From Luteolibacter sp. Y139 (GTDB lineage Bacteria > Verrucomicrobiota > Verrucomicrobiia > Verrucomicrobiales > Akkermansiaceae): a stretch of DNA of 64,000 bases. The stretch covers positions 124,001 through 188,000 of the forward strand of contig NZ_JBBUKT010000006.1 in assembly GCF_038066715.1 (NCBI RefSeq), in the 5' to 3' direction. Shown in pieces: positions 1 through 64,000 of this stretch; position 1 is the stretch's first letter, and each line of letters starts with the position of its first letter. A program made the position numbers and the translations under genes. Under the pieces are notes generated by a model. That model was given only the letters and a program-made list of their open reading frames with translations, did no database searches and was not told the origin of the DNA.

Positions 1-2617
1 CTTCGCTTGCGCGGGTGATCTCGTCGAGATGAGCTGCCGCTCCAGGCAATCGGGACAGTGCTTCGATCGCCTCTGAATACGTATTTGCACCGGCGAAATC
101 GCCCGTCTGCGGATCCTTCAGCTCGGCCAAGAGCAGGGGCATCAATTCCCTGGTGTCTGAAGGGGAGAGCTTAGTCCGGCCTAACAGAGTCATCGCTTCG
201 CCGCGGCGAACGTAGTCCTCGGTGCGGTGACGGACGATTTCCATGAGCACCGGCACGCGGGCTGGAGCGGCATCGGGATCGTGCTCGATTTGAAATTCGG
301 CGACCTCCATTACCAAATCGTTGAGGTCCTTGGGTGAGATCAATGCCAGAAGGTCCTTGGCGGCCCGGGGAGAGGCGGCGGCGAGGGTATTGAAGATGAG
401 CTTTCGCTCATCCAGATTGGCCTGCTGGAACTCGCCGATCAGATGGTCTTTCCAGAGTTCGGGGAAGTTCCGGCGCAGGCGATCGAGCGCCCATTGTCCG
501 TTGCCGCCCGCGGCCCGGACTTCCTTCAGAAGCAGCTTCGAGCTGACTGCAAGGCGGAGCTTTTCCAAGGCCCGGTCGACCGGTTCGCGAAGCACCGGGC
601 CGGCAGCGAGTTCACGCTTTTCCTGGAGCTCCTGGTAGCGGTCATGGACCTTGCGATGATCCGATGCTTCATCGGTCCCGTTGAGGCCAAAGCGTTTATC
701 GAGGGCTTCGAATTCCTTGTCTTCGGCTCCTGGCACGGGAAGTGAAGCCTTCAAGCGTTCCAGTGCCGGCTGAAGTTCGAGAAAAGCCTCTTGTCCGATG
801 CAATCGACGAGATCCGCCAGCGCGGGGGCCGGGATCGGGTCCTTGAAATGACGATCGAGGCAACGACCGATGACGTCCGTGAGCTGATCCAGCGCCGGGG
901 TATCGTGACGCGGTGTGAGGCGTTGATCGAGGGGTGTCATCAACGAACGCCGGTCGATCTCGGGGGCTACCTTCCATCGTTCGCTGAGATGCGCTGGCAA
1001 CGCAGTATCGAGGAAATACTCCACCAGATTCAGGCATATTTGCGGCGTGTAGTCTTGATCCCATTGAGAACTGATGGAGATCCCCGCCCACACGGTGTCC
1101 CAAGTAATTTTCCGCGGAGTCGCTCCATCCTTCATGAAATAGAGCGAGCCGAAGCCGTCCGCGGTGGATCCACGGATTCCGTTCATGCGGTGGGAGTTTC
1201 TTTCGTCCGTGTTTGACCGGATCCGATCCAGCCAGAACAGCGTGTCGGCCAAGAAGCTCGCTTCTTTTTCCGAAAGAGGGATCAGACGAGCAGTGGAGCC
1301 GGGTTGATCGGCCAGGGGATTGCGGCCGACTGCCCCTTGCGAATTGTAGTCGGTGGCGATCAGCACCGGTGAGTCCACTCCGAAGCGTAGGGCAAAGATG
1401 TGTTTGCTGAAGCTATAGCATCCCGAGGAACTCCAATCATGCAGCCACCATCCGGACTTGGGTGGAGCGACGTGGTCCCGGTCATCAATCGCAAGTTTCC
1501 AAGTCCGGCGGTGGGTAGAGGTTCGATTGGCTTCCGCGAAGGCGAGTGCGGCATCCTTGGGTGACATTTCCCAGAAGCCGGGAGGCAGGGCGGTTTCCAT
1601 CGCATCCTCCGGTCCATCGAAGGAATCGCGGTGCTTTTTACCCCGGCAGAATGCGAGCAACTCCGCGTCGCTCGCACCGTTCAGCGATTTGAAGTTGTAG
1701 GGCTTCCGTGTCGCCGGCGGAGGAGCGACCGGTTTGCCATCCCATGCTTCGCCTTCGAGAGGATAGTTCAGGCCGCCCGCTTTCGCGATCTGCTCCATCG
1801 TTTCGCCCGGCTGCATCACGCGGATGTGCGAGTGCTCCGGGATCTCGCCGGCGGAGTAGCGCTTCGCCGCGGGGTCCCAACGGAAGACGAATTGCCGCAG
1901 CGCGGCATCCGTGGCAGCAGTCTTCGGGCCGAAGGCGATCTCGACCCGCCCATCGCCTTCCTCATCGTAGCAGGTGTAGCCCCACTCGTTGATCTCGTCG
2001 GCTTGTTCGTGATGCCAATTGAAGATGACCTGAAGCAGTTTCTTCGGTTCGCGTTCGATTGTTGCCAGTTCGAAGACCTGGATTTCATGGTCATCCGCGC
2101 CTCTGACTTCGCTGCTGGAGAAATCCGCCAGCTCCAGGATCCCGTCGCCGTTGAAATCGAATAGATAGCCGTGCGTGATGGAATCGTCGCTGCCGAATGG
2201 GTGGATCTCATTGCCATCGGGCGCCAAGAAGAGCACCTGGTGGTCCAGGATCCGTGCCAAGGATGGCTCCAGTAGACCACCGACGCCGGGAGCTTTGCCG
2301 AACAATTCCTCGGGAGCGCTGATCTCATATTTGTCTCCAATGGAGAAGTTGCTCTGGAAGTCATATTCGGTATCTGCGGCGAGGATGTGGAGATCGCCGG
2401 TGCCATCCGTCTGGGGACAGAGGTGGAGGCGCCAGGTCACGAGTTTGCGCTCCTTGCCATCGCACTCCAGGAGGCGAGCCACTTCCGTGTCCCGGAGCTT
2501 CGGATCATTCAAGTTGGAGAGATCAGCCTTCCTCCACTGGTCACCTGCCCGACCGAAGCCGATGCAGGCCAGTCCGGTCAGCACCATCAGAAGGAGATGA
2601 AGGCGTCTCATGATCAT
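1..2617 (-). CDS. Secreted hypothetical protein, C-terminus cut by window edge
   Basis: The minus-strand frame is open from about 2674 to the left edge, so the 3' end is missing. I chose the ATG at 2617 (or 2611, two codons on) because it begins a basic-hydrophobic signal peptide (RRLHLLLMVLTGLACIGFG); an in-frame ATG at 2674 would place about 19 extra residues before it. About 870 residues are visible. The first 200 contain an FNGDGILELADF stretch that resembles FG-GAP/Ca-binding loops. Later parts are mixed alpha/beta, then largely helical and charged towards the edge, like a HEAT-type solenoid. I recognise no catalytic motif. It is probably periplasmic or extracellular. It is read in the same direction as the phosphatase gene upstream, about 90 bases away, so the two may be cotranscribed. 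Function unknown. Confidence 0.75.
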   Translation of the reverse strand, partial: MIMRRLHLLLMVLTGLACIGFGRAGDQWRKADLSNLNDPKLRDTEVARLLECDGKERKLVTWRLHLCPQTDGTGDLHILAADTEYDFQSNFSIGDKYEISAPEELFGKAPGVGGLLEPSLARILDHQVLFLAPDGNEIHPFGSDDSITHGYLFDFNGDGILELADFSSSEVRGADDHEIQVFELATIEREPKKLLQVIFNWHHEQADEINEWGYTCYDEEGDGRVEIAFGPKTAATDAALRQFVFRWDPAAKRYSAGEIPEHSHIRVMQPGETMEQIAKAGGLNYPLEGEAWDGKPVAPPPATRKPYNFKSLNGASDAELLAFCRGKKHRDSFDGPEDAMETALPPGFWEMSPKDAALAFAEANRTSTHRRTWKLAIDDRDHVAPPKSGWWLHDWSSSGCYSFSKHIFALRFGVDSPVLIATDYNSQGAVGRNPLADQPGSTARLIPLSEKEASFLADTLFWLDRIRSNTDERNSHRMNGIRGSTADGFGSLYFMKDGATPRKITWDTVWAGISISSQWDQDYTPQICLNLVEYFLDTALPAHLSERWKVAPEIDRRSLMTPLDQRLTPRHDTPALDQLTDVIGRCLDRHFKDPIPAPALADLVDCIGQEAFLELQPALERLKASLPVPGAEDKEFEALDKRFGLNGTDEASDHRKVHDRYQELQEKRELAAGPVLREPVDRALEKLRLAVSSKLLLKEVRAAGGNGQWALDRLRRNFPELWKDHLIGEFQQANLDERKLIFNTLAAASPRAAKDLLALISPKDLNDLVMEVAEFQIEHDPDAAPARVPVLMEIVRHRTEDYVRRGEAMTLLGRTKLSPSDTRELMPLLLAELKDPQTGDFAGANTYSEAIEALSRLPGAAAHLDEITRASE

Positions 2618-2708
2618 GAAGAGGTAGCGGGAACAGAAACGCCGGACAAGCAGGCTCTCTTGGGAAAAAGCCATGCGGCGGGTTTTTGTCTTTCCCCCCA
2701 TGGGCCGT

Positions 2709-4631
2709 TCAGGGAGGGGTCTGGACCCGCACCCGGTAGAGGCGCTTCGCGGGGAGGCCGCCGGTCAGGCTGCCATCGTCGGTCCATTGCTTGGGCGTGC
2801 CATCGCCGGTGACGGCTGGGGGCCCATTATTCCAAGCAATGAGATTGTTGCTATACTCGACCTGATAGATGCGTCCCGTCGATGTTGGATAGGTGATGGT
2901 GACGGGGCCGCTCGACGCGCGGGTGGCGGTCCATGGGAAGCGATCGCCCTTCAGCGGGTCGAGGTCGAAGAGATACTCGGCCATGGTGTCGTTGCCGTCG
3001 TGGTCGTCGTCGGCATTGTCGGGAGCATTGGCATCGCCGAGGTGCTGGAGCTTCCAGCTTTGATAGGGGGTCAGGTTTGAGCCGGTGGCCGTGGCGATGA
3101 TCGAGGGGTCAGCTTCGATGGTGGCATTGACCGCGACCACCCGGTAGTCGTAGGAGGTACCAAGCTGCGCGGTGGTGTCGGCGTGCGTTGTCGCACCGGC
3201 CCCTAACAGAGCGAGCGATGTCCACGCGCCAACACCGGCGAGGCGGCGCTCGATGCGATAGCCGGTTTCGACGCCGGAGTCGTCCGTCCACTGGAGCAGC
3301 ACGCCATTCGCTGGCTGCGCGGTGAGGTTCGTCGCCTTGCGGGGACGGACGGGTTCACCGGTGTGGGTGTAGGTTTTCCACGTGCTGACGGAGGTCGGCG
3401 AACTGGTGATGCGGCCGGTGTAGGTGGCGCTGACGGTGCCTCCCGTATCGCTGATATCCATGGTGCCGTAGCGGCCGTCTCCTGCGCTGGTGCCGCCGGA
3501 GTAGGGGCCGCCCTTGGTGGATCCGTCGCGGGCCAGCGCCGCGGCATGGAACACGGGGATGCGCACACCCGCAACGTAGGTCGCGGTCGCGCGGCCATCG
3601 TCATAGGCCAGCGCGTGCATGTCGCCGGAGACGATGATCACATTCTGGATCTTCTGGTCGCGGATGAACTCCAGCAATTCGGTGCGCTCGGTTTTATAGG
3701 AACCCCAGTTGTCGCCGGTGGAACTGCTGGAAATAAAGGGCAGGCCGCACATCCATACGATCATGGGACACTCGGCATCGCGGGCGGCGATGAGCTGGTC
3801 CTTGAACCATTGCTTCTGCACATCGCCCATCATCGACTTGTTCGCATTGTCAGAGTCCGAGTCGGGGTCACGGTCCGAGCGGAGGTCGGAGAGGATGAAA
3901 TGCAGGCGTCCGCAATCGAAGGATTGATAGATCGCGGCATTGGGACCGCCAGCCGGCAACGGGAAATGCGGGACGCGCTCGCGATAGACCTGACGCGCGG
4001 CCTCGCGACCATCATTGGTGCGGTCGGAGCCGTTGCCGGAGAAGTCGTGGTCGTCCCAGATGTAGAAGGTCGGGACATTGCGGAAAAGGTTCGACTGCTC
4101 CGGAGACTCGGCGAGAACGCTCGTGTAGTTCTGCCGGTACGGAGCCGGATTGTTCACATCGGTGTCCTCATAGTGGAGGTCACCCATGTGGAGGAAGAAC
4201 AGCGGATCTTCCAGCCTCGCCGCCTCGTAGGCGTCCTGGGGATTGGTCCATTCGCCACAGGAGGCGAAGGCGAAGCGGAACGATACAGCGCCCGGAGCGG
4301 GGAAGGTTTTGAACTTGCCGCCTTGCGCCGGTAGGAGTGTGCCATTCAGCTCAATCGCGTAGAAGTAAGCCGTATCCGGGGCCAAGCCTGTGACGCTGAG
4401 ACGCACTGCGTTCCCTGCTGCCGCTTGTGAGATCACCGGCGCGGAAAAGACCGGGGAGGCCAACCCGGCCGTGGTGCTCACCGCGAGCCGCGTGGTGACG
4501 CCCGCTTGATTGAGCGGCACGGTGACTACCACTGAATTGGGAGTGGTTGCCCCGCACCATGGGGGCGCGATGGGTGCCTGGCCGCTGGCTACGGCGACGA
4601 GGCAAGCAGGGATGACGAGAGGAAGGCGCAT
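2709..4631 (-). CDS. PhoD-like secreted metallophosphatase with fibronectin III domain
   Basis: An exported phosphatase/phosphodiesterase of the PhoD-like metallophosphatase superfamily. The start at 4631 (MRLPLVIPACLVAVASG) gives a clean signal peptide; a start 18 codons further upstream would bury it. Visible motifs in order are FASCGEW, HMGDLHYED, WDDHDFSGN and VSGDMHALAYDDGR, which match the metal-binding Asp/His/Asn clusters of this family. An N-terminal Ig-like PhoD_N domain precedes them. After the catalytic part come a fibronectin type III-like domain (residues about 410-510), a DDDHDGNDTMAEYLF segment typical of Asp-rich calcium repeats in verrucomicrobial exoproteins, and a short C-terminal beta domain. 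Family members release phosphate from phosphodiesters or act on phospholipids; the substrate here is unknown. Confidence 0.82.
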   Translation of the reverse strand: MRLPLVIPACLVAVASGQAPIAPPWCGATTPNSVVVTVPLNQAGVTTRLAVSTTAGLASPVFSAPVISQAAAGNAVRLSVTGLAPDTAYFYAIELNGTLLPAQGGKFKTFPAPGAVSFRFAFASCGEWTNPQDAYEAARLEDPLFFLHMGDLHYEDTDVNNPAPYRQNYTSVLAESPEQSNLFRNVPTFYIWDDHDFSGNGSDRTNDGREAARQVYRERVPHFPLPAGGPNAAIYQSFDCGRLHFILSDLRSDRDPDSDSDNANKSMMGDVQKQWFKDQLIAARDAECPMIVWMCGLPFISSSSTGDNWGSYKTERTELLEFIRDQKIQNVIIVSGDMHALAYDDGRATATYVAGVRIPVFHAAALARDGSTKGGPYSGGTSAGDGRYGTMDISDTGGTVSATYTGRITSSPTSVSTWKTYTHTGEPVRPRKATNLTAQPANGVLLQWTDDSGVETGYRIERRLAGVGAWTSLALLGAGATTHADTTAQLGTSYDYRVVAVNATIEADPSIIATATGSNLTPYQSWKLQHLGDANAPDNADDDHDGNDTMAEYLFDLDPLKGDRFPWTATRASSGPVTITYPTSTGRIYQVEYSNNLIAWNNGPPAVTGDGTPKQWTDDGSLTGGLPAKRLYRVRVQTPP

Positions 4632-4694
4632 CGATTTGGGGGGAGGGATGTTGCGGACCCGTAGGGTGAAGCATGAACCGGGCAAGCCGGTAAA

Positions 4695-5156
4695 TCAATC
4701 GGAGTCGCCCGCGTCGATGGGTGAAGCAGCGGGTTTCGTCTCCTTGCCCGTGCCCGGCAGCTTGCCGCGCCAGCACAGGGAACCGGCCCAGCCGCCTGCC
4801 AAAGGTGAGAGGGCGATCAGGGGGATGAAGGAATCCCTCCAAGCCAGAGGGACGCCGAGGGTCATAAGGACGACGAATCCGATGAATCCGAAATAAAAAG
4901 CGACCGACCAAAGGACCGTCATCGACGTCTGCCGGAGGTAGTAGTTAGCGAGTGCCCACTTTCCGGTGCAGCCATGGTAGACTGCGATGAAGGAGAAGAG
5001 CAGCGGAAGTCCGGTGATGAACCAGTGGTAAACTTCTGGTGGCAGGATTTGAGGGCCTAACAGGGCCCACACTACGAGCAGGGTGAGCAGAACCGTGCCG
5101 CCGACGTAGTAAACGACGGCCCAACCGAGGATGCCGGCCCATTTTCGGAGGTTCAG
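4695..5156 (-). CDS. Small multi-pass membrane protein, probable CTG start
   Basis: An integral membrane protein of about 153 residues with three to four hydrophobic helices and a polar C-terminal tail. I recognise no family. The nearest conventional start is a GTG at 5072, but the frame continues upstream through an evident transmembrane helix (ILGWAVVYYVGGTVLLTLLV) to a stop just beyond 5162. No ATG, GTG or TTG occurs in that extension. A CTG at 5156 would give MNLRKWAGILGW, a typical membrane-protein N-terminus, so I use it, with the start uncertain. It is convergent with nothing and lies about 60 bases upstream of the phosphatase in the same direction. Confidence 0.6.
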   Translation of the reverse strand: MNLRKWAGILGWAVVYYVGGTVLLTLLVVWALLGPQILPPEVYHWFITGLPLLFSFIAVYHGCTGKWALANYYLRQTSMTVLWSVAFYFGFIGFVVLMTLGVPLAWRDSFIPLIALSPLAGGWAGSLCWRGKLPGTGKETKPAASPIDAGDSD

Positions 5157-5293
5157 AACTCGCGTTTAGCAGGCGATTCCGTGTCTTGCGAGAGTGAATC
5201 GGTTTCCGCTGAAGATAACAGGGAGGGGCGATGGAGGCTTTTGCGTGCCGGATTGCTTTCGGTTGGCGGTTTTGGTCGTATGGATCGCTGACA

Positions 5294-5713
5294 ATGAATG
5301 GCGAAACCAAGCCACCTGATGATCCCGAAGCGGAGTCGGGCAAGGACCTGTGCAGCCGGTGCTTATTTCCGAACGAGCTGGAAGCTCCGTTCTGTGAAAA
5401 GTGCGGCGCTCCTTTGACGCCCTATGCGTCGACCGCGCCCTTCGAGTCGGTGCGGGCGGAGGGCGAACTTTACCTGCGGGCGGTCGAGCAACCGGGAAGT
5501 TTGGTGGTCGTTCTGGGGATGTGGATCATTTTCGCGCCCTGCTTGGTTGTTGGGGCCATCATTTCCTCGATGCCGTTGAGAGAGGACGGTTTTTCAATTT
5601 CCTTCATCGGGGTATTTGCGTTCCTCTTCGGCTCATTCGTTCTAACCGTATCCTCAGTGGTCCTTTTCAAGACGACGCGCAGCTACCTCAGAAGCCGGAG
5701 GAAGAACCGATGA
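5294..5713 (+). CDS. Zinc-ribbon membrane protein
   Basis: A 139-residue protein. Residues about 19-41 hold a zinc ribbon made of CSRC and CEKC knuckles (LCSRCLFPN ... FCEKCGAPL), followed by two hydrophobic helices (about residues 70-95 and 103-125) and a basic tail. The start at 5294 is chosen because the sequence becomes polar and ribbon-like from there; an upstream in-frame start at 5231 would add unconserved-looking residues. Similar short ribbon-plus-two-helix proteins are common in Verrucomicrobia, with no known function. Its stop overlaps the next gene's start by four bases (ATGA), so the two are translationally coupled. Confidence 0.72.
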   Translation: MNGETKPPDDPEAESGKDLCSRCLFPNELEAPFCEKCGAPLTPYASTAPFESVRAEGELYLRAVEQPGSLVVVLGMWIIFAPCLVVGAIISSMPLREDGFSISFIGVFAFLFGSFVLTVSSVVLFKTTRSYLRSRRKNR

Positions 5714-6117
5714 CCGCGCGCGGCCTGATCCGGTGGAAGTCCTTATGGTTTGGAATCGCTGTCATGGGATTCCTCGCCTTCGGCTGGATGCGCTCGATGA
5801 GCTACCATGACAATCTGTCGTGGAGCATGGGGACCGTGCATCATGGCATCAGCCAGCGAGTGGGAAGCATCGAGTTCTACCGGCTGATCTTCCCCGTGGC
5901 GATGGGCGATGGACTCAAGGTCACCACGCTGCGGCCCGACGATCCGCAGGGTGCAGGTTTTCCACCGGCTCTAGCGTGGAAGAGTGAAGGCGTCCCGGGC
6001 TTCGTCCAACACCATGGCGTTTTCGTCGCGCACTGGCTGCTGATGCTGCTCTTCCTTCTCCCGTGGCTCGGGTGGATTTTCTTGCGTGTTAGAAAGCAGG
6101 AGAAGCCAAGCTCGTGA
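5710..6117 (+). CDS. Bitopic membrane hypothetical protein coupled to the zinc-ribbon gene
   Basis: A 135-residue protein starting at the ATG inside the ATGA overlap with the preceding stop. It has an N-terminal transmembrane helix (about residues 12-26), a polar middle of about 80 residues that would face the periplasm, and a C-terminal transmembrane helix (WLLMLLFLLPWLGWIFL) with a basic tail. I recognise no family. The overlap with the zinc-ribbon gene argues that the two products work together or are made in fixed ratio. Confidence 0.68.
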   Translation: MTARGLIRWKSLWFGIAVMGFLAFGWMRSMSYHDNLSWSMGTVHHGISQRVGSIEFYRLIFPVAMGDGLKVTTLRPDDPQGAGFPPALAWKSEGVPGFVQHHGVFVAHWLLMLLFLLPWLGWIFLRVRKQEKPSS

Positions 6118-6152
6118 GGCTGGCGAGACGTCTTGACAGTTTCCGGTGAATA

Positions 6153-6166
6153 TGTTCAAAGGAACA
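6153..6166 (+). promoter_or_regulatory. LexA-type SOS box TGTTC-AAAG-GAACA
   Basis: A perfect 5-4-5 palindrome that matches the TGTTC-N4-GAACA LexA motif reported for Verrucomicrobia. It lies one base before the ATG at 6168, and a TTGACA hexamer at 6133-6138 lies upstream. The match is seen directly; LexA binding is inferred. Confidence 0.65.
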
Positions 6167-6167
6167 C

Positions 6168-6440
6168 ATGTCGCTCGTTCCCCTTATTCTTCGGTCGCCG
6201 GAGCCCGGCGAACTTCCGCGTTTCGTTTCCGATCTGGCCAAGTGCCGGGTGGGAGACTGGCAGCGTCCTGAGCATGTGCTCGAATGGTGGGGACGGGGAG
6301 GAGTGCAGCGATTTCAACCGCCGGATCGCTTTGAATGCTTCCGGACCGGCGAGCGTGTCTGGTTGTTCCAGAGGGAACTTCATCCGGAGGGGAAGACCGT
6401 CAGGGGACAGCCTTGCTGGATTTGGCGCAGGATCTCGTGA
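6168..6440 (+). CDS. Small SOS-associated protein, weakly ImuB C-terminus-like
   Basis: A 90-residue ORF directly behind a verrucomicrobial-type LexA box. The segment from about residue 11 to 70 (PGELPRFV ... EWWGRGG ... ERVWLFQ) recalls the short C-terminal domain of the ImuB-like Y-family polymerase, where an xEWW motif is followed by a beta-rich stretch. The polymerase domains themselves are absent here. It could be a free-standing cousin, a decayed imuB remnant, or an unrelated DNA-damage gene. Because the operator abuts the ATG, any transcript would be leaderless or nearly so, or the real start is further in. Assignment to ImuB is weak; SOS control is the better supported point. Confidence 0.45.
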   Translation: MSLVPLILRSPEPGELPRFVSDLAKCRVGDWQRPEHVLEWWGRGGVQRFQPPDRFECFRTGERVWLFQRELHPEGKTVRGQPCWIWRRIS

Positions 6441-6462
6441 GCCGTGATTCAGCGCAAAAGAG

Positions 6463-6488
6463 AAGGCAGGAGGTTTCCCTCCTGCCTT
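6463..6488. terminator. Bidirectional hairpin terminator
   Basis: A perfect 11-bp stem (AAGGCAGGAGG / CCTCCTGCCTT) with a 4-base loop. On the minus strand it is followed by CTCTTTTGC just after the tRNA gene; on the plus strand it follows the small SOS ORF. Confidence 0.75.
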
Positions 6489-6498
6489 ACTTTGAAAG

Positions 6499-6574
6499 TG
6501 GTACCCCGACTTGGACTCGAACCAAGGACCAAAAGATTAAGAGTCTTCTGCTCTACCAACTGAGCTATCGAGGC
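6499..6574 (-). tRNA. tRNA-Lys(CTT)
   Basis: A 76-nt cloverleaf read on the minus strand from GCCTCGATAGCTCAG to an encoded CCA end. It shows the D-arm AGCTCAGTTGGTAGAGC, the anticodon loop CTCTTAA (anticodon CTT, reading AAG), the T-arm GGTTCGAGTCC, and a seven-pair acceptor stem with two G-T pairs. It lies between convergent-looking small genes and ends into the hairpin terminator at 6463-6488. Confidence 0.95.
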
Positions 6575-6654
6575 GTTGTGTCCTGCCTTGCGGCGGGGCC
6601 GGAAGGATGCATTTCGATCCGGGCGGCGCAAGAGGAATTTTGACACTTTTTCGG

Positions 6655-7776
6655 TCAGTTGGCGACCGGCAAAAACAGGATGCAGATGGGGTTCGGGCAA
6701 GACGTGGTGGCCTTGGGTTCGCCGAGCTTGCCGGTGGCTGGATCAAGCGGCAGGGAGGCGAGAGTATTGCTGTCCTGATGGGCGCACAGCAGCCACTTGC
6801 CATCGGGTGAGATGGTGAAGTGACGTGGGACCTTGCCACCGCACGGGGCGATCTGGACGGAGGTCAGCTTGCCGGTGGCGGCGTCACGCGAGAAGACGGC
6901 GATGCTATCGTGGCCGCGATTCGAGGCGTAGACGAACTTGCCGTTCGGATGGACTTGGACTTCGGCGGTAGTGCTTTGTCCGGACCAGCCCTCGGGGAGG
7001 GTGGGGACATCGCCGATGGGTTCGAGCGAGCCCTTGGCGTCGTCGAAGCGGCAGGCGGTGACGGTGTTGGCAAGCTCATTGACGATGTAGGCGTGCTTGC
7101 CATCCGGAGAGAATGAGAGGTGACGTGGTCCTGCTCCGGGAGCGGAAGGCGAGAAAGCAGGTTCATCGCCGCCGGTGGGCTTCGCGGTGGCGGCGTCGAA
7201 GGTGTAGGTCAGTACTTTATCGAGGCCGAGATCCGGGACTAACAGGTGCTTGCCGCGGAAATAGACCCCGTGGGCGTGGGGGCCTTCCTGGCGGCTTTTG
7301 TTAGGGCCCTTGCCGGCGACCTTGTGGGCGAAGCCGAGACCCTGCGGCAGGCCATCGGCGCCGAGCTTCAGGGCAGTGGTGGTGCCATCGCTGTAGTTCG
7401 CAGTGGCGAGAACCTGTCCCGAGGGATCGACGGCGAGGTGGCAGGGATTGTTTCCCTCCGAGGAGGCCTCGGTGACGAATTCCAGCGAAGGACCGGCACC
7501 GAGCTTGAAGACCGCCAGGCTTCCCTGGGGAAACTTCTCCGACTTGCCGACCGAATAGAGCAGGGGCTTGGTGGGATGAAGCGCGAGGAAGCCGGGGTTT
7601 GAGTATTTCGCGCCGACCTTCGCCTCGCCGAGGGCTCCGGTTTCCGGGTCGAAGGTGGAAAGATAGATGCCCTCGCTCTTTCCGCTGCCGCCGGAGTTGG
7701 TGCCGATGGCAATGGGCAAGGGGGCGGCAGTGGCTAGGGCGCTGACGGCGAGGAGAGCGAGGCAGGGTTTCATCAT
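6655..7776 (-). CDS. Secreted lactonase-family beta-propeller (6-phosphogluconolactonase type)
   Basis: A 373-residue protein with a signal peptide (MMKPCLALLAVSALATAAP), then a seven-bladed propeller of the lactonase/YbhE family. Visible blade motifs include NPGFLALHPTKPLLYSV, NPCHLAVDPSGQVLATANY, GPRHLSFSPDGKHAYIVNEL and VPRHFTISPDGKWLLCAHQD, the usual spacing of this family. Cytosolic relatives hydrolyse 6-phosphogluconolactone. An exported version in Verrucomicrobia more likely acts on another sugar lactone, so the exact substrate is unassigned. It is divergent from yjbQ with only about 77 bases between the chosen starts. Confidence 0.82.
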   Translation of the reverse strand: MMKPCLALLAVSALATAAPLPIAIGTNSGGSGKSEGIYLSTFDPETGALGEAKVGAKYSNPGFLALHPTKPLLYSVGKSEKFPQGSLAVFKLGAGPSLEFVTEASSEGNNPCHLAVDPSGQVLATANYSDGTTTALKLGADGLPQGLGFAHKVAGKGPNKSRQEGPHAHGVYFRGKHLLVPDLGLDKVLTYTFDAATAKPTGGDEPAFSPSAPGAGPRHLSFSPDGKHAYIVNELANTVTACRFDDAKGSLEPIGDVPTLPEGWSGQSTTAEVQVHPNGKFVYASNRGHDSIAVFSRDAATGKLTSVQIAPCGGKVPRHFTISPDGKWLLCAHQDSNTLASLPLDPATGKLGEPKATTSCPNPICILFLPVAN

Positions 7777-7853
7777 CGCGTCTCCTACCGGGCGAGGAGG
7801 TGAAATCCATCACAATCGTTGCGCGAAGCGGGTCATCGCGGCATATCCGGGCC

Positions 7854-8273
7854 ATGCCCGCCCACGCCGAAGCCTTCGAAATCCGCACCCGCGGGAAGGG
7901 GACCTATCAGATCACGAGTGAGGTCGCGGGGATCGTGCAGCGCAGCGGGATTGAGACCGGGACGGTCACGGTATTCGTCCGCCATACGTCCGCGAGCCTG
8001 GTGATCATGGAGAATGCGGACCCGAGCGCACGGCGGGATCTGGAGGAGTTCTTCGAGCGGCTGGTGCCGGAGGATACGCCGTGGTTCGTCCACACGGATG
8101 AGGGGCCGGATGATATGCCGAGCCATATCCGGATGGCGTTGACGCGGACCAGTGAGGTGATTCCCATCATGGGTGGGCGGATGGTGCTGGGGACGTGGCA
8201 GGGGATCTTTCTCTTCGAGCACCGGCGGGCACCGCACCGGAGGGAGATCGTGGTGAGTGTAGTGGGAGAATGA
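7854..8273 (+). CDS. yjbQ: YjbQ family protein (UPF0047)
   Basis: A 139-residue protein, the usual length of the YjbQ/UPF0047 family when the ATG at 7854 (MPAHAEAFEIRT) is used; an in-frame start at 7800 would add 18 residues in the divergent promoter. Conserved features are VFVRHTSASLVIMENADPS and the later DMPSHIRMALT ... GTWQGIFLFEHR segment with its conserved His and Glu. E. coli YjbQ has weak thiamine phosphate synthase activity and the family is sometimes named for that; the true cellular role remains unclear. It is cytoplasmic. Confidence 0.88.
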   Translation: MPAHAEAFEIRTRGKGTYQITSEVAGIVQRSGIETGTVTVFVRHTSASLVIMENADPSARRDLEEFFERLVPEDTPWFVHTDEGPDDMPSHIRMALTRTSEVIPIMGGRMVLGTWQGIFLFEHRRAPHRREIVVSVVGE

Positions 8274-8292
8274 ATGGGTCAGCGGTCAATGG

Positions 8293-8862
8293 TCATTGGC
8301 CAGCAGGGAAGTTATCGAAGCAATCCTTGAAGCGGACCTGATACTTGTATGCTCCGTCCTCGAAGGTCAGGCCATCGTTCTTGAGCTCGATGAGTTTCAA
8401 GTCGCCGAAAAACGCGGGGTCGTCACCTCCCGCGTCGCGATGAATCGAGAGGTGATTGGGAATCAGACGCTCCGTTGTTTCTTCTCCCGGCTGCTTGAGC
8501 ACTTGAAAGAGCTCCCGAACTTTCGGCACGTCTGCGGGGGTGGGGGAGCGGTAGATGAGCGTCCACTGGAACGGCTGAAGTCCCTTGGCCGCTTGTTCGC
8601 GGATCAGGACGCCCCTTCCATCCGGGCTGGCGTCGATGGCGTGAAGCCGGAGCTGAACTTCAGGGCGAGCTTTCGAGAATAGGAGCGTGGAGAAATCCTT
8701 GCCCGATCGAATCTCGTAGCGGGGATGCGGCTTCAAGCCGGGTTGGTCCGATTCGAAGAGATACTTCACCTGCAGGTGGTCCGTGTTGACCGGCTTCGGA
8801 CGATCGGCGGCGAGGCATGCCGATGTAGCCGCGATTGCCGAGGCCGTGAGGATCCATCGCAT
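8293..8862 (-). CDS. Secreted hypothetical protein
   Basis: A 189-residue protein from the ATG at 8862, where a signal peptide starts (MRWILTASAIAATSACLAA). A start 15 codons earlier is possible but precedes the basic residue of the signal. The mature part is mixed alpha/beta, with Arg- and Asp-rich stretches and no catalytic motif I can name. The Cys at the end of the signal (ATSAC) could make it a lipoprotein, but the -3 to -1 residues are only a partial lipobox. It lies tail-to-tail with yjbQ (19 bases apart) and about 53 bases downstream of the PAS-AraC regulator in the same direction. Confidence 0.6.
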   Translation of the reverse strand: MRWILTASAIAATSACLAADRPKPVNTDHLQVKYLFESDQPGLKPHPRYEIRSGKDFSTLLFSKARPEVQLRLHAIDASPDGRGVLIREQAAKGLQPFQWTLIYRSPTPADVPKVRELFQVLKQPGEETTERLIPNHLSIHRDAGGDDPAFFGDLKLIELKNDGLTFEDGAYKYQVRFKDCFDNFPAGQ

Positions 8863-8915
8863 GGCAGCGTCCAAACTATCCGCAAGCTGCGGCGGCGTCA
8901 CGGACATTCCGGCCG

Positions 8916-9665
8916 CTATTGCCCCTGCATCTTCTTCCGGTAGGCCAGTGGGCTGATGCCGACGGCTTGCTTGAACTGCCGGGAAAAGGCCGACTGGTCC
9001 GAGTAGCCGCAGGAGAGGGCGATCTGGGCGATGACTTCGTTGGTGGTCGAGAGTCGCTCGCAGGCGGCATCGATGCGGACCTTCACGAGATACTGGCCGG
9101 CAGTGACGTGGAAGAGGGCGCGGATGCGTTGGTCGAACTGATAGATCGAGAGGCCGGCCATTTCCGAGAGCTGGGGCAGGCGGAGGGGTTCATCGAAGTG
9201 CTTGTGGATGTGCTCGATGGCCTTCGACATGGCGGCGAAGTCCTCCTGCCGGTCCTGGGGGCCGTGCATGTCGCGGGAAATGCCGCAGACGCCAATGATG
9301 CGGCCGTCCTTGGCCTTCACGGCTTCCTTGAAGGTGAGGCACCAGCCGCGGCGGCCGCCGGGGTAGAGGTGGAGCTCCAGGTGATCGCGGATGCCGTGGC
9401 CGGTTTTCAGGATTTCGCGGTCTTGGATGGCGAAGCCCTCGCCGAGCGGGGGCGGAAAGAGTTCCTCGGCGGTTAGGCCGATGGCGGCTTCCTTGTCCGG
9501 CAGGCCGCAGCGGGTGGCGAGGGTCTGATTGACCGCCATGTAGCGGCCGAAGGCGTCCTTCACGAAGAACACGATGTCGGGGACAGCGTCGAAAAGGCTG
9601 TCCACCGGCGGCATCCCGTCGAGGGATTCGAAGAAGGTCTTACGAAGTCGGGCGGCCGGCGTCAT
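8916..9665 (-). CDS. PAS-domain AraC-family transcriptional regulator
   Basis: A 249-residue cytoplasmic regulator. Residues about 20-135 form a PAS domain (DAVPDIVFFVKDAFGRYMAVN, with a PAC-like GICRDM-type end), and about 145-249 are a standard AraC/XylS double helix-turn-helix ending in CGYSDQSAFSRQFKQAVG and PLAYRKK. It is divergent from the hydroxyproline operon with 94 bases between start codons, so it is the likely local regulator of that operon. PAS domains can sense small ligands or redox state; the ligand here is unknown. AraC proteins that govern catabolic genes usually activate. Confidence 0.85.
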   Translation of the reverse strand: MTPAARLRKTFFESLDGMPPVDSLFDAVPDIVFFVKDAFGRYMAVNQTLATRCGLPDKEAAIGLTAEELFPPPLGEGFAIQDREILKTGHGIRDHLELHLYPGGRRGWCLTFKEAVKAKDGRIIGVCGISRDMHGPQDRQEDFAAMSKAIEHIHKHFDEPLRLPQLSEMAGLSIYQFDQRIRALFHVTAGQYLVKVRIDAACERLSTTNEVIAQIALSCGYSDQSAFSRQFKQAVGISPLAYRKKMQGQ

Positions 9666-9759
9666 CTTGGTGAAAAGAATACGCTCTCGTTGCTATACGG
9701 ATTCGGAGGCGGTCGCTAGCCCTTTCGCCTAGACCCCGGTGCTAAAAAACCATGAACCC

Positions 9760-10716
9760 ATGAGCGTTCCCCGCATTCGAGTCATCGATTCCCACACTGA
9801 AGGCGAGCCCACCCGCGTCGTGGTCGAGGGCGTGCCGGATCTGGTTGGCGGCACCATGCGGGAGAAGGCGACGCGGTTTTCGACCGAGCACGACTGGCTG
9901 CGCTCCGCCGTGTGCAATGAGCCGCGCGGGCATGATGCGATGGTTGGTGCACTCCTCTGCGAGCCTTCCGAGCCGGACTGCTGCTGCGGGGTGATCTTTT
10001 TCAACAACGTCTCGACGCTGAACATGTGCATCCACGGCACCGTGGGCCTCGCCGCGACGCTGGTGCACATGGGAAAGATCGGGCCGGGGGATCATCGGAT
10101 CGATACGCCCGTGGGCGTCGTCGTCGCCCGGGTGCATGAGGATGGCTCTGTGACGGTGGCGAATGTGCCGAGCTATCGGAAGGCGGCGGATGTGCCGGTG
10201 GACGTGCCGGGCTGGGGGATCGTTCGCGGGGACATCTCCTGGGGCGGGAATTGGTTTTTCCTGATCGATGGCCAAGGGCCGGCGGTGGAGTTCGCGAATC
10301 TCGATGCTCTAACAAGCTTCACCTGGTCGGTCCGGCAGGCGCTGGAGCAGAATGGCATCACCGGCGACGATGGCATGGTGATCGACCACATTGAGAGCTT
10401 TGGGCCGCCGACGGATCCCGCGGTTTCCGACAGTCGCAATTTCGTCCTTTGCCCGGGCAAGGCCTACGACCGTTCGCCTTGCGGAACCGGGACCAGTGCC
10501 AAGCTCGCGTGCCTGCATGCGGCGGGAAAGCTCCAGCCCGGAGTGGTCTGGCGGCAGGCGGGGATTCTCGATACGATTTTCACCGGCACTGTCGAAGAGC
10601 TTCCCGATGGGAAGGTTCTCCCTCGCGTGACCGGCCGCGCGTGGATCATTGGCGAGTCCGTCTATCACTTCGATCCTGCTGATCCGTTCCGCAACGGTAT
10701 CCCTTCGTCCCTCTAA
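9760..10716 (+). CDS. 4-hydroxyproline 2-epimerase (proline racemase family)
   Basis: A 318-residue enzyme that would convert trans-4-hydroxy-L-proline to cis-4-hydroxy-D-proline, the first catabolic step. Both active-site thiols of the family are visible: Cys90 in NMCIHGTVG and Cys241 in DRSPCGTGTSA. Retention of the second Cys argues against trans-3-hydroxyproline dehydratase, which has Thr there. The first motif reads MCIHG where MCGHG is usual. The ATG at 9760 (MSVPRIRVIDSHTEGEPTR) fits family N-termini; a GTG at 9739 is in frame but unlikely. It is first of three genes in one direction, with 25 bases to the next. Confidence 0.85.
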   Translation: MSVPRIRVIDSHTEGEPTRVVVEGVPDLVGGTMREKATRFSTEHDWLRSAVCNEPRGHDAMVGALLCEPSEPDCCCGVIFFNNVSTLNMCIHGTVGLAATLVHMGKIGPGDHRIDTPVGVVVARVHEDGSVTVANVPSYRKAADVPVDVPGWGIVRGDISWGGNWFFLIDGQGPAVEFANLDALTSFTWSVRQALEQNGITGDDGMVIDHIESFGPPTDPAVSDSRNFVLCPGKAYDRSPCGTGTSAKLACLHAAGKLQPGVVWRQAGILDTIFTGTVEELPDGKVLPRVTGRAWIIGESVYHFDPADPFRNGIPSSL

Positions 10717-10741
10717 CAAATCACTACACCACCGCACCGAA

Positions 10742-11647
10742 ATGAGCATCACTTGGAAGGGCGTCATGCCTGCCACCCTCACGCAGTTCAATGCCGACTA
10801 CTCCATCGACCACGCGCTCATGGCGGAGCACGGGAAGTGGCTGGTTGAGAACGGCTGCACCGCCATCGTTGCCCACGGCTCGCTCGGTGAAGGTGCGACG
10901 CTGTCCTTTGAAGAGAAGGTTTCGCTACAGAAGATGTATGTGGAGGCTCTGCCGGACACTCCGATCATTCCGGGTGTGGCTTCGCTTTCGACCAAGGAGG
11001 CAGTGGATATTGCCAAGGCGGCCAAGGACAATGGCTGCCGCGGTCTGATGGTGCTGCCGCCTTACCTTTATGCTTCGGATTGGCGGGAGATGAAGGCGCA
11101 CATGAAGGCGGTCATTTCGGCCACGGACCTGCCGTGTATCATTTATAACAACCCGGTCGCGTACAAGACCGACTTCGCCCCGAAGCACATCAAGGAGCTC
11201 GCCGATGAATTGCCGAACGTGGAGTCGGTGAAGGAGTCGTCCACCGATGCCCGCCGCATTGCCGGTATCCGGGAGGTTTGTGGAGATCGCTTGGCGCTCG
11301 GTGTGGGTGTCGATGATTGCGCGCTGGAAGGTGCCGCGATGGGCGCGACCTTCTGGATCACGGGCGTGGGCGGCGCTTTCCCGAAGCACAATGTGAAGCT
11401 GTGGGAACTTGGCACCACCGGCCGCATCGAGGAAGCGATGCCGATCTACACGTGGATGCTGGAGATGCTGCGGATGGATACCGTGGTGAAGTTCGTGCAG
11501 CTCATCAAGCTGCAGCAGAACCTCGCGAGCGGTGGGAAGTTCGGGAACAACCGCGTCCGGGCTCCGCGTTTGGAGCTGGAGGGCAAGGAGCTTGCCGAGG
11601 CAACAGCGATCATTGAGAAGGCGATTGCCACCGCGCCAGTGGTGTAA
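10742..11647 (+). CDS. DapA-family deaminase, probable 1-pyrroline-4-hydroxy-2-carboxylate deaminase
   Basis: A 301-residue TIM-barrel protein of the dihydrodipicolinate synthase/N-acetylneuraminate lyase family. The Schiff-base Lys164 lies in ESVKESSTDAR and Tyr135 in CIIYNNP; GSLGEGATLS replaces the GTTGE phosphate-type loop. On sequence alone the substrate is open. Its position between a hydroxyproline epimerase and a ketoglutarate-semialdehyde dehydrogenase makes pyrroline-4-hydroxy-2-carboxylate deaminase (product alpha-ketoglutarate semialdehyde plus ammonia) by far the best reading. The ATG at 10742 starts MSITWKGVMPATLTQF, a standard family N-terminus. Confidence 0.85.
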   Translation: MSITWKGVMPATLTQFNADYSIDHALMAEHGKWLVENGCTAIVAHGSLGEGATLSFEEKVSLQKMYVEALPDTPIIPGVASLSTKEAVDIAKAAKDNGCRGLMVLPPYLYASDWREMKAHMKAVISATDLPCIIYNNPVAYKTDFAPKHIKELADELPNVESVKESSTDARRIAGIREVCGDRLALGVGVDDCALEGAAMGATFWITGVGGAFPKHNVKLWELGTTGRIEEAMPIYTWMLEMLRMDTVVKFVQLIKLQQNLASGGKFGNNRVRAPRLELEGKELAEATAIIEKAIATAPVV

Positions 11648-11672
11648 GGATTGCGGACGTTCCGTCCACAAC

Positions 11673-11693
11673 GTGTCGACAGAATGTCGACAC
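11673..11693. repeat. Perfect inverted repeat between operon genes 2 and 3
   Basis: GTGTCGACA-GAA-TGTCGACAC, a 9-bp perfect stem with a 3-base spacer. It is preceded by a smaller palindrome, GGACG-TTC-CGTCC, at 11656-11668. No T-run follows, so it is not a classic terminator. It may be an mRNA-processing hairpin, an intergenic repeat unit, or a binding site. Confidence 0.6.
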
Positions 11694-11725
11694 TCCTTAT
11701 TTCCTCGTCATCTTCTGTCTCCATC

Positions 11726-13294
11726 ATGACCACCCAGCTTCTCGGCACTTCTTTCATCGGCTACTCACGCGGCACTGGCAGCGATGTCTGCGGCCATGCG
11801 ATTTATCCTGCCAGCGGCGGGAAACTGGAGCCCGCTTATATCGCGGCTACTCCGGATGAAGTGAACGTTGCGGTCGATCTGGCGGGGCAGGCGTTTCCGA
11901 ACTACTCGACTCTTCCCGGCACGCTGCGCGGTGCGTTCCTGCGTGCCATCGCGGACGAGATCGAAAAGATCGCCGATGACATCGCGGTGCGGGGTCCGCA
12001 GGAAACCGGCTTGCCGGAGGCCAGGCTGCGTGGTGAGACGGCTCGCACGACGGGGCAGCTCCGGATGTTTGCGGCGCTGGTGGAGGAAGGGTCGTGGGTC
12101 GATGCCCGCATCGAGCTCGCCCAGCCGGATCGTCAGCCCTTGCCGAAGCCGGATCTCCGCTCGATGCATCGCGCGCTGGGGCCGGTGGCGGTTTTTTGTG
12201 CGAGTAATTTTCCGCTGGCATTCTCGGTGGCCGGCGGGGATACCGCCGCGGCTTTGGCTGCGGGTTGTCCGGTGGTGGTGATTGCCCATCAGTCGCATCC
12301 CGGGGTAGCGGAATTAGTCGGTGGCGCGGTGATCCGTGCGGCGCTGGCGACGGGTATGCCGGAGGGCGTGTTCTCGCTGCTCTACGGCGGCGGCCGCAGC
12401 GTGGGGATCAGCGTGGTCCAGCATCCGGTGATTCAGGCGGTTGGTTTCACGGGCTCGCGCGGAGGTGGCACGGCGCTGATGGCAGCGGCGGCCAATCGCG
12501 AGCAGCCGATCCCGGTGTATGCGGAGATGAGTTCGGTGAATCCGGTGGTAATTTTGCCGGGTGCGCTGGAGCGTGGTGAAACTGCTTTGGCGGAGGCTTT
12601 CTTTGGATCGCTCACCCTTGGTGTGGGGCAGTTCTGCACGAATCCCGGACTGGTTTTCATGCCGGAGGGGAAGGGCTTTGGCTTCATCGAGCGGCTTCGT
12701 GAGCTGGTCTTGGCTGCGACACCGGGCACGATGCTGAACGCGACGATTTGTCAGGCTTATGCCGAGACCGTGGAAGCGGTCGCCTCCACCGAAGGCGTCC
12801 AGACGATCGCCCGGGCGACTGCCGGAGCGGGGCAGGGAGCGCCCGCAGTCTTCAGCGTTTCGCTGCGCCGTTTCCTTGAAGCGGATCTGCTGCGCGGGGA
12901 AATGTTCGGCCCTGGCACTTTGATCGTGCGCGGCTCGCTGGAGGAAATCGAGGCCGCTATCCCGGAACTGGAAGGCCAGCTCACGGCCACGGTCCACGGC
13001 ACGGCGGAAGAACTCGCGGCGCACGGCTCGCTGGTGAGCGCCCTCGAATCCCGGGCCGGTCGTCTGATTTTCAATGGATTTCCCACCGGTGTGGAAGTCT
13101 GCCACAGCATGGTTCATGGCGGGCCTTTCCCGGCGACCTCCGATGGACGTAGTACTTCGGTCGGCACCATGTCCATTCATCGCTTCACGCGGGCCGTGGC
13201 ATGGCAGGGATTCCCGGATGCCTGCTTGCCGGCGGAGCTTCAGGAAGGGAATCCCCTGGGGATCCGCCGGATGGTCGACGGGCAATTCGTCTAA
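11726..13294 (+). CDS. Alpha-ketoglutaric semialdehyde dehydrogenase (ALDH family)
   Basis: A 522-residue NAD(P)-dependent aldehyde dehydrogenase that would finish hydroxyproline breakdown by oxidising alpha-ketoglutarate semialdehyde to alpha-ketoglutarate. The catalytic Cys304 is in VGQFCTNPG and the general base Glu267 in YAEMSSVNP; a VGFTGSRGGG nucleotide loop lies before them. The SNFPLAFSVAGGDTAAALAAGCPVV stretch and overall length match KGSADH-type ALDHs. The start at 11726 (MTTQLLGTSFIGYS) is preferred over an upstream in-frame codon at 11651 that falls across the inverted repeats. It is third in the operon, 78 bases after the deaminase. Confidence 0.85.
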   Translation: MTTQLLGTSFIGYSRGTGSDVCGHAIYPASGGKLEPAYIAATPDEVNVAVDLAGQAFPNYSTLPGTLRGAFLRAIADEIEKIADDIAVRGPQETGLPEARLRGETARTTGQLRMFAALVEEGSWVDARIELAQPDRQPLPKPDLRSMHRALGPVAVFCASNFPLAFSVAGGDTAAALAAGCPVVVIAHQSHPGVAELVGGAVIRAALATGMPEGVFSLLYGGGRSVGISVVQHPVIQAVGFTGSRGGGTALMAAAANREQPIPVYAEMSSVNPVVILPGALERGETALAEAFFGSLTLGVGQFCTNPGLVFMPEGKGFGFIERLRELVLAATPGTMLNATICQAYAETVEAVASTEGVQTIARATAGAGQGAPAVFSVSLRRFLEADLLRGEMFGPGTLIVRGSLEEIEAAIPELEGQLTATVHGTAEELAAHGSLVSALESRAGRLIFNGFPTGVEVCHSMVHGGPFPATSDGRSTSVGTMSIHRFTRAVAWQGFPDACLPAELQEGNPLGIRRMVDGQFV

Positions 13295-13373
13295 CCACCG
13301 GACCTAGGCTCCCCGACTGGGTGGTACGGATTGAATTGCCACGCCGCCACGAACAGCCACCATCTTCCCCATC

Positions 13374-14144
13374 ATGAAAGCATTCTTGTTCGCGGTCCTC
13401 GCTCTGCTGCCGTCGCTTCGCGCCGCCGACCACCCGTGGGTGACCTTGTTCAATGGCAAGGATCTCTCGGGCTGGACGCCGAAGATTTCGGGGCACCCGC
13501 TCGGTGACAATGCCCACGACACCTTCCGCGTCGAGGATGGCATGATCAAGGTGAGCTACGATAAGTATGGGAAGTTCGATAGCCAGTATGGCCACCTGTT
13601 TTCGAACCTCGCCTACTCGCACTACATCCTGCGGATGGAATACCGTTTCGAGGGCAAGATGATGGCGGATGCGCCGAGCTACGTGAACCTCAACAGCGGC
13701 GTGATGATCCACGCGCAGCCGCCGCAGAGCATGGGGCTGAACCAAGGTTTCCCGATCAGCATGGAGGTCCAATTCCTCGCCGACGAGGGCAAGGGCAAGC
13801 GCTCGACCGCCAATGTCTGCACCCCGGGGACGCACCTGGAACTCGATGGGAAGAAGGTTACGCAGCACATCGTCGAGTCATCCGCGCCGACGTTCCCCGC
13901 GGGCGAGTGGGTGAAGATCGAGGTGGAGGTGCATGGCAATGACGAGGTCATCCACCGCGTGAACGGGCAGGAAGTGCTGCGCTATCAGAAGCCGCAGCTC
14001 GATCCGGTCTGCAAGATTTCCCCGGCCCAACCGCTGGTGGATGCCGGTGCTCCCACGATGATTTCCTCCGGGCACATCGCGCTCCAGGCGGAGGGGCAGG
14101 GCGTGTGGTTTCGGAATATCGAGCTGAAGCAGTTGGAAGACTAG
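13374..14144 (+). CDS. Secreted DUF1080 protein (3-keto-disaccharide hydrolase family)
   Basis: A 256-residue protein with a short signal peptide (MKAFLFAVLALLPSLRA), then a DUF1080 concanavalin-like jelly roll. The family's opening motif WVTLFNGKDLSGW and the middle segment NSGVMIHAQPPQSM are visible, as is the closing GHIALQAEGQGVWFRNIELK. Some members hydrolyse 3-keto-glycosides or bind glycans; they are greatly expanded in Verrucomicrobia and Planctomycetes. It probably acts in the periplasm. The gene stands alone between the hydroxyproline operon and a convergent protease gene whose stop is 14 bases away. Confidence 0.88.
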   Translation: MKAFLFAVLALLPSLRAADHPWVTLFNGKDLSGWTPKISGHPLGDNAHDTFRVEDGMIKVSYDKYGKFDSQYGHLFSNLAYSHYILRMEYRFEGKMMADAPSYVNLNSGVMIHAQPPQSMGLNQGFPISMEVQFLADEGKGKRSTANVCTPGTHLELDGKKVTQHIVESSAPTFPAGEWVKIEVEVHGNDEVIHRVNGQEVLRYQKPQLDPVCKISPAQPLVDAGAPTMISSGHIALQAEGQGVWFRNIELKQLED

Positions 14145-14158
14145 TGAGGCAAGGGACC

Positions 14159-14776
14159 TCACTTCGACTTGGCTTCGAGCCACTTCAGGCTCGTTGCCTT
14201 GCAGGGCTCGCAGAAGGCTCCGCTTTCCTTGTCGACGGTTTCGATGCTGGCCTCGGCGTCGCGCATCACGCAGCCGGCAGCTTCGCAGTGGGGCAAGCCG
14301 GTGACGTGGCCGACTTCGTGGATGGCCACTTTCCGAAGGCGGTCGCGGAGTTTCTTTTCATCGGCGCCGCGGGCACCGAGGCGGAAGGTGGAGACGACGC
14401 ATGCGTGGCCGTCGATTTCGCCGAGGCCGAAGATGCCCCAGTCGACGTGCTCGTCCTTGGTAGTGGAGATGTCCTTTTCGGTGATGCCGATGACTACCGG
14501 ATGCTTGGCGGGAGCGATCTCCTTCAGGTGATCTAACAGATTGTCCGCACGGTAGCGGCTGCGAGGAGCATACCATGCGGACTTGGGGAGGGGACGATTC
14601 CCCAACAGGATGACCTTCACGCCGAAGGCTTCTTCCAGGCCACGCTTCACGACTTCGATCCGCTCGGCTTTCACTCCGCCCAGAGGTTGGAGGGCGATGG
14701 GGGCGGGCTTCTCCTCTTCGGCGGTGGCCAGCCGGGTAAACGCGAGCAGAAATAGAAGCAAAAGGCGGGGGAACAT
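14159..14776 (-). CDS. Secreted archaemetzincin-like zinc protease (peptidase M54)
   Basis: A 205-residue protein with a signal peptide (MFPRLLLLFLLAFTRLATA). Residues 153-192 contain the full archaemetzincin signature HEVGHVTGLPHC followed by CxM and a final CxxC: zinc ligands His153, His157 and His163, catalytic Glu154, then Cys164, Cys169, Met171, and Cys189/Cys192 which bind a structural zinc in known members. The spacing (four residues before CxM, then 17 to CxxC) is exactly that of the family. Archaeal archaemetzincins are small soluble proteins; the signal peptide here places the enzyme outside the cytoplasm. The substrate is unknown. Confidence 0.88.
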   Translation of the reverse strand: MFPRLLLLFLLAFTRLATAEEEKPAPIALQPLGGVKAERIEVVKRGLEEAFGVKVILLGNRPLPKSAWYAPRSRYRADNLLDHLKEIAPAKHPVVIGITEKDISTTKDEHVDWGIFGLGEIDGHACVVSTFRLGARGADEKKLRDRLRKVAIHEVGHVTGLPHCEAAGCVMRDAEASIETVDKESGAFCEPCKATSLKWLEAKSK

Positions 14777-14871
14777 GCGCTTTCACGATGCCCGAAGGGA
14801 CTGTGTGAGCAAGCCCGCTCCGCCGGGACATGGCGCTTGCCGCCGGTAGGACGAAATGCTCTGTTTTTGAA

Positions 14872-17001
14872 ATGCAGAACGGGTTTGTTTTGGCGGCTGG
14901 GGTGCTCACGGTGGCGATCGCAGGGGCTCAGACGCCCGATTTGGCGACATTCGAGCGCCAGGCGATGGAGCGTGGCGGTGACGCTGGCCGGGGACGCGAG
15001 GTGTTCAATGCCGCGACGTCCCTGTGTTCGACCTGCCATAGCGTCGATGGCAGTTCTTCCAAGATCGGACCGGACCTCGGGGCGATTGGCGACAAGTTCG
15101 AGCGGCGCGACTTGATCCGCGCGGTGCTGGATCCGGGAGCGACCGTGGCGGTGGGCTACGGCACTACCACGCTGGGGACGAAGCAGGGCCAAACTCTCAG
15201 CGGCGTGGTCAAGTCCGCTACGCCCGAGGCGACGGACCTGATGGGCGTGGATGGTCGCGTGACGCGCATCGCCACGGCGGACATCGTTTCGCGCAAGAAT
15301 GACGACGTGACGCTGATGCCGCCCGGCCTGTGCATGACGATGGGCGTCGACGGCTTCACCGATTTGATCAGCTACCTGCAGAGTCTGCGCGCCGCATCGC
15401 CGGGCGAGTTGCCGGGAAGCCCGGAGCGCATTCCCTTGGCGGTGGGGCAGGCGAGCTTCGAGCCCTTGTTCGGCCCATTCGATCATCCGACTTGGCTCGG
15501 CTGGATTCCGGGGCAGGCGACGAAGGCTGCGCTGGTGCTCGAGCACGCGGGGAAGATGTGGTTCGTAGAGCAACGCGACGGCAAGGAACAACGCCGGCTG
15601 TTTCTCGACATCAGCAGCATCGTCCGGCGTGGTGGTGCAACGGGTCTGTTAGGGATGGGTTTCCATCCCGACTTTGAGAAGAACCGCCGCTACGTGTTGA
15701 AGTATCAGGTGGTGGAGAACGGCGTGATTTCCACGGTGATCGATGAGCGGAAGATGAAGCCGGATGCGATCGAGGACAGCGGCGAGGCACCGCGGCAGAT
15801 CATCAAGATCCGTTCGGTGACGCAGGATCATAATGGTGGCTCGATTGGCTTCGGGCCGGATGGCTTCCTTTATTTTGGCATGGGCGATACCGGTCCGCAG
15901 CGCGATCCACAGGGTCACGGGCAGGACATGAGCATGCTGTTAGGGAAGCTGATGCGGATCGATATTGATCGGACCGAGGGCGATCTCGGCTATGCGATTC
16001 CGCAGGATAATCCGTTTCGCGGAGTCGAGGGAGTGCGGCCGGAGATCTGGGCAAGCGGTTTCCGCGAGCCGTATCGCATGAGCTGGGATCCGTTGACGAA
16101 GGATTTGTGGGTGGGCGATGTCGGCCAGGATCGGATCGAGGAGGTGGGCATCGTTCGCCGTGGTGAAAACCATGGCTGGAACGTGTATGAGGGGCATCAT
16201 CCCTTCTCCGAGCGCTTCCGCCGGACGGGGGAAGTTTATGTGCCGCCGGTGATGAGCTATTCGCATCGCCACGGCGTCTCGGTGACGGGAGGTGAGGTGT
16301 ATCGAGGGAAGAAGGCGCCGCAGATGGAGGGCTGGTACATTTTTGCTGATCATGAGAGCCGTCGGGTGTGGGCGCTGACGCAGCAGGATCGCAAGCTCGG
16401 CCAGGTGGTTGAGATCGCCCGTGCGCCGAGCCGGGTGACGGCGATCACGCGGGATGGAGACGGGGAGTTGCAGGTGGTCGGTTTCAATGACGGCATGATC
16501 CAGCGGCTGAAGCTGGAGGCCGTGGATACCCGGCCAGTCGAGACGCGGGTGATTGCGGAGACCTCGGAGCGGACGCCGGTGAGCTGGCGTTTCACCGAAG
16601 CGCCGCCGTCGGAGGGTTGGCAATTCGGCGACTTCGATGCCAGCGGGTGGAATCTCGCGCCGGGCGGTTTCGGCACTGCTGGCACTCCGGGCGGCAACAT
16701 TCGTACCACGTGGCGGAGCGGGGACTTGTGGGTGCGGCGGGAGTTCGATGTGGCTCCGGAAGTCGCGGCAGCTGCTGGCAATCTGATCCTGAGGCTGCAC
16801 CACGATGAAGACGTGGAGGTTTACCTCAATGGCAACGAGGTTTACCGTCGGACGGGCTGGACTCAATCCTATGTGGATGAACCGCTTGCGGGTGTTTCCC
16901 TGAAGGCGGGTCGGAATGTGATGGCCGTGCATTGCCACCAGAACGGCGGCGGGCAGTACCTCGACGCGGGCCTTCTGAAGACGGTGACGCCGGGCTCGTA
17001 A
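14872..17001 (+). CDS. Cytochrome c / PQQ-type sugar dehydrogenase fusion
   Basis: A 709-residue exported protein from the ATG at 14872 (MQNGFVLAAGVLTVAIAGAQ). Residues about 40-190 form a cytochrome c domain with heme motif CSTCH (Cys52, Cys55, His56) and a distal LMPPGL Met loop. Residues about 195-560 form a glucose/sorbosone dehydrogenase-like propeller (TGLLGMGFHPDF, QDHNGGSIGFGPDGFLYFGMGD, IWASGFREPYRMSWDP, VGQDRIEEVGIV). The last roughly 130 residues form a beta-sandwich (DLWVRREFDV ... LRLHHDEDVEVYLNG) like the jelly roll of family 2 glycosidases. It probably oxidises a sugar or alcohol in the periplasm and passes electrons to its own heme. PQQ binding is inferred from the family. Confidence 0.83.
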   Translation: MQNGFVLAAGVLTVAIAGAQTPDLATFERQAMERGGDAGRGREVFNAATSLCSTCHSVDGSSSKIGPDLGAIGDKFERRDLIRAVLDPGATVAVGYGTTTLGTKQGQTLSGVVKSATPEATDLMGVDGRVTRIATADIVSRKNDDVTLMPPGLCMTMGVDGFTDLISYLQSLRAASPGELPGSPERIPLAVGQASFEPLFGPFDHPTWLGWIPGQATKAALVLEHAGKMWFVEQRDGKEQRRLFLDISSIVRRGGATGLLGMGFHPDFEKNRRYVLKYQVVENGVISTVIDERKMKPDAIEDSGEAPRQIIKIRSVTQDHNGGSIGFGPDGFLYFGMGDTGPQRDPQGHGQDMSMLLGKLMRIDIDRTEGDLGYAIPQDNPFRGVEGVRPEIWASGFREPYRMSWDPLTKDLWVGDVGQDRIEEVGIVRRGENHGWNVYEGHHPFSERFRRTGEVYVPPVMSYSHRHGVSVTGGEVYRGKKAPQMEGWYIFADHESRRVWALTQQDRKLGQVVEIARAPSRVTAITRDGDGELQVVGFNDGMIQRLKLEAVDTRPVETRVIAETSERTPVSWRFTEAPPSEGWQFGDFDASGWNLAPGGFGTAGTPGGNIRTTWRSGDLWVRREFDVAPEVAAAAGNLILRLHHDEDVEVYLNGNEVYRRTGWTQSYVDEPLAGVSLKAGRNVMAVHCHQNGGGQYLDAGLLKTVTPGS

Positions 17002-17062
17002 GCTCCGTAATTTTACTCTTCCGAAGATTTCCGATTGCAAACGGCGTCGGTCGGGTTGATGG

Positions 17063-17082
17063 ATGCAAGTAATCACTTGCAT
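17063..17082. promoter_or_regulatory. TetR-type operator palindrome
   Basis: ATGCAAGT-AATC-ACTTGCAT, a perfect 8-4-8 palindrome immediately in front of the TetR gene. It covers the in-frame ATG at 17063 and touches the ATG at 17081. It is the likely autoregulatory and efflux-operon operator. The symmetry is directly visible; binding is inferred. Confidence 0.65.
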
Positions 17083-17719
17083 GCACCCCGCCAACACTGA
17101 AATTACCCCGCTTTCTCCCGCCGCAGAGCGCTTGCTTGATGCTGCGGTCCTCGTCTTCGCGCGGGTCGGCATCAGTGGTGCCACGACGCGGGAGATCGCC
17201 AAGGAGGCGGGGGTGAACGAGGTCACCTTGTTCCGCAATTTCCAGAGCAAGCAGGGGCTGCTTGCCGAGGTGCTGAAGCGCGCCTTCTTTCCTTCGAATG
17301 AGGTCCAGTTGAAGGGACTTTCCGTCCTCACCGGGGCGACCGTGGAAGAGGTGCTGATGGATTTCGCGGCGGCCGATTTCGAGCGGAAGCGGCGGAACAT
17401 CGCATTGATCCGGGTGCTCGTCGGCGACGTGCATAATCTCGGCGAAAAGGAGTCGGAGGTGCTCAAGGAGATCTTCCAGCCGTGGAAGCGGGAACTCGCG
17501 AACCGGCTGACCGAGGCGAAGGAACTTGGCTTGATCCGTGATGACGTGACCCCGGTCATTGTCGTCGATCAATTGATCGCGATGACCTTCGTTGGGGCGC
17601 TGCGCTGCGGTACGATGAAGGCGACGGACTATCCGCCGGAGACGTATTTGAAGGCTTGTGTGGAGACGCTCGCGCGGGGCATCGCGGCAGAGCCGGAGAA
17701 AAGGAGGCGTCGTCCATGA
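17081..17719 (+). CDS. TetR-family repressor of the efflux operon
   Basis: A 212-residue repressor if started at the ATG at 17081 (MHPANTEITPLSP). An in-frame ATG at 17063 falls inside a perfect operator palindrome, so I prefer the internal start. Residues about 13-60 form the TetR helix-turn-helix (LLDAAVLVFARVGISGATTREIAKEAGVNEVTLFRNF is the usual layout), followed by an all-helical ligand domain. It overlaps the MFS gene downstream by four bases (ATGA). It most likely represses its own operon and is released by a toxic substrate of the pumps. Confidence 0.85.
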   Translation: MHPANTEITPLSPAAERLLDAAVLVFARVGISGATTREIAKEAGVNEVTLFRNFQSKQGLLAEVLKRAFFPSNEVQLKGLSVLTGATVEEVLMDFAAADFERKRRNIALIRVLVGDVHNLGEKESEVLKEIFQPWKRELANRLTEAKELGLIRDDVTPVIVVDQLIAMTFVGALRCGTMKATDYPPETYLKACVETLARGIAAEPEKRRRRP

Positions 17720-19341
17720 GCGCGCCTGCGGCTCTTTATGGTTCGGACCCTTCCTTGCTTTCGCCGCTCGCGGCGCGGCTGCTGGACAAGGGTGTGCTGA
17801 AGTGGGCGATCTCGCTGACGGCATCGCTTGGCGCGATCCTGGAGGTGATCGACACGGTCATCACCAATGTGGCGCTTGTGGACATCCGCGGAAATCTCGG
17901 CGCGAGCTTGGCGGAGGCAGGGTGGGTTTCCACCGGCTATGCCTGCGCGAACGTGGTGATCATTCCGCTGTCGGCGTGGCTGGGTTTCCGCTTCGGGAAG
18001 AAGAACTATTTCATCTTCTCGCTGATCGGCTTCACGCTGGCCTCGCTGCTGTGCGGTATGGCGCCGAATCTCGGTGTGCTGATCTTTGCCCGGGTGCTGC
18101 AGGGGCTTGCCGGTGGCGGTTTGTTAGCCAAGGCACAGTCGATCGTGTTCGAGGCATTCTCGGACAAGGAGCGCGCGCTGGCGCAATCGATCTTCGGTAT
18201 GGGCATCATCGTGGGCCCTGCCATCGGCCCGGTGCTAGGCGGTTGGCTCACGGATAACATGGGTTGGCGCTGGATCTTCTTCATCAATCTGCCGATTGGC
18301 ATCCTCGCGGTGCTGATGGCGTGGATCTTCATGCCGGCCGACGATGAGAAGAAACTGAAGCGCGGCGGTAGCGTCGACTGGTGGGGGATCGGCTTGCTTG
18401 CGGTGGGGCTCGCGAGCTTCCAGATCATGCTGGAGGAAGGGCAGCAGGAGGATTGGTTCGCGTCCGGACTGATCGTGGCCACGGCGATTGCCAGCGTGAT
18501 CGGCATTGCCCTTTTCGTGTGGCGCGAGCTGGTGACGCCGCATCCGGCGGTGGACCTGCGGGTGCTGCGCTATCGTTCGATGGTTGGCGGCACGATTTAC
18601 TCGGCGCTGTTGGGTATCGGCATCTACGGGATCATGTTCGCGGTGCCGATTTTCGTGCAGGATTACCTGCACTACACGGCCTTGCAAAGCGGGATGCTGC
18701 TGGTGCCGGGCGCGCTGGTTTCGGCGGCGACGATGATGCTGTTCGGCCGCATCGGCGGAAAGGTCTCTCCGCGGATCCTGATCACCATTGGTGCGCTGCT
18801 GACTAGTATGACTGGCTTCATGCTGCATGACATCAATCCCTCCACCGGTGCGGCCCAGATCTTCTGGCCGCTGGTGATCCGGGGCATGGGCAGCGTGCTG
18901 ATCTTCATGCCGCTGAGCATGGCCACGCTGGGACCCTTGGCGAAAAAGGACATCGCTGCGGGTTCGGGGCTCTATAGCCTTACGCGGCAGCTCGGCAGCA
19001 GCATCGGCGTGGCGCTGATCACGACACTGCTGGCTCGCCAGGAAGCGGGGCATCGTGCGGTGCTGGTGGAGCGGATCTCGGAATTCCGGCCGGCTTTCGT
19101 CGATCGTCTGCAGGCGCTTACCAGCCATTTCTCCGCGCAGGGAATGGATGCCACGGCGGCGCACGATCAGGCGATGAAGCTGATCGACCGCGTGGTCTCC
19201 GGCCAGGCAATGCTGGTATCCTTCAGCGATCTCTTCATCGGCGTGGGCGCGCTCTTCATCGTGTCCCTGCCAATCATTCTCCTGTTAGGCGGCAAGAAGG
19301 CTGGTGGCGATGCAAAGGAAGCCGCCGCTGCCGCCCACTGA
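17716..19341 (+). CDS. DHA2-family MFS drug exporter (EmrB/QacA type)
   Basis: A 541-residue, 14-helix major facilitator of the DHA2 family. Visible family motifs are the antiporter motif C-like GPAIGPVLGGWLTDNMGWRW, motif A-like LGFRFGKKNYF, and the N-terminal motif D1 region LEVIDTVITNVAL. It starts at the ATG overlapping the TetR stop, with a good AGGAGG Shine-Dalgarno at 17702-17707. Together with the fusion protein that follows it would form an EmrAB-like proton-driven pump. No TolC-type outer-membrane gene is present in the window, so an outer-membrane partner would have to come from elsewhere. Confidence 0.88.
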   Translation: MSAPAALYGSDPSLLSPLAARLLDKGVLKWAISLTASLGAILEVIDTVITNVALVDIRGNLGASLAEAGWVSTGYACANVVIIPLSAWLGFRFGKKNYFIFSLIGFTLASLLCGMAPNLGVLIFARVLQGLAGGGLLAKAQSIVFEAFSDKERALAQSIFGMGIIVGPAIGPVLGGWLTDNMGWRWIFFINLPIGILAVLMAWIFMPADDEKKLKRGGSVDWWGIGLLAVGLASFQIMLEEGQQEDWFASGLIVATAIASVIGIALFVWRELVTPHPAVDLRVLRYRSMVGGTIYSALLGIGIYGIMFAVPIFVQDYLHYTALQSGMLLVPGALVSAATMMLFGRIGGKVSPRILITIGALLTSMTGFMLHDINPSTGAAQIFWPLVIRGMGSVLIFMPLSMATLGPLAKKDIAAGSGLYSLTRQLGSSIGVALITTLLARQEAGHRAVLVERISEFRPAFVDRLQALTSHFSAQGMDATAAHDQAMKLIDRVVSGQAMLVSFSDLFIGVGALFIVSLPIILLLGGKKAGGDAKEAAAAAH

Positions 19342-19361
19342 AATTTCAAAACACATCTGAC

Positions 19362-20486
19362 ATGTCCGAATCCATCCATCCCGAAGACGCGGTCGCTTAT
19401 CCCGCGACGCGGAAGAAACGCAGGCCCTTGCTCACGGTGGGCGTCCTTGCCCTGTTAGGCTGCGGCCTTGCCTGGTCCGTTCACACCGCCCAGCTCGCTT
19501 TCTCGACCGAGAAGACTGACGATGCCTACATCACCGGTCGCGTTCATCGCATCGCCGCGGGGGTCGAAGGGCCGTTGCTGGAAGTCGTGGCCGATGACAA
19601 CGAAGAGGTGAAGTCCGGCCAGGTGCTGGCGCGCATCGATCCCAAGGAATACGAGATCCTCGAGAAGCAGGCGATCGCGGCGCTGGAGCAGGCGAAGGCC
19701 GGCGAGCTGCAAGCGCAGGCGGCTGCCAGCGAGGCGCGGGCTTCCAGCCGGCAGGCCGATGCCAATATCTCGATGGCGGAGGCCGAGGTGCTGCAGGGCC
19801 GCTCGAAGCTCGACCTCGCGCAGAGCACCGACCAGCGCAATGACAAGCTCCTCCGCGGCAGCATGCACGCCATCTCACAGGCCGAGTCGGATGTGTCCCG
19901 TAGCGATGTGGCCGCGGCCGAAGCGATTGTGGCGGCTGGTGAAGCGAAGCTTGCGGCGGCCCAGGCCGGGAAAGAAGCAGCGCAGTCCTCGATCCAATCC
20001 GCCGAGGCTCGTGTTGTTTCCGCGCAGGCCGACATCGCCGCTGGCAAGGCAGCGATCGAAGAAGCTCGCCGCAAGATCGAACTTACGACCGTGACTGCGC
20101 CAGCCGCCGGTCGCGTGGGGAACAAGAACGCCGAAAGCGGCAACCGTGTGCAAAAGGGCCAGCCGCTCTATGCGCTCGTTGAGGAGGACTACTGGATTGT
20201 TGGCAATTTCAAGGAGACGCAGCTCAAGAACATGAAAGAGGGCCAAGCGGTGGACATCGCGGTCGATGCGCTCGGTGGCAAGCACTTCAAGGGCACCATC
20301 GATGGTCTGGCACCGGCCACGGGTGCGCAGTTCGCGCTGTTGCCGCCGGACAATGCGACGGGCAATTTCACGAAGGTGGTCCAGCGCGTGCCGGTGAAAA
20401 TCACCTTCGACCGCGAATCGATCCGCGGCTCGGAAGCGCTGCTGCGGGCCGGACTCTCCGCGGTGGTGCGGGTGAGCGTGAATTGA
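19362..20486 (+). CDS. EmrA/HlyD-like membrane fusion protein
   Basis: A 374-residue periplasmic adaptor: a short cytoplasmic N-terminus, one transmembrane helix (about residues 23-43), a split lipoyl/biotinyl-like domain (DDAYITGRVHRIAAGVEG ... GPLLEVVADDNEEVKSGQVLARID and later TVTAPAAGRVGNKNAESGNRVQKGQPL), an Ala/Glu-rich coiled-coil hairpin of about 130 residues between the halves, and a beta-barrel end (YWIVGNFKETQL). This is the standard partner of DHA2 exporters. It lies 20 bases after the MFS gene in the same operon. Confidence 0.88.
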   Translation: MSESIHPEDAVAYPATRKKRRPLLTVGVLALLGCGLAWSVHTAQLAFSTEKTDDAYITGRVHRIAAGVEGPLLEVVADDNEEVKSGQVLARIDPKEYEILEKQAIAALEQAKAGELQAQAAASEARASSRQADANISMAEAEVLQGRSKLDLAQSTDQRNDKLLRGSMHAISQAESDVSRSDVAAAEAIVAAGEAKLAAAQAGKEAAQSSIQSAEARVVSAQADIAAGKAAIEEARRKIELTTVTAPAAGRVGNKNAESGNRVQKGQPLYALVEEDYWIVGNFKETQLKNMKEGQAVDIAVDALGGKHFKGTIDGLAPATGAQFALLPPDNATGNFTKVVQRVPVKITFDRESIRGSEALLRAGLSAVVRVSVN

Positions 20487-20545
20487 AAGCAGAGGGGGCC
20501 AGTGAATTCGATTCCCCACTGAGAGTGCTCCGATAGTCTCTATTC

Positions 20546-21754
20546 ATGGCCCGCCCGAAGCCCGCGATCATTTTCATCTTCATCACGCTGTTCCTGGATA
20601 TCTTCGGGATCGGCGTGATCGTGCCGGTGCTGCCGAAGCTGGTGGAGCAGCTGCAAGGTGGCAATGTGGCGGCGGCGGCGCATGCGGTGGGCTGGCTCGG
20701 TGCGCTGTATGCGCTGATGCAGTTCATCTTCTCGCCGGTGCTCGGCAGTCTCTCGGACCGCTTCGGGCGGAGGCCGGTGATCCTGCTGTCGTTGCTCGGG
20801 TCAGGGCTTGATTACCTAGTGCTCTATTGGGCGCCGACGATGGGCTGGCTGTATGGGGCGCGGATCATTTCCGGCATCACGGCGGCGAACTTCTCGGCGG
20901 CGAGCGCCTACATTGCCGATGTCACGCCGCCGGAAAAGCGGGCGGCGGGCTTCGGGATGATCGGCGCGGCCTTCGGGCTCGGCTTTATCGCGGGGCCAGC
21001 GATCGGCGGGCTGTTAGGTGACTATGGGTTGCGGGTTCCGTTCCTGGTCTCCGCTGGCATCACCTTGTTGAATTGGCTCTATGGTGCGTTCGTCTTGCCC
21101 GAGTCGTTGGCACCGGAAAACCGGCGGCCGTTTCATTGGGAGAGCGCGCATCCGGTCAAGGCACTGGCGGCGCTGCGTCGCTGGCCGGTGGTCTTCGGCT
21201 TGGCCGGAACTCATTTCCTGAGTAATCTCGCTGGCAATATTTATCCATGCCTGTGGGTGCTCTACACCGGGGTGCGCTATGGGTGGCAGAGCAAGCAAGT
21301 GGGCTTGTCGCTGGCCTTGGTGGGCGTAACCTCGGCGGTGGTGCAGGCGGGGCTTGCGGGCAAGGTGATCAAGCTTATCGGCGAGCGCCGCGGTGTTTAT
21401 GTCGGCATGCTGGCCATGGCGCTGGCGATGTTCTGCTATGGCACCGCGACCCAAGGGTGGATGGTTTATGGGATCATCTTCATCGGGGCGGTCGCCGGCA
21501 TTGGCGGCGCCGCGACGCAATCGATGATTTCGCAAGCAGTGCCTGCTGATGAGCAGGGTGCGGTGCAAGGTGCGCTCAATAGCATCACCAGCGTGGCGGG
21601 GATCATCGCGCCGATCCTGTGGACAGCGATGTTCTCGTGGGCGATCGCGCCGGAGCGGTCACTGCACTTGCCGGGCTTGCCGTTCTACGGTGCTTGCCTG
21701 GTCGCGCTGATCGCTGCGGGGATGGCTTGGCGCGTGTTCCGGAGAACTGCCTGA
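20546..21754 (+). CDS. Tet-type (DHA1) MFS efflux protein
   Basis: A 402-residue, 12-helix major facilitator close to the TetA class of tetracycline exporters. Motif A SDRFGRRPVILLSL, the opening LDIFGIGVIVPVLPKL, and the helix 5 AFGLGFIAGPAIGG are all typical. Many chromosomal relatives do not confer tetracycline resistance, so I do not give it a tet name. It follows the EmrA-like gene by 59 bases and may belong to the same TetR-controlled unit. Its last 96 bases overlap the 3' end of the convergent L,D-transpeptidase gene. Confidence 0.83.
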   Translation: MARPKPAIIFIFITLFLDIFGIGVIVPVLPKLVEQLQGGNVAAAAHAVGWLGALYALMQFIFSPVLGSLSDRFGRRPVILLSLLGSGLDYLVLYWAPTMGWLYGARIISGITAANFSAASAYIADVTPPEKRAAGFGMIGAAFGLGFIAGPAIGGLLGDYGLRVPFLVSAGITLLNWLYGAFVLPESLAPENRRPFHWESAHPVKALAALRRWPVVFGLAGTHFLSNLAGNIYPCLWVLYTGVRYGWQSKQVGLSLALVGVTSAVVQAGLAGKVIKLIGERRGVYVGMLAMALAMFCYGTATQGWMVYGIIFIGAVAGIGGAATQSMISQAVPADEQGAVQGALNSITSVAGIIAPILWTAMFSWAIAPERSLHLPGLPFYGACLVALIAAGMAWRVFRRTA

Positions 21755-22339
21755 GGCCACAGGACGCGGAGGCAGCTCGGCCTTTGGAACGCCGGTCTTG
21801 ATGACCTTTACCGGGGTGCCGACTTTCACGACCTGATAGAGCGTCGGGACGAAGTCCTTCGGCAAGCGGATGCAGCCGTGCGATGCCGCTTCGCCGGGGC
21901 GGGGGATTTCACCGGCATGCATGCCGACACCGTAGGACGTGAGCCGCATCCAGTAATGCATGGGCGAGGGATGGTAAGTATGGCCCTCGGGCACGGGCGT
22001 GGTCGGCTGGGCGTCGCCATTGCTGACATTGCCGGCGGGATCGGTGATCCAGCCGTAGAGATTCGAGAGCTTCACCTCCATCATCTCGGAGACCCTGTAG
22101 TTTCCTGGGGTGGTCGAGTGGCCTTCCTTGCCGGTGGAGACGAAGGACCAGCCGATGGTCCGGCCGCCACGCTTGTAGGTGGCGATCTGGGACGAGAGGT
22201 CTATTTCCACCGAGATGTCTCCGGGCCCCTTGTCATCGTCCCACTCGTACATCACATGTGATGCCTTCGGCGGCGGGGCCGGGTGGAAGAGGGTGCAGGA
22301 GGGGAGACCGAGCAGGGCGAGGAGGAGGAAACGACGCAT
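21659..22339 (-). CDS. L,D-transpeptidase (YkuD family), probable lipoprotein
   Basis: A 226-residue envelope enzyme. The signal peptide ends at a possible lipobox, LPSC (Cys15). The YkuD catalytic domain spans about residues 40-185, with the conserved YGVGMHAG motif and the active-site SHGCIRLP (His154, Cys156). It would form or break 3-3 peptidoglycan cross-links or attach proteins to the wall. A Pro/Ser/Arg-rich tail of about 40 residues follows, and this tail is encoded by the stretch that overlaps the convergent MFS gene. The overlap may have arisen by loss of an earlier stop. Confidence 0.87.
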   Translation of the reverse strand: MRRFLLLALLGLPSCTLFHPAPPPKASHVMYEWDDDKGPGDISVEIDLSSQIATYKRGGRTIGWSFVSTGKEGHSTTPGNYRVSEMMEVKLSNLYGWITDPAGNVSNGDAQPTTPVPEGHTYHPSPMHYWMRLTSYGVGMHAGEIPRPGEAASHGCIRLPKDFVPTLYQVVKVGTPVKVIKTGVPKAELPPRPVASGSSPEHAPSHPRSDQRDQASTVERQARQVQ

Positions 22340-22482
22340 GACGGGCGGGCGCTGCCGTTAGATCATCGCATGTGCTGCGGGGCGGCGAGTCTTTTCCTCC
22401 GGGGGGAGCCGGTGGCATCCTGCCGAGAATTCGAATCCGGGCTTCCATCCCGCTGCCGGATGGGCTCAATCGCCCTGCCACC

Positions 22483-23037
22483 ATGACCCTGCGAGTGCTG
22501 ACCCTCTGTGGAAGCTTGCGAGCGCGCTCTTCCAATCGCGCCATGCTGTTGGCCTATGAACGGGCGGCGCCTGACATGGCTTTCACGCACTACGCGGGCA
22601 TCGGCGAGCTGCCGCATTTCAATCCGGATCTCGATGGCGAGGGAAAGCCGGTGCCGAGTGAAGTTGCCGGGTTGCGCGATGCGGTTGCAGGAGCGGATGC
22701 GTTGGTGATTTCCACGCCCGAGTATGTGCACGCGTTGCCGGGCGCGTTTAAGAATGCCCTCGATTGGTTGGTGAGCGACCCGGCGTTCATCGGCAAGCCG
22801 GTGGTTATCCTTCATCGGGCGCACGGATCGAGTTGGGCGCTTGAGTCCCTTCGTGAAGTTCTCCGGACGATGTCGGCGGAGGTTATCGAAGACGCGACCG
22901 CCTTGCTGCCGCTGGAAACGAACCAGATCGATGAAACGGCGATCCTGGCGCGTGATGATTTGCGACTCTTGCTCTTGGGGAGTGCGGCAGCGTTGAGGGC
23001 GACGCTTGATCGCAAGACCAATCAAGCGCCAGTGTGA
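22483..23037 (+). CDS. NADPH-dependent FMN reductase family protein
   Basis: A 184-residue flavodoxin-fold protein from the ATG at 22483 (MTLRVLTLCGSLRARSSNRAML). The FMN phosphate loop GSLRARSSNR and the ring-binding STPEYVHALPGAFKNALDWL segment (family form: TPEYNxSxPGxLKNALDW) are visible, with His in place of the more usual Asn. Relatives include quinone, chromate and azo reductases; the substrate is not determined by sequence. It is divergent from the L,D-transpeptidase with 143 bases between them. Confidence 0.85.
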   Translation: MTLRVLTLCGSLRARSSNRAMLLAYERAAPDMAFTHYAGIGELPHFNPDLDGEGKPVPSEVAGLRDAVAGADALVISTPEYVHALPGAFKNALDWLVSDPAFIGKPVVILHRAHGSSWALESLREVLRTMSAEVIEDATALLPLETNQIDETAILARDDLRLLLLGSAAALRATLDRKTNQAPV

Positions 23038-23091
23038 ATGGGTTCAGCTCCCGCAAAAAGACTGACCCCATCAGCACTTGTTCGGCATTTT

Positions 23092-23406
23092 TCATCTGAA
23101 GGTTAATGCAGCTACGATGGAGTGAATGCCGATCATAAGACCCATGGTCAGCGGCAATTGCTTCTTCTCAAGAGCATTCCCTAAAACCCAGCCGTAGATT
23201 GGTAACTGTATGCAAGCAAGACCACAAATAGAAGGAACTCTGAAGGAGTCGGGCACATTCGAGTCGAGAATGAGGCATGAAGACGGATAAAGTATACGCG
23301 CAAGAATGTAGTCTCCATGTCCAGCTCCTGCAGAGACGATGGCAAATAGCATCGTAAATGGCGTTAGGATCGCCCCGGAAATGGCACCGATAACCTTTGG
23401 GCTCAT
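23092..23406 (-). CDS. Small membrane hypothetical protein
   Basis: A 104-residue protein of mostly hydrophobic helices (about residues 5-28, 55-75 and 83-102), starting at the ATG at 23406 (MSPKVIGAISGAILTPF). The frame stays open upstream but lacks a better start. Its codon use is noticeably more A/T-rich than that of its neighbours, as is the gene upstream. I recognise no family. It may be recently acquired. Confidence 0.5.
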   Translation of the reverse strand: MSPKVIGAISGAILTPFTMLFAIVSAGAGHGDYILARILYPSSCLILDSNVPDSFRVPSICGLACIQLPIYGWVLGNALEKKQLPLTMGLMIGIHSIVAALTFR

Positions 23407-23530
23407 TCTTGTTTTTCTGACGAACGATAGATGTGGTGGCACGGCGGCGCAGGGCTGACAGAGCGATGCGAACGAGAGCGCTTGTCCGCCCTTGCCACCC
23501 ACGACGTGTCCGGTTTTTTGTTTTCGGACT

Positions 23531-24067
23531 TCATGTGGATAGATGCCATGTATCTGTCTCACTGGAGTATTCCCAGGAGTCGATTAATCCGCCTGGCTGG
23601 GGGAACGAGAACGAGTAGCTGCTCCCATCTGAACGATAACCGAAAGGGCTACGAAGAAGACGTGGAAGAGTTGGCTTGGCCGGAAGCTGTGCGAGGTTCG
23701 TCGGGTAAGCTCCGTGGGTCCTGCGGTAAGCCTCCAGCATCGGCGCGACACGCGATGGATAATCCTTGGCTGCCACGACTGCGCGCTGCTGTACAAAGCG
23801 ATTTGCTGGGATGGCGAGTATGACAAAGCAGCCGAGAGCCGCGACGATCGAAAGAATCGTCCATGCGGGGCGGTTTGAGCGCCCGTAGTGGAAGGCAAAC
23901 AACCAGAGAATTCCAGCGACAAGTAACGCGGGTATTCCTATCCACGCGACCAGGGCGCCAAGCATCATCAGAACAAACGGGTCCATGCACCAGACGACGG
24001 CGATGAAGCACGCGACCAACACCACGCCAATGACGGGCCGGCGATTTCTGGTGAGTAGTTGACGCAT
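23531..24067 (-). CDS. Membrane hypothetical protein with pseudopilin-like soluble tail
   Basis: A 178-residue protein started at the ATG at 24067 (MRQLLTRNRRPVIG). It has two or three transmembrane helices in the first 100 residues. The polar tail (about residues 105-178, with YRRTHGAYPTNLAQLP and GYRSDGSSYSFSF) resembles the C-terminal part of type II pseudopilin-like or surface-exposed small proteins common in Planctomycetes and Verrucomicrobia. The frame continues upstream to 24178 with a different, compositionally odd leader that I leave out. The 123-base gap to the next minus-strand gene holds no other ORF that I trust. Confidence 0.55.
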   Translation of the reverse strand: MRQLLTRNRRPVIGVVLVACFIAVVWCMDPFVLMMLGALVAWIGIPALLVAGILWLFAFHYGRSNRPAWTILSIVAALGCFVILAIPANRFVQQRAVVAAKDYPSRVAPMLEAYRRTHGAYPTNLAQLPAKPTLPRLLRSPFGYRSDGSSYSFSFPQPGGLIDSWEYSSETDTWHLST

Positions 24068-24313
24068 CTCTATTTCTGCCGATGTTCGAAAGTCCCCCAA
24101 CGGATGCGGCGGAAGCCTCCTTGATTCAAGGCGAAAGTACGCTGCGGCATCCGTCAGGTGGGACGATTTGTTTGGCATCGCTCGACCTCGGGGAGATCAG
24201 ATTCGTGGCGACGTCCATTCCGGGGCGAGTTTAGCAGCCTTGGGTGGCCAGTCTATTTCCTCGCCGGTTTCCCACTTGGCAAAGGTCCACACGAAGCGTC
24301 AACTCGCGGCACC

Positions 24314-25231
24314 ATGGATGGACCCGCGGTCGAGATCGAATACCTGCGCAAGCGCTACGGCGGCTTTGAAGCCCTGGCTGGCGTTTCGCTCAATGTCCCA
24401 CGGGGCAGTGTTTTCGGACTGCTGGGGCCGAATGGCGCTGGCAAAAGCACGCTGGTGAAATCGCTGCTAACCATTGTTCGTCCCAGCGAGTGCCGCGGGC
24501 GGATGCTGGGCGAGCCGATCGGCCACCGCGGAACCCTGCGCCGCGTCGGCTATCTGCCGGAGCACGCGCGCTTTCCCGACTACCTGACGGGCCGCGAGGT
24601 CATCGGCTATTCGGCGGGACTTGCCGGTGTGCCGAAGAGCACCACGCGCGAGCGCACTTCGCGTTTGTTAGAGCGGGTCGGCATGGCCGCATGGGGCGAC
24701 AAGAAGCTGGGCACCTATTCGAAGGGCATGCGCCAACGCGTGGGTCTTGCCCAAGCCCTGGTGAATGAACCCGACATCGTCTTTCTCGACGAGCCGACCG
24801 ACGGCGTTGATCCCGAGGGGCGCATCGAGATCCGAAAGATGATCGAAGGCATGCGTGCGGATGGACGCACGGTTTTCGTCAACAGCCACCTGCTGGGCGA
24901 GGTCGAGCAGGTCGCCGATCACGTGGTGATCCTTTCCAAGGGCCGGATCATCGAAAGCGGCACGGTGGCGCAGCTCACCCGCCGCGGCCGGAGCTTTCAG
25001 GTCCGCACCGTGGGTCCCGTGCCTCCCGCCATTCGTGAAGGACTTGAACGCGAGGGGCTGGAGGTGAAGGGCGACCTGATCACGATCCAGTCCGACGATG
25101 CTGTGCCAGTGCAGCCGGTGATCGACTTGCTACGCGGAGCCGGCATCGCGATCCGTGAGATCCGCGAGGCGAAGCTCTCGCTGGAGGATATCTTCCTGCA
25201 AGCCGTGCAGGCTGGAAAGGAGGCCGCATGA
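24314..25231 (+). CDS. ABC transporter ATP-binding protein
   Basis: A 305-residue ATPase of an ABC exporter. The start at 24314 (MDGPAVEIEYLRKRYGG) gives the standard N-terminus; longer in-frame starts add non-family sequence. Walker A is GPNGAGKST (residues 38-46), the signature is SKGMRQR, and Walker B is IVFLDEPTDGVDP, followed by the H-loop NSHLLGEVEQ. A C-terminal extension of about 80 residues resembles that of the CcmA/NatA group. It overlaps the permease gene by four bases (ATGA), so they form an operon. The substrate is unknown. Confidence 0.9.
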   Translation: MDGPAVEIEYLRKRYGGFEALAGVSLNVPRGSVFGLLGPNGAGKSTLVKSLLTIVRPSECRGRMLGEPIGHRGTLRRVGYLPEHARFPDYLTGREVIGYSAGLAGVPKSTTRERTSRLLERVGMAAWGDKKLGTYSKGMRQRVGLAQALVNEPDIVFLDEPTDGVDPEGRIEIRKMIEGMRADGRTVFVNSHLLGEVEQVADHVVILSKGRIIESGTVAQLTRRGRSFQVRTVGPVPPAIREGLEREGLEVKGDLITIQSDDAVPVQPVIDLLRGAGIAIREIREAKLSLEDIFLQAVQAGKEAA

Positions 25232-26250
25232 GAGCTGCACTCGCGATCCTGTGGGATTCCTTCCAGTTGTTGCGTGCGCGCCGGCTGTTCTGGGTGGCGC
25301 TTGGGATCTCGATGTTCGTGGCGCTGTTGTATGCGTCGATCGGCTTCAATGAGACGGGCATGTCGGTGGGCTTCGGATGGAAGCAGGTCGACAGTGAGTT
25401 CATGCAGAAGGGCAAGCCCGAGGCGGCGGCATTCTACACGATGCTCTTCACGGACATCATCGCCCGCTTCTGGCTGGCGTGGTTCGCCATCGCTCTCGCG
25501 CTGCTATCCACCGCGAACATTTTTCCGGAGTTCCTGGCGGAAGGTTCCATCGGCATCTCGGTGTCGAAGCCGGTCGGCCGGATCCGGTTGTTTCTCCTGA
25601 AGTACCTTGGCGGCCTGCTATTTGTGGCGCTTCAGGTCGCGTTATTCACGCTGATCGTTTTCCTCTCGATCGGCCTGCGGCTCGGTGAGTGGAACTTCAC
25701 GCTCTTCTGGGCGGTGCCGGTGGTCACCTTCGTCTTCAGTTTGATTTACGTGGTCGCGGTGTGGGTCGGCATCTGGACGAAATCCACGCTCGCCGCGTTG
25801 TTGTCGGCGGGTCTGGTCTGGGGCGTCAGCTTGCTGGCGCAGTGGACGGAGAGCTTCTTCTACAAGACTGCCTACCTGCTCCCCGAGTCGGGCATGAAAG
25901 TGGATTTCAAAACCGGAGAAATGACGACCGGCAACGCGGACGTGGAGAAGAACAACGTCATGCTCACGGCTCACGAGACCGCCAAGACGGTGACCGCGCC
26001 TCTGCCGAAGACCCGCGACTGCACGCTCTATCTGAAGCGCCTGATTCGCTTCCCCGAGCGGGACTCGCTGCTTTCCGGCGTGACCTTTGACATGCTGCTC
26101 AGCGGGCAAATGCCGGATCCGAAGATGACCGGGGCAATGCGACGGATGGAGGATCGTCACTCCGCGTGGTATGTTTTCGGCACCTCGGCGGCTTTTGAAA
26201 TCGTTGTCCTCGGCCTAGCTGGGTGGATCTTCGTGAGGAGGGACTATTGA
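25228..26250 (+). CDS. ABC-2 type permease
   Basis: A 340-residue membrane protein with about six transmembrane helices, the typical ABC-2 arrangement, including an NIFPEFLAEGSIGISVSKPVGR loop. In this permease class such a loop precedes a helix contacting the ATPase. A polar insertion of about 110 residues between the fifth and last helix (about residues 205-315) would be periplasmic. It is the partner of the preceding ATPase. Related pairs export lipids, peptides or sodium; nothing here decides which. Confidence 0.85.
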   Translation: MRAALAILWDSFQLLRARRLFWVALGISMFVALLYASIGFNETGMSVGFGWKQVDSEFMQKGKPEAAAFYTMLFTDIIARFWLAWFAIALALLSTANIFPEFLAEGSIGISVSKPVGRIRLFLLKYLGGLLFVALQVALFTLIVFLSIGLRLGEWNFTLFWAVPVVTFVFSLIYVVAVWVGIWTKSTLAALLSAGLVWGVSLLAQWTESFFYKTAYLLPESGMKVDFKTGEMTTGNADVEKNNVMLTAHETAKTVTAPLPKTRDCTLYLKRLIRFPERDSLLSGVTFDMLLSGQMPDPKMTGAMRRMEDRHSAWYVFGTSAAFEIVVLGLAGWIFVRRDY

Positions 26251-26480
26251 ACAACAGGCCGCGCTGAGCGGGCGCCCTGAGGAAACGGTGGAACCGCCCA
26301 TTCCCTTGGAAGACGTCACATGGCCGGGATCGTTGAGGTCAACGAACGTCCGTGAAGGTCGACCGCGGCAAGGATTTGGCTCGCAGGTTAAATGGAGCGC
26401 GGGTTGGATTGTTCCCGGAATCTGCAAGTCGAAGTCCATCGGACGCCGCCGAATGCCAACGGCCTCGGTCTGATCGCATT

Positions 26481-27038
26481 ATGTCCACCGAAAATCCCTA
26501 CCAGACCCCGGCGGCAACCGAGGTCGTCGCGCCGCCTGCATTGCAGGTCCGGGAGGTGCGCGAGGAGCACATGAAACACGAGGCCTCGCTCAAGGCGGTC
26601 GGGTTTCTGGGGCTTCTGGGTGGGGTGCTGCTGTTGGGTTCCTTTGCCTTTGTCGGTATCGAAGCGATCGCGGCCGGCTTGCTGGAGTCATCGTCATCGA
26701 TGAGCCTGCTGTTCGAGGTGGCTTTCGGGACCCTGCAGATCATTGCGGGGATTGGTCTGCGGCAGTTGCAGGGCTGGGCGCGGATCCCGGCGGCGATCGT
26801 TGCGGCGGTCTCAATGACCTCGGTGCCGATCGGCACCATCGTCGGGCTGTATATCCTCTACCTGCTCTTCAGTCCGAAGGGCTCGAAGGTCCTGTCGGCG
26901 GAGTACCGCGAGATCGTGGCGGTGACGCCGGACATGCGCTACCGGACGCCGCGCTGGTTCTGGATCTTCATCCTCGTGGCGGTGCTGGTGCTCGTCGGAT
27001 TTGTCGTCTTTGTTTTCTTTGCCGCCCGCGCTCGCTAA
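26481..27038 (+). CDS. Four-helix membrane hypothetical protein
   Basis: A 185-residue protein starting MSTENPYQTPAATEVV, a Pro-rich leader (the NPYQTP motif is frequent at the start of small membrane proteins in Planctomycetes and Verrucomicrobia). Four hydrophobic helices follow, the last at the very C-terminus ending in Arg residues. No enzyme motif is visible. It is read in the same direction as the ABC pair but 230 bases away, so it is probably separate. Confidence 0.68.
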   Translation: MSTENPYQTPAATEVVAPPALQVREVREEHMKHEASLKAVGFLGLLGGVLLLGSFAFVGIEAIAAGLLESSSSMSLLFEVAFGTLQIIAGIGLRQLQGWARIPAAIVAAVSMTSVPIGTIVGLYILYLLFSPKGSKVLSAEYREIVAVTPDMRYRTPRWFWIFILVAVLVLVGFVVFVFFAARAR

Positions 27039-27050
27039 TCCGCGGAGATC

Positions 27051-27848
27051 TTATTGGCTTTCGCCTAACAGCATCTCAAGCACTCGTCCCGCAGCGATCA
27101 TTCCGAAGACAGCGGTGATGTGAGTGGCGGTGCCGTAGCCGGCGTCGCAGCGCAGGCCGCCGGGCAAGTCCTCGGGGCGCTCATGGCTCACGCCGCCGTC
27201 GCAGGTGGGGAAGAGCGGGGGTTCCTCGGAGTAGACGGCTTCGATCTTGAACTTGCGGATCTTCTCGCCAGCGCGGGCTTTGGGAAAGCCGTGTTCATCT
27301 CGCAGGCGCTTGCGGACGGACATGAGAAGGGCGTCGTCGCGAGTGCGGGCGAGATCGGTGACGCGGATCTGCGAGGGATCGCGCCGGCCACCGGCTCCGC
27401 CGCAGGCGATGACCGGCACGTGGCGCTCGCGGCACTTGGCGAGCAGCACGCACTTGGCGCGGACGGCGTCGATGGCATCGATCACGGCGTCGAAGCCTCC
27501 GTCGAGGAATTCGTCGACATTGCGGTCGGAAAGGAATTCGTGGCGCTCGATCACTTCGATCTCGGGCTGGATCGCCCGCAGCCGGTGCGCCATGACGCCG
27601 ACCTTCGGCTTCCCGTAGGTGCCGTCGAGGGCATGGATCTGGCGGTTGGTATTGGTGACGCACAGGTCATCGGCGTCGATGAGGGTGAGCTTGCCGATGC
27701 CGGAGCGGGCCAGACACTCCGCGGCCCAGCAGCCGACGCCGCCGATCCCGACCACCGCGACGTGGGCACGGCGGAACTTTTCCAAGCCGGCCACTCCGTA
27801 GAGCCGGCCGATGCCGGAGAAGCGGTTCAGGTAGGCGTCGTCGGTCAT
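27051..27848 (-). CDS. tcdA: tRNA threonylcarbamoyladenosine dehydratase
   Basis: A 265-residue E1-like enzyme that would cyclise t6A37 of tRNAs to ct6A using ATP. It starts MTDDAYLNRFSGIGRLYG; RFxGIxRLYG is a TcdA hallmark. The nucleotide loop VVGIGGVGCWAAECLARSG, the adenylation Asp region DADDLCVTNTNRQIHAL, and the DAIDAVRAKCVLL motif all agree. The 265-residue length and closing GYGTATHITAVFG match the TcdA/CsdL group rather than MoeB or ThiF. It is cytoplasmic and transcribed against its neighbours. Confidence 0.9.
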   Translation of the reverse strand: MTDDAYLNRFSGIGRLYGVAGLEKFRRAHVAVVGIGGVGCWAAECLARSGIGKLTLIDADDLCVTNTNRQIHALDGTYGKPKVGVMAHRLRAIQPEIEVIERHEFLSDRNVDEFLDGGFDAVIDAIDAVRAKCVLLAKCRERHVPVIACGGAGGRRDPSQIRVTDLARTRDDALLMSVRKRLRDEHGFPKARAGEKIRKFKIEAVYSEEPPLFPTCDGGVSHERPEDLPGGLRCDAGYGTATHITAVFGMIAAGRVLEMLLGESQ

Positions 27849-27959
27849 GAGCGGGTCCTAGCCGCGGCGAAGCGGGCGTGCAAATGCCGAGTGAAGGGAA
27901 GGAGCCTCGTTACAAAAATCGCTTTGAATAGACGCCGGGGTTTGCAAGTCCCAGTCACG

Positions 27960-28340
27960 ATGAACTCCCTGCGTTCGATTGTCGGGGCCGTCGTGCTGGC
28001 GGCCGGTGTGTGCTGGGCGGGTGAACCGACCCACGAGTTGACCAAGGAATCGGCGGTAAAGCTGATCAACCTGTTGATCGAGGACCATCAGGAGCGGATC
28101 GAGATTGTGCTGATCACCGAGGGCACCAAGGTCACGAGTGGTCTGGAGGAGAAGAATGTCCGCCGGGTGATGGCGATCCATCCGGTCCAGGAAGGAGGCA
28201 GGAGGGTCCGCCGCGTCCAGACCTACGACTTCCACTGGAATGACGAATACGGTTGGCACTGCTGGGAGAAGCGCGAGGAACGCAGCGGGGAAGTGATCTA
28301 CATCTACAGCGAGACTCGCGGCGAGGTGATCATCAAGTAG
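27960..28340 (+). CDS. Small secreted hypothetical protein
   Basis: A 126-residue protein started at the ATG at 27960, which opens a signal peptide (MNSLRSIVGAVVLAAGVCWAG); the much longer open frame upstream is antisense to tcdA and not coding. The mature part is about 105 residues, highly charged and beta-rich (YGWHCWEKREERSGEVIYIYSETRGEVIIK at its end, split here by family-unknown repeats of Glu/Arg). I recognise no family. It stands alone between tcdA and the dehydrogenase gene. Confidence 0.62.
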   Translation: MNSLRSIVGAVVLAAGVCWAGEPTHELTKESAVKLINLLIEDHQERIEIVLITEGTKVTSGLEEKNVRRVMAIHPVQEGGRRVRRVQTYDFHWNDEYGWHCWEKREERSGEVIYIYSETRGEVIIK

Positions 28341-28452
28341 GTGCCGGGCGCTCGGAAAGGGTTGCCGGGAGGGATGGATTCCGGTAATGCAAATTCATGC
28401 AACATTTGCTCCCGGAGGATCGTCTTCTCCGGGGACGAAAACCCAGCGCCTG

Positions 28453-29616
28453 ATGAAACGCTCTTTGCTCCCGTTCGCCCTTGCCCTCCTTTCGCTGCCT
28501 CTGTCCGTCCGGGCCGGGGATGACAAGAAGCCGGTGCTTCCCGGCTTCAAATATGAGGAGATCCATTCGGGAAACGGGATGACGGCGATGGATTTCGACA
28601 GCGAGGGCCGCTTGTTTGTCTGCGAGAAGTGGGGTCGCGTGCTGGTCTTCCAGCCGAAGGGGAAGGGAGACTTCGAGAAGCCGGAGGTGTTCGCGGACTT
28701 CCATGAGCAGGTGAATCCGGAAGGGGAAAGCGGCTTGCTCGGAATCGCGCTCGATCCGGGGTTTGCGAAGAACCACTATCTTTACGTCTTTTACACCGCT
28801 CAGGCCGAGCAGCGCCTGGTGCGGCTGACGGCGGACAAGGACTTCAAGGCGGCGGTGCCCGGGCAGGAGCTGGTTTTGTTAGACGGGCTGCCGCGCACGA
28901 TGACCAACCACAAGGCGGGGGACATTCATTTCCATCCGTCCGATCCGAAGGCGATCTTCCTCATTCTGGGTGACGATACGAAGCGCGAGCTCTCGCCGGA
29001 TTTGGATTACTACAACGGGAAGCTGCTACGGCTCGACACCTCGAATGGCAAGGGGCTGAAGGACAATCCTTTCTATGATGGGAAGCCGGACTCGATCCGT
29101 TCGCGGGTGTGGGCGAAGGGCTTTCGGAATCCTTTCCGCTTTGCTTTCGTCCCGGGTCGACCGGCGGATGCCGTGTATGTTTCCGAGAATGGCGATGGCA
29201 CGGACCGCATTGCCCGGGTGCAGCGCGGCGGAGATGGCGGCTGGGGAACGGACGGCGACAAGGGGCTGCTGAAGCCGGAGGACCCGCACACGAGCGTGCT
29301 CTACACGACCAAGCCCTGCATGACGTCCATCGCCATCGCACCCAAGGGGCCGTTCGCTCCCGATGGGCCGGTGCTCTATGCGCAGAACTGGTTCACCAAG
29401 GATCTGATGCGCTGGAAGCTCGCCGGGAAGGATCTGGCGGAGATGGCTGCGATCCCGTCGGATGATGGGAAGGCTTTCCTCGCAGAACATCAGACGGTGC
29501 ATGCGACCTTCGGGCCGGATGGGGCGCTGTATCTGACGCAGACGTATTACTCGGAATCGAAGGGCGGTAACTTCAAGCTGAGCAGGATTGTGGCGGCGGG
29601 TGCGGGGAGGAACTAG
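28453..29616 (+). CDS. Secreted PQQ-dependent sugar dehydrogenase-like propeller
   Basis: A 387-residue exported protein from the ATG at 28453 (MKRSLLPFALALLSLPLSVRA). It has the glucose/sorbosone dehydrogenase propeller: TAMDFDSEGRLFVCEKWGRVLVF, SGLLGIALDPGFAKNHYLYVFY, HKAGDIHFHP and WAKGFRNPFRFAF. It lacks the cytochrome c and jelly-roll domains of the related gene at 14872. Its role is probably periplasmic oxidation of a sugar, with PQQ binding inferred. There is no pqq biosynthesis gene in the window. Confidence 0.82.
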   Translation: MKRSLLPFALALLSLPLSVRAGDDKKPVLPGFKYEEIHSGNGMTAMDFDSEGRLFVCEKWGRVLVFQPKGKGDFEKPEVFADFHEQVNPEGESGLLGIALDPGFAKNHYLYVFYTAQAEQRLVRLTADKDFKAAVPGQELVLLDGLPRTMTNHKAGDIHFHPSDPKAIFLILGDDTKRELSPDLDYYNGKLLRLDTSNGKGLKDNPFYDGKPDSIRSRVWAKGFRNPFRFAFVPGRPADAVYVSENGDGTDRIARVQRGGDGGWGTDGDKGLLKPEDPHTSVLYTTKPCMTSIAIAPKGPFAPDGPVLYAQNWFTKDLMRWKLAGKDLAEMAAIPSDDGKAFLAEHQTVHATFGPDGALYLTQTYYSESKGGNFKLSRIVAAGAGRN

Positions 29617-29642
29617 CCGTGTCTCCCATCGGTCGAGGAGGC

Positions 29643-30050
29643 TCAAGGGATCATCGATCTCATGAGCACGAGCTCGCCGATCCGGCAGCCCGGACAAGAC
29701 TCGCCTTCCTCTGGACGCGAGGCGATTGCGCCCGCTGTGGAGCAGCACGGGCAAGCTAGGTCTGGCAGGACTTCCAAGAGGAACTTCTGATAGGCTTCTT
29801 CCGACGGATTCGAGGGACCGGGGAAGGGCGGCAGCGTCAGCCGCGTCGCCCGCCATCTTTCATCGGTGAAGTGATATGCCTGCAAGGTCTCGCCCGGCTC
29901 TGGTGCCCATTCCGACGTGAGAGAGCGGAATAGCAGGCGCGCTGCACAAGCACGACAGTAGGCGTGGCTGCCAAAGAGCTGATGAGACCAGCCGGCTACA
30001 AAGCCGAAGTCACAGGCGGAGCAGTGGTATGAGGGGAGTATCCCATTCAT
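29643..30050 (-). CDS. Zinc-ribbon hypothetical protein
   Basis: A 135-residue soluble protein with four Cys pairs: CSAC (about residue 11), CRAC (about 32), CPCC (about 100) and CPGC (about 118). The layout suggests an N-terminal and a C-terminal zinc knuckle bracketing an acidic middle. There is no signal peptide and no family I recognise. It is directly downstream (6 bases) of the sialate O-acetylesterase gene in the same direction and so may be cotranscribed with it. Confidence 0.62.
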   Translation of the reverse strand: MNGILPSYHCSACDFGFVAGWSHQLFGSHAYCRACAARLLFRSLTSEWAPEPGETLQAYHFTDERWRATRLTLPPFPGPSNPSEEAYQKFLLEVLPDLACPCCSTAGAIASRPEEGESCPGCRIGELVLMRSMIP

Positions 30051-30056
30051 CCGACT

Positions 30057-32042
30057 TCACTGCGCCGAACCGTAAGCCTCCAGCTCGGTCAGGAACCCGT
30101 GGTTCTCGCTGTACTGGTCCTGCTTGTCGTGGTGATCGGCGAAAGTGGCGCGGACGAAGCGCACGGGGCGCTTGTCGAAGCGGAGCTCGGTGCCGGCGCG
30201 GGTCTTGCCGGCGAACTCGTGCTTGCCGACTTCCTGGAACTCCTTGCCGTCAGGGCTCACGGAAATGACGATGGTCTTGGTGGCGCCGTAATCCGGCACG
30301 CCGAAGCGCACGGCCTGGATGTCACGGGAGCGACCGAGGTCGAGAGTGACATGTTTCGGGAAAGCCGGGGCATCGCCGGTGGCGAAGCAGGAGCCCGCAC
30401 CACCTTCCCAATTGCCATCGGTGAGGCCGGCGTTCCAGCCGCTCTTGTTAGGATCGCTGGAGGTGAAGGGCTTTTGGAAGGCGACATTGCGGCCGAGCAC
30501 CGGATCATCCGGCCAGTGGGTGTGGAAGGAGGAGGCGGGCAGACCTTCCTTGTTCATCAGGTTCGGTTCGGCCTTCTGATACCAGCCGTAGCGGGCCATC
30601 ACCGGCTGGGCGACCTTGTCGGACTTGAGGACAACCTCGTTGCCAGCGATCTCGGCGGTGGCGGGCTGGAAGTTCCAGTCCGGGCCGGCGACTTCGAAGT
30701 AGCTCGGTGCCTTGCCATCGCGGGTGGCGAGGCCATCGGCGTATTGGAATTGGAGGCGGATGGAATTCCCGTCGACCTTGAAACTTTGATAAAGCGGGCC
30801 GGACTTCACGACGTTGGTTTTGCCGTAGGTATCGGCGAGTGCCCAGCGGGCGAGGCGGTATCCGACATCCAGCTTGTTCTTGGGGTGAATGTCATTGGGC
30901 GTGCCGATGTCCATGGTGACGGCCATGCCGGTGTGCGGGATCTTGAGGGCGTCACGTTGCGCGGCCCAGAGCGCTTGCAGGGCGCCTTCGCGTTCGTCGC
31001 CGTAGCCATACGGGGCGAGCTGGACGTAGAGGAAGGGTGCCTCGGGGACGGCGAACTGCTTCCGCCAGCCTTGGATCAGGGCCTGCATCTTCAGCGTGTA
31101 GAGCATCCCTTCACCGACATTCGACTCGCCCTGATACCAGAGGAAGCCGCGCAAGCCGTAAGGGACCAGCGGGTGAATCATCGCCTGATAGGTGCCGGTC
31201 GCCTGATTGGAACCGATCGGCAGCACTGGCGGCGCGGAAGGTTGGCCGGGCAGCGCCTGGTGAGCCTGGAGCGCCCGCTCGGCGGCATCCAGCCAGGCGC
31301 GGGTCGCGGTCAGGTGACGGCGCATGAGGTCATCATACTTCGGCGAGCCGGGCGTGCGGGCGTCGCGGAAGTCCCGCATGTCGCGCAAGTCCTCGATGCC
31401 CTCGAAGCCCTCGTCCGCCAGCCACGGCTCGATGCGCGAGCCGCCCCACGAGGAGTGGATCAGGCCGACCGGGACGCCGAGTTCCTCCGTCAGCTTGCGG
31501 CCGAAGAAATAGGCCACGGCAGAGAAGGGCATGGCCGAGTCGGGTGTGGCGGGAGTCCACTGGCCTTCGAAATCGTCCAGCCGGTAGGGAGAAAGTTTCT
31601 TGGGGACGGTGATCAGGCGGAGCAGGGGAACGGGTCCGGACTTCGCGATGTCTTGGTTCTCCTTGAGGGTCCCTCCGACGCTTAGCTCCATGTTCGACTG
31701 GCCGGAGGCGAGCCAGACCTCGCCGACGAGGACGTCCTTCACCTCCACGCGATTGCCGCCTTCCTCGGCGGCTTCGAGGACCCGGTTCTCGGCGGAGGCG
31801 GGCATGGCGTCCAGATCGATGCGCCATTTGCCATCGCCCGCCGCTTGCGCCGACTTCTCTTGGCCGGCGAATTTCACGGTGACCTTCTTGCCCGGATCGG
31901 CCTGGCCCCAGACCGGCACGGCGCGGTCGCGCTGCAGGACAGCCCCATCGGTGAAGATCCGCGGCAACCGCACTTCGGCGGTGGCGGGGAGCGCGGCAAA
32001 GGCGACCAAGGCCAAGGACAAGAAACGACTCGCTTGCGTCAT
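30057..32042 (-). CDS. Secreted sialate O-acetylesterase with C-terminal discoidin-like domain
   Basis: A 661-residue exported esterase of the SASA (SGNH hydrolase) family. Signal peptide to about residue 22; a beta-sandwich (PRIFTDGAVLQRDRAVPVWG) leads into the nucleophile block LASGQSNMELS (Ser116). Further blocks include VGLIHSSWGGSRIEPW and the WYQGESNV motif near residue 300. The last roughly 145 residues form an F5/8 type C (discoidin)-like carbohydrate-binding domain (TLDLGRSRDIQAVRFG). Known members remove O-acetyl groups from sialic acids or from xylan; the preference here is not decided. It is divergent from the metalloprotease array across a 354-base intergenic region. Confidence 0.87.
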   Translation of the reverse strand: MTQASRFLSLALVAFAALPATAEVRLPRIFTDGAVLQRDRAVPVWGQADPGKKVTVKFAGQEKSAQAAGDGKWRIDLDAMPASAENRVLEAAEEGGNRVEVKDVLVGEVWLASGQSNMELSVGGTLKENQDIAKSGPVPLLRLITVPKKLSPYRLDDFEGQWTPATPDSAMPFSAVAYFFGRKLTEELGVPVGLIHSSWGGSRIEPWLADEGFEGIEDLRDMRDFRDARTPGSPKYDDLMRRHLTATRAWLDAAERALQAHQALPGQPSAPPVLPIGSNQATGTYQAMIHPLVPYGLRGFLWYQGESNVGEGMLYTLKMQALIQGWRKQFAVPEAPFLYVQLAPYGYGDEREGALQALWAAQRDALKIPHTGMAVTMDIGTPNDIHPKNKLDVGYRLARWALADTYGKTNVVKSGPLYQSFKVDGNSIRLQFQYADGLATRDGKAPSYFEVAGPDWNFQPATAEIAGNEVVLKSDKVAQPVMARYGWYQKAEPNLMNKEGLPASSFHTHWPDDPVLGRNVAFQKPFTSSDPNKSGWNAGLTDGNWEGGAGSCFATGDAPAFPKHVTLDLGRSRDIQAVRFGVPDYGATKTIVISVSPDGKEFQEVGKHEFAGKTRAGTELRFDKRPVRFVRATFADHHDKQDQYSENHGFLTELEAYGSAQ

Positions 32043-32396
32043 GCGCGCGATTACGGAGCCCGCCGCCGGATTCTACCAGTTTGGATTCCTTATTTACCGC
32101 ATCATTATCGTTTCCTATGTGAGTCCGATTTGGGACTGGTGGTTATTTTGTGGGGTAAAAAGTGAGCAATTGGAAACTCATGTGTTGACCGTTAGGGGTG
32201 GGATGGGGCTTAAGTGATTAATACGCGAGGAGCTTCATGGTGCGCGCCGGTGCCGTTGAAGGTGACTTTCCCCGGCGTTTCGGAAGTTGCCATGACGGAG
32301 CCGTCCGTCTGGCGATTGCTCCGTTGATTCGTTTGTTGCAGCCCGGTCTCGACCTCGACTCGGGATCTGATTTCTTCCCGAGAAACCCGTTAACTC
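32043..32396. other. Divergent promoter region between esterase and first giant protease
   Basis: 354 bases with no gene I trust. The first part (about 32080-32240) is markedly A/T-rich and would hold divergent promoters; TTGACC at 32183-32188 is a possible -35. A TAAAAAGTGA decamer at 32156-32165 recurs at 41308-41317 before the second giant gene. The last part is G/C-rich leader with no clear Shine-Dalgarno before the ATG at 32397. Confidence 0.5.
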
Positions 32397-35300
32397 ATGA
32401 AAACCCGCCAACTCCTCCTGCTCAGCGCAGCATCGCTGGGCGTGATCACGGCCGTCGTGCTGTGGCCGGACTCAGGTCCGCGCGCCACTGCACCGGTTTC
32501 TAGCAAGGTCGCAAGCCTGCCACCGGTGGACGAGGAGGTCGCTCCGGAGGCTGGTGCCAATCCGGAGGTGAAAGGAGCTGAGGCCACGGCGGCTGTGGAT
32601 GAAGCGCCGGCTGATTTCGGAGCATGGGCGAGAGAAACCCCGCCGCAACCGGACTTATCGAAGATCGAGGCTTTCGATGGCTGGGTGGGGCGGTGGAAGG
32701 CCGCGACGCCGGAAGTACGCGTGGCGATGTCGGGGGAAGGGGCTCAGCTCGCGACGGCGCGTCGTCCGGAGTTCAAGGCGCTGATCGCGACGAATCCGCG
32801 GCTGGCCTTGGAGAAAGCGGTGCCGCGCGTGGTGCGGCAGGACTTGCCGGAGGAGATCGTGGCGCAGTTGGAGGCACCGGTTTCTTCCACAGGGGATTTC
32901 AATGTCTATCAGGGACGTCCCGCGGAGGGGATGCAACTGCGGGGCGACCAGCTCACGATGCGCTATTTCGAGGCGAATGGCGTGAGCTACAAGGCCCGGG
33001 TTTTCGGCGAACTGGAGAACGTCACCTCGCGAAAGGGCGTGCCGCTGCAAGGGGTGGCGGTCGATCGTGAATTGGCCATCGCTCAGAATGGGGTGCGGCC
33101 GCTGGAAGTGGGCGAGCGCATCCCCGCAGGCACGGTGGTCGAAGAAACCTGTCCGGTTTCCGGCGAGACGACCCAAGCTGTCTCGACCGGTGAAGCGGTG
33201 AGTGATCAGACGCCGACGGTCGAAATTGGCGGGCGCGTCATCACGCTTTGCAACGGCTCGCACGTCTCCGTGCTGGAAGATGAATACCGCACGTGGATCC
33301 AGGCGAGCGGACCCGGCGGTGCGGGCTTCTTCACGGACAATTTCCCGGGGACTTCATCGCGGGCGATCGGCAACCTTCGCTGCCTCTACATCCGGGCGAC
33401 GTATCAGGAACAGGTCTCGGCGCCGAATACCGAGGAGGAAGCCTACAGCGACATGCGGAATACCGCGCGCTACTACCTCGAAAGCTCGTATGGGAAGATG
33501 ACCACCACCACCACGGTCACCTCGCTGGTCACTCTGCCGCACACGATGGCATGGTACAAGGCGAAGGACGCCGATGTGGACGGACTCGGCCTGATTCACA
33601 CCGAGTCGCGCAATGAGGCGCGCAAGCTTGGCTACGACTCGAACCAATACGACTGCATCATCGTCCGCATCAATGGTGGTCCACGCCTCGAAGGCATCTC
33701 GTGGGGCGGCGGCTCCAGCGTGTGGATCACCTGGGGTGGCATGGACGTGCTCAATCACGAGTGCGGCCACTCGCTCGGCCGCAACCACGCGAACTACTGG
33801 AGCACGACCGACGGCACTGCCTACGGAAACGGAGCCAATGAGGAGTATGGCAACTCCTTCGACGTGATGGGCGGCGGCGGCGGCTTCAGCGCTCACTACA
33901 ATACCATCAGCAAGCGCGCCCTCGGCTGGCTGCCTGACGCCTATGTCCACCAGCCGAAGACGAACGGCGTCTATCGCATCTACGCCTACGACCAGCCGCA
34001 GCTCGAGGAAGGGAAGCGGTATGCGCTGACGGTGGCGAAGGACAGCGTCCGCCAATACAACGTCGAGTTCCACGAGGCGCGTGGCGGGCTGCTCGCGAAT
34101 TCAGCGTTGGTTCTCTACAGCGGCATGGGCAGCAATGCCGGCCACTTGCTCGATACCACACCGGGCAGTTCGGGCGGGAAGGGTGACGGGGGCATCGCCA
34201 TCGGTCGCACCTACTCCGACCTCGAGGCGGACATGCATTTCACGGTGATCGGGAAGAATGCGACTTCGCCGCCTTCCCTCGATGTCGCCTACTACCGCGG
34301 TCCATTTCCGGGTAACAACGCGCCGACGCTCACGCTCAATGCCAGCGCCACCACGATCGCGGCCAATGGCAGCGTGACCTTCACGGCGACAGCGAGCGAT
34401 GCCGATGGCGATGCGCTTGCCTACTACTGGGACTTCGATGATGGCGTTACGGCCGCGAATAGCGCGGTGGTGACCCGCACCTTCACGACGGTCTCGCAGG
34501 TGACGGCGATGCTGACCGTCTCCGACATGAAGGGCGGCACCGCCCGTCGCCATGTCGTGATCAACGTGGGCAGCCACGGCAAGCAGACGGTGACCGGCGC
34601 GATCACGTGGAATGCGCAGCCGCTGCAAGGCGTGCGGGTTTCGAATGGCACCAAGTACGCCTTTACCGATTCCAGTGGCAACTATGCGCTGTCGGGCCTC
34701 AGCACCGGCTCGAACACTCTGACTGCCACCCTGAACGGCTTCACCTTCACTCCGTCCTCCTCTACCAGTCCGCTCAATGTCGTCGCCGGTGCCAACACCG
34801 TCGACTGGACCGCCGGCAACTCGACCTTTGTCACGCTGACGAAGACGGCCGATCCGGTGGAGGGCGGAGCAAATGGCTCCTTCACGCTCACCCGCACCGG
34901 CGACACGACCGCGAGTCTCGCCGTCCGCGTTTCGCCGGTCGGAGGCACCGCGACGAAGACGACCGACTATACCTTCGCGCCCGACTACGTGTCAGATGGT
35001 AGCTATTGGACCTTCACGATTCCCGCGGGCCAGGCCTCGCTGGTGGTGAATGTGGCCGCGGTGAATGATACCGCGCAGGAAGGACCGGAAACGATCACGC
35101 TCCAGCTCGCGTCGAATGGCAATTATCTCTCGAACGCCGGCAATTCCATGGTGATGACGGTGGGTGACAACGACACCGCGCTGCCGCAGGTGGCCGTGGT
35201 TTCGAACGATCCCTATGCCACGGAAGCTCCCGCCGATGCCGCCAGCTTCACTTTCACGCGCATTGGTTCCACGGCCGCGGCGCTAAATGTGTCGGTTGCC

Positions 35301-38300
35301 TGGAGCGGCACGTTCACCAACGGCTCCGACGTCACGACCTTGCCGACGACGGTCACGATTCCCGCGGGTCAAAGCAGCTTCACGCTCGCGGTGAACCCTC
35401 TCAATGATACTGCGATCGAGGTCCCCGAGACGATCATCGCCACGATCAACACGAACGCGGCCTACATTCGCGACACTGCCTCCACCACGGCCACCGTCAC
35501 GCTTACTGATGACGATACGCCGGTGGTCACGGTCAGCGTGCCGGATCCTTCCGCCTCGGAGGCAGGGCCGGACTCGGGACTATTTCTGATCAGTCGCACC
35601 GGCAGCACGGCAGCTCCGTTGAAGGTTTACTACGGCGTCCATGGTAGTGCGCTGCACGGGACCGACTATGCGGCGCTGAATGGCGAGGTGACCATTCCCG
35701 CCGGAGCGACCAGCGCGCCGGTGGTCATCGCTCCCTACAATGACGATCTCGGCGAGCCGGCGGAGAGTGTGGTGCTTGCCGTGACCACCTTCAACGATGC
35801 CTACAGCCTGGGCTCCTCTTTCCAGGGCACGGTGATGATCGCCGACAATTCCGACGTTCCCGTGATCAGCCTGCGTGCCGGCACGGTAGGCGCCGAGGGT
35901 GGTTCGAATCCGACAGTGATCTTCCGCGCGGTGGGAACCGGCGGTGGCAATGTCACGGTGAACTACACGGTCAGCGGCACCGCGACTTCCGGCAGCGACT
36001 TCTCGGCGCTTTCCGGCAGCGTTTCCATCCCGGCTACCGGGACGAACGATGTCACCCTGACGATCCCGGTGATCAATGATGCCGTCGCGGAATCGACCGA
36101 GACGGTGATCGTGACGATCACTCCCAGCGCCAACTACAAGATCTATAACAGTGCCTCGGCCGAAGCGATCATCCGCGACAATGACAGCGGCAGCGATCGC
36201 GTGATGGTCTCCACCGCCAACCAATCGCCGAGCGAGGCGGGTGCTACCGGGCAGTTTTATTTCTCGCGGACCTTAAGCGCCGGTGATCTCACGGTGAACT
36301 ACGCGATCTCTGGCACCGCGACCAATGGCGTGGACTACGCCTCCCTGACAGGCAGCGTGGTGATCCCCAATGGCCAGACTGGCGTGGACGTGCTGATGAC
36401 GCCGACCGACGACGCGATCGCGGAAGGCACCGAGACGGTCACCGTTACCGTGCTCCCCGGCACCGGCTACGGCCCGGATCGCCCGGGGTCCGCGACGTAT
36501 GAGATCATCGACAATGAGACCCCGTCGGTCGCCGTCGGCTTCCAGGCCGCGACGGTGACGGTGAGCGAGAATGATGCGGGCGGCGAATACCGCGATATCC
36601 CGGTGACGCTTTCCGCCTCCTCGGCGAACACGGTGACCGTGGACTATACCTCGAGCGGCGGCAGTGCCTCGGGCGATGACATCGACTGGTCCTTCGTCAC
36701 GGCGGGTAATGTTCCGATTCCCGGCGGAACCCTGACCTTCGCACCGGGTGTGACCTCGCAGAATATTCGCGTCCGTATCAAGAACGATGGCGTGATGGAA
36801 CCGGTGGAGACCGCGATGCTGGAGTTGCGCGCGCCGCGGTTCGCAGCGCTCTCGCCGGGCCTGGCGAAGCAGTCGTTGCTGATCTTCGATGCGGCGCCAT
36901 CGGCGATGGTGCTGGAAGAGCGCTGGGGAAATACCGCGGTCTACACGAACCAGTCGTGGAGCACGAATACGCCGAACTATGCCGGCGTCCTCTACTCATT
37001 CACCACGCCGCAGGATGTCGCCGACAACTATTCGCGCCGCTTGACCGGCCAGATCGTCGCGCCGGTCACTGGCACCTACAAGTTCTGGATCGCATCCGAC
37101 GATGCCTCGCGGCTCTACCTGAGCACGACCTCGTCGGCGGCGCAGAAGGTTCAGATCGCCACGCTCTCCACTTATACCAACTTCCAGAACTGGGACGCCA
37201 ATGCGTCACAGGCTTCCGCAAATATCACGCTGACGGCCGGGCAGTCGTATTACATGGAAGTCCAGCACCAGGAGGGTGGCGGAGGCGACCACGTATCCGT
37301 GGCATGGCAGGGACCGAATTTCAGCCGCACCCCGATCACGCTGGCCACGCCGGAGAATACCGCGCCACGCTTTGTCAGGCTGGCCACGCCCGCGACGACC
37401 CGCACCGAAGCCGATGGCAGCGAGCCGATGTTGATGGCAGTGCTGGATCGTCCTGCGGGAAGTACGCCGGTCACCGTACAATTTACCGTCACCGGCACTG
37501 CGACCGCTGGCAGTGACTACAATCTCACGCCCGGCACCCTGACCTTCGCCGCCGGCGAGCAGGTGAAGCTGCTGCCGCTTACGATCCTTTCCGACGCGAT
37601 CGGCGAAGCACCGGAGGCGATTGTCGTGTCCCTCACGAGCCCTTCCGGGGCAAGCCTTGCGTCGCCGTCGACGCACGTCATCACGCTGCGCGACACCGAC
37701 ACGCCGGTGGTGAACGCGGTCTTTGCCACCGCCACTTCGGCGATGGCTTCGGGCGCCGTGATCGGCACGTCCACCGCCACGCCGGCTTCTGGCCGTAGCA
37801 TCACCGGGTGGAGCATCGTGGCAGGCAATACCGGGAATGCCTTTGCGATCAATGCCTCGGGGCAGGTCTCGCTGGTCACGCCCGGTGCGCTGCCAAATCC
37901 GGGCAGTGTTCAACTGGTCGTGCGCGCCACCGATAACGTCGGCGCTGCGGGCGACGGCTTTGTCAACGTGATCTGCAATGCCCCGGCCAATGGCGTGGTG
38001 GAGCAGCGGTGGAACGGGAACTCCGCCTTCGACAACGAGGACTGGACCGGGACGGCTGCTTACACCGGCACTCGCCCGAATTTCACGTCGGCCCAGGACG
38101 TGGCCGACAACTACTCGCGCCGTCTCACCGGCTATCTCAAGCCTGCCACCACTGGCGACTACACGTTCTGGATCGCGGGCGACGACGACTGCCGCCTCTA
38201 CCTGAGCAGCGACGGTTTCCCCGCCAACAAGGTGGAGATCGCCAACGTCGACGGCTACACGAATTACCAAGCGTGGGATTCACAGTCGCAGCAAAAGTCT

Positions 38301-41192
38301 GCGGCGATCCCGCTGGTTGCTGGGAAGGTCTATTGGCTGGAAGCCCAGCAGAAGGAAGGCGGCGGCGGCGACCACGTGTCCGTGGCGTGGCAAGGCCCCG
38401 GCATCTCCCGCCAGGCAATCCCGGCGAGCGTGGTTTTCCCGAATGTCGCTGGCGCGAACTTCGAGAATCCGCCGGTGCCGCCGAGCATCGTGCTCACCTC
38501 GCCAAGCGCGGGCAGCTCCTTCAATGCAGGAGATAATGTGACGCTCACGGCGAATGTGGCGGGCGGTTCGATGGCGATCACCGCGGTGGAGTTCTATCGT
38601 GACGCGACCCTGATCGGCTCCGACAACTCCTCTCCCTACAGCGCGACGTGGTCGGGTGCCACGGCTGGGAATTTCACACTCACGGCGAAGGTGACCTACA
38701 CCGGCGGTGGCGTGACTTCGGCTGGTTCGGCAATTTCTGTCGTCGATACGAACCCCGCCGGCGACCCGGACGGTGATGGATTCACCACCGGTCTCGAGAC
38801 GGCGCTTGGCACGAACCCGAATTCCGCGGCATCGCAGCCGCCCGCGCTCTACGCCAACCTCCGCGCCTGGTGGAAGCTGAATGAAACCAGCGGAATCAAC
38901 GCCGACGATACCACGGGCCGAGTTCAGGATGGCACCGTTACCGGTGCGCTATGGACGAGTGGCATCACCGGCAATGCGCTGAGCTTCGATGGCGTGGATG
39001 ATGGCGTGCTGGTCGGCACGTCTGCCGCGATCATTGGTTTGGGTGATCTCTCGCTGACGGCCTGGGTGAAGGTCGATCCCGGTTCGCCCCTGGGTACCGT
39101 GATCCAGCAGCGCGATTCCGGAGGGACCGGACAGCAAGGAAACTACATGCTGAACGTGAACGCGAACGGCACGGTGAATTTCTTCATCTATGGCGGCAGC
39201 GCCTATCAGTTCGACCTGACCACCACCGGCGCGATCAATGACGGCCAGTGGCATCACCTCGCCGCGCTGCGCAGCGGGACTTCCGGGAAGATCTACATCG
39301 ACGGCGTGGAAGCGGCGGCCGGCAGCGGAACCACCCAGCCACTGCTGTCACGAGCCGTCGCGATCGGCTACGACGCTCGTGACAATACCAAGCGCTTCGA
39401 TGGCTTGATCGACGATGTGCGCATCTACGAGCGCGCGCTTTCCGCCGCAGAGGTTGATGGCCTCCATGATGCGCTCGTGCCGAATCGTGCTCCTGCTTTC
39501 ACCACGGACCCCGTGGTCAAGGCCGCGGCACCCGAGGACTCGGCCTATAGTGGCAACCTTGCTGCGAATGTCAGCGATCCCGATTTCGGCGACACGTTGA
39601 CCTATTCGAAGCTCACGGGACCGGCGTGGCTGAGCGTGGCTTCAAACGGCGCTCTCTCCGGCACGCCGTTGAATGCCAACGTGGGGGTGAACACCTTCAC
39701 CGTCCGCGTTACCGATCCCGGCGGTCTGAGTGATGACGCCACGATGTCCATCACGGTGACGAATACCAACGATGCGCCCGTTTTCGCCGCGGATCCGATG
39801 ACCGGCGGCAATGCCACCGAGGATAGCGCCTATTCCGGCAGCATTGGTGGCACGGCGAGCGACGTGGATGCAGGCGACAACTTGACCTATTCCAAGTTCA
39901 GCGGCCCGGCATGGCTCAGCGTGGCTCCGAACGGCGTGCTCAGCGGGACGCCCGGCAATGGCGACGTCGGCTCCAACAGTTTCACGGTCCGCGTGACCGA
40001 CAGCGGCGGACTTACCGATGATGCGGTCTTCAACGTCACCGTCATCAACGTGAACGATGCTCCTGCCTTCAATGTCGATCCGATCGCGGGTGCAGCGGCT
40101 ACCGAAGACCAGAGCTACAGCGGCACGCTGGCGAGCAGCGCGGGCGATATCGATGCCGGCGACACCTTGACTTACTCCAAGGTCTCCGGTCCCGCATGGC
40201 TGGGTGTCGCTTCCAATGGTGCGCTGTCCGGCTTGCCGATGAATGGCGACGTGGGAGCGAATAGCTTCACCGTCCGTGTCACCGACGGCTCCGGCGCCAG
40301 TGACGATGCTGTCCTCAATATCAGCGTGGCCAATGTGAACGACGCTCCGGTCTTCACCGTGGATCCGATGACGCGTGAAGGCGGCACTGAGGAAGTGACC
40401 TACGCGGGAACGAGTTTGGCGGGAACGGCAATCGATGTGGATGCGGGTGACACCATCACCTATTCCAAGTTCAGTGGTCCTCCCTGGCTGAACGTTGCCG
40501 CGAATGGAACGCTCAGTGGCACGCCGCCGGCAGGAAGCGGTGGCAGCAATGTCTTCGTCGTCCGCGCCACCGATGTCTCCGGTGCCCATGATGACGCGAC
40601 GCTGACGATCGACATCGTCGGCGCGTCGTTGCCCATGCCATGGGATGAAATGGAGATCGGTAGCGGCACCGTGGCGGGCTCGTCCGCGCACAGTGGCGAC
40701 ACCTACACGGTCTCCGGTGCGGGCGCTCTTGGCAGCGGTTTCCTGAACAGCCGCAATGACGCCTTCCACTTCGTCTGGCAGACGATCAGCGGCGATGGCG
40801 AAATCATTGCCCGGATCAATTCGCTGCAAGCCAGTGGCACGAATTCGCGGGTCGGCGTGATGATCCGCGACACCTTGGCCTCGAACTCGCGCCATGTTTT
40901 CATGGGCATGACGGACGACAACGACTACCGCTGGGTGCGCCGGACGGGCATGAATGGCAACACGTCCACCACCAGCAGCGGCACTGGCACGACGCCGAAT
41001 GCCTGGGTCCGTCTGACTCGGGTGGGGGATACCATTACCGCCTACAAGAGCAGTGACGGCACGACTTGGACCCAGGTCGGCAGCTTGACTGCCAATTACC
41101 CATCTAACTGCTATGTCGGCCTGGTGGTTGCCAGTGGTAGTGCCGATGGATTGAACACCTCCCAGTTCAGCAACGTGAGCGTGACTCCCTGA
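32397..41192 (+). CDS. Giant secreted metalloprotease with Calx-beta, PA14, LamG and He_PIG repeats
   Basis: A 2931-residue exported protein. A signal peptide or anchor (MKTRQLLLLSAASLGVITAVV) and a pro-like region (to about 290) precede a zinc-protease domain with NHECGHSLGRNH: His454, Glu455, His458, His464 form a metzincin-type site, followed by a DVMGG Met-turn. Then a PKD domain (about 640-725), a carboxypeptidase-regulatory-like domain (about 730-800), six Calx-beta repeats (about 809-1500), PA14 (1500-1655), another Calx-beta, PA14 (1865-2010), an Ig-like domain, an Asp-rich thrombospondin-3 segment (DPDGDGFTTG), LamG (about 2150-2360), four He_PIG/cadherin-like repeats (about 2363-2740), and a 185-residue C-terminal module. 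Ca and glycan binding by the repeats is inferred. It probably digests matrix or cell-surface glycoprotein. A terminator follows. Confidence 0.87.
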   Translation: MKTRQLLLLSAASLGVITAVVLWPDSGPRATAPVSSKVASLPPVDEEVAPEAGANPEVKGAEATAAVDEAPADFGAWARETPPQPDLSKIEAFDGWVGRWKAATPEVRVAMSGEGAQLATARRPEFKALIATNPRLALEKAVPRVVRQDLPEEIVAQLEAPVSSTGDFNVYQGRPAEGMQLRGDQLTMRYFEANGVSYKARVFGELENVTSRKGVPLQGVAVDRELAIAQNGVRPLEVGERIPAGTVVEETCPVSGETTQAVSTGEAVSDQTPTVEIGGRVITLCNGSHVSVLEDEYRTWIQASGPGGAGFFTDNFPGTSSRAIGNLRCLYIRATYQEQVSAPNTEEEAYSDMRNTARYYLESSYGKMTTTTTVTSLVTLPHTMAWYKAKDADVDGLGLIHTESRNEARKLGYDSNQYDCIIVRINGGPRLEGISWGGGSSVWITWGGMDVLNHECGHSLGRNHANYWSTTDGTAYGNGANEEYGNSFDVMGGGGGFSAHYNTISKRALGWLPDAYVHQPKTNGVYRIYAYDQPQLEEGKRYALTVAKDSVRQYNVEFHEARGGLLANSALVLYSGMGSNAGHLLDTTPGSSGGKGDGGIAIGRTYSDLEADMHFTVIGKNATSPPSLDVAYYRGPFPGNNAPTLTLNASATTIAANGSVTFTATASDADGDALAYYWDFDDGVTAANSAVVTRTFTTVSQVTAMLTVSDMKGGTARRHVVINVGSHGKQTVTGAITWNAQPLQGVRVSNGTKYAFTDSSGNYALSGLSTGSNTLTATLNGFTFTPSSSTSPLNVVAGANTVDWTAGNSTFVTLTKTADPVEGGANGSFTLTRTGDTTASLAVRVSPVGGTATKTTDYTFAPDYVSDGSYWTFTIPAGQASLVVNVAAVNDTAQEGPETITLQLASNGNYLSNAGNSMVMTVGDNDTALPQVAVVSNDPYATEAPADAASFTFTRIGSTAAALNVSVAWSGTFTNGSDVTTLPTTVTIPAGQSSFTLAVNPLNDTAIEVPETIIATINTNAAYIRDTASTTATVTLTDDDTPVVTVSVPDPSASEAGPDSGLFLISRTGSTAAPLKVYYGVHGSALHGTDYAALNGEVTIPAGATSAPVVIAPYNDDLGEPAESVVLAVTTFNDAYSLGSSFQGTVMIADNSDVPVISLRAGTVGAEGGSNPTVIFRAVGTGGGNVTVNYTVSGTATSGSDFSALSGSVSIPATGTNDVTLTIPVINDAVAESTETVIVTITPSANYKIYNSASAEAIIRDNDSGSDRVMVSTANQSPSEAGATGQFYFSRTLSAGDLTVNYAISGTATNGVDYASLTGSVVIPNGQTGVDVLMTPTDDAIAEGTETVTVTVLPGTGYGPDRPGSATYEIIDNETPSVAVGFQAATVTVSENDAGGEYRDIPVTLSASSANTVTVDYTSSGGSASGDDIDWSFVTAGNVPIPGGTLTFAPGVTSQNIRVRIKNDGVMEPVETAMLELRAPRFAALSPGLAKQSLLIFDAAPSAMVLEERWGNTAVYTNQSWSTNTPNYAGVLYSFTTPQDVADNYSRRLTGQIVAPVTGTYKFWIASDDASRLYLSTTSSAAQKVQIATLSTYTNFQNWDANASQASANITLTAGQSYYMEVQHQEGGGGDHVSVAWQGPNFSRTPITLATPENTAPRFVRLATPATTRTEADGSEPMLMAVLDRPAGSTPVTVQFTVTGTATAGSDYNLTPGTLTFAAGEQVKLLPLTILSDAIGEAPEAIVVSLTSPSGASLASPSTHVITLRDTDTPVVNAVFATATSAMASGAVIGTSTATPASGRSITGWSIVAGNTGNAFAINASGQVSLVTPGALPNPGSVQLVVRATDNVGAAGDGFVNVICNAPANGVVEQRWNGNSAFDNEDWTGTAAYTGTRPNFTSAQDVADNYSRRLTGYLKPATTGDYTFWIAGDDDCRLYLSSDGFPANKVEIANVDGYTNYQAWDSQSQQKSAAIPLVAGKVYWLEAQQKEGGGGDHVSVAWQGPGISRQAIPASVVFPNVAGANFENPPVPPSIVLTSPSAGSSFNAGDNVTLTANVAGGSMAITAVEFYRDATLIGSDNSSPYSATWSGATAGNFTLTAKVTYTGGGVTSAGSAISVVDTNPAGDPDGDGFTTGLETALGTNPNSAASQPPALYANLRAWWKLNETSGINADDTTGRVQDGTVTGALWTSGITGNALSFDGVDDGVLVGTSAAIIGLGDLSLTAWVKVDPGSPLGTVIQQRDSGGTGQQGNYMLNVNANGTVNFFIYGGSAYQFDLTTTGAINDGQWHHLAALRSGTSGKIYIDGVEAAAGSGTTQPLLSRAVAIGYDARDNTKRFDGLIDDVRIYERALSAAEVDGLHDALVPNRAPAFTTDPVVKAAAPEDSAYSGNLAANVSDPDFGDTLTYSKLTGPAWLSVASNGALSGTPLNANVGVNTFTVRVTDPGGLSDDATMSITVTNTNDAPVFAADPMTGGNATEDSAYSGSIGGTASDVDAGDNLTYSKFSGPAWLSVAPNGVLSGTPGNGDVGSNSFTVRVTDSGGLTDDAVFNVTVINVNDAPAFNVDPIAGAAATEDQSYSGTLASSAGDIDAGDTLTYSKVSGPAWLGVASNGALSGLPMNGDVGANSFTVRVTDGSGASDDAVLNISVANVNDAPVFTVDPMTREGGTEEVTYAGTSLAGTAIDVDAGDTITYSKFSGPPWLNVAANGTLSGTPPAGSGGSNVFVVRATDVSGAHDDATLTIDIVGASLPMPWDEMEIGSGTVAGSSAHSGDTYTVSGAGALGSGFLNSRNDAFHFVWQTISGDGEIIARINSLQASGTNSRVGVMIRDTLASNSRHVFMGMTDDNDYRWVRRTGMNGNTSTTSSGTGTTPNAWVRLTRVGDTITAYKSSDGTTWTQVGSLTANYPSNCYVGLVVASGSADGLNTSQFSNVSVTP

Positions 41193-41226
41193 AGACATCG
41201 GGAGGGGAATCCAGATTGATCAGCGC

Positions 41227-41254
41227 AAGGGCGACGGTGTTCCGTCGCCCTTTT
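41227..41254 (+). terminator. Rho-independent terminator after first giant gene
   Basis: A perfect 11-bp stem (AAGGGCGACGG / CCGTCGCCCTT) around a TGTT loop, ending in TTTT, 35 bases after the stop. It separates the first giant gene from the second, so each has its own promoter. Confidence 0.85.
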
Positions 41255-41418
41255 CGCGTGAATCGGGTCGATTGGCAGAAAATATCTTAAAAATCGCCAT
41301 TAAACGATAAAAAGTGATTGTGTGACGGCGGGTTTTGCGATTTTTAGATGTTCGAATCGTCAAAAATGACCCGAATAAGCGGCGATTTAGGCGATTTGAC
41401 CCCAAAAGCCCACGACCC

Positions 41419-44400
41419 ATGAACCCCACTAAATCCTTTGCCAGGAGAGCCCTCGGACTGACGCCATGGTGCATCTCCGGCCTTACTATCCTGACGGCAA
41501 ACGCGGCGGCCCCGGTCGCCTATGACGACGTGATCGCCGGCAAGGCGGACACACAACTCGTCCTCGATTACCTGTTGCTCAACGACACGGATGCTGATGG
41601 CAATACGCTGAGCATTTCCGCCGTCGGGGCGCCCGCCCATGGCACTCTAACAGCACTGGGTGGCAATAGCTACCGCTACACGCCCACCGCCGGCTACGCG
41701 GGACGGGACAGCTTCACCTACACCGTGGCGGATGGCACGGGCGGGACGGATACCGGGCTGGTGACCATCTCGGTCAATGCGGCTTATGACGTCGAGGCGG
41801 TGCGCACCGCGATCCTGACGGGAGTCGCGCAGCTCGCGGATCCCACCCAGCCGGGCCATATGAGCGTGTGGGGCCCCACCGCAGTGAGCATCTCGAACTA
41901 CGCGGGTCAGAACGAGACCCAGCCGATGATCGCGGCCGCGACGCTCGGGGCCGGACGGGTGGTGGTGATGCCGGACCACCAGTGGTTCAACATGGACAAC
42001 TACGGGAGCCAGTTCAACACCGGCACCTACTACCAGAACGCCATCAACTGGGCCGCCGGGACGACCAACAAGGGAATCGCGATCGTAACGGTCAATGCGG
42101 CGTGTTCGACGTGGCTCGCCGCACAGGGCTACACCAACGTGACCACCACGACGGAGGCAAACTTGCCGACCGCGCTGGCATCCGCGAATGTGCTCGTCGG
42201 CTGGCTCGGAAACAACACGCCTGCCGCGTCGATTTCCGCGGTATCCAATTTCCTGAGCAATGGTGGCGCCGCACTGCTTTGCGACTATTCGCCCGGCTAC
42301 TCCTGGTGGTGGGGCAAGCAGAAGTGGCAGATCCCGTCGGCGATTGCGTTGCGCGAAGCCGGTCTCGCCTTTGTTAGCGATGACCTCGTCTGGTCCGGTC
42401 CTTTCACGACCAACCGGGCGGACGACGTGATGACGCTGGATACCATCGTCAGCCTGATGGCGAATCCGGGAGCCTACACCCAGAACCAGAAGGACCTCGC
42501 GGTGGTAGTGATGCAGCGGATGCTCGAATCCCTCGATCCCAATGACATCGCCTACGCACGGCTGAATGCCGCCTTCAAGAATGCCGTCGGAGCGATCACG
42601 CCCACGCCGCTGGCACCGGTGACCGATTCATTCCAGCGCACGCTACTCAGCATCGAATGCTCGCAGCTCGCCAAGCTGGCGCCCGCATCGATGACTGCTC
42701 ATCGCGCTGCTCTGGCAGTAAGCCCGACCGCACCGCGCGTGACGAATGCGACCTTCGGCCTGGAGGCACCCGCGGCCGCGCATTCAGAGAAGACGATCTA
42801 CACGCCCTTCTATGCAGCGCCTGGCGAACTGGTAACGATCACGTTCCCCGCGGCGCTTTCGACCATCAATCTGGACGTGCGCACGAGCCATCTTCGTTCG
42901 GCTCCCGGTGACGCGACCAGCTATCCGGTGATGCCCGCTCAGATCATCAATCGGGATGTGACCAGCACCACGGTGCAGGTCGCGAATCCCCACGGCGGCC
43001 TCATCCAGATCATCGTGCCGAGCAATGTCACTTGGAGCGGCACCCAGAACATCACCGTCACGGGAGCGGTGCAGGCACCGTATTTCAAGCTGGGCACCAC
43101 CACCGATGCACAGTGGGTGGCGGGCATTCGCAGCCGAGGCACTCCTTTCGGCGTCATTGACTCGCCTGAAGCCACGCTGGTGGTCGATGCCGACAAGTGG
43201 TTGCGGACTCTCTCCGATCCGGAGGCGGTGATCACCGAGTGGAACTACTTCTGCGGAAAGGTCCGCCAGTTCTATGCCTACAATCCGGGCCGCCAGCTGC
43301 CGATGCACCACGACTTTTATGCAGCCGGTGGCGTGTCGACCTACCCGCAGTCGTATGACCTCACCGACGAGATCACCAACTCGCTCAACCTGAAGTCATC
43401 CGCCTACGCGCTGACGCTCCACGAATACGGCCACATCTGCGACTCGGATAATTTGCTGTTCAACGGCTTCGGCGAAACGAACCCGAACCTCGGCGGCAAG
43501 TGGCTCCAACAGACCGAGCGCAACTATGCGTGGAAGCAGTGCCTGGCTGTCGGCCGGGTCAATCGCTACCTCACCGTGGCGAGCGATCCCGACCTCTGGA
43601 CCGAGGAGGCCCACCATGCGGTGGATGTGAAAGTGGTTCCCTTTGACATCCTTTCCGCCCAATTCGGCCCGGCTCTTCTCAAGGACACCGTGGCGGCAAT
43701 GACGGCCTTGTCGCCGATCTCGACCAGCCAGGGGAAGATCGACGAATGGGTCCGCCAGCTCAGCAATCGCACGGGCTATGACATGACCACGTTTTTCGAG
43801 GCCTGGCTCTTGCCCGTGTCAGCGTCGGTGAAGACCGAGCTTTCGGGATTGCCCGATTGGATGCCGGTCGACCGGACTCCCGAGTCGCTCACGCTGGCGC
43901 AGGACACGACGGTCACCTTTGAGAATCCTGGCAGCAACGACTTCAGCTACGACGGCGGACTGAACCTGACCGCGGTTTCGCAGCCGGCTCACGGCGTGGT
44001 CGCGAACCTTGGCAATGGCAGCTACACCTATACGCCTGCTGCCGGCTACACCGGCTCCGATAGCTTCACCTACACGGTGACGAATGCCACCGGCAATGCG
44101 TTCGTTACCACGATCCCGGTGAAGGTCGTCGCCGCGGCGAATGATCCGAAACTGGTTGCCTTCGATGGCGTGGCGGATGGTTCCAACTGGACCCTGGTGC
44201 AGCTCGACAAAACCTACACCTCGATGGTCGTGGTCGCACAGCCGCTGGCCGGTGCCGGTGCGCCGCCGCTTGCCAGCCGCATTCGAAATGCCAGCGGCTC
44301 GTCCTTCGAGATCCGCCTGGATCGTCTGGATGGATCCGCCACACCGGTGGGACCCACTGGTGTGCGATACCTCGTCGTGGAAGCTGGGGTGTATAACCAG

Positions 44401-47400
44401 GCTACCCATGGCATCAAGATGGAGGCGGTGAAGTATACCTCAACCGTGACCGACCGCGGAGGATCCTTCACCGGCACCACCCGAGACTTCGCCTACACGG
44501 GCTACGACCACTACTTTATCCCCGCGGTCTTCGGCCAGGTGATGACCAGCAATGATGCTTCATGGTCGGCCTTCTGGTATCAGGCGACCGACAATCGCCT
44601 CACGCTCGGCAAGCATGTCGGTGAAGACCCGAATACGACCCGAGCCAATGAAACGGTCGGCTACATCGTGATGGAGTCGGGTTCCTATCAGTTCGGCAAT
44701 TATCAGATCCAGGTGGGTGGGCTCGGCTTCGATTCCTACGCCGGCCTCGGATCGCTCAGCGACAGCAGTGCCAGCCACAGCTTCCCGCGCTTTCCCACCA
44801 TCCATTCGGCGCAGCTCAGTGCCGACATGTCGGTCCCGTGGGGCGGCACCGATGCCGGGAAGGACGGCTACGTCGCGATGCAGACAGTGGTCGGCGGGAA
44901 TTCATTGGGCGGTTACCTGACCGAGGACTCGCTCGGCGATGCCGAGAAGACGACTGGCGAAAAAGGCGGTGCTTATCTGCTCGCGCATCGCACCGGCGGC
45001 GTGCCCTTCGCGAAGGCGGATCAAGGCCGGGCGATCTCCGGCACCTCGTCCTTGCTCGATGTGCTGGGCAATGACTCGGTGACCGGCAATCCCGTGGTGA
45101 ATATCACGCAGCCGGCACATGGCGCGGTCGTGATTCACACCGATGGCAAGCTGATCTACACGCCCACTGCCGGCTACACCGGTCCGGACGCATTCAGCTA
45201 CACCATCACCAGCGGATCTAACACCGCGACCGCGCCGGTCTCCCTGCAGGTGATCGCAAGCACAGCGGTGCAGGCGGGTGTCACGGCGGATCGTTTCAAC
45301 AACATCACCGGGGGCTCGGTCTCGAACCTGACCAGCAGCGCGAACTATCCGAACAGTCCAAGCACGCGGACCGTCTGGACTTCGGTGAATTCCGGCCAGA
45401 ACGTCGGCGACAATCTCGGCCACCGCATCTACGGCGTGGTCGTGGCGCCGACCACCGGCAACTACACGTTCTGGATCGCCAGCGATGACTCCAGCCAGTT
45501 CTCGCTAAGCACCGATACCGACCCCGCGAATGCGGTGATCAGCGCCAGCGTGAACGGATGGACGAACTATCAGGGCTGGGACGAGAATGCGTCGCAGATG
45601 ACCGCGGTGAAATCACTGATCGGTGGCCGCGCTTACTACTACGAGATCCTGCACAAGGAGGGCGGCGGTGGCGATCACGTCTCGGTTGCGTGGCAAGGCC
45701 CCGGCTTCGCCCGCAAGGTGCTGGCCACGCCAGACATCTACACTGCCGGTGAAAACGCTCCGACACTGGTCGCGGCTCCGGCCAACCAGAGCATGAACGA
45801 GAACGCGGCTCCGCTGGTGCTCAATGTCGGCGGCGTCTTCGTCAGCAGCGATCCCGGCGATCCGCTCACGCTCGCCGTCCATGCGAACAACAAGCCGACC
45901 CTCGTAGGCACCACGCTCAATGGCAGCCAGCTCACGCTCACGCGTCTCGGCTTCGAGACCGGCACGGCGACCATCACCTTGCGCGGCACCGATCGCACCA
46001 ACACGCTGGTCACCGCCAGCTTCACGGTGACGATCAATGACAATTTCCCGGACTCGGATGGCGATGGCCTGACTGATTCGTGGGAAGTCACCAACTTCGG
46101 CAGCGTGGGTGCCCAATCTGGCAGCGGCGATCCGGATGGCGATGGCTTGAGCAACGCCGGCGAACTCGCCGCAGGGACCAACCCCAACAATGTCGACAGC
46201 GACGGCGATACCTTCCGCGATGGCTTCGAAGCCGCCGCCGGTTCGAATCCGAATTCCAACAGCTCTACGCCGCAAGGGCTCTATGCAGGCCTTGCTTCCT
46301 GGTGGCGTCTCAATGAAACCACTGGCAGCACGGCGGCGGATGTGGCGGGAGCACACACCGGCACCGTCAGCGGCGCGGCGTGGGCCACCGGCATTTCCGG
46401 CAATGCGCTGAACTTCGATGGCATCGACGACGGTGTGCTCCCCGGCACTGCCGCGGCCCTCACCGGCAGCGGCAACTTCTCGGTGTCGGCTTGGGTCAAG
46501 ATCAACCCCGCTTCACCGCTGGGCACTGTCATCGAGCAGCGTGATCCTACCGGTTACGTCGGCGAGTATGCTCTCAATGTGAACGCCAGCGGCACGGTGA
46601 ACTTCATGGTCTACGGCTCCGGTGGCTATCAGTTCGACCTGACGACCACGGGCACGGTCAATGACGGCCAATGGCACCATGTCTCGGGCGTCCGCAACGG
46701 GACCTCGGGGAAGGTTTACATCGATGGCGTCGAGGCGGCGTCGGGCACCGGCACGCTTCAGGCCCTGCAATCCTTCGCGGTTTCCATCGGCTACGACAAC
46801 CGCGACAACAACAAGCGCTTCAAGGGCTTGATCGATGACGTTCGCATCTACACGCGTGCCTTGTCGGCCACTGAGGTCAGCGGGCTGCGTGACGCGCTGG
46901 TCCCGTTGCCTCTGCCGTGGAGCGATAGCGATGTTGGCACCGGTATCACCGCTGGCTCGGGCACCTATGCGTCCGGGACTGGCACTTACACGTTGTCTGG
47001 GGCAGGTGCTCTTGGCAGCGGCTTCCTCGCCAGCCAGAATGATGCCTTCAACTACGTGTGGCAGACGCTGAGCGGGGATGGCGAGATCATCGCCAAGATC
47101 AGCTCCTTGCAGGACACCAACACCGATTCGCGGATTGGCGTGATGATTCGCGACACGCTGGCGACGAATTCGCGCCATGTCTTCATGGGCATGACGGACG
47201 ACAACGACTACCGCTGGGTCCGCCGCACGACGGCTGGTGGCACCACATCGACGACCAACAGCAGCACCGGCACGGTGCCGAATACCTGGGTCCGTCTCAC
47301 CCGCGTCGGCACCACCATCACCGCCTACAAGAGCACCAATGGCACAAGCTGGACACAGGTGGGCAGCCTGAGTGCGAGCTTCGCCACCAATTGCTACATC

Positions 47401-47475
47401 GGTCTGGTGGTCGCCAGTGGCAGCGCCACGGGGCTGAATACGTCACAATTCAGCAACGTTAGTGTAACTCCATGA
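41419..47475 (+). CDS. Giant secreted M60-like metalloprotease with PA14 and LamG domains
   Basis: A 2018-residue protein from the ATG at 41419 (MNPTKSFARRALGLTPWC). Residues about 30-120 form a VCBS/cadherin-like domain; about 125-330 look like the amidotransferase-like fold that precedes M60 in TCAF-type proteins; about 560-810 form the peptidase domain with LHEYGHICDSDN (His668, Glu669, His672) and a downstream Glu in GFGETNP, the gluzincin pattern of M60 enhancin-like proteases, several of which cut mucin-type O-glycoproteins. Then an Ig-like domain, a beta-rich H-type-lectin-like region (about 910-1190), PA14 (about 1280-1430), a cadherin-like domain, Asp-rich TSP3 repeats (1540-1615), LamG (1620-1830), and the C-terminal module shared with both neighbours. 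Confidence 0.85.
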   Translation: MNPTKSFARRALGLTPWCISGLTILTANAAAPVAYDDVIAGKADTQLVLDYLLLNDTDADGNTLSISAVGAPAHGTLTALGGNSYRYTPTAGYAGRDSFTYTVADGTGGTDTGLVTISVNAAYDVEAVRTAILTGVAQLADPTQPGHMSVWGPTAVSISNYAGQNETQPMIAAATLGAGRVVVMPDHQWFNMDNYGSQFNTGTYYQNAINWAAGTTNKGIAIVTVNAACSTWLAAQGYTNVTTTTEANLPTALASANVLVGWLGNNTPAASISAVSNFLSNGGAALLCDYSPGYSWWWGKQKWQIPSAIALREAGLAFVSDDLVWSGPFTTNRADDVMTLDTIVSLMANPGAYTQNQKDLAVVVMQRMLESLDPNDIAYARLNAAFKNAVGAITPTPLAPVTDSFQRTLLSIECSQLAKLAPASMTAHRAALAVSPTAPRVTNATFGLEAPAAAHSEKTIYTPFYAAPGELVTITFPAALSTINLDVRTSHLRSAPGDATSYPVMPAQIINRDVTSTTVQVANPHGGLIQIIVPSNVTWSGTQNITVTGAVQAPYFKLGTTTDAQWVAGIRSRGTPFGVIDSPEATLVVDADKWLRTLSDPEAVITEWNYFCGKVRQFYAYNPGRQLPMHHDFYAAGGVSTYPQSYDLTDEITNSLNLKSSAYALTLHEYGHICDSDNLLFNGFGETNPNLGGKWLQQTERNYAWKQCLAVGRVNRYLTVASDPDLWTEEAHHAVDVKVVPFDILSAQFGPALLKDTVAAMTALSPISTSQGKIDEWVRQLSNRTGYDMTTFFEAWLLPVSASVKTELSGLPDWMPVDRTPESLTLAQDTTVTFENPGSNDFSYDGGLNLTAVSQPAHGVVANLGNGSYTYTPAAGYTGSDSFTYTVTNATGNAFVTTIPVKVVAAANDPKLVAFDGVADGSNWTLVQLDKTYTSMVVVAQPLAGAGAPPLASRIRNASGSSFEIRLDRLDGSATPVGPTGVRYLVVEAGVYNQATHGIKMEAVKYTSTVTDRGGSFTGTTRDFAYTGYDHYFIPAVFGQVMTSNDASWSAFWYQATDNRLTLGKHVGEDPNTTRANETVGYIVMESGSYQFGNYQIQVGGLGFDSYAGLGSLSDSSASHSFPRFPTIHSAQLSADMSVPWGGTDAGKDGYVAMQTVVGGNSLGGYLTEDSLGDAEKTTGEKGGAYLLAHRTGGVPFAKADQGRAISGTSSLLDVLGNDSVTGNPVVNITQPAHGAVVIHTDGKLIYTPTAGYTGPDAFSYTITSGSNTATAPVSLQVIASTAVQAGVTADRFNNITGGSVSNLTSSANYPNSPSTRTVWTSVNSGQNVGDNLGHRIYGVVVAPTTGNYTFWIASDDSSQFSLSTDTDPANAVISASVNGWTNYQGWDENASQMTAVKSLIGGRAYYYEILHKEGGGGDHVSVAWQGPGFARKVLATPDIYTAGENAPTLVAAPANQSMNENAAPLVLNVGGVFVSSDPGDPLTLAVHANNKPTLVGTTLNGSQLTLTRLGFETGTATITLRGTDRTNTLVTASFTVTINDNFPDSDGDGLTDSWEVTNFGSVGAQSGSGDPDGDGLSNAGELAAGTNPNNVDSDGDTFRDGFEAAAGSNPNSNSSTPQGLYAGLASWWRLNETTGSTAADVAGAHTGTVSGAAWATGISGNALNFDGIDDGVLPGTAAALTGSGNFSVSAWVKINPASPLGTVIEQRDPTGYVGEYALNVNASGTVNFMVYGSGGYQFDLTTTGTVNDGQWHHVSGVRNGTSGKVYIDGVEAASGTGTLQALQSFAVSIGYDNRDNNKRFKGLIDDVRIYTRALSATEVSGLRDALVPLPLPWSDSDVGTGITAGSGTYASGTGTYTLSGAGALGSGFLASQNDAFNYVWQTLSGDGEIIAKISSLQDTNTDSRIGVMIRDTLATNSRHVFMGMTDDNDYRWVRRTTAGGTTSTTNSSTGTVPNTWVRLTRVGTTITAYKSTNGTSWTQVGSLSASFATNCYIGLVVASGSATGLNTSQFSNVSVTP

Positions 47476-47518
47476 TGGGGGAGTTATTCCGGGTGTAAGG
47501 CCTTGGAAAAGAAAAAGT

Positions 47519-47546
47519 CCCTCCTTGCTCTGGCAGGGAGGGGTTT
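47519..47546 (+). terminator. Probable terminator after second giant gene
   Basis: A CCCTCC / GGGAGGG stem with additional imperfect pairs, followed by TTTG, 44 bases after the stop of the M60-like gene. The T-run is short, so termination may be partial. Confidence 0.6.
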
Positions 47547-47593
47547 GCTATTTCGCGCGCGCGGATTACCCCTTCCGCGCACCCTCACCCGAA

Positions 47594-50500
47594 ATGCGCA
47601 GCCCCTCCCTGGCGGCCTCCTTGTTACTCTCACTGCTGGCGATTTCCCTATGGTGGAGTCATCGCCCGCCGGAAGGGCCACGCGCTCCAGAGGCGGCCAT
47701 GGTGGTGCAATCGCCCGATACCGGACAACTGCCAAGTCCATCGACGAAGGCTGCAGACCGGCCTCTCCCGGAGAAGCGGGAAGCGCGGTCGGCCAAGCTT
47801 TCGTCCGACGTTCTCACCCGGGCTGTCGATGGGAAGCGATTCCATCTGGAACTGCCGGACGGCCGTGAGGCGATAGGGGATGTCTCACAGGTCCGGCGGG
47901 ATGTCGGTGGGAACGTCTCGCTCGTCGAAGGGGTCATCACTGCACCTCAAGCGGGTCGTTACTTCTTCCAACACGCCGACTTCGAGGGCGTGGCTGGTGA
48001 ACTTGTCGGACACATCCTCTTTGAAGGCTCTCCGTGGGGTTGGAAAGTCGAGCCTTCGGGTGTGGGCAGAGCGCCGCTGCTGGTGGAGACCCACGAGGAT
48101 CGCATCCTCTGCGTGAACTACGCGGTGGCTCCGGTTGGCGAAGTCGAGGAGGCTCCGCAGGCTCACCCGACAAACATTCCCATCCCATCCTACCAGACGA
48201 TCATTCCGCTGCAGAGCTTGCCTGGCGCGACCGGCGTCATCTATCTCGACTTCGATGGGGAGAAGGGTCCTTTTCCCGGTTGGGGGGATTTCGATGCGGC
48301 ACCACCGCTGGTGAACAACAACCAGATCTTCGAAGTCTGGAAGCGGGTGGTGGAGGACTACCAGGGCTTCAACCTGAACATCACGACCGATCGCGCAGTC
48401 TTCGACTCGGCTGACGAGGGCAACCGCCAGCATGTGGTGGTCTCGCCGACCACCACGGCGGCGCCCACTGCCGGCGGGGTGGCCTATGTCGGCTCCTACA
48501 ATTGGCCGGGTGACACCGTGTGCTGGGCCTTTTACAGCACTGGCAAGACCTCGGCGGAGGTGATCTCGCATGAAGTCGGGCACACGCTGAATCTCAGCCA
48601 TGACGGCAGGATCTCGCCCAGCGAGGGATACTATGCCGGCCACGGCAATGGTGTCACCGGCTGGGCTCCGATCATGGGGGTGGGCTACTACGAAAATCTC
48701 ACCCAATGGTCGAAGGGCGAATACACCAGCGCCAACAACACCGAGGATGACCTGGCGATCATCGTGTCCAACAACGATGTGGACTACCGCGAGGACGACA
48801 CCGGAGACACGCTCGTCACCGCCCGCTATCTGGAGATCGCGGCGAACGACAGCGTCTCGGGCGAAGGCATCATCGAGAGGACCGGCGACGTGGACGCCTT
48901 TCGCTTCACGACGACGGGTGGCGCGGTTTCGCTCACCCTTGGTCCGGCTGCCGCCAGTCCCAACCTCGACATCCTCGCCGAGCTCGTGGAAGCTAGTACG
49001 GGGACCGTCGTAGCTACTTCGAATCCGGATCTGTCCATCACAGCATCGATCTCCGACACCCTCGACGCGGGGGAATACCTCCTGAGGATCCGCGGCACCG
49101 GTCGCGGGGACCCCGAGGTGGACGGCTACTCGGACTATGGATCGCTCGGCACCTATCTCATCAGCGGCAGCGTGGCCGGTGGGGTGAAGCCGGAGCGTTT
49201 CACCATCGTGGAAAACAGCCCGGCTGGCACCTTCGTGGGGACCGTGCCCGCGCGTGAGGATCACGGACTTTCACCACTGCTGTGGAGCATTTCCGGCGGC
49301 GATGGGAGCGGGCTGTTCTCGATCAATCCGCTGACCGCCGAACTTGTCGTCACGTCGGTCCTGGATTTCGAGACGCTTTCCACCCGCTGGGATGATCCCG
49401 CGACGCTCGAACTCTTCGTCACCGCCACCGACACGCTCAATGCGGCGCTCACCGAGACGATCCGGGTGGTGGTGACGGTGGCCGACGTGAATGAACTCTC
49501 CGTCATGAGCGACGCCTCAGTGACGATGCTGGAGCACACCCGCCCGGGCACCAAACTCTTCACGGTGGCGGCGGACGATCCCGATCACTTCCAGTTTCCC
49601 GTCTTCAGCATCGTCGGAGGCAATGGCGACGGCTGGTTTGAAATCGATGCGGGAACGGGCGAACTCCGCGTCACCGGAAACATTGACGTTAGTTCGGACA
49701 TCACCGTGCCACTGGTAGTGCGGGTGACCGACCAAGGAACGCCTCCGCTTGTCGCCACTACCACTGTCAATGTGACGGTGCTCAATATTGCCGGCGGCTA
49801 TCAGCCGGGAGCGGTGATGCGCACTTATTTCGAGGGCATCGGCGGCAGCGCCGTCAGCAATCTCACCACGAATTCGAGATTTCCGAATCAGCCCGACAGC
49901 CAGGAGCTGGTGGAAGACTTCGACGGGCATGGCCATGGCGATAGCTTCGGCAGCACGCTGCGCGGTTACGTGATCCCGCCGGTGACCGGCAGCTACCGCT
50001 TCTGGATCGCTGCCGATGAGTCGGCCCAGCTCCGGCTCAGCACTACAACGAGTCCCTCGAACGCCACGGCCATCGCCTCCGTCTCCGAGTCGACCGACCC
50101 CTACGAATGGCTCGACGGTGGCAGCCAGATGTCGTCTCCCGTCACCCTGGTGGCCGGTCAGGCCTACTACATCGAGGCCCGCCACAAGGACTCCTCGGGT
50201 GACGATCACGTCTCGGTCGCGTGGTCGGGTCCGGGCATGCCGAAGCAGCTTCTCCGCGGCCTCTTTGTGGCCCCTTATGAGCAGAATTACGCGCCGGTGA
50301 TTCCCACGGTTTCGTTCCCGGTTCACGACGATGCCTTCGCCGGACAAGAAGTCGGCACGGCCACCGTGAACGATGTGAATGCCGGTGACAGCCACGGCGA
50401 CTTTGCCATCGTCGATGGAAATGAAGCCGGCATCTTCGCCATCGATCCGGTCACCGGCGTGCTGCGGGTCGCCGCGGCGAATTTGTTAGATCCGGGAGTG

Positions 50501-53080
50501 CAATCGATGCACGTGCTCACGGTGAGCGCCAGTGACAATGCAAGTCCGCCGCTGTCCGGCACCGGCACGATCATTGTCGCGGTGCTCCAGCCGGGTGAGT
50601 TTGCCGTGACCAACCTTTTCCAACAGGTGTGGACCGGCATCGTCGGAAGCAGCGTCACCTATCTCACGTCGAACCTCAGATACCCGTACCGGCCTTCGTC
50701 GATCCGCTACTTGTCCGGCTTCGAGAGTGATGCGAACATCGGCGACAGCTACGGCTCGCGGATCCGGGCGCTGGTCATTCCACCGGCGAGCGGGAGCTAC
50801 ACCTTCTATCTGTCGTCGGACGAGGACTCGCGGCTTTTGTTAGGAAGCGGGCCGCAGGCGGCCGGCGCGGTGCAGATCGCGTCAGTCACCGGCTACACCG
50901 CCGAGGACGAGTGGACCAAGTTCGCCTCGCAGAAGTCAGCGCCGGTCCAGCTCGTCGAGGGCGAGGCCTACTACATCGAAGTGCTTCACAAGGAGAACAC
51001 CGGTGCCGACCACCTGCAGGTGGGATGGACCGGGCCGGGCATTCCTTCCGTCACGGTCATTCCCGCCTGGGCGCTGGAGCCGTATGATCTCAATGAGGCA
51101 CCCGTGTTCGGAAATGGCGCCGCTTCGTTCAGCGTCATGGAAGGCGCTCCTGCGGGCACGGTGATCGGCACCCTCGCGGCCACCGATCCGGAAGGGGACT
51201 CGCCGCTTCACGCGATCACCGCCAGTGCCGTGCCGGGTGCGTTCGCCATCGACGTGAACACCGGCGTGCTCACCGTGGCGAATCCCGCGGCGTTGAATTC
51301 TCCGGGCGTGAAAGCCATCACGGTATCCGCCCAAGACCGCGGTATCGGCGGCATCTATCCGCTCAAGGCCGGCTCCATCGCAGTCGAGATCACGGTCATC
51401 AGCAATAACCAGCCGCCAGCCTTTGTCGCGGACCCGATCGCGCTGGCCGCCACTGAGGATGCATCTTTCTCCGACCATCTAACAGCCTCTGATCCCGATG
51501 CAGGTGATGTGATCACCTTCACGAAAATCGGCGGCCCCGAGTGGCTGATCGTCGCTCCGGATGGCTCGCTTAGCGGCACTCCGGAAAATGACGATGTCGG
51601 GCCGAATGAGTTCGTCGTCCAAGTGGCCGATCCCGAGAACTTCTCCGATCAGGCGACGCTGACGATTTCCGTCGCCAATACCAATGACGCGCCCTCATTT
51701 GTCGCCCTGCCGCTGACCCTCGATGCAGCGACCGAGGACCAGCCCTACCTCGCCACGGTGGCTTCATTCGCGGGCGATCCCGATGCCGGTGATTCCCTCG
51801 TCTTCGAAAAAGTCTCCGGCCCCGGCTGGCTCACCGTCGCGCCCGATGGCTCGCTCTCCGGAACGCCATCGAATGAGGATACCGGCGAGCATTCCTTCGT
51901 CGTCCGTGTGACGGATCTCGCCCAAGCCTCTGCCGAAGCCACGGTGATGGTGTTCGTAGTGAACACGAATGATTCTCCGGTAATCTCCACGCCTGTCGTC
52001 CCGTCCGCGACCCAGGATGCCGCCTACACCGCCAGCCTCGCCGCTTTCGCCGCCGATCCGGATGCAGGTGATTCGCTGGTCTTTTCGAAAGTCTCGGGAC
52101 CAGGGTGGCTCATCATCGGCACCGATGGCAGCCTCGGCGGCACGCCCTCGAATGCCGACGTGGGCGATCATGACTTCGTGGTCCAGGTGACGGATGGTGC
52201 CGGCGCGTTTGCCCAGGCCACTGCTTCAATCACCGTGGAAAACGTCAATGACGCCCCGGTCTTCACCATCGATCCCATCGTGGCCGCCGTCGGGACCGAG
52301 GAAGTGGCCTACACCGGCGCCACCATCGCTGGCATCGCCGTGGATCCCGATGCAGGGGAAGCACCGGCTTACTCGCTCGTCGACGGCCCTCCTTGGCTCT
52401 CGGTCGCGCCGGAGGGCACGCTTTCCGGAACCCCGCCCGCCGGCAGTTCGGGGACGAACACCTTCAGGGTCCGCGCCACCGATCCCGCGGGCCTTTTCGC
52501 CGAGGCCACGCTGGTCATCGAGATCGCGTCGGCGCTGCCCCTGCCGTGGGAAGAGTCCACCATCGGTAGCGGTCCGGCCGGGAGTAGCGTGGCGCTCGGG
52601 GATAACCTCATCCTCACCGGCCAAGGTTCGCTGGCGGGGCGGAATGACGGCCTGCACTTCGTTTGGCAGACCTTGGACAGCGATGGCACCATCATCGCCC
52701 GGCTGGACTCGCTCGAGAGTGCCAGCCCGGGCGCACTCGCGGGCATCATGATCCGGGACACGCTGGCCACGAATTCTCGCCACGTCTTCATCGGCATGAC
52801 CGGCGGAAGCGGCTACCGCTGGATCCGCCGCACGGGCCTGAATGGCAATACTTCCACCTCCACCAGCGGCACCGGTGCCGTGCCGGATGCCTGGCTGCGC
52901 CTCACCCGCACGGGAAATACCATCACCGCCTCGAAGAGCCCCGATGGCGTGGCGTGGGCCACCGTCGGCAGCCTGACCGCGGCACTGCCGCCGACCTGCT
53001 ATTTTGGGCTGGCGGTCACGGGCAGTAGCGCTGAGGTTGAAAACACCGCGACCTTCAGCCACGTTTCCGTTACCCCGTGA
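47594..53080 (+). CDS. Giant secreted metzincin-type protease with PPC, cadherin, PA14 and He_PIG repeats
   Basis: A 1828-residue protein from the ATG at 47594 (MRSPSLAASLLLSLLAISLWW), giving a signal peptide. A pro-region (to about 200) precedes a protease domain with ISHEVGHTLNLSHDG: His326, Glu327, His330, His336, with Asn333 where metzincins have Gly, and an IMGVGYY Met-turn. Then a PPC-type domain (about 405-530), two cadherin-like domains (535-735), PA14 (740-900), a cadherin-like domain, PA14 (about 1015-1160), a cadherin-like domain, four to five He_PIG repeats with SGTP linkers (about 1275-1650), and the C-terminal module of the two preceding proteins in a more divergent form. The last codon overlaps the next gene's GTG. 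Confidence 0.85.
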   Translation: MRSPSLAASLLLSLLAISLWWSHRPPEGPRAPEAAMVVQSPDTGQLPSPSTKAADRPLPEKREARSAKLSSDVLTRAVDGKRFHLELPDGREAIGDVSQVRRDVGGNVSLVEGVITAPQAGRYFFQHADFEGVAGELVGHILFEGSPWGWKVEPSGVGRAPLLVETHEDRILCVNYAVAPVGEVEEAPQAHPTNIPIPSYQTIIPLQSLPGATGVIYLDFDGEKGPFPGWGDFDAAPPLVNNNQIFEVWKRVVEDYQGFNLNITTDRAVFDSADEGNRQHVVVSPTTTAAPTAGGVAYVGSYNWPGDTVCWAFYSTGKTSAEVISHEVGHTLNLSHDGRISPSEGYYAGHGNGVTGWAPIMGVGYYENLTQWSKGEYTSANNTEDDLAIIVSNNDVDYREDDTGDTLVTARYLEIAANDSVSGEGIIERTGDVDAFRFTTTGGAVSLTLGPAAASPNLDILAELVEASTGTVVATSNPDLSITASISDTLDAGEYLLRIRGTGRGDPEVDGYSDYGSLGTYLISGSVAGGVKPERFTIVENSPAGTFVGTVPAREDHGLSPLLWSISGGDGSGLFSINPLTAELVVTSVLDFETLSTRWDDPATLELFVTATDTLNAALTETIRVVVTVADVNELSVMSDASVTMLEHTRPGTKLFTVAADDPDHFQFPVFSIVGGNGDGWFEIDAGTGELRVTGNIDVSSDITVPLVVRVTDQGTPPLVATTTVNVTVLNIAGGYQPGAVMRTYFEGIGGSAVSNLTTNSRFPNQPDSQELVEDFDGHGHGDSFGSTLRGYVIPPVTGSYRFWIAADESAQLRLSTTTSPSNATAIASVSESTDPYEWLDGGSQMSSPVTLVAGQAYYIEARHKDSSGDDHVSVAWSGPGMPKQLLRGLFVAPYEQNYAPVIPTVSFPVHDDAFAGQEVGTATVNDVNAGDSHGDFAIVDGNEAGIFAIDPVTGVLRVAAANLLDPGVQSMHVLTVSASDNASPPLSGTGTIIVAVLQPGEFAVTNLFQQVWTGIVGSSVTYLTSNLRYPYRPSSIRYLSGFESDANIGDSYGSRIRALVIPPASGSYTFYLSSDEDSRLLLGSGPQAAGAVQIASVTGYTAEDEWTKFASQKSAPVQLVEGEAYYIEVLHKENTGADHLQVGWTGPGIPSVTVIPAWALEPYDLNEAPVFGNGAASFSVMEGAPAGTVIGTLAATDPEGDSPLHAITASAVPGAFAIDVNTGVLTVANPAALNSPGVKAITVSAQDRGIGGIYPLKAGSIAVEITVISNNQPPAFVADPIALAATEDASFSDHLTASDPDAGDVITFTKIGGPEWLIVAPDGSLSGTPENDDVGPNEFVVQVADPENFSDQATLTISVANTNDAPSFVALPLTLDAATEDQPYLATVASFAGDPDAGDSLVFEKVSGPGWLTVAPDGSLSGTPSNEDTGEHSFVVRVTDLAQASAEATVMVFVVNTNDSPVISTPVVPSATQDAAYTASLAAFAADPDAGDSLVFSKVSGPGWLIIGTDGSLGGTPSNADVGDHDFVVQVTDGAGAFAQATASITVENVNDAPVFTIDPIVAAVGTEEVAYTGATIAGIAVDPDAGEAPAYSLVDGPPWLSVAPEGTLSGTPPAGSSGTNTFRVRATDPAGLFAEATLVIEIASALPLPWEESTIGSGPAGSSVALGDNLILTGQGSLAGRNDGLHFVWQTLDSDGTIIARLDSLESASPGALAGIMIRDTLATNSRHVFIGMTGGSGYRWIRRTGLNGNTSTSTSGTGAVPDAWLRLTRTGNTITASKSPDGVAWATVGSLTAALPPTCYFGLAVTGSSAEVENTATFSHVSVTP

Positions 53081-53985
53081 CCCGCTCGATCCAATTTCCC
53101 GCCGCTGTCTTGTCCTCGCTGCTGCTCTTTTCCGCCTGTGAAAAGAAAAGCGAGTCCACCGCTTCGTCCACGTCCCCGGACAAGGAAAGCCCCGGTACCC
53201 CCGGCAAGTCGACCAAGACCGAGCGCCACGGCGGCACCCGCGCCGAGCGCGAGGCCGAGGCCAAGACCAAGCTCCGCGAGGATTTCGAGGCGGCCGCGAA
53301 GATCACCGATCCCGCCGATCGCGAGAAAGCCCTCGCCGCCGTCGCGTGGGACGCCATCGATACCGATCGCGAGCTCGCGGAAAAGGCCTTTGCCGCCCTC
53401 ACTCCGGGCAGCGAGGAGTCCCGGAAGCTGGTGGCTCATTTCGCCATGCGCTTGGCCGATGAAAATCCGGAGACCGCGCTCGAGTGGGCCCGCAACTTGG
53501 ACGAGGGCGAGCGTGAGGATGCCGTCGGCCGCGTGATTTCGGTCATCGCCGCCACCGATCCCACCCGCGCCGCCGCCCTCGCCACCGAGGAAGTCCCGGA
53601 AGGCCCGCAGCGCGACCGCACCGTCGTTCAGGTTGTCCAACGTTGGTCCCAGAAGGCTCCCTCCGAGGCCGGCATGTGGGTCACTTCGCTTCCTGAAGGA
53701 GGCGGCCGCAAGGGCGCCCTGATCAATCTCGCCCGGACCTGGTCGCAAGCGGACGCCTCCGGCTTTGCCAACTGGGCCTCCACGCAGGAAGCCAAGCTTC
53801 CCGAAATGGCCTTCGCCGTCGCCACGCTGCTCCGCACCATGCCGGATGAAGAGCAGCGGAAGAAGCAGCTCGCCACCTTCACCGACCCCGCCTTCCGCCA
53901 ACGCGTCGAAGCCGAATACAAGAAGACCACCCTCCAGCTCCCACCCATGGGCAAGCCGCCGGGAGGTCTGGCGCCGCAGAAGTAA
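53077..53985 (+). CDS. Lipoprotein coupled to the third giant protease
   Basis: A 302-residue protein starting at a GTG that overlaps the preceding stop (GTGA), so its translation is coupled to the giant protease gene. The signal ends in a lipobox (LLFSAC, Cys21), then a charged Ser/Thr/Glu linker to about residue 60, and an all-helical solenoid of roughly 35-residue repeats (ENPETALEWARNLDEGERE, TDPTRAAALATEEVPEGPQRD, KAPSEAGMWVTSLPEGGGRK) resembling Sel1/TPR-like arrays of verrucomicrobial lipoproteins. Such a protein could anchor, fold or inhibit the protease; that is inference from the coupling. Confidence 0.72.
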   Translation: MTRSIQFPAAVLSSLLLFSACEKKSESTASSTSPDKESPGTPGKSTKTERHGGTRAEREAEAKTKLREDFEAAAKITDPADREKALAAVAWDAIDTDRELAEKAFAALTPGSEESRKLVAHFAMRLADENPETALEWARNLDEGEREDAVGRVISVIAATDPTRAAALATEEVPEGPQRDRTVVQVVQRWSQKAPSEAGMWVTSLPEGGGRKGALINLARTWSQADASGFANWASTQEAKLPEMAFAVATLLRTMPDEEQRKKQLATFTDPAFRQRVEAEYKKTTLQLPPMGKPPGGLAPQK

Positions 53986-54121
53986 GCAGGCGGTTATCGT
54001 CCCGGAGAGCGCGCTTCGGGGGCATTCTGGGAGCGCCGGTCTCCAGGCCGGTCGAATGGTCCAGGTGGCCGTCTACTCTCGCGGTACCTCCGGAATCCAA
54101 CGGCCGGAAGCCGCTGCTGCC

Positions 54122-54148
54122 GGCTCTGGAAACAGGCGTTCCAGAGCC
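54122..54148. repeat. Intergenic hairpin
   Basis: GGCTCTGGAA - 7 bases - TTCCAGAGCC, a 10-bp perfect stem. It lies 137 bases after the lipoprotein stop, with no T-run. Confidence 0.65.
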
Positions 54149-54163
54149 CGTGGGCACTCTACT

Positions 54164-54189
54164 ATTCCAGAATACATCTATACTGGAAT
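54164..54189. repeat. Hairpin with GAATACATCTATA loop, repeat family copy 1
   Basis: ATTCCAG / CTGGAAT stem around a loop whose core GAATACATCTATA matches, inverted and with one change, the loop of the hairpin at 59427-59471. It is probably one unit of a dispersed palindromic repeat family. Confidence 0.55.
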
Positions 54190-54451
54190 TATTGGAGTTC
54201 GGATCCCGCCGCTCCCTTCGCCAAGGCCTGCGAGGATTCCTCCTTTCCGGGATGTATAGGAAAGCGGAAAAGCGGAATTCACATTCTTCCTCCGCCAAGG
54301 CTACGGAGGACAAGGTCTTCCTTGGTTTTGGTAGCGGGAGGACTGCGTCCTTCCGGCTGGGTGACGCCACGCAGCTGCGCACCACTCCTTTACCTTCATT
54401 CGGCCCGCACCCCGCCGGAACGGCGCAGCCGTCCCGCTACGGGAGAATCGA

Positions 54452-55117
54452 TCAGCGGCTCGCGGGCTTAGCCGCGTCCTTGGCTTTCGCCGGGGCTGGG
54501 CTCGCCTTTCTCGGGACGATGGTGAAGGTCAGGTCGTTGCTCTTCAGGTCCACCACCGGGACCGTCTTGTGAAGCTCCTTGAGCTTGGGGTCGGCCTTCG
54601 CTTCTCCTCCTGCCCGGTCGTCGCCCATGTAGTCCACGATGCTGCCGGCGGAGGTCTGGTAGGTGAAGTGAACCCGGTAGGTCCCCGGCGGAAGGAAGGA
54701 CATGCGGATCGGATCGGCCGAGCCGAAGAATCCCTTGCCGAACGGGTTGAAATCCGCCCCCGCGGCCACCGTCGCAAAATCCTCAATCCTCAGCGAGTTC
54801 TGATTCCCGCAGCGTCCCAGCGCTTGCAACTGCACCGGCTTGCCCGCCGTGTCGAGGACCTCAAAGCCACATCGGGGAAACCGGCCGCCGCCGCGAGCAC
54901 ACCCGTCGAGGCTCCCGACCAGCACGGCCTCCTTTCCGCTGTCATTGCGGATGGCGACGTTGATCTTGGGCTCCTGTCCCTCCGTGATCCTGGTCTGGGC
55001 GCTCGTGATCGTGCAGGAAAACGGCGGCTTCTCCCCGGCCTCGCCCTCCGCAAAGGCACTCGCAAGCCCCAGCGGCCACAGGGCAAGAAGACAGGCACCG
55101 GTCAAAAGACGCTTCAT
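54452..55117 (-). CDS. Secreted hypothetical protein with Ig-like fold
   Basis: A 221-residue protein with a signal peptide (MKRLLTGACLLALWPLGLASA). Residues about 30-165 are beta-rich, with four Cys (CTITSAQTRI, GCARG, RCGFEVLD, RCGNQ) that could pair in the periplasm, and a PPGTYRVHFTYQT strand typical of Ig-like or BsuPI-type domains. The C-terminus is a Lys/Ala/Pro-rich tail (APAKAKDAAKPASR). I recognise no function. It is convergent with the lipoprotein gene across the repeat-rich intergenic region. Confidence 0.65.
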   Translation of the reverse strand: MKRLLTGACLLALWPLGLASAFAEGEAGEKPPFSCTITSAQTRITEGQEPKINVAIRNDSGKEAVLVGSLDGCARGGGRFPRCGFEVLDTAGKPVQLQALGRCGNQNSLRIEDFATVAAGADFNPFGKGFFGSADPIRMSFLPPGTYRVHFTYQTSAGSIVDYMGDDRAGGEAKADPKLKELHKTVPVVDLKSNDLTFTIVPRKASPAPAKAKDAAKPASR

Positions 55118-55470
55118 GGCGGGATGGGATCTACCGCAGACCCTAGATGAATCACCGGGATCCCGGCAAGAAGTTGAGCCGGGAAAACCGTTGTTTCAGG
55201 CGGTCCCGGGCAAGGCGTTCCAATTGTCGAAATCCACGGCTTTTAAGGAGCAACGACGCTCTTGTCGTTGGCTCTGGGTGGGGGGCCAGTCTTTGTCCTT
55301 CCTGTGGCTTTGCAGGATGCCCTAATCTCGGCCCTGACTACCTGCTAGATGCCTTCCCTCCACAATTTCCCAGCTCTATCAAACACCACGATGTCGATAT
55401 TGGCTTTGAGTGCGTGCCAATCTCCGGAACAACAAACTAGTGAGGTAGTTGCTTTCAAAGCGATTCAAGC
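55118..55470. other. Intergenic region upstream of the nuclease-helicase gene
   Basis: 353 bases with no credible ORF. Base composition shifts from G/C-rich to A/T-rich at about 55220. One small hairpin (CAACGAC-GCTCTT-GTCGTTG) lies at 55251-55270. No strong promoter or Shine-Dalgarno stands out before the ATG at 55471. Confidence 0.5.
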
Positions 55471-57714
55471 ATGATCATCGAAGTCCAAGAGTTTCTCCAG
55501 CGTGTTTCGAGTGATCTTCCCTCTCTTGTAACGGAGTTGCAGTCGGTAACCGGGCGCTTTGGAGATGAAGAAGCGGATGCTTGGAAGCAGTCACTGCCGC
55601 GCTTGGCTAAGGCGTTTGCATCTCCGGGCTTCGCGCCACTTCATTTGTATATCAATGGTACCGGAGCTCTCTCTCTGGAGTATCAGTTGCCTGCTGCGTC
55701 TTCCTGGTGCGACGTGGTACTGCTGGGTCAGAAGGACGGCCAACCGGGGGCTGTCATCATTGAGCTAAAGCATTGGCAGACCAGCACCGATTCGCCCGGA
55801 GAAATCGAAGGGTTGGTACAGCATTTCGGGCAACCAACGCTCCACCCATCGGATCAGGTTCGCGGATACACAGAGTATTGCCGGCGTTTCCACTCGGCGG
55901 TTCACGACTTCGAGGCATCCGTTGAAGGTTGCGTGCTTTTTACCAAAGATACGATTACTCACGCCTATCGGCTGCCGCCGAACGAAATCCTTACCGAACA
56001 GTTTCCCTGCTTCACCTTGTCGGAGGAGGATTTGGCCGAGCCATTTCCGGCGTTCGTTTCCAATGTAATCCGTGGTCCGCACCTCGGGTTCGCCAAGGCT
56101 TTCGAGACAGGATACTACAAGCAAGACCGGGGATTCATTCGGCAGATTGGAGATCAGATCCTCGATCCTCGTTCTAGTCCATTCGAGCTATTGGACAACC
56201 AGAGGAGGGCGTTTGCTCTTTGTCGCGCGCAGGTCAATGCCTCGCTTTATGGGGTGGGTGCCACACGGAACAAGAAGGTGATCGTAATTGAGGGACCACC
56301 GGGTTCTGGAAAGTCAGTAGTTGCTGCCAAGATCTGGGCGGCTTTGGCGACCGATCCGGAGCTTCCGGAAGGACCGATTGTCTTCACCAGCACGTCAGCA
56401 AGCCAAAACAGCAATTGGAGCTACCTGTTTAACATGGCCTCACGTGAAATCGCGGGATCTGGCGTGGTTAAGAAGGCAACGTCCTATACTCCAATAACGA
56501 CCCACAAGTTAGGGCAGTTACGGCAAAAGCATCGCGATCCCGATCTGTTCAAAGACGGTGAGAGTTGGCGGCAGAATCTGAAGACGCTCCGCGCCATGGG
56601 GGTTCCCTTTTTGAATGGAACTCGGGATGGTGAGTATCTCGTTTCTGTCGTCGATGAGGCCCACGCATTGATCAATCCCGAACATCCCGAGGGAAGAGGG
56701 CAATTCGGATTCGTGACCGGACTGGGACCGCAGGCCTTTCACATCATGAGGGTTTCGCAGGTTTCCATTTTCCTTTTGGACAGTCGTCAGGGATTTCGGA
56801 CTCGAGAGAATACGACAACAGATGATCTAAAAGCGTGGGCCAAGGAATTGAAGGCGGACTATGCAACTGTGAGTCTCGCTGGTAGCCAGTTCCGCTGCGC
56901 TGGATCCAAAGAGTATGTGGATTGGGTCGAAGCTGTTCTTGGAGGAGCGCCTCTGGGTAACTGCCAAGTGCTTGCCTCGGCGTGGAACAAGCCGAAGCCG
57001 GTATCAATCGGGAATATTATCGAGTTTCCACAATACCAGTCAAAGGTGGCTGAAGACGCGGTTCCTTATGTGACCAAGCCGCCAAAAGTGAAGCAAGGAG
57101 CGGGGCCGATGGATTTCCAGATTTTCGACAATCCGAAGGCGCTTGAAAGTGCGCTTCGCGAGAAAGTCGAAGCCGGATATTCGAGTCGCCTTCTTGCTTC
57201 ATTCTCGCGCCCGTGGACGACGGCCGAGGCGAATGTGCCTCATGACCTTCCGCCTTCTCTCAAAGACTTCTCGATCCCTTACACTGAAAATGGAACGGCG
57301 GCGACATGGAGTCGGATTTGGAATTTTGTTCCAAATAACGGCTCCGACTACACCGCTTATATTCAGGGAGCAGAGGGTTCCCGAATGCACGCCGATCCCC
57401 TTTGCGAAGTCGGGTGTCCTTACGCAGTGCGAGGATTTGACTGGGACTACGTAGGAATATTGTGGTTCTCCGACCTGGTGAACAAGGATGGGGCTTGGCG
57501 CGCGAATCCTCAACATGTCCATGAAACCGGCATCCGGTCACTGAGGACTGCTGCGATGAACGAGAAGGAACCCGGTGGACCTCATCACATCAATCTACTT
57601 GAGGCAGTCGCTCAAGCTTATCGGATTCTTCTGACACGCCCGATTCGAGGTGTTTACGTTTGGTTTGAGGACGATGAGACTCGGGACTATGTCGAGTCGT
57701 CGCTTGGACAATAG
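55471..57714 (+). CDS. Nuclease-helicase fusion: PD-(D/E)XK-like N-terminus plus DUF2075 helicase
   Basis: A 747-residue cytoplasmic protein. Residues about 60-130 show a restriction-endonuclease-like core: Asp81 in WCDVVLL, then Glu98-x-Lys100 in VIIELKHW, the D...ExK pattern of PD-(D/E)XK nucleases. The helicase part is DUF2075-like: Walker A GPPGSGKS (275-282), a Thr/Ser-rich motif FTSTSASQNSNW, and Walker B VVDEAH (DEAH at 395-398), with later motifs SQFRCAGSKEYVDW and a C-terminal VRGFDWDYVGILW block that is characteristic of DUF2075/Schlafen-type helicases. The gene is more A/T-rich than its surroundings, and no other DNA-repair gene is nearby. Role inferred: nucleic-acid processing or anti-phage defence. 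Confidence 0.82.
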   Translation: MIIEVQEFLQRVSSDLPSLVTELQSVTGRFGDEEADAWKQSLPRLAKAFASPGFAPLHLYINGTGALSLEYQLPAASSWCDVVLLGQKDGQPGAVIIELKHWQTSTDSPGEIEGLVQHFGQPTLHPSDQVRGYTEYCRRFHSAVHDFEASVEGCVLFTKDTITHAYRLPPNEILTEQFPCFTLSEEDLAEPFPAFVSNVIRGPHLGFAKAFETGYYKQDRGFIRQIGDQILDPRSSPFELLDNQRRAFALCRAQVNASLYGVGATRNKKVIVIEGPPGSGKSVVAAKIWAALATDPELPEGPIVFTSTSASQNSNWSYLFNMASREIAGSGVVKKATSYTPITTHKLGQLRQKHRDPDLFKDGESWRQNLKTLRAMGVPFLNGTRDGEYLVSVVDEAHALINPEHPEGRGQFGFVTGLGPQAFHIMRVSQVSIFLLDSRQGFRTRENTTTDDLKAWAKELKADYATVSLAGSQFRCAGSKEYVDWVEAVLGGAPLGNCQVLASAWNKPKPVSIGNIIEFPQYQSKVAEDAVPYVTKPPKVKQGAGPMDFQIFDNPKALESALREKVEAGYSSRLLASFSRPWTTAEANVPHDLPPSLKDFSIPYTENGTAATWSRIWNFVPNNGSDYTAYIQGAEGSRMHADPLCEVGCPYAVRGFDWDYVGILWFSDLVNKDGAWRANPQHVHETGIRSLRTAAMNEKEPGGPHHINLLEAVAQAYRILLTRPIRGVYVWFEDDETRDYVESSLGQ

Positions 57715-58153
57715 CGCCGGTTTCTTCCGGATGCTTTTCTAAGTGACCGTGATTGCGCTCAGCCAGATCAGATCGTCCGCAAGGGAGTGCACGATATGCT
57801 TTCGGTTTTTACAGCGAGCGCATCGTCCAGCACTCTCCGAAACCTACGACTGCATCGTTACCGCAAGTCCGACTTGTCGGGTGATCGAGCGTTAGGAAGT
57901 GGCCACCGACATCGGCAGCGACGCCAACCTCGGAGCGACCGAAACAACAGGCGACACAAATTATTCGCGGAACTCTTCCTCTTCGCCAACGCAGTGAGCT
58001 TGGAGACGAGGAAGATCATGAATGGGCTGCCGTGCCTTGAGATTTCGTTGCGACCAGCTTTTCGGCAGAGGTCGCTGATATGTGCCTGCCGTAACGAGCA
58101 ATGCTTAGAGCTTGTGAGAGAAAGGGCTCCCTGTTAGGAAGGAGTCAGAATAT
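57715..58153. other. Intergenic region between helicase and P-loop genes
   Basis: 439 bases. A 116-codon open frame at 57787-58137 has Arg-rich, low-complexity content and no ribosome-binding site, and I do not accept it. The final bases hold a good AGGAAGGAG Shine-Dalgarno (58135-58143) for the next gene. A decayed gene or an untranslated RNA cannot be excluded. Confidence 0.45.
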
Positions 58154-58612
58154 ATGGCGCAGCGCAAAGCAGTTTTGGCGGTTTGGAACAAAGCAGGAAG
58201 AGGGAAGACCGAAACGCTCAAGACGGTGGTCGAGATAATAAAAAAGACTTTCCCGAATTTCATTCAGCTTTTTCCTTCGTCCGATGGCCCGCTTCCGTCG
58301 GGGGATATTGTATGGGTTTGTAAAATCGAGGATTTGATCATAGGGGTCGACTCCAAGGGCGACCCTTGCACCGGATTAAAGGAGCGTCTGATTGAATTGC
58401 TCAAAAAATGGAACGTGGACGTGATTTTTTGTGCTACCCGGACCAGCGGCGAGACAGTTGCCGCGGTCGAGCACCTTGTGGAGGTGGAGGGATTTGAACC
58501 GGTTTGGACCTCCACTTATCAAGTGGACGGCAGGGGCGCGCAGAAGGAGGCGAATGCCGTGAAAGCTCGGCACATTGTCGATTTGATGAAGCAGCTTGGC
58601 TATTTACCATGA
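58154..58612 (+). CDS. Small P-loop protein with ParA-type deviant Walker A
   Basis: A 152-residue protein preceded by a strong Shine-Dalgarno. The N-terminus VLAVWNKAGRGKTETLK contains KAGRGKT (residues 13-19), which fits the deviant Walker A of ParA/MinD-type SIMIBI ATPases (KGGxGKT), with Ala for the first Gly and the signature Lys13 kept. Acidic strand ends (IIGVDSKGDP, VDVIFCATRTSGET) may supply Mg-binding Asp and a switch. It is shorter than true ParA proteins. The gene is among the most A/T-rich in the window, which suggests transfer. It is probably a partner of, or an independent cargo beside, the nuclease-helicase. Confidence 0.7.
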   Translation: MAQRKAVLAVWNKAGRGKTETLKTVVEIIKKTFPNFIQLFPSSDGPLPSGDIVWVCKIEDLIIGVDSKGDPCTGLKERLIELLKKWNVDVIFCATRTSGETVAAVEHLVEVEGFEPVWTSTYQVDGRGAQKEANAVKARHIVDLMKQLGYLP

Positions 58613-58734
58613 GCATCGTAGTGCCCGGCGTAAGATCGGCCCGGCCAACTGGAACTTGCGTGTAAAGTCCGTCAGAAAAGCCCTCAAATCTTCCTCCCCA
58701 ATCCGCCGGACTTGCGCTAGGTTCCACCGATCCG

Positions 58735-59121
58735 ATGGAGGAAAAGCCAGACACCTACCTTTGCCCGGGTTGTGACCGGGAGGTCCGCGTTGGGTCGCGG
58801 GGGTGTCCGTATTGCCAGCCGCCGGCGACGGGGAGGCGGGAGGTGCAGCTCAGGAAGAGCAAGAAGCGGTTGCCGAAGGCGGCGGCGGAGAAGGGGCGGG
58901 TGCGGGATCGGGCTCGTGCCCGGGGGAAGAAGAGTTGGGAGCAGGATCCGGGTTACGATGGGCTGGATTTGCCGGGGGAGGATTTTGACTATGATGATTT
59001 CGTGGCCCGGGAGTTCGGGCACCGGGCGCACCGGAAGGTGGGGATTGCTTGGTACTGGTGGGTGACGGCTGTTTTGCTGGTGGGGTTGATGGTTTTGGGT
59101 GGGTTTAGGTTGTGGGGGTGA
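58735..59121 (+). CDS. Zinc-ribbon tail-anchored membrane protein
   Basis: A 128-residue protein. The N-terminus holds a zinc ribbon (YLCPGCDREVRVGSRGCPYC is its extent; CPGC and CPYC are the knuckles), then an Arg/Lys-rich linker (about 30-70), an acidic patch (YDGLDLPGEDFDYDD), and a single C-terminal transmembrane helix (WYWWVTAVLLVGLMVLGGFRLWG), so it would be tail-anchored. It resembles the ribbon-plus-helix protein at 5294 in design but not in sequence. Function unknown. Confidence 0.68.
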   Translation: MEEKPDTYLCPGCDREVRVGSRGCPYCQPPATGRREVQLRKSKKRLPKAAAEKGRVRDRARARGKKSWEQDPGYDGLDLPGEDFDYDDFVAREFGHRAHRKVGIAWYWWVTAVLLVGLMVLGGFRLWG

Positions 59122-59162
59122 GAAGAAGTGCCGAGTGATCGGTGATCAGTGATCAGTGGAAG

Positions 59163-59205
59163 AGTTCGGACTGGTGGAGTTCGGACTGGTTGAGGCCGGA
59201 CTGGT
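59163..59205. repeat. Tandem 15-bp repeats
   Basis: AGTTCGGACTGGT at 59163-59175 and again at 59178-59190, with a degenerate third copy (GCCGGACTGGT) at 59195-59205; period about 15 bases. Confidence 0.8.
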
Positions 59206-59386
59206 GGGGAACGAACCCACCTTCGCTAAGGCTACGGTGGACAGGCCGCGGAGACGGGGAGGCGCGAGGTTTCCTTGGGCCACTGGATGGATTCGACCGC
59301 ACTCGGAGAGTGCGGACCACTTTGGTTGGTGGTGCGGGCTGTGCCGGCTATCCAGGCGGCGATTTGTCTTCGGGCGTCGACCAGCC

Positions 59387-59405
59387 GGAAGCGCGCAGCG
59401 CTTCC
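59387..59405. repeat. GGAAGCGC hairpin
   Basis: GGAAGCGC-GCA-GCGCTTCC, an 8-bp perfect stem with a 3-base loop, followed by GCTACGGGA. A similar CGCTACGGGA end is seen at 54437. Confidence 0.7.
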
Positions 59406-59426
59406 GCTACGGGAGGGGCGGAGATG

Positions 59427-59471
59427 AACTCCGCTAATTCCGCTATAGATGCATTCCGGATTAGCGGAGTT
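59427..59471. repeat. 12-bp stem hairpin, repeat family copy 2
   Basis: AACTCCGCTAAT / ATTAGCGGAGTT, a perfect stem with a 21-base loop containing TATAGATGCATTC, the inverted near-match of the loop at 54170-54182. Confidence 0.75.
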
Positions 59472-59495
59472 CGCTGCGGCTCACGGTGGCGGGCC

Positions 59496-59538
59496 ATTCC
59501 GATATTCCGATTTCCTAGACTTATCGGAATATCGGAAT
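59496..59538. repeat. 16-bp perfect inverted repeat
   Basis: ATTCCGATATTCCGAT at 59496-59511 and its exact reverse complement at 59523-59538, with an 11-base loop. Each arm is itself a doubled ATTCCGAT. It lies 12 bases past the DUF2007 gene stop and could end its transcript, but no T-run is present. Confidence 0.85.
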
Positions 59539-59549
59539 CGGGGCTCGGT

Positions 59550-59882
59550 TCAGAGGTCCGGGCGGGTGGGGGCGGGGGTGCCGCAGTTCCAGCATTCGGA
59601 GAAGACGCCTTCGACGTGTTCCTTGCAGACGGGGCAGGTCCAATCGGGGCTGACGGGCGTTTCGGCGGCGGCCTGGCGGTAGTCGCGGATGATGGCTTTG
59701 GCGCGGGCTTCGTCGGCATTGTCCAGCACCCACAGTTCGGGGTAGACCTCGGAAATCGGCAGCTCGCCGGCGGCGCGGGAGGCTCCTTCATTGCGGATCT
59801 CGGTGCGGATGCCTTCGGACTCCAGGATGGATTGGAGGTGGCCGACGATGGTGAAGTCGATGTGGTCGAAGACGCGCTTCAT
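59550..59882 (-). CDS. DUF2007 protein with C-terminal zinc ribbon
   Basis: A 110-residue cytoplasmic protein. Residues 1-70 have the DUF2007 fold: MKRVFDHIDFTIVGHLQSILESEGIRTEIRNEG opens with the family's HxExxLxxxGI-type helix and PELWVLDNADEARAKAIIRDY closes it. Residues about 82-102 form a zinc ribbon, CPVC and CWNC. DUF2007 is related to PII-like signal-transducing folds, but its role is unknown; the appended ribbon is common in Verrucomicrobia. It is 21 bases downstream of the CotH-type gene in the same direction. Confidence 0.83.
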   Translation of the reverse strand: MKRVFDHIDFTIVGHLQSILESEGIRTEIRNEGASRAAGELPISEVYPELWVLDNADEARAKAIIRDYRQAAAETPVSPDWTCPVCKEHVEGVFSECWNCGTPAPTRPDL

Positions 59883-59903
59883 TTTGGGAATCCTAACACC
59901 GGG

Positions 59904-62900
59904 TCAGTCGCACTTCACCCGGTAAAACATGGCGCCGGTGCCGGGGGTGACGCGATAGGTGACCAGCACGTGATCCGCGAGGGTGGGATGGGCGACCTGT
60001 TGGACGAGGGTGAGGGAGGCCGGAGTCCAGGTGACCAGATTGGCAGAGCCCTGGAGCTCGAAGGTGAGCGATGGGTCGTTATTGCGGCGGGTGAAGGTCC
60101 AGCGCAGTTCGGTGCCGCTGCGGGTCATGGTCTGGGCCGGAGCGAGATCGCGCAAGCGGGGGTCACCGCCGAAGAGATATTCGATGCGATTGTTCCGGCC
60201 ATCGCCATCGGGATCGGCGGTGGCGAGCGCCTCGGTGGACCAGAGGTCGTGGGAAGCGGCCCAGATGTCATAGGGCGCGGTGAGCGTGGCGGGATCGGCA
60301 GCGGCGAAGCCGGGAGAGCCGAGATCGCCGGGATTCGGCGACGAGAGCACGGCACCGTATTTCCCAAGCTGGCTGTAACCGCCGGGAACGGCGTCGCCAT
60401 TCCGGAACCAAGCGCGGGACTTGCCAGCTTGGTGGGCGAGGTAATTGGCTCTCGCGGTCTCGGTGCCGGATGGGATGTAGACGATGACGGAGTCGCCATT
60501 GCCGAGGCCCTGAAAGCCATCCGGAAGATGGAAGTCCTCGCGGGTGAGGATGCGCACCGAAGCGGGGAGATTCCACGCGACGCGGAACAGGGCGGCCTCG
60601 TCTTCATCGTCCTCGTCGAGGATCACGATGCTTTCACCGGCGGCGAGCACGAAGGCCGGGAAGACGGCTTGGGCGGAGACGTTATGGTTATCGTCCCAAG
60701 AGAAGCCGGAGAGGTCGATCGGGGTCGCGGCGGTATTGGTGAGTTCCCACCAGTCGCCATTGATGGTGCCGGTGGTGTGGGCGCTGCTGGAAAGGATCTC
60801 GGTGACCTTGATCGCGACCGGCGGGGCTGCGGGATCGGCGGCGACATTGGTCTGGGCGATGGTGGTGCCTGCGGCGTTTTTCAAGACGAGCTTCTCGCCA
60901 TAGGGCGAGAGGTGTCCGGAGTAGGGGCCGACGACGAAGCGGGTCTCGCCTGCCTTCGGCGAAACGGTGCGGGAGCGGAAGGCGAGGACATTCGGCGAGA
61001 TGTAGATCGAGCCGGCGGGCGAGATCACAGTGCCGCCTTTCAACGTGAAGGAGCCGCTGGCACCGGTGAGCGTCCAATCGCTGATATCCACGGCGACGGC
61101 GGCGCTCGGATTCACGAGCTGGATGTATTCCTGGTCGGCATTCGCCGAATGAGCCTCGATGACGCCGAAATTGACGGTGGGCGCGGCGGCTTGGGAATCG
61201 GGAATGCCGGCCTTGTTGTTGTTGCCGATGCCCAGGGTCTTGCTGGCGTTGTTGATCGAGTGGGTGGTGTAGAGGTGGGTGCGGCGCGCGGCGAGGAAGG
61301 AAGTCTTCAGCGTCGCGAGACCGGAGGATGGCGAGATGTTCGGCCCGAGCCCGTAGGCACCGCTATTCGGCGGCCAACCCCATTGCGCGCGATCTGCGGT
61401 GGCGTAGGGATCGATCAAGGCGCCCATGGTATTGAAGCTCGTTTCGAGCGATGAATTGGCCGCGCTGGTAGCGAGGTAGCGATCCATCAGGGTCCGCATC
61501 CGGCGGAGCAGCATATTGCGGGTGCTGTCGTTGCGGATGACGGCTTCGTAGAGGCGGTTCCAGCTGGTGGTGAGGCCGGTATTCGGCAGGCACTGCGAAG
61601 TGCCGTAGAGCGGGTGGCTCTTGTTCGCGTCATTGGTGGCCTGCACCACCGTGTTGGGGGCCTCGCCCGCGTAGAAGAGCTGGCCGAAGGAGAGATTGAG
61701 GTCGAAGGGGATGGGCCGCCATTCGCGGGTGCCATCGCTATCGCGGTAGAGGACCATGTTTGCCCAGACGTCGTCGGCTTCCTGGGCGATGCGGGTCACC
61801 GCGAGGTAGTTGATGACGGCGGGGAGGTTCGTATTGTCGTGGATGTATTGGAGCCGCGACGTGAGGGACGCGGAGGAGGAGATGCCTGCCTTGAAGGCGG
61901 TGTAGTCGGCGTTGCTTTCCCAGCGGCGGGCCTTTTTCTCCGCACCGGCACCGGAGTCGAGCGTGCCGACTTGCTTGTAGAGGGCGCCGCGGGGATCGAG
62001 GCCGAGCTCCTCCACCAGCTCGCTGTCCGCAGAGTAGGTGTGGAAGGCGAGCTGCCAGGTGGCGCCATTCATGCGCAGCTGCACCGGGAAGTGGGGAGCG
62101 CCGGCATTTCCCGAGTCGCGGTGCATCCAGAGCTGGTGGAACTGGCGGAGGTAGCTGGGGTCGTTGTACTCGGAGTTGAGATTCAATTCACGCTGCGCGG
62201 GCAAGTCCGGCGACCATTGGAAATCGCGGCCGGGGTTGAAATCGACGCGGTGGGAGCGCTTGAAGAGATAGCGGGAGGTGGTGCCCTTGATGCGGATCAG
62301 GACGTTATCGTAGAGCTTGCCGCCGCCGAAGAAGGCACCGCGAGCGCCGCCATCGGAATCGATGCCGGTCTGGGTGGTGGTGGTGGGAAAGACGTAGTCC
62401 GGGACGAAGAGCTGATAGACCGGCAGGGTCTGGCCGGTCGGTTCGCCGCCGACCACGGTGCCCTCGTAAAGCGGCAAGGGCTGGTTGGCATTGGTATTCA
62501 CCGGCCAGCGGGAGGCGCCGCCGGCGCTCACGAGCAGGGCGCGCCAGCGGACCATCTGTCCGGTGGTGGCACCGGCAGGGATGACCGCGGTCCAGGTGCT
62601 GTCATTGGCGGTCACGTCGCCGTTGAGTCCGTTGTCAGAGAGGGGAACCGTTTGAACGCTGCCGTGCATGACCACGTAGCTGAGCGTGGGCGTGCCGGAG
62701 ACTACGACGTCCGGGGTGACCCGTACGGTGACCGTGATGGGCTGGCCGACGGTGGGAATTTGCGGGGTCCAGGACATGCCAGCGATCGAGCCGGCGGAAT
62801 AGATGGTGGATGATGCCGTGCCGGGCGTGGGGAGGAAATAGCGCCAGCCGGCGCGTCCATCGGAAGGCTTATTGCTCGCGTTGAGACCGAAGGAGACATT

Positions 62901-64000
62901 GCCTTCCTGGGGCGGGTAGCCATCGAAGACATGCGCCAGGATTCCCGCGGGATTCGAGAGCGCGAGGTAGCCGCCATCATCGCCGAGCTTGAAGTCGGTG
63001 TGCAGGTTCGCTGCTGGATTCCGCCGGTCTTTTCCAGATGCGAAGATCACGCGACGCTGGCCGGGCTGGAGGATGACGGAAGGTAGGACCCAACGGCGTG
63101 GCAGGGCGGGATCGTCCGTGAGTGCCCAGCCGGCGAGATCCACGGCAGCGGTGCCGGGGTTCAGGAGCTCGATCCAGTCCGGGGTATCGTGATCCTCATC
63201 TTCCTGGCCGCCCGCATTCCTCGTGAGGAATTCGGAAATGATGACCTCGGGTGTGGGCAGGAGAGAGCTGAAGGTCGCGGACCACGGGGCGGGTTGGGCA
63301 GGGGTTCCATTGAGCCCGGTGATCCCGTGAGCGGCTGCCCAGGTGAAGTTCACCGGTCCCTGGGAAGGTGCGGGGAAGGCGAAGCGATAGTGCTTCGAGT
63401 CGATCACTTGGAGGCCGTTGGCGATAGTTCCATTGATCAGCAGGTCGGAGGCACCGACGCCGCTGACGGGGAAGGAGAAGGTCACATCGGCGGAGACGAG
63501 GGTGTCCACGGTCTGCCCGGCCTGCGGAGTGGTGGCGGTGATCACGGGCCAGGTGATGGATTCCACGCCGCCTTGGAAGAGGCCGGTCATTTCGGTGGCG
63601 GTGAGGGCGTGATCGAAGATCGCCACCTCATCGAGATCGCCGGTGAAATTGTGGGCGGCTCCGTTGTTGCGTGAGCCGATGTTCAGTTCTGCCTGGGTGC
63701 CATTCGCGATGCTGCTGCCCAGCGTATCGAGGCTCGTGGTGACCGGCACCGCCACGCCATCGATATAGATCTTCACGCCCGCCGCGGTACTGGATCCATC
63801 GTAGGTGAAGGCGACGTGATGCCACTGCTGGTCCAGCACCGGGAGCGCGGCATTCACCTGAAGGGCGATGGCCGGGTAGTCATTGCTCAGCCATACCGTC
63901 ACGCTGTCGGAATTCGCGCCGTTTGCGGACGAACCGACATGCATTTCCCAGCCGCGGTGCAGCTCGTCCTCAACCATGTCGCCGACGATGGTGCTATCCT
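59904..64000 (-). CDS. Large surface protein with LamG, lamin-tail and CotH-kinase domains, N-terminus off window
   Basis: The minus-strand frame is open to the right edge; at least 1365 residues are visible and a LamG domain is already under way, so the true start lies beyond 64000. Domains in order: LamG (FTYDGSSTAAGVKIYIDG), an Ig-like domain, a lamin-tail domain (EVIISEFLTRN ... DWIELLNPG), a beta domain, a CotH-kinase domain (LIRIKGTTSRYLFKRSHRVDF ... YLAVTRIAQEADDVWANMVLYRD ... PIPFDLNLSFG), a second lamin-tail domain, and a short C-terminal beta domain (LRWTFTRRNNDPSLTFELQGS ... AMFYRVKCD). CotH-type kinases phosphorylate secreted proteins in spores; in Verrucomicrobia they sit in exported scaffolds. 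It is probably a surface or extracellular protein. Confidence 0.85.
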   Translation of the reverse strand, partial: DSTIVGDMVEDELHRGWEMHVGSSANGANSDSVTVWLSNDYPAIALQVNAALPVLDQQWHHVAFTYDGSSTAAGVKIYIDGVAVPVTTSLDTLGSSIANGTQAELNIGSRNNGAAHNFTGDLDEVAIFDHALTATEMTGLFQGGVESITWPVITATTPQAGQTVDTLVSADVTFSFPVSGVGASDLLINGTIANGLQVIDSKHYRFAFPAPSQGPVNFTWAAAHGITGLNGTPAQPAPWSATFSSLLPTPEVIISEFLTRNAGGQEDEDHDTPDWIELLNPGTAAVDLAGWALTDDPALPRRWVLPSVILQPGQRRVIFASGKDRRNPAANLHTDFKLGDDGGYLALSNPAGILAHVFDGYPPQEGNVSFGLNASNKPSDGRAGWRYFLPTPGTASSTIYSAGSIAGMSWTPQIPTVGQPITVTVRVTPDVVVSGTPTLSYVVMHGSVQTVPLSDNGLNGDVTANDSTWTAVIPAGATTGQMVRWRALLVSAGGASRWPVNTNANQPLPLYEGTVVGGEPTGQTLPVYQLFVPDYVFPTTTTQTGIDSDGGARGAFFGGGKLYDNVLIRIKGTTSRYLFKRSHRVDFNPGRDFQWSPDLPAQRELNLNSEYNDPSYLRQFHQLWMHRDSGNAGAPHFPVQLRMNGATWQLAFHTYSADSELVEELGLDPRGALYKQVGTLDSGAGAEKKARRWESNADYTAFKAGISSSASLTSRLQYIHDNTNLPAVINYLAVTRIAQEADDVWANMVLYRDSDGTREWRPIPFDLNLSFGQLFYAGEAPNTVVQATNDANKSHPLYGTSQCLPNTGLTTSWNRLYEAVIRNDSTRNMLLRRMRTLMDRYLATSAANSSLETSFNTMGALIDPYATADRAQWGWPPNSGAYGLGPNISPSSGLATLKTSFLAARRTHLYTTHSINNASKTLGIGNNNKAGIPDSQAAAPTVNFGVIEAHSANADQEYIQLVNPSAAVAVDISDWTLTGASGSFTLKGGTVISPAGSIYISPNVLAFRSRTVSPKAGETRFVVGPYSGHLSPYGEKLVLKNAAGTTIAQTNVAADPAAPPVAIKVTEILSSSAHTTGTINGDWWELTNTAATPIDLSGFSWDDNHNVSAQAVFPAFVLAAGESIVILDEDDEDEAALFRVAWNLPASVRILTREDFHLPDGFQGLGNGDSVIVYIPSGTETARANYLAHQAGKSRAWFRNGDAVPGGYSQLGKYGAVLSSPNPGDLGSPGFAAADPATLTAPYDIWAASHDLWSTEALATADPDGDGRNNRIEYLFGGDPRLRDLAPAQTMTRSGTELRWTFTRRNNDPSLTFELQGSANLVTWTPASLTLVQQVAHPTLADHVLVTYRVTPGTGAMFYRVKCD

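What the first reader, a model, noticed from the sequence alone, without database searches (positions are those of the whole stretch)
30057..53985. Array of three giant metalloproteases with different catalytic heads and a common tail, beside a sialate O-acetylesterase
Three consecutive secreted proteins (2931, 2018, 1828 aa) carry three unlike zinc sites (HECGHSLGRNH, HEYGH of M60 type, HEVGHTLNLSH) but end in the same C-terminal module of about 185 residues and reuse PA14, LamG and He_PIG/cadherin units in different orders. This looks like domain-swapping on a fixed chassis. The divergent esterase of the SASA family, the M60-like head and the coupled lipoprotein suggest a system for stripping and cutting O-glycosylated, possibly O-acetyl-sialylated, proteins. 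The combination as one locus is not something I know as a described system. Domain identities are read from motifs; substrate is inference.
Basis: partly seen in the sequence, partly recalled or inferred. Interest (0 to 1): 0.78.

Follow-up and report, generated by a model that had tools for sequence, protein, structure and literature searches.

The report
Proteases sharing a tail and lipoprotein
A bacterium that seems related to Akkermansia carries, at one conserved spot in its genome, a changeable set of giant secreted protein-cutting enzymes that end in the same tail, with a small lipoprotein gene overlapping the last of them, which may be an undescribed way of delivering different enzymes to the same place on the cell.

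Summary
In detail: three giant secreted proteins with three different zinc-protease heads end in the same tail of about 186 residues. The reading needs correcting. The tail is a DUF1349-like jelly-roll. The wider family is often an internal domain, but a close subfamily is the exact C-terminus of giant secreted enzymes. In 34 such proteins the head is a metalloprotease in 25, DUF6288 in 7, a dehydrogenase in 1 and unseen in 1; a subtilase occurs outside that set.

The stronger finding is the lipoprotein gene behind the array. In 18 loci a helical-repeat lipoprotein gene overlaps the stop codon of a tail gene. Of 18 genomes in the genus, 12 hold both lipoprotein and close tail, and 6 hold neither. 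None of 46 internal tails had such a neighbour; 26 of 55 terminal tails did.

The locus is conserved in nine genomes: divergent SASA esterase, variable slot (empty, M6-like, M60, DUF6288, or M6-like plus M60), M12-like protease, then the lipoprotein in eight. The window's M60 protein matches a relative elsewhere (63%) only up to the tail, so it probably gained the tail here.

I propose a tail-lipoprotein docking or export module. Binding, location and substrate are untested; the sialic-acid reading is unsupported.

The parts
30057..32042 (-). SASA-family esterase with C-terminal F5/8-type domain, divergent from the array; an orthologue lies beside the array in 8 other genomes of the genus
   Evidence: Pfam SASA 60.0 bits, cut-off 24.8; tblastn 73-88% in L069, L070 (cut by the stretch; whole in L221), L071, L146, L147, L149, L150, L157
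32397..41192 (+). Giant secreted protein 1 (2931 aa): M6-like metzincin head, PKD, Calx-beta, PA14 x2, LamG, He_PIG repeats, terminal tail
33756..33788 (+). Zinc motif HECGHSLGRNH of the M6-like head
40632..41189 (+). C-terminal tail 1 (DUF1349-like jelly-roll)
   Evidence: AF2 model pLDDT 94.3; PDB fold match
41227..41254 (+). Terminator-like hairpin with a run of four U after gene 1
   Evidence: -23.1 kcal/mol, z -5.3; not listed by the stricter consensus scan
41419..47475 (+). Giant secreted protein 2 (2018 aa from ATG): M60 head, PA14, TSP3, LamG, terminal tail; probable newcomer to the locus
   Evidence: Pfam M60 69.7 bits, M60-like_N 28.2 bits; homology to the G048 relative ends just before the tail
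43420..43434 (+). Zinc motif HEYGH of the M60 head, with Glu after a further 13 residues
46909..47472 (+). C-terminal tail 2, groups with tails of M6-like proteins
47594..53080 (+). Giant secreted protein 3 (1828 aa from ATG): M12-like metzincin head, cadherin, PA14 x2, He_PIG, terminal tail; last protease of the locus in all 9 genomes compared
48569..48601 (+). Zinc motif HEVGHTLNLSH (metzincin glycine replaced by Asn)
52538..53077 (+). C-terminal tail 3
53077..53985 (+). Helical-repeat lipoprotein (302 aa, lipobox Cys21); start codon overlaps the stop of gene 3 (GTGA)

Best explanation
The locus is a conserved two-part delivery module with exchangeable enzymes. The shared C-terminal DUF1349-like jelly-roll is a portable address tag on giant secreted enzymes. 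The small lipoprotein behind the array, predicted to be an alpha-helical solenoid, is the partner of that tag and holds (or guides) tail-bearing enzymes at the cell envelope. New enzymes join by acquiring the resident tail: in the window an M60-type gene has entered between the M6-like and M12-like proteases. Shown here: tail homology and predicted fold, conserved locus with changing heads, overlapping lipoprotein gene, co-occurrence in genomes. Inferred: that tail and lipoprotein touch, that the site is the outer surface, and that the enzymes act together on extracellular (glyco)protein.
For: All 18 close lipoproteins found right behind a tail gene overlap its stop codon; 6 of these (G060, G062, G064, G065, G067, L168) were not in the model that found them. 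In 18 genus genomes, lipoprotein (>=170 bits) and close tail (>=180 bits) are both present in 12 and both absent in 6 (thresholds set after seeing the score gaps). In the 60-genome family sample both occur in 10, lipoprotein only in 1, close tail only in 0. Terminal tails have a helical-repeat partner downstream in 26 of 55 assessable, internal tails in 0 of 46. Tail and lipoprotein distances correlate over the 18 pairs (Mantel r 0.786, 0 of 10000 permutations as high), and in two genomes with two cassettes the subfamilies pair off; linkage and shared descent could also give this. The lipoprotein is coupled in the same way to tail proteins with DUF6288 heads (L079; L145 = L173), so it follows the tail rather than a protease. 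Conserved locus with changing heads. Tail gain by M60.
Against: No direct evidence of binding or location. 22 of 55 terminal tails have neither a partner nor a tail gene next, so a partner acting in trans must be assumed. Six full-length lipoproteins (G013, G401, G419, G423, G425, G426), a partial one (G267) and a copy with a stop codon (G048) have no tail gene beside them in the stretches fetched. G422 and G427 have a terminal tail (218 and 171 bits) but no lipoprotein hit at 1e-15. The lipoprotein model was built from coupled loci, the genomes are related, and not every candidate was scored (at most 42 per genome), so the counts are neither independent nor exhaustive. Gene 1 has its own terminator-like hairpin, so the array is not clearly one operon. 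One M60 relative elsewhere (L048) also has a tail, though a distant, internal one (42% identical).
Confidence: 0.5

Rival explanations
1. The lipoprotein is an export or folding helper for very large tail-ending proteins (pilotin- or foldase-like), not a surface dock.
For: The overlapping start suggests matched synthesis; in some less close cases the partner seems to have an N-terminal hydrophobic anchor instead of a lipobox (L045, L158, L246, L248, L250, read by eye), which fits a periplasmic role better than a surface one.
Against: The predicted structure is a helical solenoid with no PDB match at E<=0.001, so it names no mechanism; secretion genes were not searched for.
Confidence: 0.25
2. 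The tail is simply a carbohydrate-binding jelly-roll at the end of secreted enzymes, and the lipoprotein is a co-inherited neighbour.
For: After the two closest structures the fold neighbours include lectins, polysaccharide lyases and CBM66; the wider tail family occurs in other proteins of several phyla; linked genes would also give the distance correlation.
Against: Overlap in 18 of 18 adjacent pairs, coupling to several head types, and 0 of 46 internal tails with the partner.
Confidence: 0.17
3. The lipoprotein protects the producer from its own proteases (inhibitor or immunity role).
For: It sits at the end of protease arrays.
Against: It is coupled in the same way to DUF6288-headed tail proteins with no HExxH motif (L079, L145).
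Confidence: 0.05
4. One reading: a system dedicated to O-acetyl-sialylated O-glycoproteins.
For: M60 head; the SASA gene is part of the conserved locus; 5 BNR_2 matches in the genome, 4 over the cut-off.
Against: SASA stays where the slot holds no M60 (G060, G062). The SASA family name does not establish a sialate substrate (own knowledge). PMC10540074 (passages seen) reports mucin CAZyme families including GH33 as absent from non-Akkermansia relatives (its data not shown).
Confidence: 0.03

Closest known systems
M60-like/PF13402 peptidases (Nakjang 2012, PMC3267712, passages seen; Akkermansia O-glycopeptidases, search listing only)
   Same: PF13402 and M60-like_N domains, HExxHx(8,28)E pattern, secreted, glycan-binding-type accessory domains
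   Different: Here on a giant protein with a DUF1349-like terminal tail, in a multi-protease locus of a genus that is presumably free-living
DUF1349 (PF07081)
   Same: All 34 close terminal tails match at E<=0.01; best PDB fold matches are 3o12 and 3mep, which I recall as DUF1349 proteins
   Different: Here the exact C-terminus of giant enzymes, often beside a helical-repeat lipoprotein gene
C-terminal sorting domains with a cognate system (T9SS CTD, recalled; PEP-CTERM, PMC1569441, search listing only)
   Same: Portable C-terminal module on unrelated enzymes, co-occurring with a partner gene
   Different: Large folded jelly-roll; the candidate partner is a helical lipoprotein whose gene overlaps the tail gene; no sorting-domain model appears (that NCBIfam holds such models is recalled)
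Polysaccharide/mucin utilisation loci (recalled)
   Same: Linked esterase, protease and binding modules
   Different: No SusC/D among the 10 neighbouring ORFs scanned; the constant elements are esterase, last protease, tail and lipoprotein, while other enzymes vary

Membership tests
M60-like peptidase (PF13402) | Pfam match over cut-off | tested here: met
   69.7 bits vs 25.8
M60-like peptidase (PF13402) | HExxHx(8,28)E (pattern from PMC3267712 passages) | tested here: met
   HEYGH, 13 residues, E
M60-like peptidase (PF13402) | Cleavage next to O-glycosylated residues | not testable with these tools
   needs enzyme assay
M6 peptidase (TIGR03296) | NCBIfam cut-off | tested here: not met
   32.7 bits vs 110.8; the profile finds no PDB chain at E<=0.1
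M6 peptidase (TIGR03296) | HExxHxxGxxH and Met-turn (motifs recalled) | tested here: met
   HExxHxxGxxH in all 13 aligned heads; FDVMG in the window, the Met is Leu in 2 of 13
M12-type metzincin | Pfam Reprolysin cut-off | tested here: not met
   Reprolysin_5 26.6 vs 27, Reprolysin_3 20.5 vs 22.4
M12-type metzincin | HExxHxxGxxH | tested here: not met
   Gly is Asn in the window; of 11 aligned heads, window included, 8 have Gly, 2 Asn, 1 Ser
M12-type metzincin | Profile similarity to solved metzincins | tested here: met
   weak: alkaline protease 9e-4, snake-venom metalloproteinases from 0.0025, ADAMTS-5 0.0047
DUF1349 (PF07081) | Pfam cut-off | tested here: inconclusive
   isolated tail 1 34.8 vs 32.4 bits; 34 of 34 match at E<=0.01; below the cut-off in the three whole proteins
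DUF1349 (PF07081) | Fold | tested here: met
   AF2 pLDDT 94.3; 3o12 and 3mep at E 4e-9 to 1e-8, TM 0.72-0.77; that these are DUF1349 proteins is recalled
SASA | Pfam cut-off | tested here: met
   60.0 vs 24.8
SASA | Sialate substrate | not testable with these tools
   needs assay
T9SS CTD / PEP-CTERM | NCBIfam sorting-domain match | tested here: not met
   none listed at E<=0.01
Bacterial lipoprotein | Signal peptide with lipobox Cys | tested here: met
   Cys21 invariant in 11 of 11 rows, in at least 90% of 20 rows, one of them cut at its N-terminus; signal read by eye
Outer-surface lipoprotein | Surface exposure | not testable with these tools
   needs localisation

The most novel reading that the evidence does not exclude
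A previously undescribed C-terminal addressing system of Verrucomicrobiota: a folded DUF1349-like jelly-roll ending exactly at the protein's C-terminus is recognised by a helical-repeat lipoprotein (or a membrane-anchored relative) whose gene overlaps or follows the last tail gene, so that unrelated enzymes can be swapped onto one envelope docking or export route.
Probability: 0.4. Interest if true: 0.82.

Novelty: new variant of a known kind. Interest (0 to 1): 0.62.

Why it matters
How these bacteria export and hold very large secreted enzymes is, as far as I know, unclear. A portable tail with a linked lipoprotein gives a directly testable candidate, and the changing slot is a natural experiment in how a bacterium exchanges its extracellular proteases, including a peptidase type well studied in gut Akkermansia.

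Tried and rejected
Rejected or dropped: tail always on proteases (DUF6288, GSDH and S8 heads found); array as one clear operon (terminator-like hairpin after gene 1; the hairpin after gene 2 is weak, 5 of 200 shuffles as good); lipoprotein as protease inhibitor (coupled to DUF6288 proteins); a known RNA element (no Rfam hit at gathering score in 29000-54600). I first took the G070 hit for a lipoprotein inside a 2191-aa ORF; the frame runs through N upstream of it, so it cannot be judged. I first thought that all chassis domains were swapped together: against G048 the homology runs through PA14, TSP3 and LamG and stops only at the tail, while two other M60 relatives diverge earlier; a fourth, in G030, passed no filter there and was not compared. 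A PDB search with the M60 head alone gave only 5 unrelated weak hits. Paper searches: DUF1349 (7 papers, none on this judging by titles and abstract starts), DUF6288 (0), the multidomain combination (0), and further word combinations around Verrucomicrobia, lipoprotein, C-terminal domain and proteases showed no description in the listings; the library lacks most subscription papers. Not done: structure prediction of any head, complex prediction, search for secretion genes.
Full report
OBSERVATION. The three ORFs, the divergent SASA gene and the small gene behind them lie as described. Tails 2 and 3 are 74% and 60% identical to tail 1. Pfam finds M60 (69.7 bits) in protein 2, weak reprolysin matches in protein 3 (26.6 bits, just below the cut-off) and SASA (60 bits) in the esterase; NCBIfam gives a weak M6 match in protein 1 (32.7 bits against a cut-off of 110.8). 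A profile of 11 M12-like heads finds solved metzincins weakly (best 9e-4); a profile of 13 M6-like heads finds no solved structure at E<=0.1. All 11 M12-like heads keep HExxHxLxLxH, but the usual metzincin glycine is Asn in the window and in L157, Ser in L069 and Gly in the other 8.

THE TAIL. A model of tail 1 built on an alignment of 70 tails has mean pLDDT 94.3. Its best solved matches are 3o12 and 3mep (E 4e-9 to 1e-8), then polysaccharide lyases, lectins and CBM66 among others. I recall the first two as DUF1349 proteins; Pfam agrees, since all 34 close terminal tails match DUF1349 at E<=0.01, tail 1 just over the cut-off. In the wider family the domain often lies inside other proteins. 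The close subfamily differs: in all 34 members of alignment A3 the protein ends with the domain. The last residue is Pro in 88% of 42 tails that end within 10 residues of the C-terminus, and in 11% of 28 internal ones at that column.

WHAT THE TAIL IS ATTACHED TO. Among those 34, heads are M6-like in 13, M12-like in 9 (two subtypes), M60 in 3, DUF6288 in 7, GSDH in 1, and unseen in 1 that is cut by the fetched stretch. This rests on Pfam or NCBIfam for the proteins scanned and on motifs and homology for the rest. A subtilase (132.6 bits) occurs on a further terminal tail, L176.

THE LIPOPROTEIN. One search showed relatives of the small lipoprotein behind tail genes in many loci. I found 18 close lipoproteins right behind a tail gene; in all 18 the start codon overlaps the stop (NTGA or TGATG). 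One of these, G033, is split between two contig ends, and only the start of the gene is seen after the tail. With it, in 60 family genomes, 14 hits score 196 bits or more and the next 92 (at most 42 candidates per genome were scored and the list was cut). Five further genus genomes (G060, G062, G064, G065, G067) and one named MAG (L168) showed the overlap without having been in the model. In the 18 genomes of the genus, 12 have both lipoprotein (>=170 bits) and close tail (>=180 bits); 6 have neither, though 4 of these 6 hold distant tails of at most 107 bits. The thresholds were set after seeing the gaps; Fisher gives 5e-5 and ignores relatedness. In the 60-genome sample both occur in 10, lipoprotein alone in 1 (G013), close tail alone in none. 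In a class-wide sample of 384 genomes, 13 have a lipoprotein hit at 1e-35, 12 of them in the same family (at most 6 candidates per genome scored). Tail and lipoprotein distances over the 18 pairs correlate (r 0.786; 0 of 10000 permutations as high), and in G051 and G033, which hold two cassettes each, the subfamilies pair off. The lipoprotein model is all-helical (pLDDT 86.7) with no PDB match at E<=0.001.

TERMINAL AGAINST INTERNAL TAILS. Over all fetched loci (tails of 60 bits or more and at least 140 residues, identical copies merged, ORFs running off the stretch dropped, one further duplicate row removed), 26 of 55 terminal tails with at least 900 bases downstream have a helical-repeat partner of 40 bits or more, 7 are followed by another tail gene within 400 bases, and 22 have neither (one of these, in L070, has its next tail gene further off). 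Of 46 internal tails with such room none has the partner and 2 are followed by a tail gene (Fisher 4e-9, relatedness ignored). Five terminal and four internal tails lacked room. Seventeen of the 26 partners are close lipoproteins; nine are weaker repeat proteins (56-103 bits). In five loci that I read by eye (L045, L158, L246, L248, L250) the weaker partner's N-terminus looks like a hydrophobic anchor without a lipobox.

RESULTS AGAINST. Full-length lipoproteins with no tail gene beside them in the stretch fetched occur in G013, G401, G419, G423, G425 and G426, a partial one in G267, and a copy with a stop codon in G048. G423 and G425 lie on short contigs (about 6 kb), so their surroundings are only partly visible. 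All of these genomes except G401 hold tails elsewhere, those of G267 weak. G070 has a run of N before its lipoprotein gene and could not be judged.

THE CONSERVED LOCUS. An orthologue of the SASA gene (73-88%) lies beside the array in 8 other genomes of the genus; G048 and G030, which also have lipoprotein and tail, showed none in the stretches fetched. Between SASA and the last protease the slot is empty in G060 and G062, M6-like in G039, G019, G006 and G064, a different M60 type in G067 and DUF6288 in G065; in the window it holds M6-like plus M60. In all nine the last protease is M12-like. It is followed by the lipoprotein in 8; in G065 its reading frame stops about 100 bases from the contig end, before any tail. 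Relatives of the window's M60 head (71-76%) lie elsewhere in G039 (two) and G048, a further one (47%) in G030. Against the G048 relative the window protein aligns at 62.7% up to residue 1851 of the stop-to-stop frame; the tail begins at 1862 and is not found there. One G039 relative has no tail; the other (L048) has a distant internal one, 42% identical. In a tree of 69 tails the window's M60 tail groups with tails of M6-like proteins (local support 0.97). So the M60 gene most likely gained the resident tail on entering the locus; loss or replacement of tails elsewhere is the alternative.

A SECOND CASE. In G039 three proteins share near-identical internal tails and the same 86-87-residue ending (branch lengths 0.02-0.05, support 0.999). 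One has an M60 head, one a reprolysin-type head, and the third, cut at the stretch's edge, only an HExxH motif. Tails therefore do move between heads.

NAMES. 

MECHANISM. The lipoprotein goes with the tail across head types, so it most likely serves the tail. Docking at the envelope is my first choice, export or folding help the second. The enzymes look like extracellular proteases, one of a type linked elsewhere to mucin and host glycoprotein (PMC3267712, passages seen). No substrate is shown.

Noticed in passing
L046 (G039:C18) and L048 (G039:C3): Three proteins with unlike N-terminal parts (M60, reprolysin type, one with only an HExxH motif) share almost identical tails plus the same 86-87-residue C-terminal extension: a second, recent case of tail exchange.
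   Followed up: partly
window 48569-48601; L069, L157: The glycine of the metzincin motif is Asn in the window and in L157 and Ser in L069, while 8 other aligned heads have Gly.
   Followed up: partly
window 28387-29616: A glucose/sorbosone dehydrogenase gene lies next to the SASA gene; a GSDH head is also found on a terminal tail in L163.
   Followed up: no
L246, L248, L250: In more distant genomes terminal tails are followed by helical-repeat proteins that seem to have a hydrophobic N-terminal anchor instead of a lipobox (by eye).
   Followed up: partly
window 55471-57714: Schlafen group 3 type helicase domain (158 bits).
   Followed up: no
window 59904-63977 (-): Large protein (1357 aa) with LamG, lamin-tail domains and CotH kinase.
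   Followed up: no
L079, L075, L073, L162, L173, L175: DUF6288, a family named in no paper of the library searched, is a frequent head on these tails, in some with PDZ or HEAT matches.
   Followed up: partly
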